From Bacillus sp. ISL-55 (GTDB lineage Bacteria; Bacillota; Bacilli; Bacillales; Cytobacillaceae): DNA of 59,097 bases. Position numbers and translations under genes: made by a program. Under the pieces are notes generated by a model. The model saw only the letters and a program-made list of their open reading frames with translations. It searched no databases and was not told where the DNA came from. Every line of letters starts with the position of its first letter. Position 1 is the stretch's first letter. This document shows positions 1-59,097 of the stretch, piece by piece. Location: the NCBI RefSeq assembly GCF_018613155.1, contig NZ_JAGGQU010000004.1:1-59097 (forward strand), in the 5' to 3' direction.

Positions 1-49
1 TCCGCTTTAAGAACCGTCCCTATGTCGCGCGAGAACCGTCCCCATGTCC
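1..49. repeat. Two direct copies of a GAACCGTCCC-ATGTC word
   Basis: The word GAACCGTCCC followed by T or C and ATGTC occurs twice in a row (about 11-26 and 32-47), directly after the esaB stop codon. The reverse complement, GGGGACGGTTC, resembles short dispersed words common between genes in Bacillus genomes. No reading frame covers it. The window edge cuts the context, so the full extent is unknown. Confidence 0.5.
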
Positions 50-301
50 CTAAATCAGCATCAGCTTCGCCCCGTTCATCAACCCGATTTCTTCGACGGT
101 CTGGTTGATGTTTAAAATGGTGCCGGTCTTGCGGTCACAGAGGATGGTGTCGTGTTTTGCTGAGAAGTATCCTTGTGACAGTTCGGTCATGGTTCCTGCG
201 AGCAGGTAGATGACTTCGTGCAGCAAGACTCCCTGCGGCAGGAAGACGTCGTATGATTTTTCAGAGGCGGGGATGAAGACCTCTACAAGCACCTTATCCA
301 T
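50..301 (-). CDS. esaB: EsaB/YukD-type ubiquitin-like type VII secretion protein
   Basis: An 83-residue protein that fits the YukD/EsaB family, small proteins with a ubiquitin fold that act in the cytoplasm with the Firmicutes type VII (ESX/Ess) secretion system. The N-terminal beta-hairpin pattern (VLVEVFIPASEKSYDVFLP) and the C-terminal GAKLMLI strand fit a beta-grasp domain. No signal peptide or membrane segment is visible. Its ATG start overlaps the last 8 bases of essC, so the two are translationally coupled. In B. subtilis yukD precedes yukC and the essC homologue, so an order with essC first differs. Further secretion genes probably lie beyond the left edge. The assignment rests on size, sequence pattern and the essC neighbour. 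Confidence 0.85.
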   Translation of the reverse strand: MDKVLVEVFIPASEKSYDVFLPQGVLLHEVIYLLAGTMTELSQGYFSAKHDTILCDRKTGTILNINQTVEEIGLMNGAKLMLI

Positions 302-3300
302 GGTACGCTACCTCCTCTTGCATGCTTTCTACTGAGGATAACAGCTTCACGAGTGTCGGTTTTCCTTTTTTGACCACATAGCCAAAACCTGGCGGAATTT
401 CCTGGTACATATCGTTTGTGACCTTGCCGAGCTTCATGACGTACTGGTCTGTGATGCCATTGCCTGACCAGATGAAATCGCTAAGCGATACATGCTGCTT
501 GAACCAGGCTTCGAATGAGACAGAGCTCAGTTTGTCGGCACAGTCGGAAATGATCAGGTTCACATTGAGGCCATTGCCTTTTTCAAGGAAGACCTTGAGT
601 TTATCCTGCCCGTCCGGTGACAGATACATCATCAGATCAGTGAAGGAATCAATGATGCAGGTGATGTTGCCGAACACTGGCGGCTGTTCGCCCGCTTCGA
701 TGGCATCCTTCGTCGTATTGTTGCGGTGCACGAGCGTGTTGAACAAGTAAACGATGGTATCTTCAAATTCAGACGACTCGCAAATATACTTATAATCCTG
801 CGTGCGGCCGGCCGCGATGTGCTCATTAGGGTCGATGACGATCAGCTCCCTGCCTTCTGAGGCTGTGAAAACTTCGGCGACTCCCTGCATGAAGCTTGAG
901 CACTGGTCGTTCTGCAGTGCAGTAACCACGTTTACATAGTTGCCAAGGAAATCGAAATAAGCTGTTTTCAGTGAGTTCTTCTCGATGCCGACTGGCACTT
1001 TATTGCTGTTCATATTCCTTGCTTCATCACTTAGGTAGTTCAGATCCACTTTTTCCGGCAGGATTGGCACGCGCATTGCGGCCGGCTGCGTCCATGTTTC
1101 ACGCAAGCCTTTGCAATAGTCGGTGATGAAGCTGTACATATTGTCTATATCACTTGTAATATGGGCCGTCTGGAATTCATAAGTCGTATCACTCTTGAAG
1201 ATGCCTCGGCCCTTCAATTTGGATGGATATACTCCGTCTGTATTGCCCAATACGCCCGAGTATTCACTCTGGTCGTTCAGCTGAAGCACATACATCTGCT
1301 TGAAGTTCTGCAGCAGCCTGTAGCGTATCGCCCCCGTATTGATTGCGGTGACGATGAAGTAAATGCCGTACTTCAGGCCCTCACGCGTCAGGAATGAAAT
1401 GCCTTCCTCCAGCTCCTCGAACATCTCCGAGAACGCTGCGTAGTTGTGGATCGCCACAACGATCGATGGCAGGCTCTCACCCGACATCTCGTTGTAGGTG
1501 ATAAAATCGCCGCCGTAATTCGAAAGCAGCTTCTTCCTCCGTTCAATCTCGCCTGTCAGCATCTTGAACAGATTGTGGATCTTCTCGATTTCATGCGACA
1601 GCATGACATCGCCGACATGCGGAGCTTCACGGAACCAGGCAAGCGTTTCTGAGCCAAAGTCAAGTAGGTAAAAATTCACTTCGTTTGGCGTGTGCTCTTC
1701 CATTAACGAATAAAGCATCGTCGTCAGGAAGGTCGTTTTTCCGCTGCCAGCGATGCCGTAAATAACAGCATTGCCTTCCTGGGTGATCGGCATCCTCATG
1801 ACCATCTGCCTCTGGTTCGCCGGATCATCGAATTCACCGATGATCGGGTTCAATGCGAAACCTTGCTGGACGACACCATATTTCTTTTTCTGCTTATCTA
1901 CAAAAATCAGTTCAGGAATCGGCTCAAGCCACAGCTGGCGGACCTTGATATTCTCCTGCTGCGCCATTTTCGCCAGGTATTCCGTAATCTTATCAATTTG
2001 CTTAGGCGGATTCTTCACAGCAGACTTGCGCTTATCGATGCGGGCATTCTTGATGACACGGCCGAGATCATCGATGACTACGACACTATCATCTTTGTGC
2101 TTTTCAACTCTGTCAGACGGATAGTAAGGCGCACCGGCCCATGCTGACTGTCCCAGCTCGAACAATTCATTGAAGCCGACCTGGAGATAGAAGCGTCCGG
2201 TCTGCTTCAGTTCGGCAGCATCTGGACGTTTAATGACCTCCATACTGTCCGCTTTTTCCTGTACCTTCAAAGAGATACGGAATTTACTGTTGCTCCAGAT
2301 TTGGTCATCGACGACACCTGATGGCTTTTGTGTCGCCAGGATCAGGTGGACGCCAAGGCTTCGGCCGATACGCGCCGCACTGACAAGCTGATCCATGAAC
2401 TCAGGCTGCTGGGCCTTCAGCTCGGCAAACTCGTCAGAAATGATGAACAAGTGCTGCAGCGGCTCTGTTACCATGCCTTCGCGGTATAGTTTCTGATATT
2501 TATAAATATCGATATTGCTCTGGTCAACAACCCGGCTTGTTTCGCTAAAAATAGCCTGGCGGCGCTTCAGCTCACTCTGGATTGAAATCAATGAACGGTT
2601 GACCGCCGCTCCATCAAGGTTCGTGATCGTCCCAGCAAGGTGCGGCAGGTCTTCGAACGCATTCGCCATGCCGCCGCCCTTATAGTCGATCAGAATGAAT
2701 GCTACCTCATCCGGGTGGTAATTGACCGCTAGCGATAAAATGAACGTCATGATGAATTCACTTTTACCGGACCCGGTCATTCCGGCAATCAGGCCGTGCG
2801 GTCCGTGATATTTTTCATGCAGGTCGATCATGAACGGGTCGCCCTGCGTATCTACGCCGATTTGCGTCTGGATCGTGTGGACTGGATTGTTTTCCTTCCA
2901 TTTTGTCAGCGCATTGAGGTGTTCAATCTTGCCGACGCCAAACATTTCCAGGAATGTCAGCATATCAGGCAGGGTATAGGCCTTCTGTGAGGTATTCAGC
3001 TGGATATTGGCCAATTTCACTGCCAGTTCTTCCGCATCCTCCTCCAGATAGCTGTCAGCATTAAAGCCTACATATTTCCCGGAAATATCGTCCTTGTCAT
3101 AGATCTTTGAAAAGCTCTTGTCGAGTTCGATGACATTCGTACATTCCTTTGGCAGGTTTTTCAGCTCGTCATAAAGAGTGACAAGACTGATTCTGATATT
3201 CTTCTTTTCTTTTAAAAGTTGATTGATCATTTCGGCCTTCGAAGCGAGGCTCTTGCTCATCGAGAACACGATATAATGCTGTTCGATTTCCGCAAGGTCT

Positions 3301-4919
3301 TCTTCATCGAGTGCCTGGCGTGCACTGATATCTTTTTCAAAATAAGCCGAAAGCTCTTTTACCTCGTTCGCATCTGTGGCAACGAAACGGATCGTCTTGC
3401 CATCATCCCAGACATGCGGCAGCCATTTCAAGAAATTCCACGTATCATGCTCGTGTTCGTCATAAATGAACACCAACTTTAACTCGTCATAGCTATGCAG
3501 TGCCGTCAACTGAAAGATCAGCCCCTGCACGAAGCTCTTCACTTCTTCCCGTCTGCCGATGATTCCAGTGATCCGTTCCTCGGTCAGGTCAACTGTGACC
3601 GGAACATCCTTAAGGATTTGCGGCTGATCAACAATCTGGTAAAGTTCATCCTGAAGGTTATCGTCCTCAAGCATGAAGCGCTTTTCCGGATACTTGATTT
3701 CTGCGTTTAAGGGCAGATCGCCTATTCCAAGACGGACTTTGAGAAAATCATTCTGCCCTATGCCCCGTTCCCAAAGATTCCTCTGGCGGCGCTTGATTCT
3801 CGTCAGGCAGTTTTCCAGTGTGACATGATTCTCCAACAGAATCTCACTCTGGTGCTTGCACTCTTCCGCAATCACCTGCTTCATTTCCGCAAGGTACTTC
3901 GAATACTTTTCCTGGCGAATGCCTTCGAGTTTGATACGGCGCTTTTTCTCATATTTTTTAGTTAAAATCGGCCAGAGTACCGTTCCGATCATCATACTGA
4001 ACGACATAACGAGCATCGGCATCGCCGACATGATATCCCCGTCCTTGCTCATGACATTCTGTAACATCAGGAGTCCTGTAAACATGGATGCCATCCCCAT
4101 AGTGATTGATGGTCCCAATAGCAGCATCAGCGGTGTTTCATCAATATTCGGCTGTGGCGGCGGCGGATCGATTTTTATCGTCGTTTCCTCAATATCCCTT
4201 TTAAAGCGCGGAGAACGGTAAAACAGCTGATCATTTTCTTCTTCAATATGTATTTCATCGAGGTTGAGTTCTTTTTCGACCACAGGTTTTTCGGCAATAA
4301 ATGAATTGAACGTGTTCCGGTCGAGGAATACCGACTTATGCGGATTGTTAAGCGACAAAAGACGGCCGTTGAAAATGATTTTAAGGCCCATGATGAAAAT
4401 GACATCACCTACTGCCAGCAACTTCTCCTTGATTCTCTCTCCATTAACATAGGTACCATTTGAACTGTTAAAATCCTTGATGACTGCCTTGCCATTGCTG
4501 TTGTATTCAATTACACAGTGTGACCCGGATACAAGTTTATTCGAGAAACAAATTTGGCTGTCCTGTGAGCGTCCGATTTTAATGACATTGCTGGTGGCGA
4601 TATGTTTTGTGAATTCGTTGCGATCCGCCGTTTGCGGCTCAACATAAACTAGCGCGGATTGATCATTGTTGCGGTGGATACTATATGTTTTGAATGGTTC
4701 TATGAGGACCTTCGATTGTATTTCATTTGCGGTATTTTTCAAGAATGCATGTTTATTAGATTTTAAGTACCAGCGGCCATCTTCCGCTTCCACTGCCAGC
4801 ATTTCAACCTGGTTTTGGTCCTTATCCTCAGTATTCAGTATGTATCTCCCGGTTACCCGATCAGGCAGCACAAGGTCAAACGCCTGATTCCGGTCAAAAA
4901 GTGTGAGAATCAACTCCAT
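294..4919 (-). CDS. essC: Type VII secretion FtsK/SpoIIIE-family ATPase EssC
   Basis: A 1541-residue motor protein of the Firmicutes type VII secretion system. A forkhead-associated domain lies at about 110-165 (GRSQDS, SGSHC and NSSNGTYVNG motifs). Two membrane segments lie at about 262-325, followed by tandem FtsK/SpoIIIE ATPase domains facing the cytoplasm. The first has an intact Walker A, GMTGSGKS (713-720), and a Walker B-like FILIDYKGGG. The second has GIAGSGKT (1055-1062). The third, C-terminal domain lacks a recognisable Walker A, as is usual in the family. Length matches EssC and fused YukBA proteins (~1480-1500 residues). The C-terminal module recognises substrates in characterised EssC proteins. 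It is followed by overlapping esaB and faces the divergent WXG100-like gene across 414 bp. The likely ribosome site is the GGGG run before ATG. Confidence 0.95.
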   Translation of the reverse strand: MELILTLFDRNQAFDLVLPDRVTGRYILNTEDKDQNQVEMLAVEAEDGRWYLKSNKHAFLKNTANEIQSKVLIEPFKTYSIHRNNDQSALVYVEPQTADRNEFTKHIATSNVIKIGRSQDSQICFSNKLVSGSHCVIEYNSNGKAVIKDFNSSNGTYVNGERIKEKLLAVGDVIFIMGLKIIFNGRLLSLNNPHKSVFLDRNTFNSFIAEKPVVEKELNLDEIHIEEENDQLFYRSPRFKRDIEETTIKIDPPPPQPNIDETPLMLLLGPSITMGMASMFTGLLMLQNVMSKDGDIMSAMPMLVMSFSMMIGTVLWPILTKKYEKKRRIKLEGIRQEKYSKYLAEMKQVIAEECKHQSEILLENHVTLENCLTRIKRRQRNLWERGIGQNDFLKVRLGIGDLPLNAEIKYPEKRFMLEDDNLQDELYQIVDQPQILKDVPVTVDLTEERITGIIGRREEVKSFVQGLIFQLTALHSYDELKLVFIYDEHEHDTWNFLKWLPHVWDDGKTIRFVATDANEVKELSAYFEKDISARQALDEEDLAEIEQHYIVFSMSKSLASKAEMINQLLKEKKNIRISLVTLYDELKNLPKECTNVIELDKSFSKIYDKDDISGKYVGFNADSYLEEDAEELAVKLANIQLNTSQKAYTLPDMLTFLEMFGVGKIEHLNALTKWKENNPVHTIQTQIGVDTQGDPFMIDLHEKYHGPHGLIAGMTGSGKSEFIMTFILSLAVNYHPDEVAFILIDYKGGGMANAFEDLPHLAGTITNLDGAAVNRSLISIQSELKRRQAIFSETSRVVDQSNIDIYKYQKLYREGMVTEPLQHLFIISDEFAELKAQQPEFMDQLVSAARIGRSLGVHLILATQKPSGVVDDQIWSNSKFRISLKVQEKADSMEVIKRPDAAELKQTGRFYLQVGFNELFELGQSAWAGAPYYPSDRVEKHKDDSVVVIDDLGRVIKNARIDKRKSAVKNPPKQIDKITEYLAKMAQQENIKVRQLWLEPIPELIFVDKQKKKYGVVQQGFALNPIIGEFDDPANQRQMVMRMPITQEGNAVIYGIAGSGKTTFLTTMLYSLMEEHTPNEVNFYLLDFGSETLAWFREAPHVGDVMLSHEIEKIHNLFKMLTGEIERRKKLLSNYGGDFITYNEMSGESLPSIVVAIHNYAAFSEMFEELEEGISFLTREGLKYGIYFIVTAINTGAIRYRLLQNFKQMYVLQLNDQSEYSGVLGNTDGVYPSKLKGRGIFKSDTTYEFQTAHITSDIDNMYSFITDYCKGLRETWTQPAAMRVPILPEKVDLNYLSDEARNMNSNKVPVGIEKNSLKTAYFDFLGNYVNVVTALQNDQCSSFMQGVAEVFTASEGRELIVIDPNEHIAAGRTQDYKYICESSEFEDTIVYLFNTLVHRNNTTKDAIEAGEQPPVFGNITCIIDSFTDLMMYLSPDGQDKLKVFLEKGNGLNVNLIISDCADKLSSVSFEAWFKQHVSLSDFIWSGNGITDQYVMKLGKVTNDMYQEIPPGFGYVVKKGKPTLVKLLSSVESMQEEVAYHG

Positions 4920-5271
4920 ACCCCCAGCCCAAAAAAATTTCTATTCCTATAGTATGTATAGTGGTAATTTCATATTTTTTTACCATTTTAGCTCAAAAAG
5001 TGTAAATTTACATCAAACCTTTGGTTCATCTCTAAATATATAAATATCTTACAATATCAGGAATTATATTCAACTAATTACCCCCTCAATTGGAAAAATA
5101 GGGATATTAGTCCTATTCAAGCTTTGAGTTACCAGGGATATCATGGTGTTAATGTACGAAGTTACTAAATCACATACAGAAAACTAGTTCTTTTTACCCC
5201 GAAGCAATCTATCCCAAACCACTTTCATCTAAAATATCCCATTATTTTTTACAATTTTTTGCAGGTTTTCA
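4920..5271. other. AT-rich divergent intergenic region between essC and the WXG100-like gene
   Basis: No open frame worth reporting. The stretch is AT-rich and must hold the essC promoter on the minus strand, but I could not pick a convincing -35/-10 pair. A weak inverted repeat (AATAGG, 9 bases, CCTATT) lies near 5096-5117. Confidence 0.5.
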
Positions 5272-5301
5272 TTGGGATTTTTTCAAAAGGCATACTATAA
5301 T
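5272..5301 (+). promoter_or_regulatory. Sigma-A-type promoter of the WXG100-like gene
   Basis: TTGGGA (5272-5277) and a perfect TATAAT (5296-5301) are separated by 18 bp. Transcription would begin near 5308, about 25 bases before the proposed GTG start. Confidence 0.6.
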
Positions 5302-5333
5302 CAAAGAATCTAAATAATGAGCAGGTGATTCAA

Positions 5334-5672
5334 GTGAAGATTAATGTCGGCCAGGCGTATTCGCAGGCAAATAGAATCAGTGACTACGCGCAGGAATTGA
5401 ATGAAATCAAAAGCAGGCTGCAGGACTTCAAGGGGAATCTGAACAGCGGATGGCAGGCCCAGGAAATGACCTACATCAATAACGCGATCAATAGCATCAG
5501 CAGGGAGATCTCCGAGTTGCAAACGCTGCTTTTTTCGATCGGACCGGATATCGTCGCAGCAGCGAATGAAATCAAAAGTGAAGAAGAAGCAAGAGAGGCA
5601 GCGGAACGGGCAGCAGCAGAACGGGCGGCTGCTGAAAGGGAAGCAAGATTGAAAAATACTGGGTTACGGTAA
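5334..5672 (+). CDS. WXG100-like candidate type VII secretion substrate or partner
   Basis: A 112-residue, probably all-helical protein. Its centre carries NSGWQAQEM, which resembles the WXG turn of WXG100 proteins with alanine in place of glycine. Helices flank it on both sides (about 5-40 and 50-85), as in a helical hairpin. The tail (about 86-106) is a highly charged Glu/Ala/Arg stretch with repeated AERAA words, likely a single helix. No signal peptide or cysteine is present. GTG at 5334 is chosen because AGGTGA lies 5 bases upstream; a GTG at 5325 is in frame but overlaps that site. It is transcribed divergently from essC, which suggests an exported protein or specific partner of that machine. 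This role is inferred from motif and neighbour only. Confidence 0.65.
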   Translation: MKINVGQAYSQANRISDYAQELNEIKSRLQDFKGNLNSGWQAQEMTYINNAINSISREISELQTLLFSIGPDIVAAANEIKSEEEAREAAERAAAERAAAEREARLKNTGLR

Positions 5673-5676
5673 ACAT

Positions 5677-5714
5677 GACAGGGCATGCCGGCATTACCGG
5701 CTTGTCCCTTTTTT
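5677..5714 (+). terminator. Rho-independent terminator of the WXG100-like gene
   Basis: An imperfect GC-rich hairpin (GGGCATGCCGG with CCGGCTTGTCCC) followed by six T, starting 4 bases after the stop codon. Confidence 0.75.
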
Positions 5715-5723
5715 CCCATGATA

Positions 5724-5746
5724 AAAAGGCGGCAGCCTCCGCTTTT
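5724..5746 (-). terminator. Possible spoIIID terminator
   Basis: On the minus strand AAGCGG and CCGCCTT form a short stem followed by TTTTTATC. It lies 140 bases after the spoIIID stop codon and converges on the terminator of the WXG100-like gene. Confidence 0.45.
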
Positions 5747-5780
5747 GTATTAAGCAGAATCATACACGCCTTTTGTGGCG

Positions 5781-5813
5781 ATGCCCGGCTTTTCTAAATC
5801 TAAGCTGGGCATT
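5781..5813 (+). terminator. Strong hairpin with T run, plus-oriented
   Basis: ATGCCCGGCTT and AAGCTGGGCAT pair with one mismatch, followed by TTTTTCATTTT on the plus strand. It acts as a second barrier to rightward transcription from the WXG100-like gene into spoIIID. Confidence 0.6.
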
Positions 5814-5885
5814 TTTCATTTTATTGTCGGAAATGATCACACAGCTGAATTACGGTCCCTCCAATCTGTTAGTTTCAATACTTTT

Positions 5886-6158
5886 TCACTTAACCGGCTC
5901 TTCTTCCCTTTCCTCTTTGCGGTACTTCATTTTCGTGGCTTCCCCGCCTCTTAAGTGGCGGATCGATTTATGATAATCAAGGATTTCTTTTACTTCATTG
6001 GCAAGGTCAGGGTTGATCTCAGGCAATCTTTCTGTCAGGTCTTTATGGACTGTACTTTTGGATACGCCAAACTCCTTCGCTATGACGCGAACTGTTTTTC
6101 TCGTCTCCACGATATACTTTCCAATCTTGATTGTTCTCTCTTTGATGTAATCGTGCAC
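5886..6158 (-). CDS. spoIIID: Sporulation transcriptional regulator SpoIIID
   Basis: A 90-residue DNA-binding protein nearly identical in pattern to B. subtilis SpoIIID, the mother-cell regulator that tunes sigma-E genes and sigK. The core (IKIGKYIVETRKTVRVIAK, then EFGVSKSTVHKDL) is the helix-turn-helix. The basic C-terminal part (SIRHLRGGEATKMKYRK) is the second DNA-contacting region. GTG at 6158 is chosen because family members begin HDYIKERT, and GGGAGGG lies about 8 bases upstream. The frame is open further upstream, but that extension is not conserved in the family as I know it. In B. subtilis mbl follows spoIIID; here a WXG100-like gene and essC follow instead. Confidence 0.95.
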   Translation of the reverse strand: MHDYIKERTIKIGKYIVETRKTVRVIAKEFGVSKSTVHKDLTERLPEINPDLANEVKEILDYHKSIRHLRGGEATKMKYRKEEREEEPVK

Positions 6159-6555
6159 ACCACTCGCCCTCCCTAAATTGGATGTGAGAAGTGTGAAATG
6201 AGACTCGCTTTTATCTGCCAATACTGCATCCCGCATAAAACACATACTTGCGGCAGAAGGTTGTTCCTTCTGTATATTACGAAGATTAATCATGTCCCCA
6301 GCTGAATCCTCATATTGTTCAAACGACTCCTCACCTCAAACACTCTCTTTGTCAGGTTTGTAACATTTTATTAGCTTGGTTGAGGATATATGCACGAAAA
6401 AAGCAATAGGGACAAGGTATTGTTAAGTTTTTTGAAAAATTCAACTATTTTAAAGGCGGAAAACTTTCCTGTATACCCATATTTATGTACATAAAAACCT
6501 GTTTCTTAGCGAATTTCTTTTGAGGAGTTATTTTTCACTTGGGGGAGAAGCAGAC
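6159..6555. other. Divergent intergenic region between spoIIID and the LysM gene
   Basis: Contains the upstream regions of both genes. A sigma-E site for spoIIID is expected from the family, but I found no convincing match. No other gene is supported. Confidence 0.4.
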
Positions 6556-7344
6556 TTGATTACCTACAGACAGACTAGAAAACAGAGAATCAGAGAGCAA
6601 AAACGGAAAGTGACCTTGAAACGGAACAGAAAACTGATCGGCGCAGCAGTAGCCGGATCGGTAGCGGCAGGATTACTGTTTGGCATTGGCCAAAAGAAAA
6701 CAGATGCAATCGGATCTTTTTATACCGTAAAAAAAGGCGATACACTATACAGCCTGGCGAAAGAATATGATACATCGGTTGAACTGCTGAAGGAAGTAAA
6801 CTCGTTGCCTTCAGATATCATTAATACAGGACAGAAACTCGAGGTACCTGTAGAGGTTGAAGCAGGGATTTATATCGTAAAAAGAGGCGATACATTGTTT
6901 TCCCTTGCTAATAAGTACAGTGTTACCGTCAAGGAATTAAAAAAGGAAAATAAATTGGTCACTGATTCCATTTATATTGGACAAGCCCTTTCAGTACCAA
7001 CCCACAGCTTTGAAAACAATGAAGGAATTTATTTCGTCAATCCCGGGGATACATTGTTCAATATCTCCCAGCGATTCGGTGTAAGCTTAAAGGAATTAAA
7101 ACAGGCTAACGGTTTAAAGGAAGACATGGTGCTAATCGGCCAGCAGCTGGCCATTCCAGGAGAAATTGAATTCATGGAAGCAACGATTAACGGTGCGGCG
7201 GATAATTTTACGATCGAGGTTGAGAGTGATGGAAAAGCCATTCCGTTAAAAGTTTCTTATGGAACAGCGAGGAAATATGAAGAATTTGCAGGTCAGCGGG
7301 TTTTCCTATCCTATAAGAATGGTGCTTTAATTAATATTCATTAA
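6556..7344 (+). CDS. Membrane-anchored protein with three LysM domains
   Basis: A 262-residue protein with a basic N-terminus, one membrane segment at about 27-46 (LIGAAVAGSVAAGLLFG) and three LysM peptidoglycan-binding domains (about 55-98, 104-147 and 156-202). Each has the YxVxxGDTLxxxA/S pattern followed by a P at the end. A C-terminal beta-rich region of about 55 residues follows, without a recognisable catalytic domain. It is probably anchored in the membrane and binds cell wall or spore cortex. TTG at 6556 is chosen because GGGGGAG lies 8 bases upstream; an earlier in-frame TTG at 6520 has no ribosome site. It stands alone and divergent from spoIIID. A sporulation role is possible from its position but is not shown by the sequence. 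Confidence 0.85.
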   Translation: MITYRQTRKQRIREQKRKVTLKRNRKLIGAAVAGSVAAGLLFGIGQKKTDAIGSFYTVKKGDTLYSLAKEYDTSVELLKEVNSLPSDIINTGQKLEVPVEVEAGIYIVKRGDTLFSLANKYSVTVKELKKENKLVTDSIYIGQALSVPTHSFENNEGIYFVNPGDTLFNISQRFGVSLKELKQANGLKEDMVLIGQQLAIPGEIEFMEATINGAADNFTIEVESDGKAIPLKVSYGTARKYEEFAGQRVFLSYKNGALINIH

Positions 7345-7347
7345 TAC

Positions 7348-7385
7348 AAAATGCTTAGAGTGCAGTGAACTCTAAGCATTTTTCT
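7348..7385. terminator. Bidirectional terminator between convergent genes
   Basis: A perfect stem of ATGCTTAGAG and CTCTAAGCAT, flanked by A-rich sequence on the left and TTTTTC on the right. It serves the LysM gene and the convergent membrane-protein gene. Confidence 0.85.
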
Positions 7386-7732
7386 TATGTCCATATGAGA
7401 TAATAAACACCTGCCATTAAAACAGCGAATGACATTATTCCGACACTCTCTTTCACACTTTTATCCAGGTGATCCAGACCACCATAAAACCAGCCAATAA
7501 ATAGTATAGATGCCCCGATGTGCTGAATAACGGGATTGAAAGCAATCATTCCAGAAAACATCAAAGCAAAACCTATATATCTAAATCCATCGTCCAGGTA
7601 ATATAATGGATTTTTTAATGTAGCTTTGATTTCCGCTTGCTCCTCTTCGTTCATCTTCCTGTACATCCGTATAAAACGGACAATCGGTACACCCCACAAC
7701 AATACCAAAAACACCATTTGCACGGCATCCAT
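7385..7732 (-). CDS. Small multi-pass membrane protein of unknown function
   Basis: A 115-residue hydrophobic protein with about four membrane segments (near 5-22, 51-67, 69-84 and 96-112) and a charged cytoplasmic loop (FIRMYRKMNEEEQAEIK) after the first. I do not recognise the family. GGGGGAAA before ATG supports the start. It is a monocistronic gene sharing a terminator with the LysM gene. About 190 bases separate it from the exonuclease gene to the right, with no other gene visible. A function cannot be given. Confidence 0.75.
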   Translation of the reverse strand: MDAVQMVFLVLLWGVPIVRFIRMYRKMNEEEQAEIKATLKNPLYYLDDGFRYIGFALMFSGMIAFNPVIQHIGASILFIGWFYGGLDHLDKSVKESVGIMSFAVLMAGVYYLIWT

Positions 7733-7921
7733 GCATTTCCCCCATTTTCATGACAAGTAGAATAAACCTACATTTCTATAAAGTGCAAAATACATTTTTT
7801 ACACTATCAGCATTATATGAGATTATCAAGATTAAAACTGCTGCGGATCGCCGAGGGATATGCCTTTTTCCTAATCAAATTCTTTCGATCACGTATCGCT
7901 GGCCGATATATCTGTTTCCAC

Positions 7922-8587
7922 TTAAAACTGCATCGACCTCATCTGGCTTTCGGTAGCCTTAATCAGCTCACCCCAGGTGGAATGCCCGCGGTTCTTGAAC
8001 TGCTGCAAGAGTTCTGTGAAAAGATAGGCTGTGGTCAATGCATCGCCCACCGCGCTGTGGCGATCATATATTCGTGTGCCGAATGCCATCGCGTATCGCT
8101 CCAAGTCACGCATATCATATGAGGGAGCAATAAAACCAATCAGATCGAGTGTATCGATGGTGAACAGTTTTTTCAGCGCAAGCTTTTCACGTTTCAGTTC
8201 GCTCTTCAGCACGAGGTGATCGAAGCCGACATAATGGCCGACAAGGCATACCGCTTCGTGTGATCCAACATAATCAAAGAAGTCATGTATCGCTTCTGAT
8301 GCCACCGGTGCTCCGGTAACCTTTTCATTCGTAATCGATGTCAGCTCAATTATTTCCCGAGAAATTTGTCGCTCCGGGTTCACATATGTCTGAAAACGGT
8401 CATTTTCCATCACCTTCAGCCCGCTTACCGGCACACCGCCAATTTCAATGAGCCGATCTGTGGTCGCTACCTGGAATCCCGTCGTCTCTGTGTCGAAAAC
8501 AACAAACGTAAGATCATCGATTTTAGTCGATAAAGGAATCTTTTCATACATAAGCGGGCAGGAAATATTCTTCCGTTGAAAAAACAT
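7922..8587 (-). CDS. DnaQ-like 3'-5' exonuclease (DEDDh)
   Basis: A 221-residue protein with the DEDDh exonuclease fold of the DNA polymerase III epsilon/PolC proofreading family. Exo I is FVVFDTETTGF (near 28-38). Exo II is around VGHYVGFDH, and Exo III is DRHSAVGDALTTA with the catalytic His and Asp. No polymerase or helicase domain is attached, so it is a free-standing nuclease. AAAGGAGG 6 bases before ATG supports the start. It lies downstream of the cNMP/CBS/DUF294 gene on the same strand. This pairing recurs beside DUF4212 and symporter genes in other bacteria, so the nuclease domain may process a signal nucleotide rather than DNA. That role is inference. Confidence 0.85.
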   Translation of the reverse strand: MFFQRKNISCPLMYEKIPLSTKIDDLTFVVFDTETTGFQVATTDRLIEIGGVPVSGLKVMENDRFQTYVNPERQISREIIELTSITNEKVTGAPVASEAIHDFFDYVGSHEAVCLVGHYVGFDHLVLKSELKREKLALKKLFTIDTLDLIGFIAPSYDMRDLERYAMAFGTRIYDRHSAVGDALTTAYLFTELLQQFKNRGHSTWGELIKATESQMRSMQF

Positions 8588-8593
8588 GTCAGC

Positions 8594-8735
8594 CTCCTTT
8601 CGAAGTGCCTGTCTTCGTTGAGATTTTGCCGGGTTTATTTCTGGTGTTCAGCGTACCGTGCTCGTCACTACCTGAATTCCGACAGATTTCTTTCTCATTC
8701 CGAGGTGCCTGTCACCACCCGAACTTTGTCGAAAC
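8594..8735. repeat. Two copies of a ~30-bp word containing GTGCCTGTC
   Basis: A unit beginning CGAAGTGCCTGTC near 8598 recurs as CGAGGTGCCTGTC near 8699. Each is followed by similar sequence ending TTTTGCCGG or CTTTGTCGA. The second contains GGTGCCTGTCACC, an imperfect palindrome of a type dispersed in Bacillus intergenic DNA. The pair fills the gap between the DUF294 gene and the exonuclease. Confidence 0.5.
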
Positions 8736-8739
8736 GATT

Positions 8740-10632
8740 TTACACCGAGAATCTAGCAAATACCATCCCCTGGAGTTCGCGTAGTGTTCGCAGGCTCAGG
8801 ATGAGTTCATCCTTTTGTCTGGTCGACATGGTGGCAAATGATAGAACGGAGCTGCCGCCGTTATTGCCCCATCTTTGCCTGATATAAAGGTCGAGCACGT
8901 GGCTGAAGGCTTCTTTAAGGTCTTCTGTGAATCCTTCTGTAAATATACCCTTTTCTTTTAAACTAGCGATTTTCTCTAGTGGCGTTCCCGGGATTCCTCC
9001 GTAATAGAGCGATAGGATTTGCAGGCTGTGGTGGAAAGGAAACAAGATTTCTTTTTTTATATCAATGTTTTTCCTCCCGAGCTTGAATAGCGCGCGGATC
9101 GGTTCGTCCAGTGTCGGGATTTCCTGCTCCCTTTCGGCCTGAACCATCCGATACAGGAAGATTTTTGAGCGGTCAAGCAGCTCTGCAATTTTTGCTTCGA
9201 ACTCCACGTTTAGCACTTCGCTCCCCGCTACGAAGCGGTAGGAGAAAAAGTTATGTGCCAGCAGAAGATTTTCATTAGTGGACTGCAGCATCCACTTCCT
9301 GACGCGATCCTGCCACTGCAGCAGCGTCCCTCTCCATCGCTCCTCGCTCGACATCATCAAGCCCTTGCAGCGGGCGTAACCGGCTGCTTCCAGCATTAAA
9401 GTGATCTCCGCACCTAACTTTTCAAAGTAGCCGTGCTCACTACATTCCCCATACACAAGGAAATGATCCTGATCCGTCAGCATGAACTGTTCACCTCGAC
9501 CGGCAGAACCCATTAAATAAAACGCAAAAGGTGCAGGTGGCTCCAGCCCTTTCTTGCGGAGTGCCGCAAGAGATAATTCGACTGCTCTCACTATCAACCG
9601 GTCGTATAATTTCGTGATGATATCGAGCAACGCTAGAGCCGGAACTCGATCTCGCATAAGCGTTTCGGTAATTTCATAGATTGCTGCCTTGATTTCAGGT
9701 AGGTTCGTTTCATCTGCTTCTTCAATCTTCTTTATCGTCCTCATCAAACTATCATTCTTTTTCCGGAGCAAATCGGTCAGCGTTACAACCCCGGAGATTT
9801 TCCCATCATCAACCACGGGCAGATGCTTGATTCCATTCAGCAAAATTTTCGATAACGCATCGTAATAGTAAGCAAACCTGGATATCGTTACCGGTTTCTC
9901 CGTCATAACTAGCCTGGATGGCTCTTCAACAGAAATCCCCTTCGCTACCACCCGGCCGACGATGTCCCGTTCGGTGATGATTCCTTTTAATTCCTGCTGT
10001 TCCACTACAAGTACCGAGCTTGTCTGTGAATTGGCCATCTTCCGTGCCGTTTCTTTGATGCTTGTTATTGGAGAAACTGATACTATTTCTTCAGTCATCA
10101 GATCCTGGACCCTCGCTAAAATCGTCTCTCCCTCGCCAATTCCCTTTGCCATTTTTACCTGCTCGGCAAGTGATCCATAAACATCTTTCAGCCTGATTGA
10201 AACCTGGGACAGCAGGTAATCATGTACATCCTGGTCATCCCACCTTTTTGCCAGGATGGAAAAAGGAATCAGAAGTGCCTGAACATCATCTACTGACCTG
10301 ACCTCGACATTGGCCTGCTGTTTATCGGCGCTCGAGAATCCGAGGAACTCTGCCAGACTTGAAAACCCAACAATTTCACCTTTTCGGATGACTTCAAGGA
10401 CTTCTTCCTGGCCGGCGGCATTTTTTACGAACACCTCGGCAATTCCCTGTAAAATCAATAAAAGCCCCTGACGTGGTGTGTCCGTCTTGAGCATCATTTC
10501 TTTTTTTCCATAGGTAAGAGCTTCACATTCCTCGACAAGGGAAAGGGCTGTGCGTTCATCCACCCCCTGAAACAGGGGATGGAACTGCACAGCCTTCCAA
10601 ATTTCCTTATTAAGCTTTTGTTGCATCGTCAT
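8740..10632 (-). CDS. cNMP-binding / tandem CBS / DUF294 nucleotidyltransferase-like protein
   Basis: A 630-residue cytoplasmic regulator. Domains in order are a cyclic-nucleotide-binding (CAP effector) domain at about 15-140, paired CBS domains at about 178-292 and a DUF294 nucleotidyltransferase fold at about 345-480. The transferase signature GSAGRGEQ followed by TDQD is intact. A DUF294 C-terminal helical domain follows to the end. No membrane segment is present. The family resembles the uridylyltransferase part of GlnD, and adenylate ligands are usual for CBS pairs. It overlaps the 3' end of the symporter gene by 23 bases, which implies coupling and suggests it controls that transporter. 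A second ATG two codons in is an equal start candidate. Confidence 0.9.
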   Translation of the reverse strand: MTMQQKLNKEIWKAVQFHPLFQGVDERTALSLVEECEALTYGKKEMMLKTDTPRQGLLLILQGIAEVFVKNAAGQEEVLEVIRKGEIVGFSSLAEFLGFSSADKQQANVEVRSVDDVQALLIPFSILAKRWDDQDVHDYLLSQVSIRLKDVYGSLAEQVKMAKGIGEGETILARVQDLMTEEIVSVSPITSIKETARKMANSQTSSVLVVEQQELKGIITERDIVGRVVAKGISVEEPSRLVMTEKPVTISRFAYYYDALSKILLNGIKHLPVVDDGKISGVVTLTDLLRKKNDSLMRTIKKIEEADETNLPEIKAAIYEITETLMRDRVPALALLDIITKLYDRLIVRAVELSLAALRKKGLEPPAPFAFYLMGSAGRGEQFMLTDQDHFLVYGECSEHGYFEKLGAEITLMLEAAGYARCKGLMMSSEERWRGTLLQWQDRVRKWMLQSTNENLLLAHNFFSYRFVAGSEVLNVEFEAKIAELLDRSKIFLYRMVQAEREQEIPTLDEPIRALFKLGRKNIDIKKEILFPFHHSLQILSLYYGGIPGTPLEKIASLKEKGIFTEGFTEDLKEAFSHVLDLYIRQRWGNNGGSSVLSFATMSTRQKDELILSLRTLRELQGMVFARFSV

Positions 10633-12277
10633 TCATCCATACTTCGCCGTTCTTATACGTCATCTGTTCAGGATAGCGAAGGTCGAGTACTTCCTCCTGA
10701 ATTTTTTGCGAAGGAGCCGGAGTCGCAAGTGAAACAATGACGTTCGCAAGGATTGCAGCTGTTGCACCAAACACTCCAGCACCGGTATCAATGATGCCAA
10801 GAATAGTGAAACCGCCGTATTTCGCTGCGAAAATGTATCCGAGTGTCACAGCAAGACCGATGAGCATACCAGCGATGACACCTTGTGAATTCGAACGCTT
10901 CCACCATACACCCAGAATCAGGGCTGGGAAGAACGTTCCACTGGCAAGCGCGAAGGCCCAGGCAACGATCTGAGTGATCGCTCCAGGAGGATTAAGGGCG
11001 ATCAGTCCTGCAAACAATGTAGCGACAACAATGGAAATACGCGCCACATTCAGGCGAGTTTTTTCCGTAGCGTTTGGCTTCATGACACGGTAGTAAATAT
11101 CGTGCGCAAAAGCGGAAGAAATCGCGATCATCAAGCCGCCTGCTGTAGAAAGGGCTGCGGCCATAGCGCCTGCCGCTACAAGGCCAATGACGAATACGCC
11201 TAGGTTAGCAATCTCAGGTGTCGCCATAACGACGATATCGTTGGAGATGATCAACTCACTCCACTGAAGGATTCCATCGCCATTTCCGTCGGCAACTTGA
11301 AGCTTTCCTGTATCGACCCATGTTTTCGTCCAGGCAGGAAGTTCACTGATTTTGCTGCCGGCAACCTTTGTCATCAGGATAAAGCGTGAGAACGCCGCAT
11401 AAGCAGGCGCTGACAGGTAAAGCAAACCGATGAATAGAAGTGCCCAGGCGCCTGACCAGCGAGCAGCCTTCATCGTTGAAACTGTATAGAAGCGGACGAT
11501 TACGTGCGGAAGACCCGCCGTACCGGCCATCAGTGTAAACATAAGGGCAAGGAACTGCCATTTCGTTCCGTTGGTGAATGGCGCGAAGTATTCCGAGATC
11601 CCTAGCTCACGGTCAAGCTCACCCATTTTGCCAACGAGCTCACCATAGGAAAGCCATGGGAGTGCGCTGCTTGTAACCTGGAGAGACATAAAAATGACTG
11701 GAATCAAGTAAGCAACGATCAAAATGATATACTGCGCAACCTGTGTCCAGGTGATCCCCTTCATACCGCCGAAGGCTGCGTATGTCGCAATCAGGACTAC
11801 CCCAATCATCGTGCCGAGCTTTGCATCGATTTCGAACAGTCGCCCGATTACCACGCCGGAACCCGAAAGCTGCCCGATCGAATAGGTAAAGCTGATGATG
11901 ATCGTTGAAATCGCAGCGATGACGCGTGCCGTATGGCTGTTGTATCGGTCACCGATAAATTCAGGAACCGTGTATCGCCCGTACTTCCTGAGCTGTGGCG
12001 CAAGCAGGAAGGTCAAAAGCAAATATCCGCCCGTCCAGCCCATGATATACGCCAGGCCGTCGTAGCCGAGCAGCATGATCGTACCCGCCATCCCGATAAA
12101 GGATGCAGCACTCATCCAGTCAGCGCCAATTGCCATCCCGTTAAAAATTGGCGGAACGCCGCGGCTGGCAACATAGAAGTCAGACGTCTGCTTAGCCGTA
12201 TTGTAAATCGCAATCCCGATATACAAACCAAATGTAGCTAAAATAATAGATAATGAGACCAAGAATTGTGTATCCAA
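10610..12277 (-). CDS. Sodium/solute (acetate-type) symporter of the SSS family
   Basis: A 555-residue membrane transporter with about 13 membrane segments and the sodium:solute symporter signature region (GIGLQ/GGMKGITWTQ type loops, GTAGLPHVIVRF). It fits the subgroup annotated as cation acetate symporter that co-occurs with DUF4212 proteins. An extra-membrane loop carries DGNGDGILQWSE (330-341), which matches a 12-residue EF-hand calcium loop (Asp1, Asn3, Asp5, Gly6, Glu12). TTG is the start, with AAGGGGGAG upstream. It follows the DUF4212 gene by 44 bases and overlaps the cNMP/CBS/DUF294 gene. The substrate is probably a short monocarboxylate, but sequence alone cannot fix it. Confidence 0.88.
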   Translation of the reverse strand: MDTQFLVSLSIILATFGLYIGIAIYNTAKQTSDFYVASRGVPPIFNGMAIGADWMSAASFIGMAGTIMLLGYDGLAYIMGWTGGYLLLTFLLAPQLRKYGRYTVPEFIGDRYNSHTARVIAAISTIIISFTYSIGQLSGSGVVIGRLFEIDAKLGTMIGVVLIATYAAFGGMKGITWTQVAQYIILIVAYLIPVIFMSLQVTSSALPWLSYGELVGKMGELDRELGISEYFAPFTNGTKWQFLALMFTLMAGTAGLPHVIVRFYTVSTMKAARWSGAWALLFIGLLYLSAPAYAAFSRFILMTKVAGSKISELPAWTKTWVDTGKLQVADGNGDGILQWSELIISNDIVVMATPEIANLGVFVIGLVAAGAMAAALSTAGGLMIAISSAFAHDIYYRVMKPNATEKTRLNVARISIVVATLFAGLIALNPPGAITQIVAWAFALASGTFFPALILGVWWKRSNSQGVIAGMLIGLAVTLGYIFAAKYGGFTILGIIDTGAGVFGATAAILANVIVSLATPAPSQKIQEEVLDLRYPEQMTYKNGEVWMNDDATKA

Positions 12278-12321
12278 AGTTCTCCCCCTTATTCAAACGC
12301 TCTTTTTTCTTTCTCCGTGAC

Positions 12322-12624
12322 TTAGTGGTCCAGGCTTTTTCCTTCGCTCAGCTTGACGTTCTTCTCTTCATCGATACCATACTTCCTGTCAATTCCATCA
12401 CTAAGTTTGGCATTGACAAACAGCAGGATGATGAATGTTACTACTGCACCCTGCGCTCCCATGAAATAGTGGAACGGGAAGCCTCCGATTGAAATCTCGC
12501 TTAGCGGTTCTGCGATCATCACCGCACCGAATGAAACAAGGAACCAGATAATGAAATAAATGATCATGTTACGGGTCTTTTCACGGAAATACGCGTCAGC
12601 AACTGACTTATCAATTTTCTTCAC
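12322..12624 (-). CDS. DUF4212 small subunit of the symporter
   Basis: A 100-residue protein with two membrane segments (about 19-40 and 55-75) and a charged C-terminal tail. It fits DUF4212, small proteins encoded directly before SSS-family acetate-type symporters and thought to act as an accessory subunit. The family features visible are YFREKTRNMIIYFIIWFLVSFGA and GFPFHYFMGAQGA. GTG at 12624 is preceded by AAAGGGG. It is the first gene of the four-gene unit (DUF4212, symporter, cNMP/CBS/DUF294, exonuclease). The promoter should lie in the 167 bases to its right. A near-palindrome, TGAAAGCTTGCTTCA (about 12696-12710), lies there, but I cannot assign it to a regulator. Confidence 0.88.
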   Translation of the reverse strand: MKKIDKSVADAYFREKTRNMIIYFIIWFLVSFGAVMIAEPLSEISIGGFPFHYFMGAQGAVVTFIILLFVNAKLSDGIDRKYGIDEEKNVKLSEGKSLDH

Positions 12625-12791
12625 ATTTACACCCCTTTGGTTTTGCTAATCCCCTTTGTATAATCCTTCATGAATGACAGACACAGCCTTGCAATTGAAA
12701 GCTTGCTTCACTCCTTTATTTATGGATTTTATTTATATGAACCCTGCGCCAGGCAAGGTCGATACCTTTTTTTTAAAAGAATGTCGACGGA

Positions 12792-12974
12792 TTAACTCAA
12801 GCTGAAGATGAATTTTAGCGTTTCGAAAAATGGTGCCGGTACCATGATGATCTGGATGAGGAAGTAGAGAAATATGCTCAGGAACGGGACAGCAAGGAAA
12901 ATTGCCTTGTTTTTCTTCAAGCCAAGGAAAAGGCTAATGCCGGTAATAACCAGCAGACCGATTAGAATGATCAC
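12792..12974 (-). CDS. Small two-segment membrane protein, unknown
   Basis: A 60-residue hydrophobic protein with two membrane segments (about 2-18 and 26-47) joined by a short LKKNK turn, and a short tail. The GTG start has an excellent ribosome site, AGGAGG, 7 bases upstream, which is the main reason to accept so short a gene. I do not recognise the family. It lies upstream of, and in the same direction as, the DUF4212-symporter unit, with 167 bases between, so it may be a separate transcript. No function can be given. Confidence 0.6.
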   Translation of the reverse strand: MIILIGLLVITGISLFLGLKKNKAIFLAVPFLSIFLYFLIQIIMVPAPFFETLKFIFSLS

Positions 12975-13279
12975 GTTGATTCCTCCTGTGTAGAAATTAG
13001 TGAAGATATATTTGCATAGTTATGAATAAATATTTATTTAACTAAATCTTTAGAAAATTTAATTTAATTATCCATATAATGTCCAGGCAGGTCAATACGT
13101 TATTTCTAAAAAATGTAATCGCTTTCTATGTCGATATTTTACTGACCGTGTAAAATTCGTTAGTAATAGTAGGGGTTTAACGGGGTAAGAGGTAAAGGAG
13201 TTTGTCGAAAAGTATTTTTAGCTGGTGCGGTATATTTCCCATAGTATTGTATCGTTTGTAATGATTTTACAGAATAGTA
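12975..13279. other. AT-rich intergenic stretch
   Basis: No gene supported. The left part is very AT-rich (13010-13080), consistent with an upstream region for the small membrane-protein gene. Confidence 0.4.
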
Positions 13280-13309
13280 AAAGGAACACTCGCCTATGAG
13301 TGTTCCTTC
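13280..13309. terminator. Hairpin, probable terminator
   Basis: A perfect stem AAGGAACACTC / GAGTGTTCCTT with a 6-base loop. T-rich sequence on the minus strand follows (TTTTAC). It could end leftward transcripts from ggt after passing the adjoining repeat element. Confidence 0.6.
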
Positions 13310-13316
13310 ATTAGAA

Positions 13317-13502
13317 TAGGCTCTTTTCTCAAACTTTGTTGCTATTGACTACAAAATAAAAGTGAATGAACTATGTTTCTTCGCAAAGTAGACTCTTGTT
13401 ATGAGAAAAGAGCATGCAAACTTAATACCGACCTACACAATGGCTTTATATTACGTTAAAATCGGCTTTAGGATTTTAACAACACCTTTACGAAAACAGC
13501 AT
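13317..13502 (+). repeat. ~186-bp dispersed structured element, copy A
   Basis: This copy matches 56323-56510 in reverse complement. The first 26 bases (ending AACTTTGTTGCT) are identical, a 57-base middle is diverged but of equal length, and the last ~100 bases are nearly identical. Two self-complementary features are kept in both copies. One is GCTCTTTTCTCA with TGAGAAAAGAGC around the middle. The other is GTTAAAATC and GATTTTAAC around the loop GGCTTTAG. No open frame or transposase is present. It lies just past the 3' end of the gamma-glutamyltransferase gene. Confidence 0.8.
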
Positions 13503-13512
13503 TGAATATAAT

Positions 13513-15117
13513 TTACCAGCAGGCAATTGCGCCGTCGGTTCTCATTTCCGTTCCGCCGGTCAGCACGCCGGTTTCTGGATTGCGGACAATGACCTGGCCG
13601 CGCCCGAAGCTTCCGCCATCATATGCTACCTTCATCTGATGCCCGCGGGCTGCGAGTTCCTTGACAATATGATTCGGGAAGTTGTGCTCCACTTCGATTT
13701 GTTTGCCTTCGATCCATTGCCAGCGCGGTGCATCAAGCGCTGCCTGAGGATTCAAGCCAAAGTCAATCATATTCATCGCTACCTGAACATGCCCCTGTGG
13801 CTGCATATAACCGCCCATCACGCCGAACGGTCCGACTGCCTGGCCATCCTTCGTGATGAAGCCAGGAATGATTGTATGGTATGTCTTCTTGCCCGGAGCA
13901 AGCGCGTTCGCATGGTTAGGATCAAGCGAGAAGTCATGTCCGCGGTTTTGCAGGCCAATCCCTGTACCTGGAACAACAACACCAGAGCCGAAGCCCATAT
14001 AGTTGCTCTGGATGAAGGAAACCATGTTGCCTTCTCCATCCGCGGTCGACAAGTAAACTGTTCCCCCTTTAGGGAGCTGGCCAGGTTCCGGCATTCTTGC
14101 TTCATCATTGATCTTAGCTCTAGCGTCCTCACCATACTGCTCTGATAGTAGGTCCGCTACCTTTGCCTGCATCGTCTTAGGATCGGTGACATATTCCTTG
14201 CCATCCGTGAAGGCCTGCTTCATGGCTTCAAGCTGAAGGTGGACACCGTTCACGTCATCCCGATGAGTAAACTCATAACCTTTTAAAATATTCAATGCCA
14301 TCAAGGCAACAATTCCCTGCCCGTTCGGCGGGATTTCCCAAACCTCATGGCCGCGGTATGTTACAGAAATCGGCTCCACCCATTCTGGATGATAGTTTTC
14401 GAGATCCGCCTTGCTCAGGAAAGCACCTGCTTTTTCAGACGCGTCTGCGATTTTATCAGCCAAGGCGCCCCTGTAAAAGCTTTCCCCATTCGTTTCCGCA
14501 ATCTCCTGTAGCGTGTTCGCATGGTCCTCAGATTTCCACATCTCGCCTACTTCAGGAACCTTGCCATTAGGAGCGAATACCCGGAACCACTCATCGTACT
14601 CCTCGCCCTGGAAGCGATTCTTGTAAGCATTGTAAGCACCCTTCCAATATTTTGCGAGAGTTGGAGTCAGCGGGTAACCGTTGCGCGCATAGTCGATCGC
14701 TGGCTGCAGTACCTCAGTAAGCGGCAGGCGACCGAATTTTTTCGACAGCTCCGCCCATGCTGATGGTGCTCCCGGAACTGTAACCGGAATCCAGCCATGT
14801 GAAGGCATTTTTTCATGGCCAAGTTCTTTCACTTTCTCAATAGAAATCGATTGTGGCGCAGGACCGCTCGCATTCAGGCCATACAGCTTGTCTTTTACCC
14901 AAACAAGCGCGAACGCGTCGCCACCGATTCCATTAGAAGTAGGCTCAACAACCGTCAGGCACGCTGCCGTCGCAATTGCTGCATCAATCGCGTTGCCGCC
15001 CTTTTTTAAAATATCAAGCCCAGCCTGCGCAGCAAGCGGCTGTGACGTAGCGACCATCCCATTACGCGCCACCGACGTCATCCGCTGAGAAGGATATGGA
15101 TATGTATGCAAAGACAT
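13513..15117 (-). CDS. Gamma-glutamyltransferase family protein, YwrD-like
   Basis: A 534-residue Ntn-hydrolase of the gamma-glutamyltransferase/cephalosporin acylase family, which cleaves gamma-glutamyl or related acyl amides and autoprocesses into two subunits. The predicted processing Thr is T353 in KGGTVYLST. The GGDAFALV region and the SGSFGRGQ-like C-terminal GGSFGRGQVIV loop are also family features. There is no signal peptide: the protein begins with a short polar stretch before the conserved MVATSQPLAAQAGLDIL, so it should be cytosolic like YwrD and unlike secreted Ggt. GGGGGAA before ATG supports the start. It appears to be monocistronic. Whether it acts on glutathione-like peptides or other amides is unknown. 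Confidence 0.88.
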   Translation of the reverse strand: MSLHTYPYPSQRMTSVARNGMVATSQPLAAQAGLDILKKGGNAIDAAIATAACLTVVEPTSNGIGGDAFALVWVKDKLYGLNASGPAPQSISIEKVKELGHEKMPSHGWIPVTVPGAPSAWAELSKKFGRLPLTEVLQPAIDYARNGYPLTPTLAKYWKGAYNAYKNRFQGEEYDEWFRVFAPNGKVPEVGEMWKSEDHANTLQEIAETNGESFYRGALADKIADASEKAGAFLSKADLENYHPEWVEPISVTYRGHEVWEIPPNGQGIVALMALNILKGYEFTHRDDVNGVHLQLEAMKQAFTDGKEYVTDPKTMQAKVADLLSEQYGEDARAKINDEARMPEPGQLPKGGTVYLSTADGEGNMVSFIQSNYMGFGSGVVVPGTGIGLQNRGHDFSLDPNHANALAPGKKTYHTIIPGFITKDGQAVGPFGVMGGYMQPQGHVQVAMNMIDFGLNPQAALDAPRWQWIEGKQIEVEHNFPNHIVKELAARGHQMKVAYDGGSFGRGQVIVRNPETGVLTGGTEMRTDGAIACW

Positions 15118-15189
15118 TTAGATTCCCCCAATATATTTTCGTCTTACGAAATATTATAGCAAAATAGCTGAAAATTCTAAATAAAAAAG

Positions 15190-15765
15190 TTAATTATCAA
15201 CTAATAGAGTAAACGACATCAATGTCATTAATAGCCCACCAAGGTAAAAAACTATTGGAAATATAAGAGGAGGTGCATCGGCATCAAAAATCTGCAATAT
15301 TATATTTCCGTTTTCATTTGTGAGAAAAAATGAACCTATGAATAATAGAAAAGTTACCCAAATCATTATATATCTGTTTGTTGATAACCCAGAGACCTGA
15401 ACACCATGGAAAACATCTAGATATCTTAAAATAAAGTTAAAAATGTAGATGAGATACGCAGCCAGTAGAATCCAAAATATCGAAGTACCATAAGCAATCC
15501 TTAAAAAAGGTGTAACCCAAAAGAAGCCCATCAGCAAAAATAAAACAAAGCCAACTCGGTTCCACATGGTTCTTGGGTCAGAAACTTTCTTGTAAAAAAG
15601 GATAGAGACGATTGTTCCTGCAAAAATGAGTGCCATATTCATTATAAAGATTGATTGCGACCAATCGGGAATGGAACTTCCAATAAAGTTGAAAAAGAAA
15701 GCTAGAAGTAATCTGGAGAAGGTTTCAAATAATAATTCATCATCTTTCTTCCGTTTATGTTTCAT
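15190..15765 (-). CDS. Multi-pass membrane protein, unknown
   Basis: A 191-residue protein with a basic N-terminus (MKHKRKKDDE) and about six membrane segments. A small loop carries KKVSDPRTMWNR between the second and third, and the last segment runs to the C-terminus. I do not recognise the family. AAGGAC lies 7 bases before ATG. The gene is AT-rich compared with its neighbours. It sits alone between the pbp terminator and the gamma-glutamyltransferase gene, about 70 bases from the latter, so co-transcription is possible. No function can be given. Confidence 0.7.
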   Translation of the reverse strand: MKHKRKKDDELLFETFSRLLLAFFFNFIGSSIPDWSQSIFIMNMALIFAGTIVSILFYKKVSDPRTMWNRVGFVLFLLMGFFWVTPFLRIAYGTSIFWILLAAYLIYIFNFILRYLDVFHGVQVSGLSTNRYIMIWVTFLLFIGSFFLTNENGNIILQIFDADAPPLIFPIVFYLGGLLMTLMSFTLLVDN

Positions 15766-15825
15766 CTTATCAGTCCTTATTGATTTATGTTGCTTTAATA
15801 CGCATATATCATCTGTTTGGTTTCA

Positions 15826-15857
15826 TAAAAAAGCCCGGCCTTTTGACCGGACTTTTT
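15826..15857. terminator. Bidirectional terminator next to the pbp stop
   Basis: AAAAAGCCCGG and CCGGACTTTTT form a stem with one mismatch. It is flanked by A and T runs so that it can work in both directions. The pbp stop codon lies directly beside it. Confidence 0.75.
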
Positions 15858-15858
15858 A

Positions 15859-17859
15859 CTACATTCCATTCTGAAGTCTTAGTTCATAAAAATCCTTCAC
15901 TCGCGTCACAACATCCTTTGACCCCGAATCCTCGATCATCATTGCGACAATCATATCGGCGGATTGCGGATTGTAGGCGACGAACCATCCTAGTTCCCGT
16001 CCTTTATCGCCCTGCTTTTCCTTGATTTCCGCTGTGCCTGTTTTACCGGCGAGCGGATAGTTGGCAATCAGCCCATTATGCGCGGTTCCTTTTGGATCGG
16101 TGATGACTTTTGTCAGCATATTGCTTAAAGCTGCTGCATTTTCGGGACTGACCACACCTTCCTGCCAAATCTGTCCCTGCTCACCCTCCATATTAAGAAT
16201 TGGCTTAATCAAGTTGCCCTTATTCACGAATGGCGAATATGTCGTCGCCAGATGCAGGATATTCATTTCAACCTGCCCCTGCCCGTAGGCAGAATCCGCC
16301 AGGCTGATTTCGCTGTCAATATTGCCGATTTGCGATGGCTCGATTGGATAGAGATATTCCGGCTGATCTTCAAAGCCAAATTTCTTCAATCCTGCTGTAA
16401 AAGTATCCTGTCCCATTCCGAGCGCTGCCCGGGCGAAGTAAATATTATCAGAATAGATCAGCGCTTTTTCAAGGTTGATGCTTCCTTTTACATCAGAGTA
16501 TCTTGTCACCTTGTACTTGCCCCACGATGCGTCTTTTTGCCACTGTTTCTCATTGATATCAAATGCTGTATCCAGCTGGAGTTTTCCACTCTCAAGTCCG
16601 ATTGCCGCTGTGATCGGCTTGATCACAGAACCCGGCACATAGGTCAGCTTGAATCTATTAAGCATCGGCTTAAGCGGATCATCTTCTAGCATTTTGCGTT
16701 TGTTTTGCGAGATTCCAAGTGCCATTTCATTCGAATCGAATCCTGGCGCACTGACCAATGCCAGCGTCTCTCCGGTAGTCGGATTGATTGCTGATGCTGT
16801 ACCCGATTTTCCTTTTAGCTGGTCGTATAATTGCTGCTGGGCAACTACATCGATTGTCAGCTTAACATCCTTCCCATTTTCAACCGGCTTTTCAGCAAGT
16901 GTTTTGACGGTGCCATCCTCTTTTACAATCGAGATTTTCACTCCGTTTGTTCCTTTTAATTGTTCTTCTAGGACCTGTTCAAGGCCGCGGCGGCCAATTA
17001 GGTCAGTTGCGGTGTAGCCTTTGCCCTCCAGTTTTTCCAGGTCATCGGCTAGGATTGGGCCGACATATCCGATTAAGTGGGACAGCGCCTCTCCGTATGG
17101 ATATTCGCGGGCACCTACATTCTGGCTCTTCACGCCGGGCAGCGTGAATAATTTTTCATGAAGGCCTTTATCTTCCTTCGAAATTTTCTTCAACGGCACG
17201 AATAAGTCTGGTTTTACCCAACCTGCATTCATGGCCTTGTTGATTTGCTCCTCGGACATATCGAGCAGCTCGGCCAGTTTGGAGATCGTTTGCTCTTTTT
17301 GCTCACCCAATTCGCCTGGCACTACTCCGACTTGAGGAGCTGTCCCATTGATCGCAAGGCCATTACCAGCGCGGTCAAGGATGCTGCCGCGTTCTGCCTG
17401 GACATTCTTGAAACTGAGTTTATCCCCTGCTTCAAGCTCAGGAAAAATATAAGTCGTATTCCAATCGACAAACCAATTTGTTTCTTTGTCACGTTCTTCT
17501 TTTACAAGAGTAGCATTGTGGCCGAATTCGATCGGACCAGCGGCACTATTCATTTTTGCCGAAAAAGGAAGCTCAGCGTTTGCTTCATGTTCTTGTTCTT
17601 CCTCAGGCTGTTTATAGCTTACCTTCAGCTGATCAATCTCCAAATCTTTATAAATTTTATTATAGCGATCCACAAATTCCTCCTTAGTGATGGAATCCTT
17701 CGCTTTCTCTGATAAAAATGCATACATTTCATCAAACTTCTGGTCGTTCCAAAGTTTTACGTACTGGGAAAACCGTTCTTCGGGAGTCGGTTCTTTGCTG
17801 CAGCCGGAAATGAGTGCGGCGATTACGACCGACATGATTATAAATAAAGCACGTTTCAT
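15859..17859 (-). CDS. Class B penicillin-binding lipoprotein, PBP3/MecA-like
   Basis: A 666-residue peptidoglycan transpeptidase. It begins with a lipoprotein signal (ALISGCS, Cys near 20), then a MecA-type N-terminal NTF2-like domain (about 28-140). A PBP dimerisation domain (about 150-320) precedes the transpeptidase domain. Catalytic motifs are complete: S411-V-I-K414, S470-D-N472 and K606-T-G608. Length and order match B. subtilis PBP3 (pbpC, 668 residues) and the relatives of MecA/PBP2a. It acts outside the cell, tethered by lipid. GAGGAGGG before ATG supports the start. It lies downstream of spoIIQ behind a terminator, so it is probably a separate unit. A role in beta-lactam tolerance is possible from the family but is not shown here. 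Confidence 0.93.
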   Translation of the reverse strand: MKRALFIIMSVVIAALISGCSKEPTPEERFSQYVKLWNDQKFDEMYAFLSEKAKDSITKEEFVDRYNKIYKDLEIDQLKVSYKQPEEEQEHEANAELPFSAKMNSAAGPIEFGHNATLVKEERDKETNWFVDWNTTYIFPELEAGDKLSFKNVQAERGSILDRAGNGLAINGTAPQVGVVPGELGEQKEQTISKLAELLDMSEEQINKAMNAGWVKPDLFVPLKKISKEDKGLHEKLFTLPGVKSQNVGAREYPYGEALSHLIGYVGPILADDLEKLEGKGYTATDLIGRRGLEQVLEEQLKGTNGVKISIVKEDGTVKTLAEKPVENGKDVKLTIDVVAQQQLYDQLKGKSGTASAINPTTGETLALVSAPGFDSNEMALGISQNKRKMLEDDPLKPMLNRFKLTYVPGSVIKPITAAIGLESGKLQLDTAFDINEKQWQKDASWGKYKVTRYSDVKGSINLEKALIYSDNIYFARAALGMGQDTFTAGLKKFGFEDQPEYLYPIEPSQIGNIDSEISLADSAYGQGQVEMNILHLATTYSPFVNKGNLIKPILNMEGEQGQIWQEGVVSPENAAALSNMLTKVITDPKGTAHNGLIANYPLAGKTGTAEIKEKQGDKGRELGWFVAYNPQSADMIVAMMIEDSGSKDVVTRVKDFYELRLQNGM

Positions 17860-17934
17860 ATGTATCCCTCCTCACGTTGATTTTACCATAGATTTCCCAT
17901 TTACATAAATCCGGATGATTTCTTATTATTCCAA

Positions 17935-17968
17935 TAAAAAAACCCGCCTTTATAGCTAGGCAGGTTCC
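17935..17968 (-). terminator. spoIIQ terminator
   Basis: On the minus strand AACCTGCCT and AGGCGGGTT pair with one mismatch and are followed by seven T. It begins 16 bases after the spoIIQ stop codon. Confidence 0.85.
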
Positions 17969-17984
17969 AAAATTTTATTTTTTA

Positions 17985-18902
17985 TTAAGAATTTGTTGAA
18001 GTGTCAGAGTCAGTTGAAGAGTCTTTGTCTTTATCTTCTCCTGCATCCTTATCTTCGTCTTTTTTATCAGAGCCGCCTTCAGCAGGCTTGTCTTCTGCTG
18101 GAGTTGTGCCTTCAGCATCTTCCTCTGAGCTTCCTTCTACATCTTCTTCGGCAGCATCTTCAGACTTGCCTGCATCTGCATCAGAAGAAGCTTTCTCTTC
18201 TGTCACATTTGCATCCTGCAATGCGCTTAGTGGCTTGTTGAAGAACTCATGCGGATTGACTGGTACATTGTCCTTGCGGATTTCAAAGTGTACGTGGTTG
18301 CCAGCCTTTTCATTGATCAGGCTTGTTCCGGACTTCGCAATCACTTGTCCTTGCTCAACCTCGTCGCCAACCTTAACTTGGTAGTCTTTAACTGACTGAT
18401 ATTGTGTTACAATACCTTTGTCATGCTCGATTTCGATGACATTTCCAAGCACTGCATCTTCCATGACATTAGTGACAGTACCGCTTAGTGATGCGATTAC
18501 ATCAAATTCCTTGCCATCTTTTGAAGCAATGTCTAACCCAGTGTTCGGATGGTACGTATTATCATAGAACACTAGAGCTGCTTCTTGCTCAGCCGCGTCG
18601 CCGTCATTGTCATAGAATTGCATCTGGATGACAGCATCGTCTTCATTCACCACTGGCATTACAAAGTTCTCCATCGCGCGGTTAACCTCAACTGCTGGCT
18701 GATCATTGATCTTTTTGCCAGGCATGTCAGTCGCTTTGTACTCGGACTGATCAATGTTTTCGGTCCCGCTGTTTTGATACCATAGGACACCAGTTAGAAT
18801 GATTGCGGCACTAGCAATATAAACTGTTGGATACACCCACCGCTTCTTGAAAAAGCTGTTCTTGCTTTTGTCTTGAGAAGATCTTTTTTCTTCCTCTCTC
18901 AT
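17985..18902 (-). CDS. spoIIQ: Forespore engulfment protein SpoIIQ (degenerate M23 peptidase)
   Basis: A 305-residue bitopic membrane protein: a charged cytoplasmic start, one membrane segment (about 24-44), an M23/LytM domain (about 95-215) and a long acidic low-complexity tail (about 225-305). In B. subtilis SpoIIQ joins SpoIIIAH across the two forespore membranes during engulfment. The second zinc motif, HVH, is present. At the first motif the expected His is Asn (NTGLD instead of HxGxD), so peptidase activity is probably lost, as in B. subtilis. ATG at 18902 is chosen because family members start MREEEK and GAGGTG lies 6 bases upstream; two earlier in-frame starts overlap that site. The tail is longer and more acidic than I expect. 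A sigma-F-like promoter precedes it. Confidence 0.93.
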   Translation of the reverse strand: MREEEKRSSQDKSKNSFFKKRWVYPTVYIASAAIILTGVLWYQNSGTENIDQSEYKATDMPGKKINDQPAVEVNRAMENFVMPVVNEDDAVIQMQFYDNDGDAAEQEAALVFYDNTYHPNTGLDIASKDGKEFDVIASLSGTVTNVMEDAVLGNVIEIEHDKGIVTQYQSVKDYQVKVGDEVEQGQVIAKSGTSLINEKAGNHVHFEIRKDNVPVNPHEFFNKPLSALQDANVTEEKASSDADAGKSEDAAEEDVEGSSEEDAEGTTPAEDKPAEGGSDKKDEDKDAGEDKDKDSSTDSDTSTNS

Positions 18903-18976
18903 TTTCATCACCTCAGCAATCAGTTTGAACAGAAGCGAAAAAATATATACATAGAGTTGAAAAATTTTTTACTGCT

Positions 18977-19006
18977 TATTTTTCGACAAAGGTGAGAATT
19001 TTATGC
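18977..19006 (-). promoter_or_regulatory. Sigma-F/sigma-G-like promoter of spoIIQ
   Basis: On the minus strand GCATA (19002-19006), a 15-bp spacer and TCGAAAAATA (18977-18986) match the forespore pattern GYATA-15-GGNRANAMTW except for its first two -10 bases. B. subtilis spoIIQ is a sigma-F gene, which fits. Confidence 0.65.
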
Positions 19007-19103
19007 AAAAAAAGTTTTTTGGGTTGATTTTGGGATTGAGATACAGTTTATTCGGGGTCTACTATAAACAACACGAGTTACTACTATAAAGCGAGGTATT
19101 AAG

Positions 19104-19541
19104 ATGAAAAAGTTATTAGTATGGTTTTTACGCATTCTCCCGCTGCTCTATATGGCCGCAATCTGGATCATGTCCAGCAATCCTGCAGATGCTTTGGTCG
19201 AGCTGCCCAATCAGGGAATTGACCGTTTTATAAAAGAATCACTCCACCTTGTAGAGTTCGGCATCTTGTATGTGCTGCTTGTCCTGGCTGCGTTAACGAC
19301 CGGGCACTTCACACCAGTGATGAGCTTTGCCTTCATGGGCGTGGCGATCCTGTACGGCCTGCTCGACGAGATCCATCAAAGCTTCGTCCCGTACCGATCA
19401 GCGACACTGATTGATTTTATAAAAGACGTAATTGGGGTCTTAGCGGCCTCGCACTTCATCCATCATGCCTACTTCAGCGGCAAGTTCCCGCGGCTGGGGA
19501 GGGTTTTGCGCGGGATTAAGGAGCGAGTTCGGGGATATTAG
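19104..19541 (+). CDS. VanZ family membrane protein, YwnJ-like
   Basis: A 145-residue membrane protein of the VanZ-like family with about four membrane segments (near 7-24, 48-68, 75-93 and 105-122). The conserved family parts visible are WIMSSNPAD after the first segment, HLVEFGILYVLL, and YGLLDEIHQSFVPYRSATLIDFI, which is the VanZ hallmark. VanZ itself gives low-level teicoplanin resistance, but most Bacillus members, such as YwnJ beside spoIIQ, have no known role. GCGAGG lies 7 bases before ATG. It is divergent from spoIIQ, matching the B. subtilis arrangement. The C-terminal tail is basic. Confidence 0.88.
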   Translation: MKKLLVWFLRILPLLYMAAIWIMSSNPADALVELPNQGIDRFIKESLHLVEFGILYVLLVLAALTTGHFTPVMSFAFMGVAILYGLLDEIHQSFVPYRSATLIDFIKDVIGVLAASHFIHHAYFSGKFPRLGRVLRGIKERVRGY

Positions 19542-19582
19542 CTGGATTTGTTTTTAAGATAGATATTAGTTACGGTTTTTTA

Positions 19583-19615
19583 GGGGCCGGCCTTGTTATT
19601 TAGGCTGGCTTTTTG
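19583..19615 (+). terminator. Terminator of the VanZ gene
   Basis: GCCGGCCT and AGGCTGGC pair with one wobble and are followed by TTTTTG. It starts about 45 bases after the stop codon. Confidence 0.7.
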
Positions 19616-19648
19616 TTTATTAGTAGAGACTTATGGCACTCATTGCTT

Positions 19649-19750
19649 CAACCGTTGATAAAACGAGGCTAGCCGTTGATAAAAACCCCTCAACCGTCGA
19701 TAAAACTTCTGCAACCGTTCAATTATTCGCTCCAACCGTTGATATAATTA
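19649..19750. repeat. Array 1: five units, 21-bp period, core CAACCGTTGATAAAA
   Basis: The word ACCGTTGATA or a variant starts at 19651, 19672, 19693, 19714 and 19735, an exact 21-bp step each time. Bases between cores are not conserved. No ribosome site or frame is associated. It lies between the VanZ terminator and the NERD gene. Confidence 0.85.
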
Positions 19751-19857
19751 AAAATTGTAAATCGTACAATAAAATTTCATATTAAAACCTTTATATCAGC
19801 AGGTATTTTTCTTGTAAATGAAGAATTGATTTAAAAACTAATAAGGAAGTGACCAAT

Positions 19858-20847
19858 TTGATTGAAAAAGAAAGGACATATCCCATTCGGCTACTCATGT
19901 ATGAGGCACTAATGGAAAGAATCATATCAAATCATCCTAAACTCGCATTAATCGAACAAGATTACAAAGCCTGGCGTGCTGGTTACAAAGGCGAACTGCA
20001 AACAGATTACCGTTTAAGCTTTTTACCTGAAAAAGGCTACCACATATTCCGGGATTTACGTCTTCAAGATGAGAAATGGCATTTTCAGATGGATACCCTC
20101 ATTTTAACTCTTCGTTATATCCTTCTAATTGAAACCAAAGCCTATGCAGGTACCCTTTTCTTTGAAAAACATTCCGAACAAATGATTCAAACAAAGGATG
20201 GTCAGGAAAAAGCTTATGACAATCCCATTAACCAGGCTCGAATGCAAGCCTGGCACTTGAAAAGATGGCTTAAGAACCACAAATTCAGTGTCCCGCCCAT
20301 ATACCATCTCGTAGCCATTAGCAATTCCTCTACGATTATTAAGGTGAGTGACCGGTCTCTAAATAACTTAATAGTTAAAGGGGATGTATTATTAAGTCGC
20401 GTTCTTCAGATCGACGATACCACTCCTAATCCATGTTTTACTGACAAAGACTTAAAAAAGATATCCAAGTCTCTTGTAAAAAGTCATTCTCCACACCACC
20501 CAGACCTTCTTAAACAATATTCCCTTACCCCCGACGATCTTCAAAAGGGTGTTCAATGCCCATCATGTTTATCATATGGCATGTATCGAAAAAAATGGAT
20601 TTGGCGCTGTCCTGTGTGTGAACATCAATCCAAAACGGCTCATCGTAAAACTGTAAAAGAATTTTTCCTCCTTATTAGTCCTACTATTAAAAACCAGATG
20701 TGTAGAGAGTTTTGCCCAGGTGTATCCTCCAAGACTATCAAAGACCTTTTAATATCTTTGAACCTACCCCACACGGGCACCAACAAAGGCCGCATCTACC
20801 ACATGCCACCAGACATCGAAGCATTCTTCAATCCCGCGAAAAAGTAA
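19858..20847 (+). CDS. NERD nuclease-related domain protein with zinc ribbon
   Basis: A 329-residue protein. The N-terminal half carries a NERD domain (about 45-160): GYKGELQTDYRLSFL, then the MDTLILTLRYILLIETKAY core with the D and E-x-K residues of nuclease-like folds. A four-cysteine zinc ribbon follows at about 225-252 (CPSC and CPVC pairs). A basic C-terminal region completes it. NERD proteins are sporadic and are thought to act on DNA or RNA; none has a well-fixed role. TTG at 19858 is chosen because AAGGAAGTG lies 6 bases upstream; an in-frame GTG at 19849 overlaps that site. Base composition is visibly more AT-rich than its neighbours, and the gene interrupts the spoIIQ-spoIID region, consistent with transfer. 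Confidence 0.8.
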   Translation: MIEKERTYPIRLLMYEALMERIISNHPKLALIEQDYKAWRAGYKGELQTDYRLSFLPEKGYHIFRDLRLQDEKWHFQMDTLILTLRYILLIETKAYAGTLFFEKHSEQMIQTKDGQEKAYDNPINQARMQAWHLKRWLKNHKFSVPPIYHLVAISNSSTIIKVSDRSLNNLIVKGDVLLSRVLQIDDTTPNPCFTDKDLKKISKSLVKSHSPHHPDLLKQYSLTPDDLQKGVQCPSCLSYGMYRKKWIWRCPVCEHQSKTAHRKTVKEFFLLISPTIKNQMCREFCPGVSSKTIKDLLISLNLPHTGTNKGRIYHMPPDIEAFFNPAKK

Positions 20848-20911
20848 AAGTTCACCTGTCATACTTCATCCGCGAAGATTTTAATAGTCAAAACGCCACA
20901 CCAATCCGCGC

Positions 20912-20940
20912 TAAAAAGCCAGGGTGCTTTTCACCCTGGC
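20912..20940 (-). terminator. spoIID terminator
   Basis: GCCAGGGTG and CACCCTGGC form a perfect 9-bp stem with a 5-base loop. TTTTTAG follows on the minus strand. Confidence 0.85.
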
Positions 20941-20956
20941 CTCGTCATTATCTCTT

Positions 20957-21985
20957 TTATTTCTTCGCAGTAACCTTCGTCAGCATGCTATCGGCCTCGC
21001 TGATCTCGACGCCTTTATAATAGTGCTTGACGATGTCCTGGTAGGTCTTCCCTTCGGTGGCCATGCCGTTGGCTCCGTATTGGCTCATGCCGACGCCGTG
21101 GCCGAAGCCTTCGGTGGTGATGACGACATTGCTGCCTTTGAGCTCCCAGGTGAAGTCGCTGGAGCGGAGTTTTAGCTTCTCACGTACTTCCTTCCCTGTG
21201 AGGACTTTGCCGCCTATATCGATTTTTGCAACGCGGTTGCCTGATGTTCTTGAGATTACTTTGCCAATCTCCGAGGTGTTCGGCAGCTTGACACCAAGCT
21301 TTGACTCCACCTCAGCAACCGTCATCACCGTTTGACTTCTGAACTTAGGTGACTCGAGATCCCACGGGCTTTCTACACTGCGCAAATACGGCAGCGAGTT
21401 TGACCAGTATTCCTCTGAGTTTTCGGTGAAGCCATTCGATGTCGAGAAGAAGGTCGCATCGATCGGGGTGCCATCATATGTAAGCACCTGGCCATCCGTT
21501 GCTTTGACCGCTTCAGCAATCTTCTTGACCTTCCATTTGTAGTCGACGCCCCACTGCTTTTTCAATTCTTCTTTATTTTTAAAAACCTGGTGAATTTCTG
21601 TATCATTCAACTGGGCGCCTTCAGGTACGCCTACTTTATTTGGGCTCAGCATTTGTTTTACATAATAAGTCCTTGCCGACAGTGCCTGCGCCTTCAATGC
21701 CTCCAGTTCGAACTCAGCGGGCATTTCAGCAGCGACGACACCGATCAGGTATTCATCAAGCGGAAGCTTCTCTGTCTTGGACAACGCTGTCCGGTAAACG
21801 GCTACCTCAACAGCCGAGTCTGCGGTTGGAACCGCGGCGACATCCTTTGCCTCACTTTGCAGCTCTTCCCCCAGTTTTCCGCCTGCCTTATCTTCCATAA
21901 AAGGGAGGACGAGCAAGGATGGGATCAGGAGTGTGACAGCGAATAGAATTGCAGCTAGTACGATGAGTGGTTTGAATTTAAACAT
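20957..21985 (-). CDS. spoIID: Stage II sporulation protein D, lytic transglycosylase
   Basis: A 342-residue membrane-anchored enzyme that cleaves glycan strands between the forespore and mother cell during engulfment, in the DMP complex with SpoIIM and SpoIIP. A single N-terminal membrane segment (about 6-28) is followed by the SpoIID/LytB domain. The conserved VVAAEMPAEFELEALKAQALSARTYY block carries the catalytic Glu region, and GFGHGVGMSQYGANGMA lies near the C-terminus. ATG at 21985 is chosen because GGAGG lies 8 bases upstream; an in-frame start five codons earlier overlaps that site. It lies between murA and the NERD gene, as in B. subtilis apart from the NERD insertion. A sigma-E-like promoter precedes it. 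Confidence 0.95.
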   Translation of the reverse strand: MFKFKPLIVLAAILFAVTLLIPSLLVLPFMEDKAGGKLGEELQSEAKDVAAVPTADSAVEVAVYRTALSKTEKLPLDEYLIGVVAAEMPAEFELEALKAQALSARTYYVKQMLSPNKVGVPEGAQLNDTEIHQVFKNKEELKKQWGVDYKWKVKKIAEAVKATDGQVLTYDGTPIDATFFSTSNGFTENSEEYWSNSLPYLRSVESPWDLESPKFRSQTVMTVAEVESKLGVKLPNTSEIGKVISRTSGNRVAKIDIGGKVLTGKEVREKLKLRSSDFTWELKGSNVVITTEGFGHGVGMSQYGANGMATEGKTYQDIVKHYYKGVEISEADSMLTKVTAKK

Positions 21986-22035
21986 AGAAAAAGCCTCCAT
22001 TATGAAATTAATCCGGTCGAAAACCGTCTCATTTC

Positions 22036-22064
22036 ATTCATATGGAGGCGGACAAGCTTTTATG
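22036..22064 (-). promoter_or_regulatory. Sigma-E-like promoter of spoIID
   Basis: On the minus strand TCATAAA (22058-22064) and CATATGAA are separated by 14 bp, close to the mother-cell pattern with ATA at -35 and CATA at -10. spoIID is a sigma-E gene in B. subtilis. Confidence 0.55.
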
Positions 22065-22174
22065 ACAGAAATCGAAAATGCATATTGTTCTGTCGAAAGT
22101 CTCATAATAAGTCGGGCAAAACTAATTCACGAAATTGGACAAAATTTTTCGGGCTCAATCCGCCCGCTTAACAT

Positions 22175-22217
22175 CAAAAAACCGCAGAACTATACGTTAA
22201 AGCACAATTCTCCGGTT
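22175..22217 (-). terminator. Possible murA terminator
   Basis: On the minus strand AACCGGAGAA and TTCTGCGGTT pair imperfectly around a long loop, followed by TTTTTTGATG. The stem is weak. Confidence 0.45.
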
Positions 22218-22233
22218 CATTGAGTAGTAATAT

Positions 22234-23541
22234 TTATGCGTTCATGTCTGAGACTAATTGATCAGTTACTGGCTGTTCTTCTACTTCGCTGACGCGTTCG
22301 ATGTCTGCGCCAAGTGCTGCTAGCTTCTGATGGAAGTTCACATAACCGCGATCCAGGTGATACAGTTCTGTAACGCGAGTCATTCCATCTGCTACAAGTC
22401 CAGTCAGGATCAGTGATGCTGCGGCACGCAAATCAGTTGCTGCCACTTCTGCTCCCTGAAGGTTTGATGGTCCGTTCATGATGACAGAGCGGCCATCGAT
22501 TTTGATGTTTGCGTTCATGCGGCGGAATTCTTCCACGTGCATGAAGCGGTTTTCGAAAACAGTTTCGGTGATCATGCTTGTGCCCTGAGCGCGCAATAGC
22601 AATGCCATCATTTGGGATTGCATATCTGTCGGGAAGCCAGGGTGCGGCATTGTCTTGATGTCAACTGCCTTCAATTTTTCAGGCCCGATGACACGAAGGC
22701 CGTCTTCTTCTTCAATGATGGTAACGCCCATTTCTTCCATCTTCGCTACCAATGAAGAAAGGTGTTCAGGTACAGCGCCTTTTACAAGGACGTTTCCGCC
22801 AGTGATGGCAGACGCAACCATGAAGGTTCCTGCTTCGATTCGGTCAGGAATGATGTTGTGGTCTGCACCAAACAGTACTTCCACACCTTCGATCTTGATT
22901 GTGCCAGTGCCGGCGCCTTTTACCTTCGCTCCCATTTTGTTCAGGAAGTTGGCAAGGTCGACGATTTCTGGTTCTTTTGCGACGTTTTCGATGACTGTTG
23001 TTCCTTTTGCAAGGACTGCCGCCATCATGATGTTTTCCGTAGCACCTACGCTAGGGAAATCAAGGTATATTTTAGCTCCGTGCAGACCACCGACTGCTTC
23101 GGCTTCGATAAAACCGTTTCCTACCTTTACTGTCGCACCCATTGCTTCAAAGCCTTTAAGGTGCTGGTCGATAGGACGGGAACCGATTGCGCAGCCGCCT
23201 GGCAATGCTACACGAGCACGGCCATTCCTGGCAAGCAGGGATCCCATTACTAATACAGAAGCACGCATTTTACGAACATACTCAAAAGGTGCTTCTATTT
23301 TTAACTCTCTGGATGCATCTACTGTAATTGTGTTATTTTCAAACTCCACTACGGCGTTTAAAGAACGTAATACTTCGTTGATGGTATATACATCGGAGAG
23401 AGTTGGCACATCACGAATTACGCTTTTTCCGTCACTTGCTAATAATGTTGCAGCGATAACAGGCAAGACGGCATTCTTAGCTCCTTCAACCTTTACAGAA
23501 CCGCTTAGCCTTTGTCCGCCGCGGACGATGATTTTTTCCAA
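22234..23541 (-). CDS. murA: UDP-N-acetylglucosamine 1-carboxyvinyltransferase
   Basis: A 435-residue enzyme that transfers enolpyruvate from phosphoenolpyruvate to UDP-GlcNAc, the first committed step of peptidoglycan synthesis, in the cytoplasm. The two inside-out alpha/beta domains are covered over the full family length. The active-site cysteine is C117 in [13 protein letters not shown], so the fosfomycin target residue is intact. Other family blocks are [17 protein letters not shown] near the start and [16 protein letters not shown]. It corresponds to murAA of B. subtilis, which lies in the same ywmB-murAA-spoIID order. It begins 32 bases after ywmB and is probably co-transcribed with it. 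Confidence 0.97.
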
Positions 23542-23573
23542 GTGTATTCCCCTCCGCGTCCAATTTCTCTATA

Positions 23574-24293
23574 TTAATATTCAATCGTTATGATGGGTGT
23601 GCCAACTACTAGGGTAGTCTTTGCGCCCAATCGATCAGTTTTCCGTAATCCAAGCTGCATATTCATCTCATGGTCATTGCTCAAAGAGTTGTCGAACAAA
23701 GGCGAAACGGCGGATGTGGAAATAAACGCTTCTTCTTCCAATCCTTCGACTTCCTCGGCTTGAAAAGCCTTTAGCAATTTAGTTTTATAAACAGGTAAAG
23801 CCGATTTTATCTTATCATTGATTTCGCCTTCAATACAAGAGAAAGTTGTGGCATTCCCTCGAAAAATGTCAAATAATCTGCCTGGTAAATTTTTGTTTAA
23901 AAAGGTTTCTGTATTTTTATTCCACTGCTGACCTCTGACCTCATACATCACATACGTATGTATCGGCCCGTTTGTGTCCGTAGAAACGATTTTAATTTTT
24001 TCCTGAATCTCAGAAGAATTCGAAACAGCGGTGAGTTCTCCATTGAGGTGGTTCCATGTCCAATCCGGGAGCTGGACCTTCAAGTTTTTTACCAAATCTT
24101 CGACATTTTCTTCTTCCAATGTTTCCCTTGCATATATAGACCAACCAGTGATCAAAATATTTTCGTCCTGCAAAACTGAGGCCAGAGTTTTTATTTCATG
24201 ATCAGCGTCAGCTACAGTCGTCTTATTCCCAGCTTGAAGCACTATAAAACCAATAATGCCAAAAATTGATAAAATAAATGGAATCTTCTTCAT
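23574..24293 (-). CDS. ywmB: YwmB family exported protein (DUF1779)
   Basis: A 239-residue protein with an N-terminal signal or anchor segment (KKIPFILSIFGIIGFIVLQ, about 2-20) and a mixed alpha/beta outer domain. It matches YwmB in size and in its place before murAA. YwmB belongs to DUF1779, whose structure is TATA-box-binding-like, and its function is unknown. ATG at 24293 is chosen because it starts the signal segment and GGGAGAG lies upstream; the open frame continues upstream without a ribosome site. One pair of features stands out: the WSIYARETLEEENVEDL block and the C-terminal VVGTPIITIEY. It is probably in one operon with murA. Confidence 0.85.
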   Translation of the reverse strand: MKKIPFILSIFGIIGFIVLQAGNKTTVADADHEIKTLASVLQDENILITGWSIYARETLEEENVEDLVKNLKVQLPDWTWNHLNGELTAVSNSSEIQEKIKIVSTDTNGPIHTYVMYEVRGQQWNKNTETFLNKNLPGRLFDIFRGNATTFSCIEGEINDKIKSALPVYKTKLLKAFQAEEVEGLEEEAFISTSAVSPLFDNSLSNDHEMNMQLGLRKTDRLGAKTTLVVGTPIITIEY

Positions 24294-24600
24294 ATGTCTT
24301 TCACTCTCCCTTATTACCATTCTTACCAGGAGAGCAAATCGCATACTTGGGAATTCTCGTCACTTTTTGACATTATTCTATGTACCAACTTTGCCGGGTG
24401 TTCATCGTTTGTGAAAAAATAAACATGCTAACGCAAAAAACAAGCACAAAAACAATAATACTCAAGTTTTCGCGTTTTGGGAACATGTATGAAGACCTAA
24501 TTTTTTACCAATTTGTTTAGAACTAACAGCAGATGGGCTAAAATTCCAGAAATCGGATCAAGTACAAAACTACCTTTGTTAAGTAAAAACCAATTAGGCC
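24294..24600. other. Intergenic region between ywzB and ywmB
   Basis: No gene supported; short frames here have no ribosome site. AT-rich sequence near 24400-24520 probably holds the ywmB-murA promoter on the minus strand, but no clear site was found. Confidence 0.4.
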
Positions 24601-24837
24601 TTACTGAAAAATCATCGGAAGCTGCTGTGACCATTGGAGGTAATCAAGGAAGAAATTACTTACTGTGGATCCCAGTGCGATGGAAGTTAGAATATATAAA
24701 ACTCGGGCTTGAAGCACATGGTTTGCCCGGAGCAGCTTATCAAATTGGAGTGCTTGAAGAGCCCACCATGAAACGGCGATAAATATAAGATGTGTCAGAA
24801 TGCTGGTCAGCGCAAAGCCGCCAAAACCTGTAATCAT
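24601..24837 (-). CDS. ywzB: YwzB family small membrane protein (DUF1146)
   Basis: A 78-residue protein with two membrane segments (about 8-28 and 45-62) separated by QFDKLLRANHVLQAR. It fits DUF1146, conserved small proteins of Bacillales encoded downstream of the atp operon; the role is unknown. AAGGGGGGA lies 6 bases before ATG. In B. subtilis ywzB follows atpC and precedes ywmB. Here the whole nuo operon lies between atpC and ywzB, but the ywzB-ywmB-murA order is kept. Confidence 0.88.
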   Translation of the reverse strand: MITGFGGFALTSILTHLIFIAVSWWALQALQFDKLLRANHVLQARVLYILTSIALGSTVSNFFLDYLQWSQQLPMIFQ

Positions 24838-25040
24838 AAACGGTCCCCCCTTACCATGTCTATTTTAACATAAACTAGATGATTACCTGTTATTTTAGAC
24901 GTTTCAGAAGACGGAAAGTTTCATGTGACCGAAAGTTCTCTTTCCACTAGCTCCTCTGGTATATGCTCTTCTCGCGTGTGATTTAATCTTTCCCGTTGCT
25001 ATTATCGCAAAAATCCTTCTATGCGATCTTTTCTCAATGG
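24838..25040. other. Intergenic region upstream of ywzB
   Basis: Holds the ywzB upstream region. A short minus-strand frame across it has no ribosome site and runs through the nuo terminator, so no gene is called. Confidence 0.4.
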
Positions 25041-25078
25041 CAAAAAAAAACTGGCCCGCTTTAAAAGCAAGGCCAGCT
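25041..25078 (-). terminator. Terminator of the nuo operon
   Basis: On the minus strand CTGGCC and GGCCAG, with an inner GCTT/AAGC, form a hairpin followed by nine T. It lies about 95 bases after the nuoN stop codon. Confidence 0.85.
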
Positions 25079-25171
25079 GAATTTACCCCTTTGTTTCCAT
25101 GAATTGATTTTCCCCAAAATCCATACATGATTCGAGCTTTGTTCTTACTTCTTAGTTAGCGAAGTGAAAAA

Positions 25172-26692
25172 TTATCTCATGAAGTCAATGAACTGGTTAA
25201 AATTACTATGCATGAAGTCGATTGCCAGGTTTGGCATGACTCCGAACAGAATCGTTCCGATGACTGTTACCAGGATCACGACGAGTGTTCCGATTGGCAG
25301 CTGAATTTTTTCATCGCTTGCTGCCGGGCGGAAGAACATTTGTGTCATGACTCCGAAGTAGTAGAAATAGGATACAACTGTTGTTGCAATCATGATCGAT
25401 ACAAGGACGTAGTGTGCCTGGTCGACCATCAATGCTCCCATGAAGATGTTCAGCTTACCGATGAAGCCTGCTGTACCCGGGATTCCTGCGAGTGACAGGA
25501 TGAAGATTCCCATTCCCACTGCCAATAATGGCGAGCGGCGGTAGAGGCCGGCGAAGTGGCTGATATCTTCTGAGCCTGTTTTCATTGTGATCAGCTGAAT
25601 CACAGCGAAAGCGCCAAGATTCATTAATAAGTAAGCAAGCATGTAAAACCAGATTGCATCGAAGGTCACGAATGACATGGCAGTCAATGCGACAAGGATG
25701 TAACCGGCATGCGCGATACTTGAGTAGGCGAACATGCGCTTGATATTGCGCTGTCTTAATGCGATGACATTACCAATGATCATCGTTGCTCCCGCCAGGA
25801 ATGCAATGTAATCCTGAACCGCGAACAGCAGAGGAATTGGCTGCCCATCTTCCTGTGCTACTGGAATATATCCGAAGATAGATAACAGGATACGCAGGAT
25901 GATCACAAATCCAGCTGTTTTCGAGACGACGCTCAAGAACGCTGTCACTGGAGTTGGTGCTCCTTCGTATACATCTGGTGCCCACATATGGAATGGAGCG
26001 GATGCCAGCTTGAATGACAGGCCGACAAAAATCATGAAGAATGCCAGTCCAAGAATGTAAATGTGCTGAGGGTCACTCAGACCTCCAAAGACTTGAGCGA
26101 TTCCTTTTAAATTGGTTGTTCCGGCGATTCCGTACACATAGCTCATACCGAACAATGTGATCGCGGAGGAAATTCCGCCGTTTATGACATATTTCATTGC
26201 TGATTCGTTCGATTTCAGGTTTCGTTTGCGCATACCTGCAAGAACGTAAGACGGAATAGACAGCAATTCAAGACCGACAAACAAGGTGATCAAGTCTCCG
26301 CTTGATGCCATGAACATCGTTCCAAGCAAGGCAGTGAGGAACAGGTAGAAGAATTCTCCCTTATATTCCCCAATTCCATCATTCGGCCTGTAGTCGATCG
26401 CCAATAGCATGACAAGCGCCGCTCCGAGAAGGAGAAGCAGCTTGAACGCAATCGCGAACGAATCCAATCTGAATGTATCGTATAAAATCGATGTGGTTTC
26501 AGTGCCAATTAGCGATACGAGTGAAATCAGTGCCAGCACCACACCTGCAAAGCCGGCCCAGCCAAGGACTTTCCGGTCGACTTGCTTTGGCATGAATAAA
26601 TCAGCGACTGATAAAATTGCAATGACACCAAGGATGATGAATTCCGGAGTCATCGTCCCCCAATCAAATGATAGAAGTGTATCTAAATCCAT
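25172..26692 (-). CDS. nuoN: NADH-quinone oxidoreductase subunit N
   Basis: A 506-residue antiporter-like membrane subunit of complex I with about 14 membrane segments. It is one of three Mrp-type proton-channel subunits (L, M, N). Family blocks visible are LFVGLELLSIPSYVLAG with the key Glu, FKLASAPFHMWAPDVYEGAP with the key Lys, and a later KRMFAYSSIAHAGYI. These carry the charged residues of the proton path. It is the last gene of the operon, 6 bases after nuoM. The ribosome site GGGGGTG overlaps the nuoM stop codon. Nothing appears truncated. Confidence 0.95.
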   Translation of the reverse strand: MDLDTLLSFDWGTMTPEFIILGVIAILSVADLFMPKQVDRKVLGWAGFAGVVLALISLVSLIGTETTSILYDTFRLDSFAIAFKLLLLLGAALVMLLAIDYRPNDGIGEYKGEFFYLFLTALLGTMFMASSGDLITLFVGLELLSIPSYVLAGMRKRNLKSNESAMKYVINGGISSAITLFGMSYVYGIAGTTNLKGIAQVFGGLSDPQHIYILGLAFFMIFVGLSFKLASAPFHMWAPDVYEGAPTPVTAFLSVVSKTAGFVIILRILLSIFGYIPVAQEDGQPIPLLFAVQDYIAFLAGATMIIGNVIALRQRNIKRMFAYSSIAHAGYILVALTAMSFVTFDAIWFYMLAYLLMNLGAFAVIQLITMKTGSEDISHFAGLYRRSPLLAVGMGIFILSLAGIPGTAGFIGKLNIFMGALMVDQAHYVLVSIMIATTVVSYFYYFGVMTQMFFRPAASDEKIQLPIGTLVVILVTVIGTILFGVMPNLAIDFMHSNFNQFIDFMR

Positions 26693-26698
26693 CCTTCA

Positions 26699-28219
26699 TC
26701 ACCCCCCTATTCCCATCAAGATAGTCTCTAAAGTTGCCTGAAGCGGTTCACTAAGAACAGCTGGATATACACCAATCAGTACGATCAAGCCAATCAACAC
26801 TAACACTGGTGCCCATTCAAATGAGCGAATGTCTGATATCCCGACAAATTCACGTTCTGCATTGCCATACGTGATGGCGAGGACTGCACGCAGCAGGTAA
26901 ACGGCTGTCATGATGATGCCGATTGTACCAACCGCTGCAAGGACTGGCATTTCTTCGAATAGTCCAAGGAATGCCATGAATTCACTGACGAATCCTGACA
27001 TGCCAGGCAATCCAAGCGATGCCATCGCGCCTGCAAGCAGGAAGCCTGATGCAAGCGGCATTCCTTTTGCCATGCCGCCAAGGTTCGCAAGCGTTGTCGT
27101 GTGCGTGCGCTCATAAAGAACCCCGACAAGGAAGAACAATAGAGCTGAAATCAAGCCGTGTGACACGACCTGGAAAATAGCGCCTTGAATTCCTGCCTCA
27201 TTTAATGCGCCAAGCCCGATTAAAACGATCCCCATATGGGAAATAGAAGAGTAAGCAAGGACCATTTTGAAGTCTGTCTGGATAAAAGCAAGGAACGCTC
27301 CGTATAAAAGGTTAATAACACCCAATACCGCAAGCAGCACTGCTAATTCCGCGAATTGTTCAGGGAAAATCCCCATCCCGAAGCGGATCAGACCGAATGC
27401 ACCGATCTTCAGCAAGATCCCTGAGTGGATCATAACGATGGATGGCGGCGCTTCGACGTGGACGCGCAGCATCCAGCTGTGCAGCGGGAAGATTGGCAGC
27501 TTGACACCGAACGCGACAAGCAATGCGATCAACAATCCCATCTTCAATGACTCAGAGACTGGCGCGAACATTGGCGCATTGTCTGTGTTCATCATGACTG
27601 ACAGCATTTCGATATTAGACGTTCCTGTTCTTGAAAATAACACCATGATGACGATCAGCAAAATTGCTGAGCCAAGTCCGTTATAAATCAAGAAGCTGTA
27701 TGCAGCCTTTTCTTTTTCGTAATAGCCCCATTTCCCAATCAGGAAGAACATTGGGATCAAGGTGATTTCGAAGAAAAGGAAGAACAGGATCAAGTTTTGT
27801 GATGTGAATACTCCCAGCATCCCGATTTCGAGAAGCAAGAACAGCATGTAGTAGCCTTTCCATTCTTTTTTGATATGGAAGGACGCGATTGCCGCAAGCG
27901 TCGCAATCACTGCTGTGAGAACCACCATGATCAAACCGAATCCATCAATGCCGAGTTCATAGTTCACTGAGAACATGCCCTGCTGCTCAGCACCCTGTCC
28001 GCCGAATTGGATCCAGCGGAATTTTTCCGTAAAATTGGCGAGGTCATGGCCGCCGCGATACGAAAAGTATGCGATCAGCGCAAGGATCAATGACGGCAGT
28101 GTTGCCAGTACGCCAAGCATTTTGATGCCTGATTCATTCGCCTTTGGCATGAATGCCAACAGCAGGATTCCTAGTATAGGGGAGAATACCAGCAAGGTAA
28201 GGAAATAGTTGAAATCCAT
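26699..28219 (-). CDS. nuoM: NADH-quinone oxidoreductase subunit M
   Basis: A 506-residue antiporter-like membrane subunit of complex I with about 14 membrane segments. The conserved LFFLFFEITLIPMFFLIGKWG block holds the essential Glu. FGVKLPIFPLHSWMLRVHVEAPP carries the essential Lys and the loop typical of NuoM. KMVLAYSSISHMGIVLIG supplies another conserved Lys. Its ATG overlaps the nuoL stop codon by one base (TAATG), a sign of coupling. It should sit between L and N in the membrane arm. Confidence 0.95.
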   Translation of the reverse strand: MDFNYFLTLLVFSPILGILLLAFMPKANESGIKMLGVLATLPSLILALIAYFSYRGGHDLANFTEKFRWIQFGGQGAEQQGMFSVNYELGIDGFGLIMVVLTAVIATLAAIASFHIKKEWKGYYMLFLLLEIGMLGVFTSQNLILFFLFFEITLIPMFFLIGKWGYYEKEKAAYSFLIYNGLGSAILLIVIMVLFSRTGTSNIEMLSVMMNTDNAPMFAPVSESLKMGLLIALLVAFGVKLPIFPLHSWMLRVHVEAPPSIVMIHSGILLKIGAFGLIRFGMGIFPEQFAELAVLLAVLGVINLLYGAFLAFIQTDFKMVLAYSSISHMGIVLIGLGALNEAGIQGAIFQVVSHGLISALLFFLVGVLYERTHTTTLANLGGMAKGMPLASGFLLAGAMASLGLPGMSGFVSEFMAFLGLFEEMPVLAAVGTIGIIMTAVYLLRAVLAITYGNAEREFVGISDIRSFEWAPVLVLIGLIVLIGVYPAVLSEPLQATLETILMGIGG

Positions 28220-30081
28220 TATAAATACCCCCCTGTCAGCGCATAGATGACGATCAGGACTGCAAGGCCGACGAAGGCGATTGTGCCGTAAGTCTGTACC
28301 TGGCCGTTCTGGATTTTCGCACCTGTTTTACCAAGTGTCTGGACGGCAGCAGTTGTCAGTTTCACAAGTCCTTCAACAAGGAAGACCTCGATGAACCGCA
28401 GGAACAAGCTGATCGCTTTCGCACCAAACACGATGCTCTGATTGTAAATCTCATCGATATAGTACTTATTTTTCACGATGCCATATGCAATTGGCGCTCT
28501 GCTGGACAGCCAGTCGCGTGAAATCGACTTCTTGCTGTACATCATCCATGCAAGCAGGATGCCGAGCAAGGAAACAGCCGTAGCGACAATCATGATCCAG
28601 CCAGGACCTTCGATATGCCCGTGGCCAAGCGCTTCGTTTCCTTCAACGAGCCAGTCGCCAAGGAATGTGCCGAACCAAGGTGTGTTAACGTAACCAGCTA
28701 CCACAGCCAGTACAGCCAGTACAACCATAGGCATCGTCATGACGGATGGCGATTCATGGACATTCTTCATTTCGCTGCGTGCTTCACCAGTGAATACCAT
28801 GAAGAACAGGCGGAACATGTAGAAAGCTGTGAAGAACGCCGCAATCACTGCAAGCCAGAACAAAGTGTAATTGCCATGAGCCCATGCAGCAATCAAGATT
28901 TCATCTTTACTGAAAAATCCTGAGAACAATGGAACACCACTGATTGCCAGTGTTCCGATCAGGAACAAAGGTCCAGTGAAGGAAAGCTTTTTCCAAAGCC
29001 CGCCCATTTTTTCAATATCCTGAGTATGTACAGCATGGATAACGCTTCCTGCTGCAAGGAATAACAATGCTTTAAAGAACGCGTGAGTCATCAGGTGGAA
29101 GACTCCGGCAACATAGCCGGCAGAGCCTAATGCAAGCATCATGTAGCCAAGCTGGCTGACAGTCGAGAATGCAAGAACACGCTTGATGTCAGTCTGGACA
29201 AGGCCGATTGTTGCCGCGAAAATCGCTGTGAAGGCACCGATGATCGCAACTGTCATCATGGCTGTTTCACTCGCATTAAAGAGCGGGAACAGCGATGCGA
29301 CCAAGTAAACACCGGCCGCAACCATCGTTGCTGCGTGGATTAACGCAGAAACTGGCGTTGGGCCTTCCATCGCGTCTGGAAGCCATGTATGAAGCGGGAA
29401 CTGACCTGATTTACCAACTGCACCGATGAAAATCAAGATGGCAGTAAGGGTAATCATCGTTCCGGAAATTGCGCCTTCTTCTACCGCAGCAAAAATTTCA
29501 TCATATTCGAAGCTGCCAGTTTGCCAGAATAAAAGAATCATCCCGATCAGCAGCCCGACATCCCCGATACGGGTCATGATGAAGGCTTTCTTTGCAGCCG
29601 CTTTGGCGCTTTCTTTGTAAAAATAGAATCCAATCAACAGGAATGAACCTACACCGACCAATTCCCAGAAAATATATGTCTGCAAAAGGTTTGGCGAGAT
29701 GACAAGACCAAGCATTGCAAAAGTAAAGAGTCCTAGATAAGCATAGAAAACCGGAATGCGCTCATCACCATGCATATACCCTTTTGAATAGGTATGCACA
29801 AGGAAACTGACAAGAGACACGATCACCAGCATCAATGCGTTTAATTGATTTACTTCAAAGCCCGCAGTTAGTTCCAGATTCCCTATTGTCAGCCATACGG
29901 CTTCAGCTTTGAATGTAGACTCCGAAAAGCGCTCGATCAGCACAAGGATGGAGTATACAAGAGAGGCAAGCGTCGCAAGGATGCCCACGAATGCGCTCGC
30001 TTCTTTCAGCTTTTTACCGAACAGCAGCAGGAATAGAAAGGATACAAGCGGGAACAGCGGAATGAGCCAAGCATTCTCCAT
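28219..30081 (-). CDS. nuoL: NADH-quinone oxidoreductase subunit L
   Basis: A 620-residue distal antiporter subunit of complex I with about 16 membrane segments and the C-terminal lateral-helix region (about 530-620) unique to NuoL. Family blocks include FWELVGVGSFLLIGFYF, GKSGQFPLHTWLPDAMEGPTPVSALIHAATMV, and HAFFKALLFLAAGSVIHA. ATG at 30081 is preferred because the in-frame GTG at 30090 lies too close to the AAGGGG site. A 144-base gap with three hairpins separates it from nuoK, unlike the overlapping joins elsewhere in the operon. Confidence 0.95.
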   Translation of the reverse strand: MENAWLIPLFPLVSFLFLLLFGKKLKEASAFVGILATLASLVYSILVLIERFSESTFKAEAVWLTIGNLELTAGFEVNQLNALMLVIVSLVSFLVHTYSKGYMHGDERIPVFYAYLGLFTFAMLGLVISPNLLQTYIFWELVGVGSFLLIGFYFYKESAKAAAKKAFIMTRIGDVGLLIGMILLFWQTGSFEYDEIFAAVEEGAISGTMITLTAILIFIGAVGKSGQFPLHTWLPDAMEGPTPVSALIHAATMVAAGVYLVASLFPLFNASETAMMTVAIIGAFTAIFAATIGLVQTDIKRVLAFSTVSQLGYMMLALGSAGYVAGVFHLMTHAFFKALLFLAAGSVIHAVHTQDIEKMGGLWKKLSFTGPLFLIGTLAISGVPLFSGFFSKDEILIAAWAHGNYTLFWLAVIAAFFTAFYMFRLFFMVFTGEARSEMKNVHESPSVMTMPMVVLAVLAVVAGYVNTPWFGTFLGDWLVEGNEALGHGHIEGPGWIMIVATAVSLLGILLAWMMYSKKSISRDWLSSRAPIAYGIVKNKYYIDEIYNQSIVFGAKAISLFLRFIEVFLVEGLVKLTTAAVQTLGKTGAKIQNGQVQTYGTIAFVGLAVLIVIYALTGGYL

Positions 30082-30090
30082 TAATATCAC

Positions 30091-30225
30091 AATCCCCTTT
30101 TTTGAACGTGCGCTATCTATCTTATATACGCCCGTCAGATTGAGGCCCGTCTTTCACGGGGCAGTCCAGCTACAAGAAATCTTCTGATTTCAGCGGCAAA
30201 TGCCGCCTATGAAAAATCCATCAAT
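30091..30225 (-). other. Structured intercistronic spacer between nuoK and nuoL
   Basis: On the minus strand three small hairpins follow one another: GCGGC-ATTT-GCCGC, GAAATC-AGAA-GATTTC and CCCGT-GAAAG-ACGGG. None has a T run, so they are not simple terminators; they may affect mRNA processing or stability. No reading frame is present. Confidence 0.5.
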
Positions 30226-30540
30226 CTAATTTTTCAACTGATTCATTTCATCAATATTGACCGTACTGCGGTTGCGGTAAAGCGATATCAGAATCGCAAG
30301 TCCTACCGCTACTTCAGCTGCTGCTACCGCGATGGAGAACAGCGCGAAAACCTGGCCAGTGATCGAAGGATTCACTCCGTATTTACTGAAGGTTACCAGA
30401 TTGATATTGACCGCATTAAGCATCAATTCGATTGAGATCAATACAATAACTGTGTTCTTTTTTGTCAGGGCACCGTAGAGGCCGATGCAAAAAAGAATAA
30501 GTGCAAGAGCTAGATAGGCTGAAACCGGAACAGAACTCAT
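30226..30540 (-). CDS. nuoK: NADH-quinone oxidoreductase subunit K
   Basis: A 104-residue membrane subunit of complex I with three membrane segments. The second and third segments carry the conserved acidic residues of the family ([16 protein letters not shown] and [17 protein letters not shown]). Length is typical for NuoK. It overlaps the 3' end of nuoJ by 4 bases (ATGA join), showing tight coupling. It helps link quinone-site changes to the antiporter subunits. Confidence 0.95.
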
Positions 30541-31061
30541 TCCTGATCACCCTCCTTTTCATCATCCTTGCGCGCCAGTACAATTGCGCCTACGAGCGCA
30601 GCAAGCAGGATCACGGATGTCAGTTCAAACGGGATAATGTAATGCGAGAACAGTGATACCCCGATTTGTTCTGTATTGTTTTCATGCAGTGTATTTGGTA
30701 CTGCTTCGAAATTCAAATCGTAAATTCCGAAATATACTGCTGCTCCAAAGCCGAGTACGCCGAGCAGCAATGCAAGCTTGCGCAGCATACCGCCTTTTGG
30801 TTCAGCATCGTCACCATGGTGGCGGGTAAGCATGATTCCGAACAGCATCATGATTGTGATGGCGCCGGAATAGATCATGACTTGGATGACCGCCAGGAAT
30901 TCAGCGGACAAGAGCACATAAATACCTGCAATACTGACGAAAGTAAAGACGAGCGCTACGACCATGTGGATGACCTTCGTGAGGTTCAATAAAAGCACGC
31001 CGCCGATTACCGCCACTAAAGCAAGTGACATAAACGCAAAAAATTCGCCTGTTAACGTCAT
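30537..31061 (-). CDS. nuoJ: NADH-quinone oxidoreductase subunit J
   Basis: A 174-residue membrane subunit of complex I with five predicted membrane segments and a charged C-terminal tail ([12 protein letters not shown]). Family features are [45 protein letters not shown], read in two parts, including the pi-bulge helix region of segment 3. It overlaps nuoI upstream and nuoK downstream by 4 bases each. AAGGTG lies before ATG. It lies next to NuoK and NuoH at the heel of the complex. Confidence 0.93.
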
Positions 31062-31477
31062 GCTTTATTCACCTTCCGTATATTCTCATCATTTTCGTCA
31101 AGCCATTCCAGGTTCTTGAATAAATCATCCCGGCTGTATTCAGCAAGTTCAAAGTTGTTCGTCATGATGATCGCTTCAGTCGGGCAAACTTCTGTGCACA
31201 GGTCACAGAGGATGCATAGTTCGAAGTTGATATCATACGTATCAATGATTTTGCCTTTTTTCGTTGGATCAGGATGCTTTTTACCAGTCAAGTTAATGCA
31301 ATCTGTCGGGCAAATATTGGCACATTGGTTGCAGACGATGCATTTTTCAGGATAAAACTTCTGGATCCCGCGGAATCTGTCAGGAAGCGGAATCGGTTCG
31401 TTTGGATAATCGTAAGTCAGCTTTTCGCGAGTCAATTGTTTAAGGGTATAAGCTAATCCTTTAGTCCATCCTAGCAC
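31058..31477 (-). CDS. nuoI: NADH-quinone oxidoreductase subunit I (two 4Fe-4S clusters)
   Basis: A 139-residue ferredoxin-type subunit of complex I that carries clusters N6a and N6b. The two motifs are complete: CIVCNQCANICP and CILCDLCTEVCP. Both lie in the centre (about 45-100). In an enzyme without the NuoEFG module this subunit may be an entry point for electrons from a soluble donor. GTG at 31477 is chosen because GGGG lies 8 bases upstream; an in-frame GTG at 31486 would leave almost no spacing. It overlaps nuoJ by 4 bases. Confidence 0.93.
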   Translation of the reverse strand: MLGWTKGLAYTLKQLTREKLTYDYPNEPIPLPDRFRGIQKFYPEKCIVCNQCANICPTDCINLTGKKHPDPTKKGKIIDTYDINFELCILCDLCTEVCPTEAIIMTNNFELAEYSRDDLFKNLEWLDENDENIRKVNKA

Positions 31478-31520
31478 GTAATTCACCCCTTTAATGCAGG
31501 AAGCAATGCTGCTTCCGTTC

Positions 31521-32528
31521 CTATTTTAGAAAAAATTCTTTAATCAAAGCAGTTAGGAAGATGTTTGCCAGCGCTACCGGCAGAAGCACTTTCCATGCGA
31601 ACTCCATCAATTGGTCGGCGCGGATACGCGGGAACGTAGCACGGAACCAAATGAGGATGTAGACCACTAAGCTGAACTTGAGCGCGAACCATACAGCTCC
31701 TGGAATGAAGCCGAGGAACGGCAGCGGCAGCCAGCCTCCAAGGAATAATACAGTGATCAACGCAGACATTGCGAACATATACACATATTCAGCAAGCATG
31801 AACATCGCCCAGCGGAAGCCAGAGTACTCTGTGTGGAAACCGGCAACAAGCTCGTTTTCCGCTTCAGCAAGGTCGAACGGAACCCTGTTCAATTCGGCAG
31901 TAGCAGCGATGAAGAACACGATGAACGCGATTGGCTGCCATAGGATGAACCAGCCATTGTCACCTTGTGCTGCAACAATCTCATTAAGATTGAGGCTGCC
32001 TGTCAGCAGGACGATTCCAATAACGCTCATGACAAGCGGGATTTCGTAGGAAATCATCTGTGCCGCGGCACGCATACCGCCAAGCAATGAGTACTTGTTG
32101 TTGGATGCCCAGCCTGCCATCAGCATGCCGACGATCGTCAGCCCTGAAATAGCGATATAATACAGGAAACCAACATTCAAGTCAGCAAACTGCAGTTTGT
32201 CAGTCAAAGGAATCGTTGCCATGACCATGAAGGACGGCGCGAACGCGATGACCGGTGCGATAATGAACAGCGGCTTATCCGCTGCCTTTGGAATTAAGTC
32301 TTCTTTTACAAGAAGCTTTACGACGTCGGCTACGGATTGCAACAGCCCCCATTTACCGCCGACATGGGATGGACCGTAACGGCCCTGCATAAAACCAAGC
32401 ACTTTCCTCTCTGCCAGAATCGCCATTGTTACGAATCCAAGGATTACGAACAGCAGGACGACAGCCAGGACGAAGAAAATACTGAAATTCATGAGGCCTG
32501 CGCTTGATTCGAGTAGCTCCTGAACCAT
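31521..32528 (-). CDS. nuoH: NADH-quinone oxidoreductase subunit H
   Basis: A 335-residue membrane subunit of complex I with eight membrane segments that forms much of the quinone chamber and anchors the peripheral arm. Conserved family stretches are FVTMAILAERKVLGFMQGRYGP, AELNRVPFDLAEAENELVAGFHTEYSG (read across two lines), and RATFPRIRADQLMEFAWK. The acidic cluster of the E-channel is present. The start overlaps the nuoD stop by one base (TAATG). Confidence 0.95.
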   Translation of the reverse strand: MVQELLESSAGLMNFSIFFVLAVVLLFVILGFVTMAILAERKVLGFMQGRYGPSHVGGKWGLLQSVADVVKLLVKEDLIPKAADKPLFIIAPVIAFAPSFMVMATIPLTDKLQFADLNVGFLYYIAISGLTIVGMLMAGWASNNKYSLLGGMRAAAQMISYEIPLVMSVIGIVLLTGSLNLNEIVAAQGDNGWFILWQPIAFIVFFIAATAELNRVPFDLAEAENELVAGFHTEYSGFRWAMFMLAEYVYMFAMSALITVLFLGGWLPLPFLGFIPGAVWFALKFSLVVYILIWFRATFPRIRADQLMEFAWKVLLPVALANIFLTALIKEFFLK

Positions 32529-33628
32529 TATCCGTCTACCTCCCCAAGAACGATATCAACCGCTCCTAAAATTGCAATCAGATTTGAGATGCTTTCTCCT
32601 TCGAGCAGTTTAGGAAGGATTTGCAGATTGTAGAAGCTCGGTCTTCTGAACTTGAGACGGTACGGCTCTTTCTTTCCATCGCTGGATATGTAGCATCCGA
32701 TCTCACCTCGGGAGCCTTCGATCCGGACAAACGCTTCCCCTTTTGGAGCCTTGATGATTTTTGGAACCTTGGCTATGATTTCCCCGTCTTTCGGGAATTG
32801 CTGCACAGCCTGTTCGATGATTTTAAGAGATTCCTCGATTTCACCCATCCTTACATGGTAACGGGCAAAGGCATCTCCTTCTTCGCGAGTGACAACGTCG
32901 AAGTCGAAGCGGTCATAGATTGAATACGGCTCATCCTTGCGCAAATCCCATTTCACGCCTGTAGAGCGCAGGTTCGGGCCGCTTAAAGAGTAATTGATTG
33001 CGTCTTCCTTTGTATAAGTACCAATGTTCTTTGTACGGTTCAGGAAGATTTCGTTTCCTGATACAAGCTGGTGATAGCCTTTCAGCTGGCCTCTAAGGTA
33101 AGGAACAAACTCTGCCACTTTTTCAATCCAGCCTTCCGGAGCATCCCACTTTACGCCGCCTACACGCATGTAGTTGAACGTCAGACGAGCACCAGACAGT
33201 TCATTCAACAGGTTCAGGATCATCTCGCGGTCACGGAATGCGTAAAGCAAAGGGCTTGTCGCACCGAAGTCGAGGATGAATGTTCCCCACCACAGCAGGT
33301 GGCTGGCAACCCTGTTCAATTCCATCGCCAGTATTCTTAAATACTCAGCGCGTTCAGGCACCTGTAAGCCCATCATCGTTTCGACTGCATGGACGATTAC
33401 ATAGTTATTCGTCATCGCCGAAACATAGTCCATACGGTCTGTATACGGAATGATCTGTGTATATTGCAGATCTTCGGCAAGCTTTTCTGTCCCGCGGTGC
33501 AAATAACCGATGACCGGCTTTGCTTCAACGATAATTTCACCGTCAATTTTCAGAACGAGGCGGAATACACCGTGTGTACTAGGGTGCTGAGGGCCCACGT
33601 TCAAGAGCATTTCTTCTGTGCGTATCAC
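32528..33628 (-). CDS. nuoD: NADH-quinone oxidoreductase subunit D (49-kDa type)
   Basis: A 366-residue peripheral-arm subunit of complex I related to the large subunit of NiFe hydrogenases, which forms the quinone site with NuoB. Visible family parts are GPQHPSTHGVFRLVL near the N-terminus, GYLHRGTEKLAE with the quinone-site His, and the C-terminal ILGAVDIVLGEVDG. The hydrogenase-type metal-binding cysteines are absent, as expected for Nuo. GTG is the start. It is separated from nuoC by 3 bases and not fused to it, which is the Bacillus arrangement. Confidence 0.95.
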   Translation of the reverse strand: MIRTEEMLLNVGPQHPSTHGVFRLVLKIDGEIIVEAKPVIGYLHRGTEKLAEDLQYTQIIPYTDRMDYVSAMTNNYVIVHAVETMMGLQVPERAEYLRILAMELNRVASHLLWWGTFILDFGATSPLLYAFRDREMILNLLNELSGARLTFNYMRVGGVKWDAPEGWIEKVAEFVPYLRGQLKGYHQLVSGNEIFLNRTKNIGTYTKEDAINYSLSGPNLRSTGVKWDLRKDEPYSIYDRFDFDVVTREEGDAFARYHVRMGEIEESLKIIEQAVQQFPKDGEIIAKVPKIIKAPKGEAFVRIEGSRGEIGCYISSDGKKEPYRLKFRRPSFYNLQILPKLLEGESISNLIAILGAVDIVLGEVDG

Positions 33629-33631
33629 GGG

Positions 33632-35026
33632 CTACACCTCCACATCATACGGTTCATAGTCTTTTCTTAACGGGTGGCCGACCCAGTCTTCACCAAGCAT
33701 GATGCGATGGAGGTTAGGATGGCCTTCGAATTTGATGCCAAGCAAGTCATACGTTTCACACTCTGGCCAATCTGCTCCTGCCCATAGCGGCTGGACGGAC
33801 TGAGTAACAGGCTGATCGCGGTCTAGCTTGACCTTTAACGCAACTGATTGTCGATTTTTGTATGAGTACAAGTGAACATACACTTCCATATGTGTCTGGA
33901 AATCCGTGCCGTGAAGTTCTGAAAGGTAATCAAAACCTAATCGTTCGTTGTACTTAAGGAATTCAGCCAGTCGGTAATAAGATTCCTTCTTCGCGACAAG
34001 AGTTGGAACATCCTTTGAAAGAGGGTTAATATAGGAATCTTCCAAAATATCATCACCAAGGTTGTCTGTAATCGTTTTTACATATTTATCTAAGTAAGGC
34101 TGGTTTGGAGACGGTTTTTTCTCTTCAACAGGCTCATCTGCTCCTGCTTTTGCGCCAGCTGCTGATTTAGCTTTCGCTGCTGCGGCTGCTTTTGCCTTTG
34201 CTGCGGCAATCGCTTTCGCTTTTTCGTCGTCTGCTGAGCCTCCGCCGGCTGCGGCTTTGGCTTTTGCTGCTGCAGCTGCCTTCGCTTTTGCTACGGCTGC
34301 GGCTTTCTTTTTCGCAAGATCATCGTCGTCGCCTGCTGAAGCGTCTGCTCCTCCGCCTGCCTCCTGAGCTTTCCTTTTTGCTGCCGCTGCTGCCTTTGCC
34401 TTCGCTACGGCCGCGGCTTTCTTTTTCGCAAGGTCATCATCGTCGCCTGCAGGAGCATCTGCCTCTCCGCCTGCTTCTGCCTGTGCTTTTCTTTTCGCTG
34501 CCGCTGCGGCCTTTGCTTTTGCTACGGCTGCGGCCTTCTTTTTCGCAAGATCATCATCGTCTCCCGCTGTAGCTTCAGTGGCTGCTGGAGTTTCCACTTC
34601 AGCGTTTTCCTCCACCTGGCCAGTTGCTTTCATTTTTGCAAGTGCGGCTGCTTTCGCTTTTGCTGCAGCTGCGGCTTTTTTCTTAGCTAACTCAGCGTCT
34701 TGACCTTCTACCGAAGCTGATACTTCTTCTTTGGCTTCAGGAGCTTCCTCTGTGGCCTGGCCATTCGCTTTCATTTTCGCCAGTGCAGCTGCCTTTGCCT
34801 TCGCTGCGGCGGCGGCTTTCTTTTTAGCGAGTTCAGCATCGTCACCTGCTGGTGCTTCTGCCTTTGCCTCGGTTTCCTTCACTTCAGGTTCTGCGACTTT
34901 GTCGGCAACCTCTTTCGGGTCGTTTCCTTCCCCTGCTTGTTTAGCGGCCTGACGCTGCTTCGCAAGCTCTTTTGCTTTTTGGGCTGCTTCTCTCTTTATC
35001 TGCTCTAAATCCTTTTCCCCGCTCAT
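33632..35026 (-). CDS. nuoC: NADH-quinone oxidoreductase subunit C with a ~300-residue Lys/Ala repeat extension
   Basis: A 464-residue protein. Residues from about 307 to the end form a normal NuoC (30-kDa) domain with [22 protein letters not shown] and the C-terminal [21 protein letters not shown] signature, which braces NuoD and NuoB in the peripheral arm. The N-terminal two thirds is low complexity. At least five units begin LAKKKAAA and continue as Ala/Lys helix, separated by acidic Gly/Ala linkers with DDD or DAE, and a sixth unit is degenerate. This part should form long charged helices and has no cofactor motif. E. coli-type NuoC lacks such an extension. ATG at 35026 has AAGGTG upstream, so the extension is translated. 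Confidence 0.93.
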
Positions 35027-35029
35027 CGG

Positions 35030-35542
35030 TTAGATCACCTTCTTCCCGGTTTTCGCCTCATAACGGATTTTCTCTTTCAATTTATTAATCCCGTAAATCA
35101 ATGCTGCTGGATTCGGCGGGCAACCCGGTATGTAAACATCAACCGGCACAATCTGATCGACACCTTTTACAACTGAGTATGATTTTACGTATGGACCGCC
35201 TGCTGTCGCGCATGAACCCATCGCGATTACCCACTTAGGTTCTGCCAGCTGGTCGTACAGCCTGCGGACAGTCGGAGCCATTTTCTTCGTTACAGTACCT
35301 GAAACAATCATGACATCGGACTGACGAGGTGAGTTACGGTAAAATGTCCCGAAACGGTCCAGGTCATAGTGAGCCGAACTGGATGCCATCATTTCAATCG
35401 CGCAGCACGCAAGACCGAAAGTCATTGGCCACATCGAGTTGCTGCGGGCCCAGCCTTTAACCTGTTCAAGAGTTGTCACGAATACATTCCTTTGGAGTTC
35501 TGCCGCTTCTGCGGGTGATAAATCATCCAATTTTAAATCCAT
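35030..35542 (-). CDS. nuoB: NADH-quinone oxidoreductase subunit B (cluster N2)
   Basis: A 170-residue peripheral-arm subunit of complex I carrying the 4Fe-4S cluster N2, the direct electron donor to quinone. The four ligands are seen in [10 protein letters not shown] (adjacent Cys pair), MGSCATAGG and [10 protein letters not shown] at 35542 is chosen because AAGGTG lies 5 bases upstream; an in-frame ATG seven codons earlier has no clear site. It overlaps the nuoA 3' end by 10 bases. The length and motifs are complete. Confidence 0.95.
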
Positions 35543-35910
35543 TTTAGCACCTTCTTTTTCCATGCGTAGATGAGTCCGATTAGAAGCATTACGACGAAGA
35601 TCAGCATCTCGATCAATGCGAAGATTCCCAGCTTCTCATAGGCGACAGCCCATGGATACAAAAACGCTGTTTCTACATCAAAAATAACGAACATAAGAGC
35701 AAAAACATAATAACGGACATTAAACTGGACCCGCGCATCGCTGAACGGTTCCATCCCGCTCTCGTAGGTGGTATATTTCCGCTCGTCCTGCTTGTATTTC
35801 GGCCTCAAAAGCTTAGCCGCAAACAAGGCTACGATTGGAAGCAATACCCCGAGACATAGGAACACAAAGACTATCAAATAGTTATTTTGATATAGATTCA
35901 ACTGCTCCAT
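35533..35910 (-). CDS. nuoA: NADH-quinone oxidoreductase subunit A
   Basis: A 125-residue membrane subunit of complex I with three membrane segments and a cytoplasmic loop that reaches the quinone site. The family loop Y-E-S-G-x-x-P is present ([22 protein letters not shown]), and the third region has [15 protein letters not shown] with conserved acidic residues. ATG at 35910 is chosen because GGAGGG lies 6 bases upstream; an ATG two codons earlier abuts that site. It is the first gene of the eleven-gene operon, preceded by a strong sigma-A-type promoter. Confidence 0.95.
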
Positions 35911-35967
35911 GCCCATCCCTCCAATGTTGTGAAATTTTCATACTTTTTAATCTTGTAACCGATAACA

Positions 35968-35996
35968 ATTATAACATTGTTGCAATAGTGTGTCGA
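35968..35996 (-). promoter_or_regulatory. Sigma-A-type promoter of the nuo operon
   Basis: On the minus strand TCGACA (35991-35996), one base off consensus, and a perfect TATAAT (35968-35973) are separated by 17 bp. The leader to nuoA would be about 50 bases. Confidence 0.75.
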
Positions 35997-36480
35997 CAAG
36001 CCTTTGTATAATCTGGCAACCTACTTCCAACCCTTTTCAATAGAAAAATAGTTTCTCTATTAAGGTTATGTGGACTGGCAAAAAGACGGCTCCCCTTTCA
36101 TACTTAGTTGCTTTATAGGCAATATATTCTTACTCTTTTGCCCAGGCTTTTTCGAGCGCCTGCAGCTTTGGAGGGTGCAGCCTCCATAGCAAGCACTTTT
36201 GAAGGTAAAAACGCAGCAGACAATCGGTTACATCCTATATTTAATCCAATTTGGTTTAAGTTGTCAGTGACGTTTGTCAACATTTATAAGGTCTGTTTCA
36301 GAATAGATTTGGGGAGAACTTGTGGGCTTTTTTAAATGGCGAGAGTTTTTTAGGGTAATTATTATAAAAATGATTGATGAATTGATCTTCGAATAAGTGT
36401 TTTCTGGATTAAACAGTAGTACTTGTCTCTTTTATTAGCTTGAATTGTTGATTAAACACTCTTTAATATAGTCTACAAAA
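35997..36480. other. Long intergenic stretch between the nuo promoter and array 2
   Basis: No gene supported. A hairpin with TGGAGG and CCTCCA (about 36168-36186) and otherwise AT-rich sequence are all that is visible. A short plus-strand frame through it lacks a ribosome site and family resemblance. Confidence 0.4.
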
Positions 36481-36600
36481 TGTTTTATAGCGAAATTTTT
36501 ACTTTTATAGCGAAAATCTATTTTTAATAGCGAAAAATTGATTATTATAGCGAAAATTCATTTTTAATAGCGAAATCTTAGTTTTTATAGCGAAACGGAA
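36481..36600. repeat. Array 2: six units, 20-bp period, core TTATAGCGAAA
   Basis: ATAGCGAAA starts at 36487, 36507, 36527, 36547, 36567 and 36587, exactly 20 bp apart. The spacers are T/A-rich but vary. It lies between the atpC terminator and the nuo promoter region. The same core recurs in the array at 51790-51882. Confidence 0.88.
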
Positions 36601-36655
36601 TCTGCTTCCAGATTACCAATTAATTTGGCAGTAAGCACAGGAGCCTCTCTCCAAA

Positions 36656-36690
36656 ATAAAAACACCCTCCGGCGTCCCGGAGGGTGTTGA
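36656..36690 (-). terminator. Terminator of the atp operon
   Basis: ACACCCTCCGG and CCGGAGGGTGT form an 11-bp perfect stem, followed on the minus strand by TTTTTATTTTGG, directly after atpC. Confidence 0.9.
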
Positions 36691-36705
36691 TCGCATCATT
36701 TAAAA

Positions 36706-37116
<411 letters not shown>

Positions 37117-37135
37117 TTACCCTCCTGGTCCGTTA

Positions 37136-38623
<1,488 letters not shown>

Positions 38624-38630
38624 TCATTTG

Positions 38631-38751
38631 AAAAGCGTAAGCGCCTTGTCCAGCCCCGACATGCGCTGGAGGGCCGGCCGGTGAAGTCGTTCTTTGACTT
38701 CACTGGACGGACCGAAGCGACTCGAGGGGCTAGGCGCTGGAGCTAGACACT
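38631..38751. repeat. ~120-bp dispersed palindromic repeat within the atp operon
   Basis: Nested complementary parts are visible. AGCGCC and AGCCCC on the left pair with GGGGCT and GGCGCT on the right, and an inner GTGAAGTC pairs with GACTTCAC. The whole can fold into one long hairpin. The ends (AAGCGTAAGCGCC, GGCGCTGGAGCTAGACA) are the kind of word I know from dispersed repeats in other Bacillus genomes. It lies between the atpG stop and atpD start, in transcribed DNA. Confidence 0.7.
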
Positions 38752-38754
38752 AAT

Positions 38755-39657
<903 letters not shown>

Positions 39658-39710
39658 TCAGGCAGGAGCCAGAAGCCTTAATCAAGACAGACTGGCAAAT
39701 GCCTTACTTA

Positions 39711-41234
<1,524 letters not shown>

Positions 41235-41243
41235 CTACGAATC

Positions 41244-42403
<1,160 letters not shown>

Positions 42404-42419
42404 CTAGAAACCGACGCAT

Positions 42420-42580
42420 AAGGCTGCCCGTTCCAAATCCCGGGCTTGCCCGTTTTTATTTCAAACGATTGCTTGCATTCAAATTCAAGTCGACCCCTGC
42501 GGATATAAATCCGCAAAAGTCTACATAGTAGAATGGCGAAGGTTCGCGCGGAATGATCTTCGCCATCTTAAATTCTTATA
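42420..42580 (-). other. Structured intercistronic spacer between atpE and atpF
   Basis: On the minus strand three hairpins follow atpE. GGCGAAG pairs with CTTCGCC, TGCGGAT pairs with ATCCGCA inside a longer stem closed by GACTT and GGGTC, and CGGGC pairs with GCCCG. No long T run follows in the reading direction. Such a spacer may stabilise the upstream atpE message or trim the downstream one, which would help make many c subunits per complex. Confidence 0.55.
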
Positions 42581-42585
42581 ATGAA

Positions 42586-42813
<228 letters not shown>

Positions 42814-42869
42814 TTAATGTATGAAAAAATGTTTTTTTAAGTTTTGTCCATTAAATGAACAGGTATATA

Positions 42870-43583
<714 letters not shown>

Positions 43584-43603
43584 TTATTCACCTCTCTTCC
43601 CCG

Positions 43604-43975
43604 CTATTTACGTGATTGAAAAGACTGGACAAAAAAATCTATCATAATGACAATGTAAGCTGTCATTAATCCCAAAATTGTAAACACAAGGTTTATGCGA
43701 TCCGGGTATTCCATCGCAACGATTACAGCAAGTGCTCCGGTAGCAAGCCTCGACATCGAGCCGAGCGAGCGCACCTTCTTCCCCTGTACAACCGAATCCC
43801 CGAAGTTGTTCATCTTCCTCGCAAGGAGCCATAAATTAAAAAGGCTCAGGCTTGTACCAAAGATCAACCCGGCAAAAACAGATTGATAGCTTGTAAAGCC
43901 GTACCCGAGTACGTATAAAGACAACAAGGTGAATATGTATTTGCGCTGGCGAGTAAACAAGTCCTGAATTTCCAT
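43604..43975 (-). CDS. atpI: ATP synthase subunit I (AtpI)
   Basis: A 123-residue membrane protein with four membrane segments, in the place of AtpI at the head of atp operons. AtpI helps assemble or stabilise the c ring in some bacteria and, together with AtpZ, has been linked to magnesium or calcium uptake in alkaliphilic Bacillus. The family pattern RQRKYIFTLLSLYVLG, then GTSLSLFNLWLLARKM, fits. It lies 6 bases after atpZ. Confidence 0.88.
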   Translation of the reverse strand: MEIQDLFTRQRKYIFTLLSLYVLGYGFTSYQSVFAGLIFGTSLSLFNLWLLARKMNNFGDSVVQGKKVRSLGSMSRLATGALAVIVAMEYPDRINLVFTILGLMTAYIVIMIDFFVQSFQSRK

Positions 43976-43981
43976 AGATGG

Positions 43982-44203
43982 CTAGTCTCCCGAAAAGAAG
44001 TGTTGGATGAGGCGGAGCATGGCATAAACACCTGCCGCCAATCCGATCAGCAATCCGAATATTAAGAAAAGTGGCTCTGTACCAAGACTCTGGTCCAGCC
44101 ATCTTCCGGAAAAAATGCCAATTAAAATGGAGCCTACCAATTGAGATAGTATAGCGGACATGAGTGCCATCGCTTGAAAAGGGTGGCGGTTGTTTCGGCG
44201 CAT
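43982..44203 (-). CDS. atpZ: AtpZ/AtpI-type small subunit
   Basis: A 73-residue protein with two membrane segments (about 12-32 and 44-62) joined by GRWLDQSLGTEP, the conserved loop of the AtpZ family. It is the first gene of the atp operon here. AtpZ forms a complex with AtpI in characterised Bacillus and is not essential for ATP synthesis. GAGGATG lies 6 bases before ATG. The presence of both atpZ and atpI is usual for this group. Confidence 0.88.
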   Translation of the reverse strand: MRRNNRHPFQAMALMSAILSQLVGSILIGIFSGRWLDQSLGTEPLFLIFGLLIGLAAGVYAMLRLIQHFFSGD

Positions 44204-44327
44204 AAAAAACGCATCCTCACTTTTGAGAATGGGAGCTTCAGGGGGTGAAAAATCATTTTCCGAAAAAACAATATTTTCACAAAAAAAGCTTGCATATCAA
44301 CATTGAAAACCTTATCATTTTATGCCC

Positions 44328-44356
44328 TTTGTAAGCATACAATAGGCTATTGTCAA
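44328..44356 (-). promoter_or_regulatory. Possible promoter of the atp operon
   Basis: On the minus strand a perfect TTGACA (44351-44356) and a poor TACAAA (44328-44333) are 17 bp apart. The -10 is weak, so the true site may differ; the leader would be about 120 bases. The rest of 44204-44524 shows no gene. Confidence 0.4.
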
Positions 44357-44524
44357 TGTCAATCCATAGCGGTGAAAAAATTCACAAAGTTTTCACTTAA
44401 AATATATACCAATAACCCTATGTTAGTATTATATTATAAAAGCTTATTTTCGCCTGAATTTTCTCTGTGTTTTTTTCACATTAATGATACTGTCAGAACA
44501 AAAATAGTCTAATCAGAATAATAT

Positions 44525-44557
44525 AGGGCCGAAAAGGAATTACTTCTCTCCGGCCCT
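44525..44557. terminator. Hairpin between the atp operon start and the subtilase stop
   Basis: AGGGCCG and CGGCCCT form a stem around a 19-base loop. TTTTATTATTTTTT follows on the plus strand, with a weaker T-rich stretch on the minus strand. It probably ends the subtilase transcript. Confidence 0.55.
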
Positions 44558-44561
44558 TTTA

Positions 44562-46862
44562 TTATTTTTTAAAATCACTGCTTGCATCGTGCTCCCCGAC
44601 CCTTACATTTTTACCTATAAAAATCATCGCGTCTATCGTGCTCTCTCGCCCTTTTTTCTTTGCGAAAACCTTGGCAAGGTAAAGGCCTTCTTCCGGCAAT
44701 TTTTCCAGAGGTATTTCTTTTCCTACCATTCCCTTTTCCAGCTTTCTTCCCCAATCAAGAAATCCGACGAAGCGGTATTGATCCGGATCAAAAAGTGCGA
44801 TGCCGAATTCGTCTGCTCCTCCTGGCAAATAGACTTCATAGCGATAAGCCTTACCGTTATCTGCCGGTGCGAAGTCGAAGCCCATCACCCGCGGGTAATC
44901 CGGTTCTTCCAGAACATACAAGTATGGAATCCTTATCTTGTTTTTTCCATCATCGATAACGAGGCTGTCATCATGGATTTTATCTTTTAACAAATCCGGA
45001 GTGGCTTTCATCGCCAGCTCCAGGTTTTTCGCTTCATTCGGTTTCAGCGAAAAGCTCATTGGAAGCTCCCATTCTATTCCCTGCTCTTTTTTGGGAATGG
45101 AAAATGAATAATTTTTAGTGGCTGTACCAGTATTTTTGACTGTAAGCTTCGCACTGTGGCGATGCATATTATCGGCAAGCTGGAATTTCCCGAATTGAAG
45201 CGACCCTGGAATGACCAGGCTCTCCGTATTGATCGCGTCCTCCAGCTGGATCCTTCCTGCTCCCTGCTCGAATGTCCGGTACCTCTTGCCGTCACGGTCG
45301 CTAATATCCTTGGCAGTGTTCATGATTGCCGCCTTGATTTCAGCCGGGGTCCAGTCTGGATGGGCCTGCTTGATCAGGGCTGCCGCTCCTGCAATATGGG
45401 GCGCTGCCATACTCGTTCCCTGCAGCGGGAGGTAGCCTCCGGGAATCGTACTATTGATTGCAACGCCGGGTGCGACGATATCCGGCTTGATTTCCCATGT
45501 GACCGTCACCGGACCGCGTGAGCTGAAGTCAGCAAGAATATCTTTTTCTTCTATTAAATTCACGCGGATGAGCATTGAGTTTTTATTGAGCTGCCTTTTT
45601 AGCGCCAATCCTTCTTCTTTACTGATCGCGGCCACCGGGATTGGCAGGTTTTCTTCGAGGTTGCCAAAGAATGTCCCCTTTGTGTTGTTATAGATGATCA
45701 CTCCGACCGCGCCCGCTTCAAGTGCATTCTTCGCTTTTTCGGTAAAAGTAAGCTTCCCCCTCTCGACCAGGACAAGCTTTTCCCTTACATCTTTCATTTC
45801 CTCTTTCGTGCCCAGTCCTGCAGAAACAAGATTTTCACTTTGGGTAATGTTCCAATTGTCCGAACCCTGTAAAAGTTCCAGCCGTATTTCTTTGGATAGT
45901 CCCGGAGCATTGAGGTAAGGCACCTGCATTGGAGGTGTCGAGGCCCCTACCGAGATCGCCTTTGAAGCGGTGCCAGGAGACCCTACCGTCCACCGGTTCG
46001 GACCTGAATTCCCGGATGAAGTAACCGCGACGATACCTTCATCCACAGCCTTATTAAGCGCCAGGCTGATGGGCAGGTCAGGACCATTAACATCATTTCC
46101 GAGCGAAAGATTCAGGATGTCCACCTTATCCTTTATCGCTTCATCAATAGCAGCTATGACCTGTTCCGTCGTTCCGCTGCCTCCTGGGCCCAAAGCACGA
46201 TAGGCAACGATTTTCGCATCGGGAGCCATCCCCCGCATTCTCCCATTCGCCGCGATGACACCTGCCACATGCGTTCCGTGCAGAGTGCTTCTAAAGCCGG
46301 CCCCCTTCGTTTCCATCGGGTCATCATCGCCATCGACCAGATCATGCCCCCCGGAAAAACTTCTCCGCAAGTCAGGATGCTCATAATCGATCCCTGTGTC
46401 GATCACCCCAATCGTTACACCTCTTCCCGTCAAACGATTTCCTTTTTCATCAAGAAGTCCGCGAACCGCTTCCGTTCCAATTAATTCAAAATTATCGATA
46501 AAATTTTCGCTTGGCTTGTATCGATTTGGCAGATGGGCTGAGTTCTCCACCTTGTACGTGTTTACTTCGGATAAAAGTTGGATGTCATTCGACTTTTCAA
46601 GCTGTTGAAGCTCGGATATAGGTCCCTTAACCGAATATCCATTCACCGCATGCGTGAAGATGCGGCGTAGCTTTGTATTTTTCAGTTGTTTTAACTGATT
46701 ATTGATGTCCTGTTCATTGGGTGGTTGCTTCGTTAATACGATCGCGATTTTTTCCGTTTGGGGATCTTCTTGAGGAATCGGCGGAACCTGCATTTTTTGC
46801 GGTTCGAAAGCAGCGAGAATCAGCAATAATGGAAAAATGAAGATTAGAGAACGCTTAATCAA
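44562..46862 (-). CDS. Secreted subtilisin-like serine protease, Vpr-like
   Basis: A 766-residue extracellular protease of peptidase family S8. It has a signal peptide (about 1-20) and an I9-type propeptide (about 35-110). The catalytic triad is complete: Asp155 in VIDTGID, His195 in HGTHVAG and Ser484 in GTSMAAPH. A PA-like insert (about 330-440, VGVIIYNNTKGTFFG) sits between His and Ser. A beta-rich C-terminal region follows. Order and size resemble minor extracellular protease Vpr of B. subtilis (806 residues). TTG is the start, with AAGGGGG 7 bases upstream. It is a single gene between the atp operon and wecB; no regulator is nearby. Confidence 0.9.
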   Translation of the reverse strand: MIKRSLIFIFPLLLILAAFEPQKMQVPPIPQEDPQTEKIAIVLTKQPPNEQDINNQLKQLKNTKLRRIFTHAVNGYSVKGPISELQQLEKSNDIQLLSEVNTYKVENSAHLPNRYKPSENFIDNFELIGTEAVRGLLDEKGNRLTGRGVTIGVIDTGIDYEHPDLRRSFSGGHDLVDGDDDPMETKGAGFRSTLHGTHVAGVIAANGRMRGMAPDAKIVAYRALGPGGSGTTEQVIAAIDEAIKDKVDILNLSLGNDVNGPDLPISLALNKAVDEGIVAVTSSGNSGPNRWTVGSPGTASKAISVGASTPPMQVPYLNAPGLSKEIRLELLQGSDNWNITQSENLVSAGLGTKEEMKDVREKLVLVERGKLTFTEKAKNALEAGAVGVIIYNNTKGTFFGNLEENLPIPVAAISKEEGLALKRQLNKNSMLIRVNLIEEKDILADFSSRGPVTVTWEIKPDIVAPGVAINSTIPGGYLPLQGTSMAAPHIAGAAALIKQAHPDWTPAEIKAAIMNTAKDISDRDGKRYRTFEQGAGRIQLEDAINTESLVIPGSLQFGKFQLADNMHRHSAKLTVKNTGTATKNYSFSIPKKEQGIEWELPMSFSLKPNEAKNLELAMKATPDLLKDKIHDDSLVIDDGKNKIRIPYLYVLEEPDYPRVMGFDFAPADNGKAYRYEVYLPGGADEFGIALFDPDQYRFVGFLDWGRKLEKGMVGKEIPLEKLPEEGLYLAKVFAKKKGRESTIDAMIFIGKNVRVGEHDASSDFKK

Positions 46863-46945
46863 GACGGAATCCCCCTTTTTTGAGTTAGCGTTTCAATTAG
46901 TGGCTGCTTATATACAGGGGTATTTTTTCCAAAAATAGGGTAAAG

Positions 46946-47018
46946 GTGCAATTATGTATAATGAGCGTGCAATTATTTGAGTTGAGTGTGCAATTATTAC
47001 TGAGTTCGGTGCAATTAT
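46946..47018. repeat. Array 3: four units, 21-bp period, core GTGCAATTAT
   Basis: GTGCAATTAT starts at 46946, 46967, 46988 and 47009, exactly 21 bp apart. The spacers share only traces of GAG or GTTGA. It lies 84 bases before the subtilase start codon and after wecB. No frame is maintained through it. Confidence 0.85.
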
Positions 47019-47146
47019 GGCATTTAAATGATTTGTATATTTTTCCAACTATCGTTCTGGTTAATTTTTTTTTAAGTATAAGCTGAAGACACGTTATCAG
47101 GCTGTTTCCTTCACCAGTGAAACTCTAACTGACCTTCCACTCGAAA

Positions 47147-47180
47147 GAAAAACACCCCTTTTTTTTAAAAAAAGAGGTGT
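47147..47180 (-). terminator. wecB terminator
   Basis: On the minus strand ACACCTC and GGGGTGT, extended by T and A runs, form a hairpin followed by TTTTTC. It lies 10 bases after the stop codon. Confidence 0.8.
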
Positions 47181-47189
47181 CTATAGCTT

Positions 47190-48332
47190 CTATTTATATT
47201 GTTCAGGTCGATTTTCTGTGCGTTTGAAGTAATAACGAATGGCTTCACAAATACGCTCGGATGCTCGGCCATCACCATATGGATTCGATGCTTTGGCCAT
47301 TTTTTCATATGCTTCTCGATCTGTCAGCAACTCTGTTGCCATCTGGTAAATTGGCTGCTCTTCGTTTCCTGCGAGCTTCAGTGTTCCTGCTTCGATGCCT
47401 TCCGGACGCTCGGTTGTGTCGCGCAGAACCAGTACAGGCACGCCTAATGACGGTGCTTCTTCCTGCACGCCGCCTGAATCAGTCAAAATGAGATGCGCGC
47501 GTGAAGCGAAGTTATGGAAATCAATGACGTCAAGTGGCTCGATTAGGTGGATGCGCGGGTCGTTGCCTAATACTTCATCGGCCAGTTCACGAACAACCGG
47601 GTTTAGGTGAACTGGATAAACAACTTGAACATCACGCTGCTCATCGACGATTCTTTTGATGGCACGGAACATATTGCGCATCGGCTCGCCTAGGTTTTCG
47701 CGTCGGTGCGCCGTCATCAGGATCAAGCGGCTATCGCCAAGCTTATCGAGAACTTCATGCTGGTATGTTTCCTTAACAGTCGTCTTCAAAGCATCAATTG
47801 CCGTGTTGCCGGTTACGAAGATATTTTCTTCGGATTTATTTTCCTGCAGCAAGTTAGCCGCCGATTTGGAAGTTGGAGCAAAATGAAGATCTGCCATTAC
47901 TCCTGTCAGTTGGCGGTTCATTTCCTCAGGGAAAGGAGAATATTTATTCCACGTTCTTAAACCTGCCTCGACATGTCCGACAACAATCTGATTATAATAC
48001 GCCGCCAGGCTTGCTACAAACGTAGTTGTCGTATCTCCATGCACAAGAACGATATCCGGCTTTACTTCCTTCATTACTTTATCGAGGCCTTCCAAACCTC
48101 TGGTCGTTACATCAATCAAAGTTTGGCGATCCTTCATGATGTTGAGGTCATGGTCTGGCGTGATATTGAAAATGTTCAGTACCTGATCCAGCATTTGGCG
48201 GTGCTGGGCAGTTACCGTTACGATTGATTCAAAGTGTTCAGGGTGTTTCTGTAGTTCAAGGACAAGCGGAGCCATTTTAATAGCTTCCGGGCGTGTCCCA
48301 AAAATGGTCATTACTTTAATAGGCTTGGTCAA
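47190..48332 (-). CDS. wecB: UDP-N-acetylglucosamine 2-epimerase
   Basis: A 380-residue cytoplasmic enzyme that interconverts UDP-GlcNAc and UDP-ManNAc, the precursor of the teichoic acid linkage unit. The N-terminal FGTRPEAIKMAPLV, HGDTTTTF, GHVEAGLRT and SDSGGVQEEAP motifs are all present. The protein is called MnaA in B. subtilis, which has 380 residues as well. TTG at 48332 is chosen because AAGGAG lies 8 bases upstream; a GTG three codons earlier overlaps that site. It lies 12 bases after upp and is probably in one operon with it. Confidence 0.93.
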   Translation of the reverse strand: MTKPIKVMTIFGTRPEAIKMAPLVLELQKHPEHFESIVTVTAQHRQMLDQVLNIFNITPDHDLNIMKDRQTLIDVTTRGLEGLDKVMKEVKPDIVLVHGDTTTTFVASLAAYYNQIVVGHVEAGLRTWNKYSPFPEEMNRQLTGVMADLHFAPTSKSAANLLQENKSEENIFVTGNTAIDALKTTVKETYQHEVLDKLGDSRLILMTAHRRENLGEPMRNMFRAIKRIVDEQRDVQVVYPVHLNPVVRELADEVLGNDPRIHLIEPLDVIDFHNFASRAHLILTDSGGVQEEAPSLGVPVLVLRDTTERPEGIEAGTLKLAGNEEQPIYQMATELLTDREAYEKMAKASNPYGDGRASERICEAIRYYFKRTENRPEQYK

Positions 48333-48344
48333 CTCAAACACTCC

Positions 48345-48974
48345 TTATTTAGTCCCGAATAAACGATCTCCTGCATCTCCCAATCCAGGTACAATGTATC
48401 CGTGGTCATTCAGCTTTTCATCGAGTGCAGCGATGTAGATGTCTACGTCAGGGTGGGCTTCTTTTACCGTTTCTACCCCTTCTGGAGCTGCAATCAAACA
48501 CATGAACTTGATGTGCTTCGCGCCGCGCTTTTTAAGAGAGTTGATCGCTTCGACTGCAGATCCGCCTGTCGCAAGCATCGGGTCGACGACGATAAAATCG
48601 CGCTCTTCGACGTCACTTGGGAGTTTTACATAGTATTCAACCGGCAATAATGTTTCTGGATCACGGTAAAGTCCGATATGTCCGACCTTCGCAGCCGGGA
48701 TCAGCTTCAGGATTCCATCTACCATTCCGATACCTGCACGAAGAATCGGGATGATGCCAAGCTTCTTGCCTGAAAGTACCTTCGATTTTGTCTTTTGGAC
48801 TGGTGTTTCAATTTCAATTTCCTCAAGCGGCATGTCACGCGTGATTTCGAACGCCATCAGCGTTGCTACTTCATCTACAAGCTCGCGGAATTCCTTTGTG
48901 CCTGTGCTTTTTTCGCGGATATAAGTAAGTTTATGCTGGATCAATGGATGGTCAAATACGTATACTTTTGCCAT
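48345..48974 (-). CDS. upp: Uracil phosphoribosyltransferase
   Basis: A 209-residue salvage enzyme that makes UMP from uracil and phosphoribosyl pyrophosphate. The PRPP-binding loop is seen in [12 protein letters not shown], and the uracil site is in [16 protein letters not shown] at the C-terminus. ATG at 48974 is chosen because AGGAG lies 8 bases upstream and family members start [15 protein letters not shown]. It lies between glyA and wecB, as in B. subtilis, and is followed closely by wecB. Confidence 0.96.
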
Positions 48975-49112
48975 GTGTATCGCTCCTTTTAAAGGTAAAT
49001 GAGTTGTGAACACCTGTCTGTTATATGTAAGATCTGTTGAATCACACTTCGTATAATTTTACAGAAAAACCTCTGTACAAGCAACCGCTTATGTCTGAAT
49101 GATTTTACCCTG

Positions 49113-49142
49113 AAAAAGCGGCCCTCATTCATGGAGGGCCGC
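49113..49142 (-). terminator. glyA terminator
   Basis: GCGGCCCTC and GAGGGCCGC form a perfect 9-bp stem, and TTTTTC follows on the minus strand, 12 bases after the glyA stop. Confidence 0.9.
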
Positions 49143-49154
49143 CGGGTAACAATC

Positions 49155-50396
49155 TTATCTCTCTGGATATAGTTCAAATTTGCTTGTCAAATCTTCGACG
49201 CGTTTGCTTGCTTCTTCCAGCTTCGCCTCGTCTTCGTGATTTTTCAATGTGAAGGCAATGATTGAAGCGATTTCGTCCATTTCTTCATGCCCAAAGCCGC
49301 GGCTTGTGACTGCAGCCGTACCAATGCGGATTCCGCTTGTAACGAATGGGCTTTCCGGGTCGAATGGAATCGTGTTTTTATTGACGGTGATACCGATATC
49401 ATCAAGAACTTTTTCCGCTACTTTCCCAGTCAGGCCAAGTGAACGCAGGTCAACCAATAGCAAATGATTGTCTGTACCGCCCGATACAAGGTCGATTCCT
49501 TCCTTTTTCAAGCCTTCAGCAAGGCGGTTCGCATTCGAAATGATATTTTGCGCGTATTCTTTAAAAGAGTCCTGCAGCGCTTCACCGAATGCTACTGCTT
49601 TTGCAGCGATGACGTGCATAAGCGGACCGCCCTGAATTCCAGGGAAGATGGACTTATCGATTTTCTTCGCGAATTCTTCTTTGCAGAGAATCATGCCGCC
49701 GCGCGGACCTCGAAGAGTTTTATGAGTAGTTGTTGTAACAAAGTCAGCATACGGCACCGGATTCTGGTGGAGGCCTGCTGCGACCAAACCAGCTATATGA
49801 GCCATATCGACCATCAGGTAAGCGCCAACTTCATCGGCGATTTCACGGAATCGCTTGAAGTCAATCGCTCTTGGATAAGCACTGGCGCCGGCAACGATCA
49901 GCTTCGGCTTGTGCTCGCGAGCTTTTTCAAGAACGACATCATAGTTAATTGTATGTGTGTCTTCGTCGACACCGTATTCAACGAAGTTGTACTGGATGCC
50001 ACTGAAGTTGACAGGGCTACCGTGCGTCAAGTGGCCACCGTGGGACAGGTTCATCCCAAGCACAGTGTCTCCCTGGTCAAGAATTGTAAAATAAACAGCC
50101 ATATTGGCTTGAGCTCCAGAGTGCGGCTGGACATTGACATGCTCTGCGCCGAAGATTTCCTTGGCGCGGTCGCGGGCGATGTTCTCAGCAACATCAACAT
50201 ATTCGCATCCGCCATAATAACGGCGGCCTGGATAGCCTTCTGCGTACTTATTCGTCAGTACAGACCCTTGGGCCTCCATTACGGCTTCACTAACAAAGTT
50301 CTCTGAAGCGATCAATTCGATTTTCGTGCGCTGGCGCTTCAATTCATCCTGCATTGCAGCGTACAGCTGGCTGTCCTGCTGTGACAAGTGCTTCAC
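49155..50396 (-). CDS. glyA: Serine hydroxymethyltransferase
   Basis: A 413-residue pyridoxal-phosphate enzyme that converts serine and tetrahydrofolate to glycine and methylene-tetrahydrofolate, the main source of one-carbon units. The cofactor lysine lies in [14 protein letters not shown]. The N-terminal [17 protein letters not shown] and [13 protein letters not shown] signatures are complete. GTG is the start, with AGGGGGA 8 bases upstream. It is flanked by ywlG and upp as in B. subtilis. Purine control is known for glyA in other Bacillus, but no operator was recognised here. Confidence 0.97.
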
Positions 50397-50569
50397 TTAA
50401 GTTCCCCCTCTTATATGTATTCCCTTGTTCATTTATTAGAAAATTCATTCTTATTTTAGCCGATATTATAATGAAAGAAAAGGAGGAAGGAAAAAGTAGA
50501 CCTGAATATCAGGCATGTGCTTTCCTTCATTACCTTCCCCTTGTCAGCAAAACCTAGTCCTTAACTCTG

Positions 50570-51136
50570 TCAGCAAGACTCGTTTTCCTTCGTTTGCTCG
50601 TATACCGCACGAGCGCCGCCGATCAGCTTCGGCCTTGTTTTCGCCAGAGTAACATGGGCATGACCGATGGTTTTTTGCTGCACTCTGACTGGTACGGCAA
50701 CATGCTTCATTTGCATACCAATTAAGGTATCGCCAATATCGATGCCGGCGTCAGCCTTGATGAACTCGACGACCACAGCATCCTCGAGGTTTTTATAGGC
50801 GTAAGCTGCCATCGCGCCGCCCGCCTTCCTAACCGGGATCACGGTTACTTCATCCAGCTGCTTCTTTTCAGCTGTTTCCCGCTCGACAACAATCGCGCGG
50901 TTTAAATGCTCGCAGCACTGGAATGCCAGCTGGATGCCCGTTTTACCCTGCAGTTCACGGAGCTGCCTGAATACCATTTCCGCAACCTCATCTGTACCTG
51001 CTGTGCCGATTCGCTGCCCAATGATTTCACTCGTGCTGCAGCCAACGACCAGCACCTGGCCTTTTTTCAGCTGCACCTGTTCATTAAATTCAGTAAGGAT
51101 GGAGTTCAATTCTGCTTCCCATTGTTGAATAGACAG
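50570..51136 (-). CDS. ywlG: YwlG family protein (TIGR01440)
   Basis: A 188-residue cytoplasmic protein conserved in Firmicutes next to glyA and rpiB; the function is unknown. Conserved parts are [21 protein letters not shown], then QCCEHLNRA and [12 protein letters not shown]. The start is unusual: GGAGG at the usual distance points to CTG at 51136, giving [10 protein letters not shown] before the conserved part. The next normal start, TTG at 51109, has no ribosome site, and no ATG or GTG is available. It lies 48 bases after rpiB and is probably co-transcribed with it. Confidence 0.85.
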
Positions 51137-51184
51137 TTATAACGCCTCCATTACATTGGTATTTTAATTTGGGAGTGCTCTGGA

Positions 51185-51625
51185 TTATTTATTTTCATAC
51201 TCCTTGATTTTACCGACGCGGTTTTCGTGGCGGCCGCCTTCATATTCCTCTGAAAGCCATACTGCTGCTATTTCACGCGCCAGTCCCGGTCCGATGACAC
51301 GTTCGCCCATCGCAAGGACATTGCTGTCATTATGCTGGCGCGTCGCCTTCGCGCTGAATACGTCATGCACAAGCGCGCAGCGAATTCCTTTTACCTTGTT
51401 CGCGGCGATGCTCATGCCAATTCCCGTACCGCAAATCAAAATACCCTTATCAAACTCTCCGTTCGCCACTTTCTCAGCAACCGGAAGTGCATAGTCAGGA
51501 TAATCAACAGATGTACCGCATTCGCAGCCGAAATCTTCGTACTGGATATTCATTTCGTCCATCAAACTCTTAATTTCTTCGCGGATATTGACTCCGCCAT
51601 GGTCTGAAGCAATAGCAACTTTCAT
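51185..51625 (-). CDS. rpiB: Ribose-5-phosphate isomerase B
   Basis: A 146-residue sugar-phosphate isomerase of the RpiB/LacAB family that interconverts ribose 5-phosphate and ribulose 5-phosphate in the pentose phosphate pathway. The family start is IASDHGGVNIREEI. The active-site cysteine lies in LICGTGIGMSIAANKV, and HNDSNVLAMGERVIG follows. It corresponds to YwlF of B. subtilis. AGGAGG precedes ATG. Downstream are ywlG and glyA. Confidence 0.94.
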   Translation of the reverse strand: MKVAIASDHGGVNIREEIKSLMDEMNIQYEDFGCECGTSVDYPDYALPVAEKVANGEFDKGILICGTGIGMSIAANKVKGIRCALVHDVFSAKATRQHNDSNVLAMGERVIGPGLAREIAAVWLSEEYEGGRHENRVGKIKEYENK

Positions 51626-51789
51626 TGTAAAATCCTCCTATGTAATCCCGGCATGCGGGGCGATCAAATCTATCGTTATTTTCTCATATTCGTACGGAAT
51701 TATAAAGAAATCGGGTTGGTTAGCACTGATATTTTAGATGTTCATCACTAAAATCAGATCAGAGAAAAATAGTATCTGCAAAATAGCCT

Positions 51790-51882
51790 TTTTATAGCCA
51801 GTTTTCATTTTTATATCGACTTTTTCGTTTTTATAGCGATTTTTTGATTTTTATAGCGAAATTTTGATTTTTATAGCGAATT
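51790..51882. repeat. Array 4: five units, ~20-bp period, core TTTTTATAGCGA
   Basis: ATAGCGA or a variant starts at 51794, 51813, 51833, 51853 and 51873, giving steps of 19, 20, 20 and 20. Later units share GATTTTTATAGCGA exactly. The core is the same as in the array at 36481-36600. It lies between the chemoreceptor terminator and the rpiB start, in the gap 51626-51949, which otherwise shows no gene. Confidence 0.85.
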
Positions 51883-51910
51883 GGAAATTCTGCCGTATTT
51901 TTTCCAGTTA

Positions 51911-51942
51911 CAAAAAAAACCACAGCATCATTCAGCTGTGGT
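51911..51942 (-). terminator. Terminator of the chemoreceptor gene
   Basis: ACCACAGC and GCTGTGGT pair perfectly with a 7-base loop, followed by eight T on the minus strand. Confidence 0.9.
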
Positions 51943-51949
51943 CCAACAA

Positions 51950-53245
51950 TTATAACGAAAACTTCGTGATCGTCCCTTTTAATTTTTCCGCCTGATTCTT
52001 GAGTTCTACCGCTAACTCTTCGACATTCGCGATGACCTCTGCCTGCTGTTCAGCTGCTGATGCTACGCTGATCGCTCCGGCGGATGTTTCTTCTGCGATT
52101 GCCGCCATTTCCTGTGATTGAGTCGATGTGTGCTGGATTGTTTCCATTTGTGTTTCGACAAGGGCGGCGATTGTATGGATGACGTCAGCCATCTCATGAA
52201 TCGTTGAGGTCATCGCGTCGATCACCTGGTTCGTTTTCTCGCCTTTTTTTGCTTCTCCGTTCGCTGTTTCAACCTGTCTGCTGATCTGGCCGACAACATT
52301 CTGAACTTCAGACTGGATGTTCTGGATCAGTTCAGAAATGCCCTGGACCGCGTCCGCACTCTGGTCAGCAAGCTTCCTCACTTCTTCGGCAACGACAGCA
52401 AATCCTTTTCCGTGCTCACCAGCTCTTGCTGCTTCAATCGATGCGTTCAAGGCGAGCAAATTCGTCTGTGCCGCGATATCACCAACGAGCTGGATGATTT
52501 GTTCTACTTTTGTCGCGTTTTCTTCCAATCGTTTTACCGTCCCAAGCGATTCTCGATTATCATTTGCCAGTGTCTCGATACCGGAAATCAGTGAATGAAT
52601 GGCATTCTTCGATTCTTGCAAGTCTTTGACCATTTCCACTGAAATCGATTCAGATGTCCGCGCTTTTTCCTGGACATCCTCGGCAATCCGAATAACTTCA
52701 TCGACAGACTCAGCTGTTGTTTGTGTAGATAATGCCGATGAATCCGCCCCAGCGGCAATCTCTCTAATCGTTGTCGAGATGATCGACGCCTGCTCAGATG
52801 CTGCGGCAGATTGTCCGGAAATTTGGATGACTTTTTCATTTGTTTCTTTGAAATTGCTATCAATCTGGCTGACCATTTCACGCAGGTTTGCGAGCATATT
52901 ATTGAAAGCCAGTCCCAAAGAACGAATCTCGTCATCCGATTTCGAAACTTCCGCATCCTCGGCAATTTCACCATTCGCTGCTTTTATTGCAGACTGCTCG
53001 AGCTTTTGCAACGGCTTAATAATCAAACCGGCGGCCATATACGCAAGCAGGCCTGACCAGAAAATCCCCATAGCTAGAACTGCTGCCGTATAAACGACCG
53101 AATTGATTGCCAAGAAATTTTGAACAAAAGGATACAGGAAATAAATAAAAAATGCGCTTGTTGAATAAGTGATGATCGCCAACACAGTTGTCAGCATGAC
53201 CATTTTCTTTCTTAATCCCATTTTGTAGCTGCGTTTAGACCCCAC
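51950..53245 (-). CDS. Methyl-accepting chemotaxis protein with minimal outer domain
   Basis: A 431-residue chemoreceptor. Two membrane segments (about 15-37 and 44-68) are joined by only a few outer residues, so there is no large ligand domain. A HAMP linker follows (about 70-120), then the cytoplasmic signalling domain. The highly conserved hairpin tip has [31 protein letters not shown] (given in parts), which binds CheA and CheW. It may sense a membrane or cytoplasmic signal. GTG at 53245 is chosen because AGGGGG lies 7 bases upstream; the upstream open frame lacks hydrophobic or conserved sequence. It lies 97 bases after ywlE. Confidence 0.9.
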
Positions 53246-53341
53246 TGATAATCCCCCTGAAAAAATATTAGAATGACGTTTTAGCATCATTGCGCTCTTT
53301 GGACCGATTGCGCTCACTCCAAAAAGAATTTCTCAAAGGTA

Positions 53342-53779
53342 TTATCGGATTTTATCTATGATTCTTTCGATACTTTTTTGAATTTCTTTAAAAGCTTCGC
53401 GATAAATTTGTTCATTGCCGCCAAATGGATCTGCCACATCAAGGTTTCCCGTTTCATCAGCAAATTCTTTTAACGTGAAAATTTTATCAGCCGCGAATGG
53501 ATACTGATTCATGATCAAGCCTTTATGACTCTGTGTCATCGTCAAAACTAAAGTTGCCCAGTCGATGTTTTCCCTTGTTAATGTCGAGGAGCGATGATCA
53601 TGGCTGATATTGTTTTCCTCGAGCACGGTCTTCGCGTTGACCGAAGCTTCCGCGCCATTCGGAGCATATACTCCAGCCGATTTCACCTCAACTCCAGGCA
53701 GCTGCTTGCTTTTTAAAATCGCTTCCGCCATCGGGCTTCGACATGTATTTCCGGTACAGACAAATAAGATGCGCGCCAT
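53342..53779 (-). CDS. ywlE: Protein arginine phosphatase YwlE-type
   Basis: A 145-residue low-molecular-weight phosphatase. The P-loop is C8-TGNTCRS, with Cys8 as nucleophile and Arg14 binding phosphate. The general acid is in DVADPFGG near 116-120. Thr12 in the loop is the residue that makes YwlE prefer phosphoarginine over phosphotyrosine, so it should reverse McsB-type arginine phosphorylation, which tags proteins for ClpCP. GGAGGG precedes ATG. The order mntP, ywlE, rpiB follows B. subtilis, apart from the inserted chemoreceptor gene. Confidence 0.93.
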   Translation of the reverse strand: MARILFVCTGNTCRSPMAEAILKSKQLPGVEVKSAGVYAPNGAEASVNAKTVLEENNISHDHRSSTLTRENIDWATLVLTMTQSHKGLIMNQYPFAADKIFTLKEFADETGNLDVADPFGGNEQIYREAFKEIQKSIERIIDKIR

Positions 53780-53845
53780 GCTTGTCCCTCCTGTGAATCA
53801 CTTTTCTACATTATAAGATAATCCTTCAACAATTTCATTTCCGCT

Positions 53846-53870
53846 AAAAAAATACACCTGAAGAGCAGGT
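53846..53870 (-). terminator. Second of two tandem terminators after mntP
   Basis: ACCTG and CAGGT hairpin with loop AAGAG, preceded on the plus strand by seven A. It is similar to the next hairpin upstream, so one may be a duplicate of the other. Confidence 0.65.
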
Positions 53871-53885
53871 ACATACAATTTTTAT

Positions 53886-53912
53886 AAAAAAAACACACCT
53901 GACAAGCAGGTG
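53886..53912 (-). terminator. First terminator after mntP
   Basis: On the minus strand CACCTG and CAGGTG form a stem with a 5-base loop, followed by TGTTTTTTTTATA, 12 bases after the mntP stop. Confidence 0.8.
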
Positions 53913-53923
53913 CATGAGAAATG

Positions 53924-54478
53924 TTATAGAGGAAGAAGCAATTTCAGCCCGAAAGCGAGCAAAATGCTGCCACCTAATGCCTCACTGTATGTACCAAGCC
54001 AACCCTGCACTCTTTTTCCAACCAGGAGGCCTGCCCACGTAAGGACCATTGCCGCTGCACCAAAACAGATCAGTACAAGCAGCGTCCTTGCGCCGTAGAT
54101 GCCAAGTGTCAGTCCTACTGAAAAACTGTCAAGGCTGACGCTGAGGGCAAAAATAAATAAACCCTTGCCAACCGGGGTAATCACGCTTGTCTCATCTTCC
54201 TTGAAGCTTGCCCAGATCATCTGGACACCCAGCACGATCAAGAGCAGGCCGCCAATATATCCAGCGATGGCCCCGAACTGCTCGGACAAAAATCTCCCAG
54301 CCACCATTCCAAGCAGCGGCATCCACACATGGAACAAACCAATCGTGACGCCGATTTTAAATATATGCCTTTTCGTCAGTCTGAACATGCCCATTCCGAG
54401 TCCAACGGAAAAAGCATCCATTCCCAACGCGAATGCCATCAACATAAGTGTGAATAATTCGCCGGCTATTGCTGTCAT
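53924..54478 (-). CDS. mntP: Manganese efflux pump MntP
   Basis: A 184-residue membrane exporter with six membrane segments arranged as two inverted three-helix repeats. Each repeat starts with the metal-site motif: [12 protein letters not shown] near 17-28 and [12 protein letters not shown] near 115-126. It removes excess manganese from the cytoplasm. It corresponds to YwlD of B. subtilis, between ywlC and ywlE. AGGGGGC lies before ATG. In many bacteria mntP is under an Mn riboswitch; I looked upstream and saw no such structure. Confidence 0.93.
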
Positions 54479-54580
54479 GTCTTCGCCCCCTCGGACTTGC
54501 TAATTCAGCATATGCACGTCCAAAAGGATTTAGAAGCAGGGAATTTCAGATGCGAAATATTAAAGCACCGTTTGCCATAC

Positions 54581-54607
54581 AAAAAGCGCTCCATAACTGA
54601 AGCGCTT
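54581..54607 (-). terminator. ywlC terminator
   Basis: AAGCGCT and AGCGCTT form a perfect stem followed by TTTTTG on the minus strand, 10 bases after the ywlC stop. Confidence 0.8.
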
Positions 54608-54617
54608 CTCACATGTC

Positions 54618-55661
54618 TTATTTTTCAATGATCGGCAGTCCTGAAGCCTTGGAAAGCCGGTTCATGATTGCCTGGCCTACGCCTGTTTCGGGAAATATTT
54701 CTCCGAAAATGATATCGAGCTCTTCCTGATTGAACGCCCGGAGTGTATCATAGAGCGCTTCGGCGACTGTTTCGAGTTTTGCTCTTGCGCCACATGGTAT
54801 CACAATATCAGCATCATAAAACTCAAGATTTTCCTTCGTTGTCATCACGCCGACTTTCAGGCCTTCTCTTCGCTTTTCATTCACAAGCTGCTGGATTTCT
54901 TCTCTCGTTCCATCCACAAGATAAAACGGTGCATTTGGTGCATAGTGACGATATTTCATCCCAGGGGATTTTGGGGCCTGACTGGAATCTTTCAGGGCTG
55001 GATCGACGGCGACTTCACCGACTACTTCTTCCAGCTGTTCCTTTGTTACGCCGCCCGGTCTTAAAATCGCAGGAATGTCACCGGTGCAATCGACAACGGT
55101 TGATTCAAGTCCTACTCCGGTCGCTCCACCATCAACAATCCCGGAAATCCTGCCCGTCAAATCATCGGCAACGTGCTTCGCAGTCGTCGGGCTCGGCTTG
55201 CCTGAAAGATTTGCACTTGGGGCTGCCAGCGGCAAACCGGATGCTTCGATAATCGCCAGTGCGATTGGATGGTCGGGCATCCTGACGGCAACTGTGGATA
55301 ACCCGGCAGTTGCTTTTTCAGAAAGCGCCCCCTCTTTTTTTTCGAGGATAATCGTCAACGGTCCCGGCCAAAAGGCATCCATTAAAACCGCTGCCTGATC
55401 AGGGATTTCTTTTACAAAGGAGTGAATCTGCTCACGATTTGCAATATGCACGATCAACGGGTTATCCCCAGGTCTTCCTTTTGCTTCGAATATTTTCAAG
55501 ACGGCTTCATCGCTTTCTGCGTTGCCGCCGAGGCCATAAACCGTTTCTGTCGGAAAAGCTACTACTTCATTTTGCTTCAGCTTTTGTGCAGCTTCGGTGA
55601 TTTGTGGATATGTTTTTAAATTATCCACATTCTTATCCACTGCCCACATTTGTGTTTGCAT
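54618..55661 (-). CDS. ywlC: L-threonylcarbamoyladenylate synthase (YwlC/Sua5)
   Basis: A 347-residue enzyme that makes threonylcarbamoyl-AMP from threonine, bicarbonate and ATP, the first step of t6A37 tRNA modification. The N-terminal YrdC domain (about 15-205) includes VVAFPTETVYGLGGNA, KGRPGDNPLIVHI and the LAAPSANLSGKPSPT block. A Sua5-specific C-terminal domain (about 230-345) follows, so it is the long Sua5 type rather than short TsaC. AAAGGTGG precedes ATG. Two DnaA-box-like sites lie within its first 14 codons, part of a cluster that continues upstream. Confidence 0.94.
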   Translation of the reverse strand: MQTQMWAVDKNVDNLKTYPQITEAAQKLKQNEVVAFPTETVYGLGGNAESDEAVLKIFEAKGRPGDNPLIVHIANREQIHSFVKEIPDQAAVLMDAFWPGPLTIILEKKEGALSEKATAGLSTVAVRMPDHPIALAIIEASGLPLAAPSANLSGKPSPTTAKHVADDLTGRISGIVDGGATGVGLESTVVDCTGDIPAILRPGGVTKEQLEEVVGEVAVDPALKDSSQAPKSPGMKYRHYAPNAPFYLVDGTREEIQQLVNEKRREGLKVGVMTTKENLEFYDADIVIPCGARAKLETVAEALYDTLRAFNQEELDIIFGEIFPETGVGQAIMNRLSKASGLPIIEK

Positions 55662-55840
55662 TTACATCCACCTTTTATTTCTGGCTAAACTAATATATTT
55701 CTATGAAAGTATAAAAGAAGAATCATGCGAACACAAGTTTTTATCCACAAATTGTGTATAATTTTAATGAAACCGTGGATAACTTTGTGGATTAATCCAC
55801 AATTTACAGAATTATTTTCATAATTGCGGAGTTATCCACA
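55621..55840. promoter_or_regulatory. DnaA-box cluster at ywlC-ywlB
   Basis: Eight sites match TTATNCACA with at most one mismatch: plus strand 55621, 55633, 55741, 55793 and 55832; minus strand 55753-55761, 55774-55782 and 55786-55794. Those at 55621, 55741, 55753 and 55832 are perfect. Three pairs are spaced exactly 12 bp. The ywlC upstream region is one of the known DnaA-box clusters of B. subtilis outside oriC, so this one appears conserved. Confidence 0.8.
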
Positions 55841-56247
55841 GTCAGAACTTGTTTTAAATGACTTTTTTCAAGAAGAGAATCCGGAAGCTCTGACTGGTTT
55901 ACCATTTCAAAACCAAGGCTGCCGAAGAAGGAAACTGCGCTCATCTTGTTTGTAACCAGATATAGTTCTTCAAGCTCCTGGTTTTTCGCTGTCAGGAATG
56001 CCCGTTTAAAAAGAAGCATCAAATCAGGCTGGCCAATTTGCGGGGAAACGACAAATGAGCGAAGCAGTCCTGCTCGATCCACCGGTTCTACTCCAAGGCA
56101 TGCCTTAAGCTCGCCGTCCTGGTTTTCCATCAGCGAAAAGTTTTTGATAGAATCACTCAATCCTTCCGTGCTTACTCCTGCTTCTGTTAAAAAAGCCTCC
56201 AGTTTTGGCAGATCCCCTTGCTTCGCACTTCTGATTTTCCATGTCAT
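55804..56247 (-). CDS. ywlB: GNAT family acetyltransferase, YwlB-like
   Basis: A 147-residue protein with a GNAT-like fold: WKIRSAKQGDLPKLEAFL at the start, an AGLLRSFVVSP strand and a FFGSLGFEMVN block close to motif B. The acetyl-CoA P-loop (Q/RxxGxG/A) is poorly kept (SPQIGQPDLM), so binding may differ. It corresponds to YwlB of B. subtilis in place and size. ATG at 56247 is chosen because GAGGTG lies 6 bases upstream; a GTG three codons earlier overlaps that site. Its 3' end contains a perfect DnaA box (55832). Substrate unknown. Confidence 0.8.
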   Translation of the reverse strand: MTWKIRSAKQGDLPKLEAFLTEAGVSTEGLSDSIKNFSLMENQDGELKACLGVEPVDRAGLLRSFVVSPQIGQPDLMLLFKRAFLTAKNQELEELYLVTNKMSAVSFFGSLGFEMVNQSELPDSLLEKSHLKQVLTVDNSAIMKIIL

Positions 56248-56322
56248 ATTATTCACCTCAAAAATAAGATTCTACTAAATGAATATGATAGAAGATAAAA
56301 AGTAGAACCTTCTTCTTGATAG

Positions 56323-56510
56323 AACGCTGTTTTCGTAAAGATTGTTGTTAAAATCCTAAAGCCGATTTTAACGTTATAAAAAGCCATTTTGCAGGTCGGT
56401 ACTAAGTTTGCATGCTCTTTTCTCATAAAAAGAGTTAACTTTTACGAAAAAAATAGGTCTTGAAATCCTATTTAGTATTCAAAAGCAACAAAGTTTGAGA
56501 AAAGAGCCTT
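56323..56510 (-). repeat. ~186-bp dispersed structured element, copy B
   Basis: Reverse-complement match to 13317-13502. On the minus strand it reads GGCTCTTTTCTCA first and ends near AACAGCG. Both internal stems are kept, and the diverged middle has the same length (57 bases). It lies downstream of the KGG-repeat gene, after its terminator, and upstream of ywlB. The remaining bases of 56248-56322 show nothing else. Confidence 0.8.
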
Positions 56511-56523
56511 ATAGAAAAAGAAA

Positions 56524-56558
56524 ACACGGCCGCCTTCATTTAAATGAAAGCTGCCGTG
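56524..56558 (-). terminator. Terminator of the KGG-repeat gene
   Basis: On the minus strand CACGGCAGCTTTC and GAAGGCGGCCGTG pair with mismatches around an ATTTAAAT loop, followed by TTTTCTTTTTC. Confidence 0.75.
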
Positions 56559-56589
56559 CCTCTTTTAGATCCTGGCTTTCTAAGCCATA

Positions 56590-56976
56590 TTAGTTGTTAT
56601 TGTTGTTGCGGGCATTGCCGCCTTTTTCGCCGATTTCTTCATAGAAGCTTCGGTCATGGTTTTCAGAAGTCGCTTCTCCGCCTTTGCGGCCGATCTCCTG
56701 ATAGAAGTCCTTGTCGTGGCTTTCTGATGTTGCCTCGCCACCTTTTTTCCCGATTTCCTGGTAGAATTCGCTGTCATGGCTCTCAGCAGTAGCCTCTCCG
56801 CCTTTGCGGCCAATTTCCTGATAGAAATCTTGATCGTGATTGTTGGAAGTTGCTTCGCCGCCTTTACGGCCGATTTCCTGATAGAATTCGCTGCCATGGT
56901 TCTCGCTTGTTGCTTCGCCGCCCATGCGTCCTCGTTCTTCACGTGACATCTTATCATTGTTATTGTTTTTAGCCAT
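56590..56976 (-). CDS. KGG-repeat stress protein, GsiB-like
   Basis: A 128-residue hydrophilic protein. About five repeats of ~20 residues run from residue 11 to 118, each with FYQEIGRKGGEA followed by a short S/N/H/D stretch. The first and last units are variants (RGRMGGEA and EEIGEKGGNA). Asn tracts cap both ends. KGG-repeat proteins such as GsiB of B. subtilis are made under general stress and resemble plant LEA proteins. No membrane or catalytic motif is present. GGAGGATG precedes ATG. No clear sigma-B site was found upstream. Confidence 0.88.
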   Translation of the reverse strand: MAKNNNNDKMSREERGRMGGEATSENHGSEFYQEIGRKGGEATSNNHDQDFYQEIGRKGGEATAESHDSEFYQEIGKKGGEATSESHDKDFYQEIGRKGGEATSENHDRSFYEEIGEKGGNARNNNNN

Positions 56977-57195
56977 TATTACTCATCCTCCTTGAAATCT
57001 AAGTTTTGATGTTACACTACACTAAATATCCGGATTCTCGTCACCCGAAACTATTATCAAGTGAATGTAATCTGCTTGTTCGAATAATGTAATATTTTTG
57101 GAAATTCTGACGGTCGTTTTTCCTCCTTTACCAAGTATTTCTTTTTAAAAGCTAGCTAATGTTTCCTAGCTTCTCATAGTAAAAATTTATAAGTG
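56977..57195. other. Divergent intergenic region between the KGG-repeat gene and the globin gene
   Basis: Upstream DNA for both genes. No additional gene is supported. The right end merges into the globin promoter. Confidence 0.4.
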
Positions 57196-57211
57196 AGTGA
57201 TATAAGTCACT
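57196..57211 (+). promoter_or_regulatory. FNR/CRP-type operator
   Basis: AGTGATATAAGTCACT is a near-perfect palindrome with the core GTGA-6-TCAC. It differs by one base from the reported B. subtilis Fnr consensus TGTGA-6-TCACT. Its centre (57203.5) lies 41.5 bases before a start expected at 57245, the usual place for activation. Confidence 0.7.
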
Positions 57212-57232
57212 ATGTCAGTCATTTAGTCTGGT

Positions 57233-57238
57233 TATAAT
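57233..57238 (+). promoter_or_regulatory. -10 of the globin promoter
   Basis: A perfect TATAAT without a recognisable -35 at 16-18 bp, where the FNR-type site lies instead. That is the pattern of an activator-dependent promoter. Confidence 0.65.
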
Positions 57239-57281
57239 AAACTTAATCAATTGAAAACCTTTCTCAAAAAGGGGGAACGGC

Positions 57282-57659
57282 ATGGAAATAAAAACAATAT
57301 ACGAAAAGATCGGCGGAGATGAATCAATCCGGAAGATCGTAGATACTTTTTATCCAAAGGTTTACGAAAACGAGGAGCTCAGCCCATTGTTCGAAGGTGA
57401 TATAGATGAAATCAAGCGGAAGCAGTGGATGTTCCTCACGCAGCTGACCGGCGGCGGTGCGCTTTACAGCGAAGAGTTCGGACCGCCTAATATGAGAGTG
57501 AGACATATGCCATTCGAAATCTCGCCGGTGCGCGCGAAAGCATGGCTGAAGCTGATGCACGAAACACTTACGGAAACAGGATTAATTGAAACTGAGGGTG
57601 GAAAGGCGCTGTTCGAGCGATTGAGCCAGATCGCACCCATTATGATTAACAGACAATAA
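57282..57659 (+). CDS. Group II truncated hemoglobin, YjbI-like
   Basis: A 125-residue heme protein with the 2-over-2 globin fold. The proximal ligand is His75 in RVRHMPFEIS. Tyr24 is at B10 (DTFYPKVY), and Trp88 in AKAWLKLM is the G8 residue typical of group II. Such globins bind oxygen tightly and deal with oxidants or nitric oxide in the cytoplasm. AGGGGGAAC precedes ATG. It is the first gene of a two-gene operon, 10 bases before the cupin gene. The FNR-type promoter suggests induction at low oxygen. In B. subtilis yjbI lies elsewhere, beside yjbH. Confidence 0.92.
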   Translation: MEIKTIYEKIGGDESIRKIVDTFYPKVYENEELSPLFEGDIDEIKRKQWMFLTQLTGGGALYSEEFGPPNMRVRHMPFEISPVRAKAWLKLMHETLTETGLIETEGGKALFERLSQIAPIMINRQ

Positions 57660-57669
57660 GGAGGAATTT

Positions 57670-58014
57670 ATGATGGAAAAACAGTCATTAACACAATACC
57701 AGGAATTCAGCGAGGAACGGTTTACTAAGAGGATTGTCTTCAAAAAAGGGGAAAGCACAGTGTTTTTGCTGAACTTCATGCCCGGCCAGGAGCTGCCAAA
57801 GCACACGCATCCAGGTACTGAAGTGTTCATTTTAACGATGCAGGGTGAAGGTACTTTTACCATTGATGGCGAACAAGTAGCAGCTGTATCGAACGAAACC
57901 GTCCATTTGAGCGGTACAGAAGAACTTGCCTATAAAAACACCGGAGCAGAGCCAGTCACACTTTATGTCATGCTCAACAAGATTCCTGATGAGAGATTTG
58001 CGCAGAATATTTAA
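57670..58014 (+). CDS. Small cupin-fold protein
   Basis: A 114-residue single-domain cupin. Motif 1 is seen as PGQELPKHTHPGTEVFIL, with metal ligands His45, His47 and probably Glu51. Motif 2 (around NETVHLSGTEELAYKN) has one His. The fold should hold a metal, but the substrate cannot be told. GGAGG lies 6 bases before ATG; a second ATG follows directly. It is co-transcribed with the globin gene, so a role in redox or nitrogen-oxide response is possible. It is separated from convergent spoIIR by an array and a terminator. Confidence 0.85.
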   Translation: MMEKQSLTQYQEFSEERFTKRIVFKKGESTVFLLNFMPGQELPKHTHPGTEVFILTMQGEGTFTIDGEQVAAVSNETVHLSGTEELAYKNTGAEPVTLYVMLNKIPDERFAQNI

Positions 58015-58050
58015 TCTCAGGTAGAGCTTAATCATAGTGGGTAAACACCA

Positions 58051-58170
58051 GTTGGTCGAATTATCCTTAAAAGTGGTCGAATAAATTCTAAAAGTGGTCG
58101 AATAATTAAAAAATCCGCCAAATTAATTCAGACTGTGGTCGATATATTTGGAAAATCGCCAATATATTTG
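58051..58170. repeat. Array 5: about six units, ~21-bp period, cores TGGTCGAATAAT and CGCCAAATTAAT
   Basis: GGTCGA starts at 58054, 58075, 58096 and 58137. A second word, CGCCAA followed by A/T-rich bases, fills the missing place near 58116 and the next near 58157. Steps are 21, 21, ~20, ~21 and ~20. Two core words alternate in the second half. It lies between the convergent cupin and spoIIR genes. Confidence 0.78.
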
Positions 58171-58187
58171 CCAGCATAGCTAAAATA

Positions 58188-58217
58188 AGCCCCTGCAAAC
58201 TGCGCAGGGGCTGTTTT
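58188..58217. terminator. Bidirectional terminator between the cupin gene and spoIIR
   Basis: AGCCCCTGC and GCAGGGGCT form a 9-bp stem, followed by GTTTTT on the plus strand and TTATTTT on the minus strand. Confidence 0.85.
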
Positions 58218-58921
58218 TAGCCGAAAATCCTGTTCCAAATCTCCACCAGGAAGAATGTTACCTCAACTTCTTCTTCTTCACTGCCCTCGTATACTACTTT
58301 CTTATCTTTTTTAGCGTCTTTTTCCTCTTTTTCACGCTCAGCTTCTGCCTCTTCGTCTTCAGCTTCTGCTTTTACATCACCTTTATTGTCGTTTTCGTCG
58401 AAGCCTTCGCTTGTTGCTTCTCCATTTGAGAAGTCTAGGAAGCATAGTGGCGGGTAGAGAACGCACCACCAGTTCGCACCTTTGCCTTCCCCAATCGTGA
58501 TCAGGATTGCTTCGTACTCGCCTGCTGGATAGAGGAACTGCCCATATAATTTAGTAGGAAACTGGACTTTGTCAAACTCAGTTTTTACAGAATGATTGGA
58601 ACCTTCAGCTGCGATAACTCTTTCAGCAATTGCCTGGATTTCTGGAAGCCTGGATTTGATGACTTCCCGAGCAGCCTCGATTGAAGTCAGTTCCTGAACC
58701 CATTTCGTGATTTCTTTGTTCACTTCATCGCGGGTCAGGCGTTTGATATTCTGATCCTTCTCCAGATCGCTGTCGGCAAGGATCCTCAGACGAATCGCCT
58801 CGTTTGGAATGACCATTGCTTCCTTCGCTGTCACTTCATTTTTCGGTGTATATAAACTTAAAATGGTACCTGCACATAATAAGAATATGTATAAAATAGC
58901 GGCTGATTTTTTCGTCATCAT
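58217..58921 (-). CDS. spoIIR: Stage II sporulation protein R
   Basis: A 234-residue secreted signalling protein made in the forespore, which triggers SpoIIGA to process pro-sigma-E in the mother cell. An N-terminal membrane or signal segment (about 5-24) is followed by the conserved domain (about 40-170). It includes AIRLRILADSDLEKDQNIKR, then WVQELTSIEAAREVIKSRLPEI, and WWCVLYPPLCFLDFSNG with two conserved cysteines. A very acidic linker with a KDKK patch (about 180-215) precedes the C-terminus, longer than I expect. ATG at 58921 is chosen as the start of the signal segment. No clear sigma-F site was identified upstream. Confidence 0.94.
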   Translation of the reverse strand: MMTKKSAAILYIFLLCAGTILSLYTPKNEVTAKEAMVIPNEAIRLRILADSDLEKDQNIKRLTRDEVNKEITKWVQELTSIEAAREVIKSRLPEIQAIAERVIAAEGSNHSVKTEFDKVQFPTKLYGQFLYPAGEYEAILITIGEGKGANWWCVLYPPLCFLDFSNGEATSEGFDENDNKGDVKAEAEDEEAEAEREKEEKDAKKDKKVVYEGSEEEEVEVTFFLVEIWNRIFG

Positions 58922-58994
58922 CTTTCGCACCGTCCCTTCACTAGTCACAGTGTGGACAGATTGATAGATTCTTAAACTAGTAATTTTGAAAATA

Positions 58995-59024
58995 AAAACC
59001 ACCCGTGAGAACGGGTGGTTTTCT
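58995..59024 (-). terminator. Terminator upstream of spoIIR, for a gene beyond the window
   Basis: AACCACCCGT and ACGGGTGGTT form a perfect 10-bp stem with loop GAGA. T runs follow on both strands. It probably ends the next leftward transcript; in B. subtilis prfA-prmC lie there. Confidence 0.85.
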
Positions 59025-59097
59025 CTGCGGCTGAAAGCCTTTGTTACTGACCAAACCCTAAAGGGCTACTGAAAGATTCGCCAATTGTACTACTTCT
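59025..59097. other. Right edge, unassigned
   Basis: A minus-strand frame of 17 codons open to the window edge ends at a TAA (59042-59044), giving ...GESFSSPLGFGQ. It does not resemble any protein I know, and the sequence is too short to call a gene. Confidence 0.3.

Follow-up and report, generated by a model that had tools for sequence, protein, structure and literature searches.

Gaps between transcription units of Bacillus sp. ISL-55 contain arrays in which a short core recurs every 20 or 21 bp. In orthologous gaps of related genomes these arrays mostly keep their place, their cores are constrained while the spacers drift, and at one locus a change of core word came with replacement of a gap segment. 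In our judgement there is an even chance that they are helically phased binding arrays acting at the DNA level at gene-end boundaries, with putative protein readers. Five arrays lie within the window, the 59,097-nucleotide stretch of contig NZ_JAGGQU010000004.1 analysed here, and their surroundings are as follows, with the four hairpins called from the sequence and a terminator test.

19584..19616, + strand: the VanZ-like gene's terminator-like hairpin, upstream of array B
19649..19750, + strand: array B, five copies of CAACCGTTGATAAAA repeated every 21 bp, flanked by a VanZ-like gene (+) and a NERD-domain gene (+)
36483..36596, + strand: A1 array, six copies of TTTTATAGCGAAA repeated every 20 bp, flanked by nuoA (-) and atpC (-)
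36656..36687, - strand: terminator-like hairpin of atpC, lying between atpC and the array
46945..47019, + strand: array D1, four copies of GTGCAATTAT repeated every 21 bp, flanked by a subtilase gene (-) and a UDP-GlcNAc 2-epimerase gene (-)
51787..51882, + strand: A1 array, five copies of TTTTTATAGCGA, flanked by rpiB (-) and a methyl-accepting chemotaxis gene (-)
51880..51908, no strand assigned: terminal inverted repeat ATTGGAAA...TTTCCAGT, half-site starts 21 bp apart, directly 3' of the last core
51910..51942, - strand: terminator-like hairpin of the chemotaxis gene
58052..58163, + strand: array C, copies of TGGTCGAATAAT at 21 bp, in the gap where a cupin gene (+) and spoIIR (-) converge
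58188..58217, no strand assigned: terminator-like hairpin separating array C from spoIIR; for the cupin gene, the array precedes the hairpin

A de novo scan of the window (8-mers, at most one mismatch, at least three copies) recovered all five arrays where a first-pass annotation had placed them, and otherwise returned only coding repeats at 34.1-34.3 kb, at lags 12, 21 and 24 (16 single lags tested, 12 to 30). One extra weak three-copy match appeared with 9-mers, at 19575 within a terminator, and another at 53850 under a looser setting, while the shuffle control gave one match in 1 of 10 Markov shuffles. Successive cores were separated by four steps of 21 bp in array B, five of 20 in the nuoA-atpC A1 array, three of 21 in D1, steps of 19, 20, 20 and 20 in the rpiB A1 array and two of 21 in array C, where by eye an extra copy lies 42 bp further on and related CGCCAA words stand between the last copies. 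The annotated period of 20-21 bp therefore holds, with the qualification that TATAGCGA arrays step by 20 bp (once by 19) and not by 21, and the core words do differ, although two of the five arrays use one word and the words thus number four, not five. The annotated absence from operons agrees with the ORF map, on which all five occupy gaps of 200-790 bp with at least one gene 3' end and tight operon gaps hold none of them.

The excess at this period also holds on a larger scale, with 17 intergenic arrays of at least three copies in 459 kb of the same genome, whose genus is probably that of Mesobacillus subterraneus, and no period-20/21 arrays in shuffled intergenic DNA. By single lag, nine intergenic arrays fell at 20, seven at 21 and one at 46 other lags together, with lags 40-42 and a separate class at 52-53 set aside. 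The number per genome is estimated at 100-170. The own-genome contigs C3, C5 and C16 were chosen among those with TATAGCGA matches, so that array density there is biased upwards; the stretches from genome G005 were evenly spaced. The TATAGCGA word is reused at 21 loci of this genome, and triples of it number 7-89 in 18 of 21 genomes, with none in G012, G017 or the incomplete G010. With other words, the 20/21 peak recurred in 20-kb samples from 8 of 20 other genera and from 10 of 20 other families, a sample size at which an array-free stretch tells little about its genome; five genomes outside the order (100 kb together) and 200 kb of E. coli did not show it. One of 20 other-family arrays, TATCCACA (f41), is DnaA box-like, and a backward control pattern gave five matches in G138 and one in G168, both from other families.

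In a search allowing steps of 19-22 bp, 451 of 462 steps in 103 arrays were 20 or 21 bp. Across 33 word classes, several of them variants of one word, mean step correlated negatively with A/T-tract content (Spearman -0.50, p 0.003) and with A+T (Spearman -0.60, p 0.0002). The shorter step at higher A/T-tract content matches the prediction of helical phasing; exceptions are some A/T-tract-poor arrays that step by 20 (for example, GGATCGTA and TAAGGGCG). The words are mostly directional, with a 6-bp palindrome in 2 of 58 consensus cores.

Constraint falls on the core, as annotated, with A1 cores fixed and their spacers near saturation. In the nuoA-atpC A1 arrays (7 of 9 A1 genomes), core differences were 0/735 and spacer differences 405/840 (0.48 per site), while the rpiB-MCP A1 arrays (9 of 13 A1 genomes) gave 30/1106 and 621/1264; the A1 chain search accepts only copies spaced by exactly 20 bp with at most two mismatches, and core divergence therefore looks lower than it is. 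The contrast fails in one close pair at rpiB-MCP (G008-G011: core 1/35, spacer 1/40) and is blurred in another (G007-G006: core 2/35, spacer 15/40), where same-index spacers were 0.63 alike, below the 0.71 of other pairings, perhaps owing to a shifted index. The description of spacers as unconserved overlooks T-runs before the A1 core and TTCAC in TTTATTGGCGA arrays; of the distinct steps there, TTCAC occurs in 16 of 20 that measure 21 bp and in 0 of 34 that measure 20 bp. Neutral satellites produced by slippage are hardly credible under this pattern: some arrays have indeed expanded, to about 50 copies in G012 and 21 in G004, but a single period prevails in the genus and in those 8 other genera and 10 other families, cores are kept while spacers drift, and places are kept as well. 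Slippage of the VNTR kind, in which the whole unit is copied, is likewise at odds with A1 spacers near saturation beside fixed cores.

That position is kept while the core changes between genomes, which the annotation had put forward for comparison, was seen at five orthologous gaps in most genomes. Counting the genome itself, arrays occupied 15 of 16 array B gaps (word variants, with a diverged array visible by eye in the 16th), 16 of 17 nuoA-atpC gaps (A1 in nine, A2, TTTATTGGCGA, in seven), 10 of 11 comparable S8-mnaA gaps at D1 (words GTGCAATTA-like or ATTCCGCGAAA), 14 of 18 rpiB-MCP gaps and 12 of 16 array C gaps. The S8-mnaA comparison was confined to the 11 genomes in which an mnaA ortholog could be identified, and arrays are visible in several of those left out. 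By eye, no array was present in 3 of 16 spoIIR gaps and 1 of 18 rpiB gaps. Word labels, assigned by hand and including one 'other' and one 'none' (G012), changed at least 7, 5 and 4 times at three loci on a tree with some weak branches and 55% coverage for G017, numbers equal to those for shuffled labels. At nuoA-atpC, the word change was accompanied by replacement of several hundred gap columns. Local rewriting of cores, one of two mechanisms offered by the annotation, fits the loci tested poorly, given this segment replacement and the likeness of same-copy spacers between G000 and G020 (identity 0.75 versus 0.46 for other copies; core differences 0/35), with only a slight excess over seven genomes (0.52 versus 0.46).

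The arrays are also distributed unevenly among gap types. Divergent gaps held an array in 0 of 76 cases and other gaps in 30 of 242 (p 0.0002; own and G005 samples), counts that include a few chance matches as they were made at lags 19-22 with at least three copies, and 1 of 26 divergent gaps had an array in the relatives' syntenic stretches. A terminator-like hairpin separates the stop from the array at 29 of 37 3' ends; such hairpins occur at 169 of 286 of all 3' ends, so that the link between array and terminator is partly background. Because the arrays lie mostly beyond terminators, in gaps with a gene 3' end, a role at boundaries is the most likely one. Avoidance of divergent, promoter-promoter gaps argues against each array being an ordinary operator cluster for a regulator of the neighbouring gene, an explanation that seems improbable, as an identical word adjoins unrelated genes and words switch while neighbours stay. 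Several arrays do lie about 100 bp ahead of a downstream gene start, and the B1 word resembles the LytTR consensus, which would favour operators. The LytTR operators described in PMC6193735 are pairs of 9-bp direct repeats in promoters with 11-13-bp spacers, giving a period of 20-22 bp that agrees with the arrays; by comparison with that account, the arrays mostly have 4-7 repeats, lie beyond gene ends and use mostly unrelated words. The 21 genomes encode 1-4 LytTR domains each, fewer than the words, and LytTR proteins thus seem too few to be general readers.

An inverted repeat closes the A-type arrays: 90 of 112 A1/A2 tails formed at least six of eight pairs, compared with 44 of 112 for shuffled right parts, and half-sites were 21 bp apart in 71 of the 90. 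In these 90 tails, pairing with the own arm averaged 7.12 of 8 against a mean of 6.28 (highest 6.53) for swapped arms, although selection of the tails for at least six pairs favours own arms. This pairing speaks for the arrays acting as RNA, in processed or structured transcripts, which is very unlikely given that neither strand of 17 arrays gave a fold signal (z-scores -2.0 to 1.9, with one of 34 strand values reaching -2.0), that Rfam had no match in the window and that arrays lie mostly beyond terminators. The same inverted repeat, together with the polarity of A1 and A2 and the presence of one word at 21 loci, could point to a small non-autonomous mobile element inserting beyond terminators, with the cores as sites of its enzyme; likeness among the genome's own A1/A2 loci stops at the inverted repeat (by eye). 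This too is unlikely, since places are kept across species, cores are constrained, the difference among genomes at nuoA-atpC is an exchanged stretch of the gap and not a precise insertion, and by eye the A-type tail was not seen at B, C or D arrays. IS21 ends were rejected as a source: the genome has a single IS21 transposase gene, whose 3.7-kb locus, cut by a contig end, is array-free at the standard setting and gives three 3-copy matches to other words at a much looser one. A helical period, a location in 3' gaps and interchangeable words would also be consistent with sites at which a general DNA-wrapping protein (gyrase or HU-like) wraps or bends the DNA, comparable to BIMEs for gyrase; on this reading, the word would matter only for shape. 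The span of 69-134 bp in 24 arrays and a G/C rise one turn past the core suggest the same, but that rise is weak and confined to A1, no clear 10.5-bp alternation was seen in B or D1 units, and a 10.5-bp harmonic was accordingly set aside as a general wrapping signal. Shape alone would neither fix the A1 core at 0/735 nor reuse one word at 21 loci, and the wrapping explanation is unlikely.

Plasmid iterons have a conserved core and a variable rest at a period near 21-22 bp, with a system-specific word and a nearly constant period. The arrays share direct repeats near 21 bp with a conserved core but are chromosomal, number about a hundred or more per genome and lie beyond terminators, in gaps beside core genes such as atp and nuo. 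Among 18 scanned of the window's 54 ORFs, none matched a Rep family, and a plasmid relationship was rejected after only three short matches (E-values 0.05-0.6). BIME/REP elements consist of palindromic units of 20-40 bp that are bound or cleaved by gyrase. They are similarly intergenic, near 3' ends and present in many copies, with proposed roles in supercoiling or termination (in part after PMC3733652), whereas the arrays are non-palindromic, helically phased and use many words. PMC3532100 describes STAR elements of Staphylococcus as intergenic direct repeats with a conserved core, locus-specific spacers, variable copy number and no assigned function, in which they resemble the arrays. However, these are repeats of about 50 nt with a single 14-bp GC-rich word, T(G/A/T)TGTTG(G/T)GGCCC(C/A), at least 40 bp between cores and locations unconserved between species, while here the period is 20/21, the words are many and the places mostly conserved, as the five gap counts show. 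The annotation's statement that no described class fits agrees with full-text searches of an open-access library, short of most subscription journals, which turned up neither a class with this period and behaviour nor a reader or role for such arrays.

DNA-bound proteins with differing words fit the arrays, in view of the conserved cores amid drifting spacers, of step lengths that follow the expected helical repeat and of the lack of an RNA-fold signal. The annotation had proposed such a family with each protein having its own word; the different words agree with this, but 'each its own' is too strong given TATAGCGA at 21 loci. Words that change at mostly kept places suggest an undescribed set of DNA-binding proteins. 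In the phased binding-array model, one unit of a sequence-specific protein would bind each non-palindromic word (about 12 conserved positions in a 22-bp window), and units two turns apart would form a head-to-tail assembly on one DNA face over about 70-135 bp. The inverted repeat of A-type arrays, with half-sites 21 bp apart, may nucleate or cap this assembly, which would most likely act as a boundary between transcription units, as a roadblock to read-through, antisense transcription or the spread of supercoils. One genome uses several words, and one word can replace another at a given place; we infer several reader proteins, and alleles with different words may pass between species, most simply by recombination via conserved flanking genes. 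The many readers required count against this model.

It is possible, though we lean against it, that the arrays constitute an undescribed boundary system spanning the order, in which phased arrays mark the far sides of terminators, a diversified family of head-to-tail proteins reads them, and interchangeable word alleles are exchanged between species while the places stay fixed. The arrays occupy some hundred or more chromosomal sites in each genome, sharing one geometry across many families of an order that includes much-studied bacteria. If they do form a boundary system, they would open a direct way to study how adjacent transcription units are kept apart in these bacteria, and would be a natural example of DNA words that can be exchanged while their places stay fixed.

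All five intergenic arrays that the first-pass annotation had placed in the window were found in the sequence where it reported them, and its claim of a separate core word for each held in part: words do differ among arrays, but four serve five arrays, with A1 (TATAGCGA) used both in the nuoA-atpC gap and between rpiB and a methyl-accepting chemotaxis gene (MCP). The others are B (CAACCGTTGATAAA, VanZ-NERD gap), D1 (GTGCAATTAT, between a subtilase gene, S8, and the UDP-GlcNAc 2-epimerase gene mnaA) and C (TGGTCGAATAAT, spoIIR gap). The window, contig 44 of a genome of 4.52 Mb, carries genes (spoIIR, atp, nuo) in keeping with a spore-forming bacillus. Across 16 single lags, arrays in the window appeared at lags 20 and 21, the sole exceptions being coding repeats near 34.1-34.3 kb. 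A NuoC-like coding sequence (33632-35026, reverse strand) carries 114-bp repeats at 34239-34573, making the N-terminal part of the protein repetitive. The ORF at 56590-56976 carries 60-bp repeats, and a Pfam scan of frame 56580-56957, which overlaps it in another frame, gave no match. A large protein with FHA and FtsK/SpoIIIE (294-4919) is presumably EssC of a type VII secretion system.

The excess at 20-21 bp whose absence would have counted against the arrays as a class is present in the intergenic DNA sampled. In 459 kb of the source genome, 17 intergenic arrays of at least three copies and 14 of at least four were detected at lags 20/21, and evenly spaced stretches of its congener G005 (400 kb in all) held 10 at either threshold, while order-2 shuffled non-ORF DNA yielded none at these lags. 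By single lag, 9 source-genome arrays fell at 20, 7 at 21 and 1 at 46 other lags together, once multiples (40-42) and a distinct class at 52/53 bp, described below, were excluded. By extrapolation we estimate about 115 arrays per genome for G005 and 140-170 for the source genome, the latter biased upwards because its contigs were chosen among those with matches. TATAGCGA formed 86 spaced pairs at 21 loci of the source genome (backward control, 0) and triples in 18 of the 21 genomes of the genus.

The second intergenic class, with a period of 52/53 bp (about five helical turns), numbered 11 in the 459 kb of the source genome and 9 in the 400 kb of G005. In the eight arrays examined, words are unlike between arrays and most units contain an inverted repeat, for example TTCGGACA..TGTCCGAA or TTGACAG..CTGTCA.

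Arrays of 52/53-bp period in the source genome (C3, C5 and C16 are its contigs)
C3, 57481-57709
C3, 97413-97851
C5, 30754-31268
C5, 43237-43954
C5, 60595-60943
C5, 133864-134233
C16, 87909-88278

Six-copy TATAGCGA arrays occurred in 54 stretches of named genomes, 25 named Mesobacillus and the others from Bacillus sp. ISL strains, Cytobacillus, Neobacillus, a 'Chryseobacterium', Bacillus niameyensis and Bacillus sp. FJAT-50079. Four-copy arrays of this word were found in 10 of 397 genomes sampled from the order, all in the genus of the source genome; the backward control matched 5 times in G138 and once in G168, both from other families, perhaps as arrays of another word. A word-free scan recovered this period with different words both in other genera of the family, where 8 of 20 stretches held 12 arrays in all, and in other families of the order, where 20 arrays lay in 10 of 20 stretches; 100 kb taken from five genomes beyond the order and 200 kb of E. 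coli K-12 contained no such array. Among 22 loci outside the genus, three held an array of a different word in the gap beyond atpC and a fourth held one elsewhere. Bacillus niameyensis and Bacillus sp. FJAT-50079 carry 16 and 18 tandem copies, respectively, of a near-perfect 20-bp unit that includes TCGCTAT, which is the A1 word in reverse.

Tandem copies containing TCGCTAT (Bacillus niameyensis, 16; Bacillus sp. FJAT-50079, 18)
Locus L204, 5175-5488
Locus L202, 906-1271

The closest described class found was the STAR elements, from which the arrays differ in period, word and place conservation. BIME/REP, plasmid iterons, IS21 ends and slippage repeats each have at least one tested feature that the arrays lack. 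In keeping with the earlier remark that no described class fits, no description of such arrays was found in the open-access full-text literature, a body outside which most subscription journals lie.

Core differences in A1 numbered 0 in 735 comparisons at nuoA-atpC (7 genomes) and 30 in 1106 at rpiB-MCP (9 genomes), the search accepting only near-core copies and so favouring low core divergence, whereas the eight spacer bases showed 0.48 and 0.49 differences per site, respectively. Between G000 and G020, spacers of the same copy were 0.75 identical versus 0.46 for other copies, and this likeness, together with the core/spacer contrast, argues that copies were inherited in order and cores held by selection. 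Over all 7 genomes same-copy spacers were barely more alike than others (0.52 versus 0.46), and two close pairs at rpiB-MCP gave no clear contrast (G008-G011, core 1/35, spacer 1/40; G007-G006, core 2/35, spacer 15/40). Among 449 distinct A1 units gathered with at most one core mismatch, seven core bases were 97-100% fixed and preceded by T-runs. Over 58 arrays the median number of conserved positions was 12 out of 22, two cores contained a 6-bp palindrome, and many words consisted of a G/C-bearing part and then an A/T part.

When steps of 19-22 bp were allowed, 451 of 462 measured 20 or 21. Steps lay closer to 20 in arrays with many A/T tracts and closer to 21 in those of mixed sequence (class-level Spearman -0.50, p 0.003 for A/T tracts; -0.60, p 0.0002 for A+T; 33 word classes, some being variants of one word), with GGATCGTA and TAAGGGCG as exceptions. 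A helical turn takes about 10.0-10.1 bp in A-tract DNA and 10.5 bp in mixed DNA, so both steps would hold the cores on one face. For A2, the alternative word at nuoA-atpC, step went with spacer: among distinct steps, TTCAC was present in 16 of the 20 that measure 21 bp and in 0 of the 34 that measure 20 bp. A-type arrays (A1 or A2) end in TTGGAAA...TTTCCAA; 90 of 112 tails reached 6 of 8 pairs (44 of 112 with right parts shuffled), and in 71 of these 90 the half-sites lay 21 bp apart.

Counting the source genome, arrays were detected in most orthologous gaps (VanZ-NERD 15/16, nuoA-atpC 16/17, S8-mnaA 10/11, rpiB-MCP 14/18, spoIIR 12/16). By eye, a diverged array persisted in the single miss at each of VanZ, nuoA and S8, in two of the four misses at rpiB and in one of the four at spoIIR; none was seen in the spoIIR gap of G014, G012 and G017 or the rpiB gap of G012, the rpiB gap of G017 not being comparable. 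In G012 the VanZ-NERD array (L118, 17860-18902) has grown to about 50 copies that span 1 kb, their steps varying between 19 and 21. Between genomes of the genus, position was thus kept while the core changed, as the first-pass annotation had envisaged: nuoA-atpC carried TATAGCGA in 9 genomes and TTTATTGGCGA in 7, S8-mnaA a GTGCAATTA-like word or ATTCCGCGAAA, and rpiB-MCP TATAGCGA or, in three genomes, a reversed TGGTCGATATA-like word. Mapped onto a tree built from 16 concatenated proteins, the words must have changed at least 7 (nuoA-atpC), 5 (S8-mnaA) and 4 (rpiB-MCP) times, close to what shuffled labels gave (means of 6.4, 5.6 and 3.9).

Local rewriting of cores, also proposed, was not borne out at nuoA-atpC, the sole locus looked at, where the change spans a wider segment of the gap. 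There the array region of G005 (A2) was 0.78-0.92 identical to four other A2 genomes versus 0.46-0.49 to its sister G009 (A1), and the 300 columns to its left were 0.65-0.81 identical to G003 versus 0.21-0.25 to G009, though some A2 genomes were not close to G005 here. Closer to nuoA the sister was again nearest, and flanking genes were 0.85-1.00 identical to all; G014 (A2) repeated the pattern, being akin to G008 rather than to its sister G011. These identities argue for exchange of a gap segment several hundred bases long, which would most simply have occurred by recombination through the conserved flanks, and the words may behave as interchangeable alleles.

In gaps of at least 150 bp from the source-genome and G005 samples, arrays occupied 0 of 76 divergent and 30 of 242 co-directional or convergent gaps (p 0.0002); the syntenic stretches of the relatives, themselves not independent samples, gave 1/26 versus 58/177. 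A terminator-like hairpin separated gene from array at 29 of 37 3' ends (background, any such hairpin within 200 bp, 169 of 286), placing arrays mostly outside the upstream transcript, and the arrays tested gave no RNA fold signal.

That the words are fixed, non-palindromic and set two turns apart points to protein units that would bind head to tail along one DNA face. Gyrase-type wrapping sites are an improbable alternative that would account for period and place but leave the fixed words unexplained, while a mobile element, equally doubtful, could explain why the tail is shared and words recur, though not why places are conserved. LytTR regulators have the same repeat spacing, according to PMC6193735. 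At 1-4 per genome they seem too few to be general readers. Under head-to-tail binding, we infer that reader proteins occupy the arrays and give them a function, and the place of the arrays suggests that this may be to form a boundary to read-through, antisense transcription or supercoiling.
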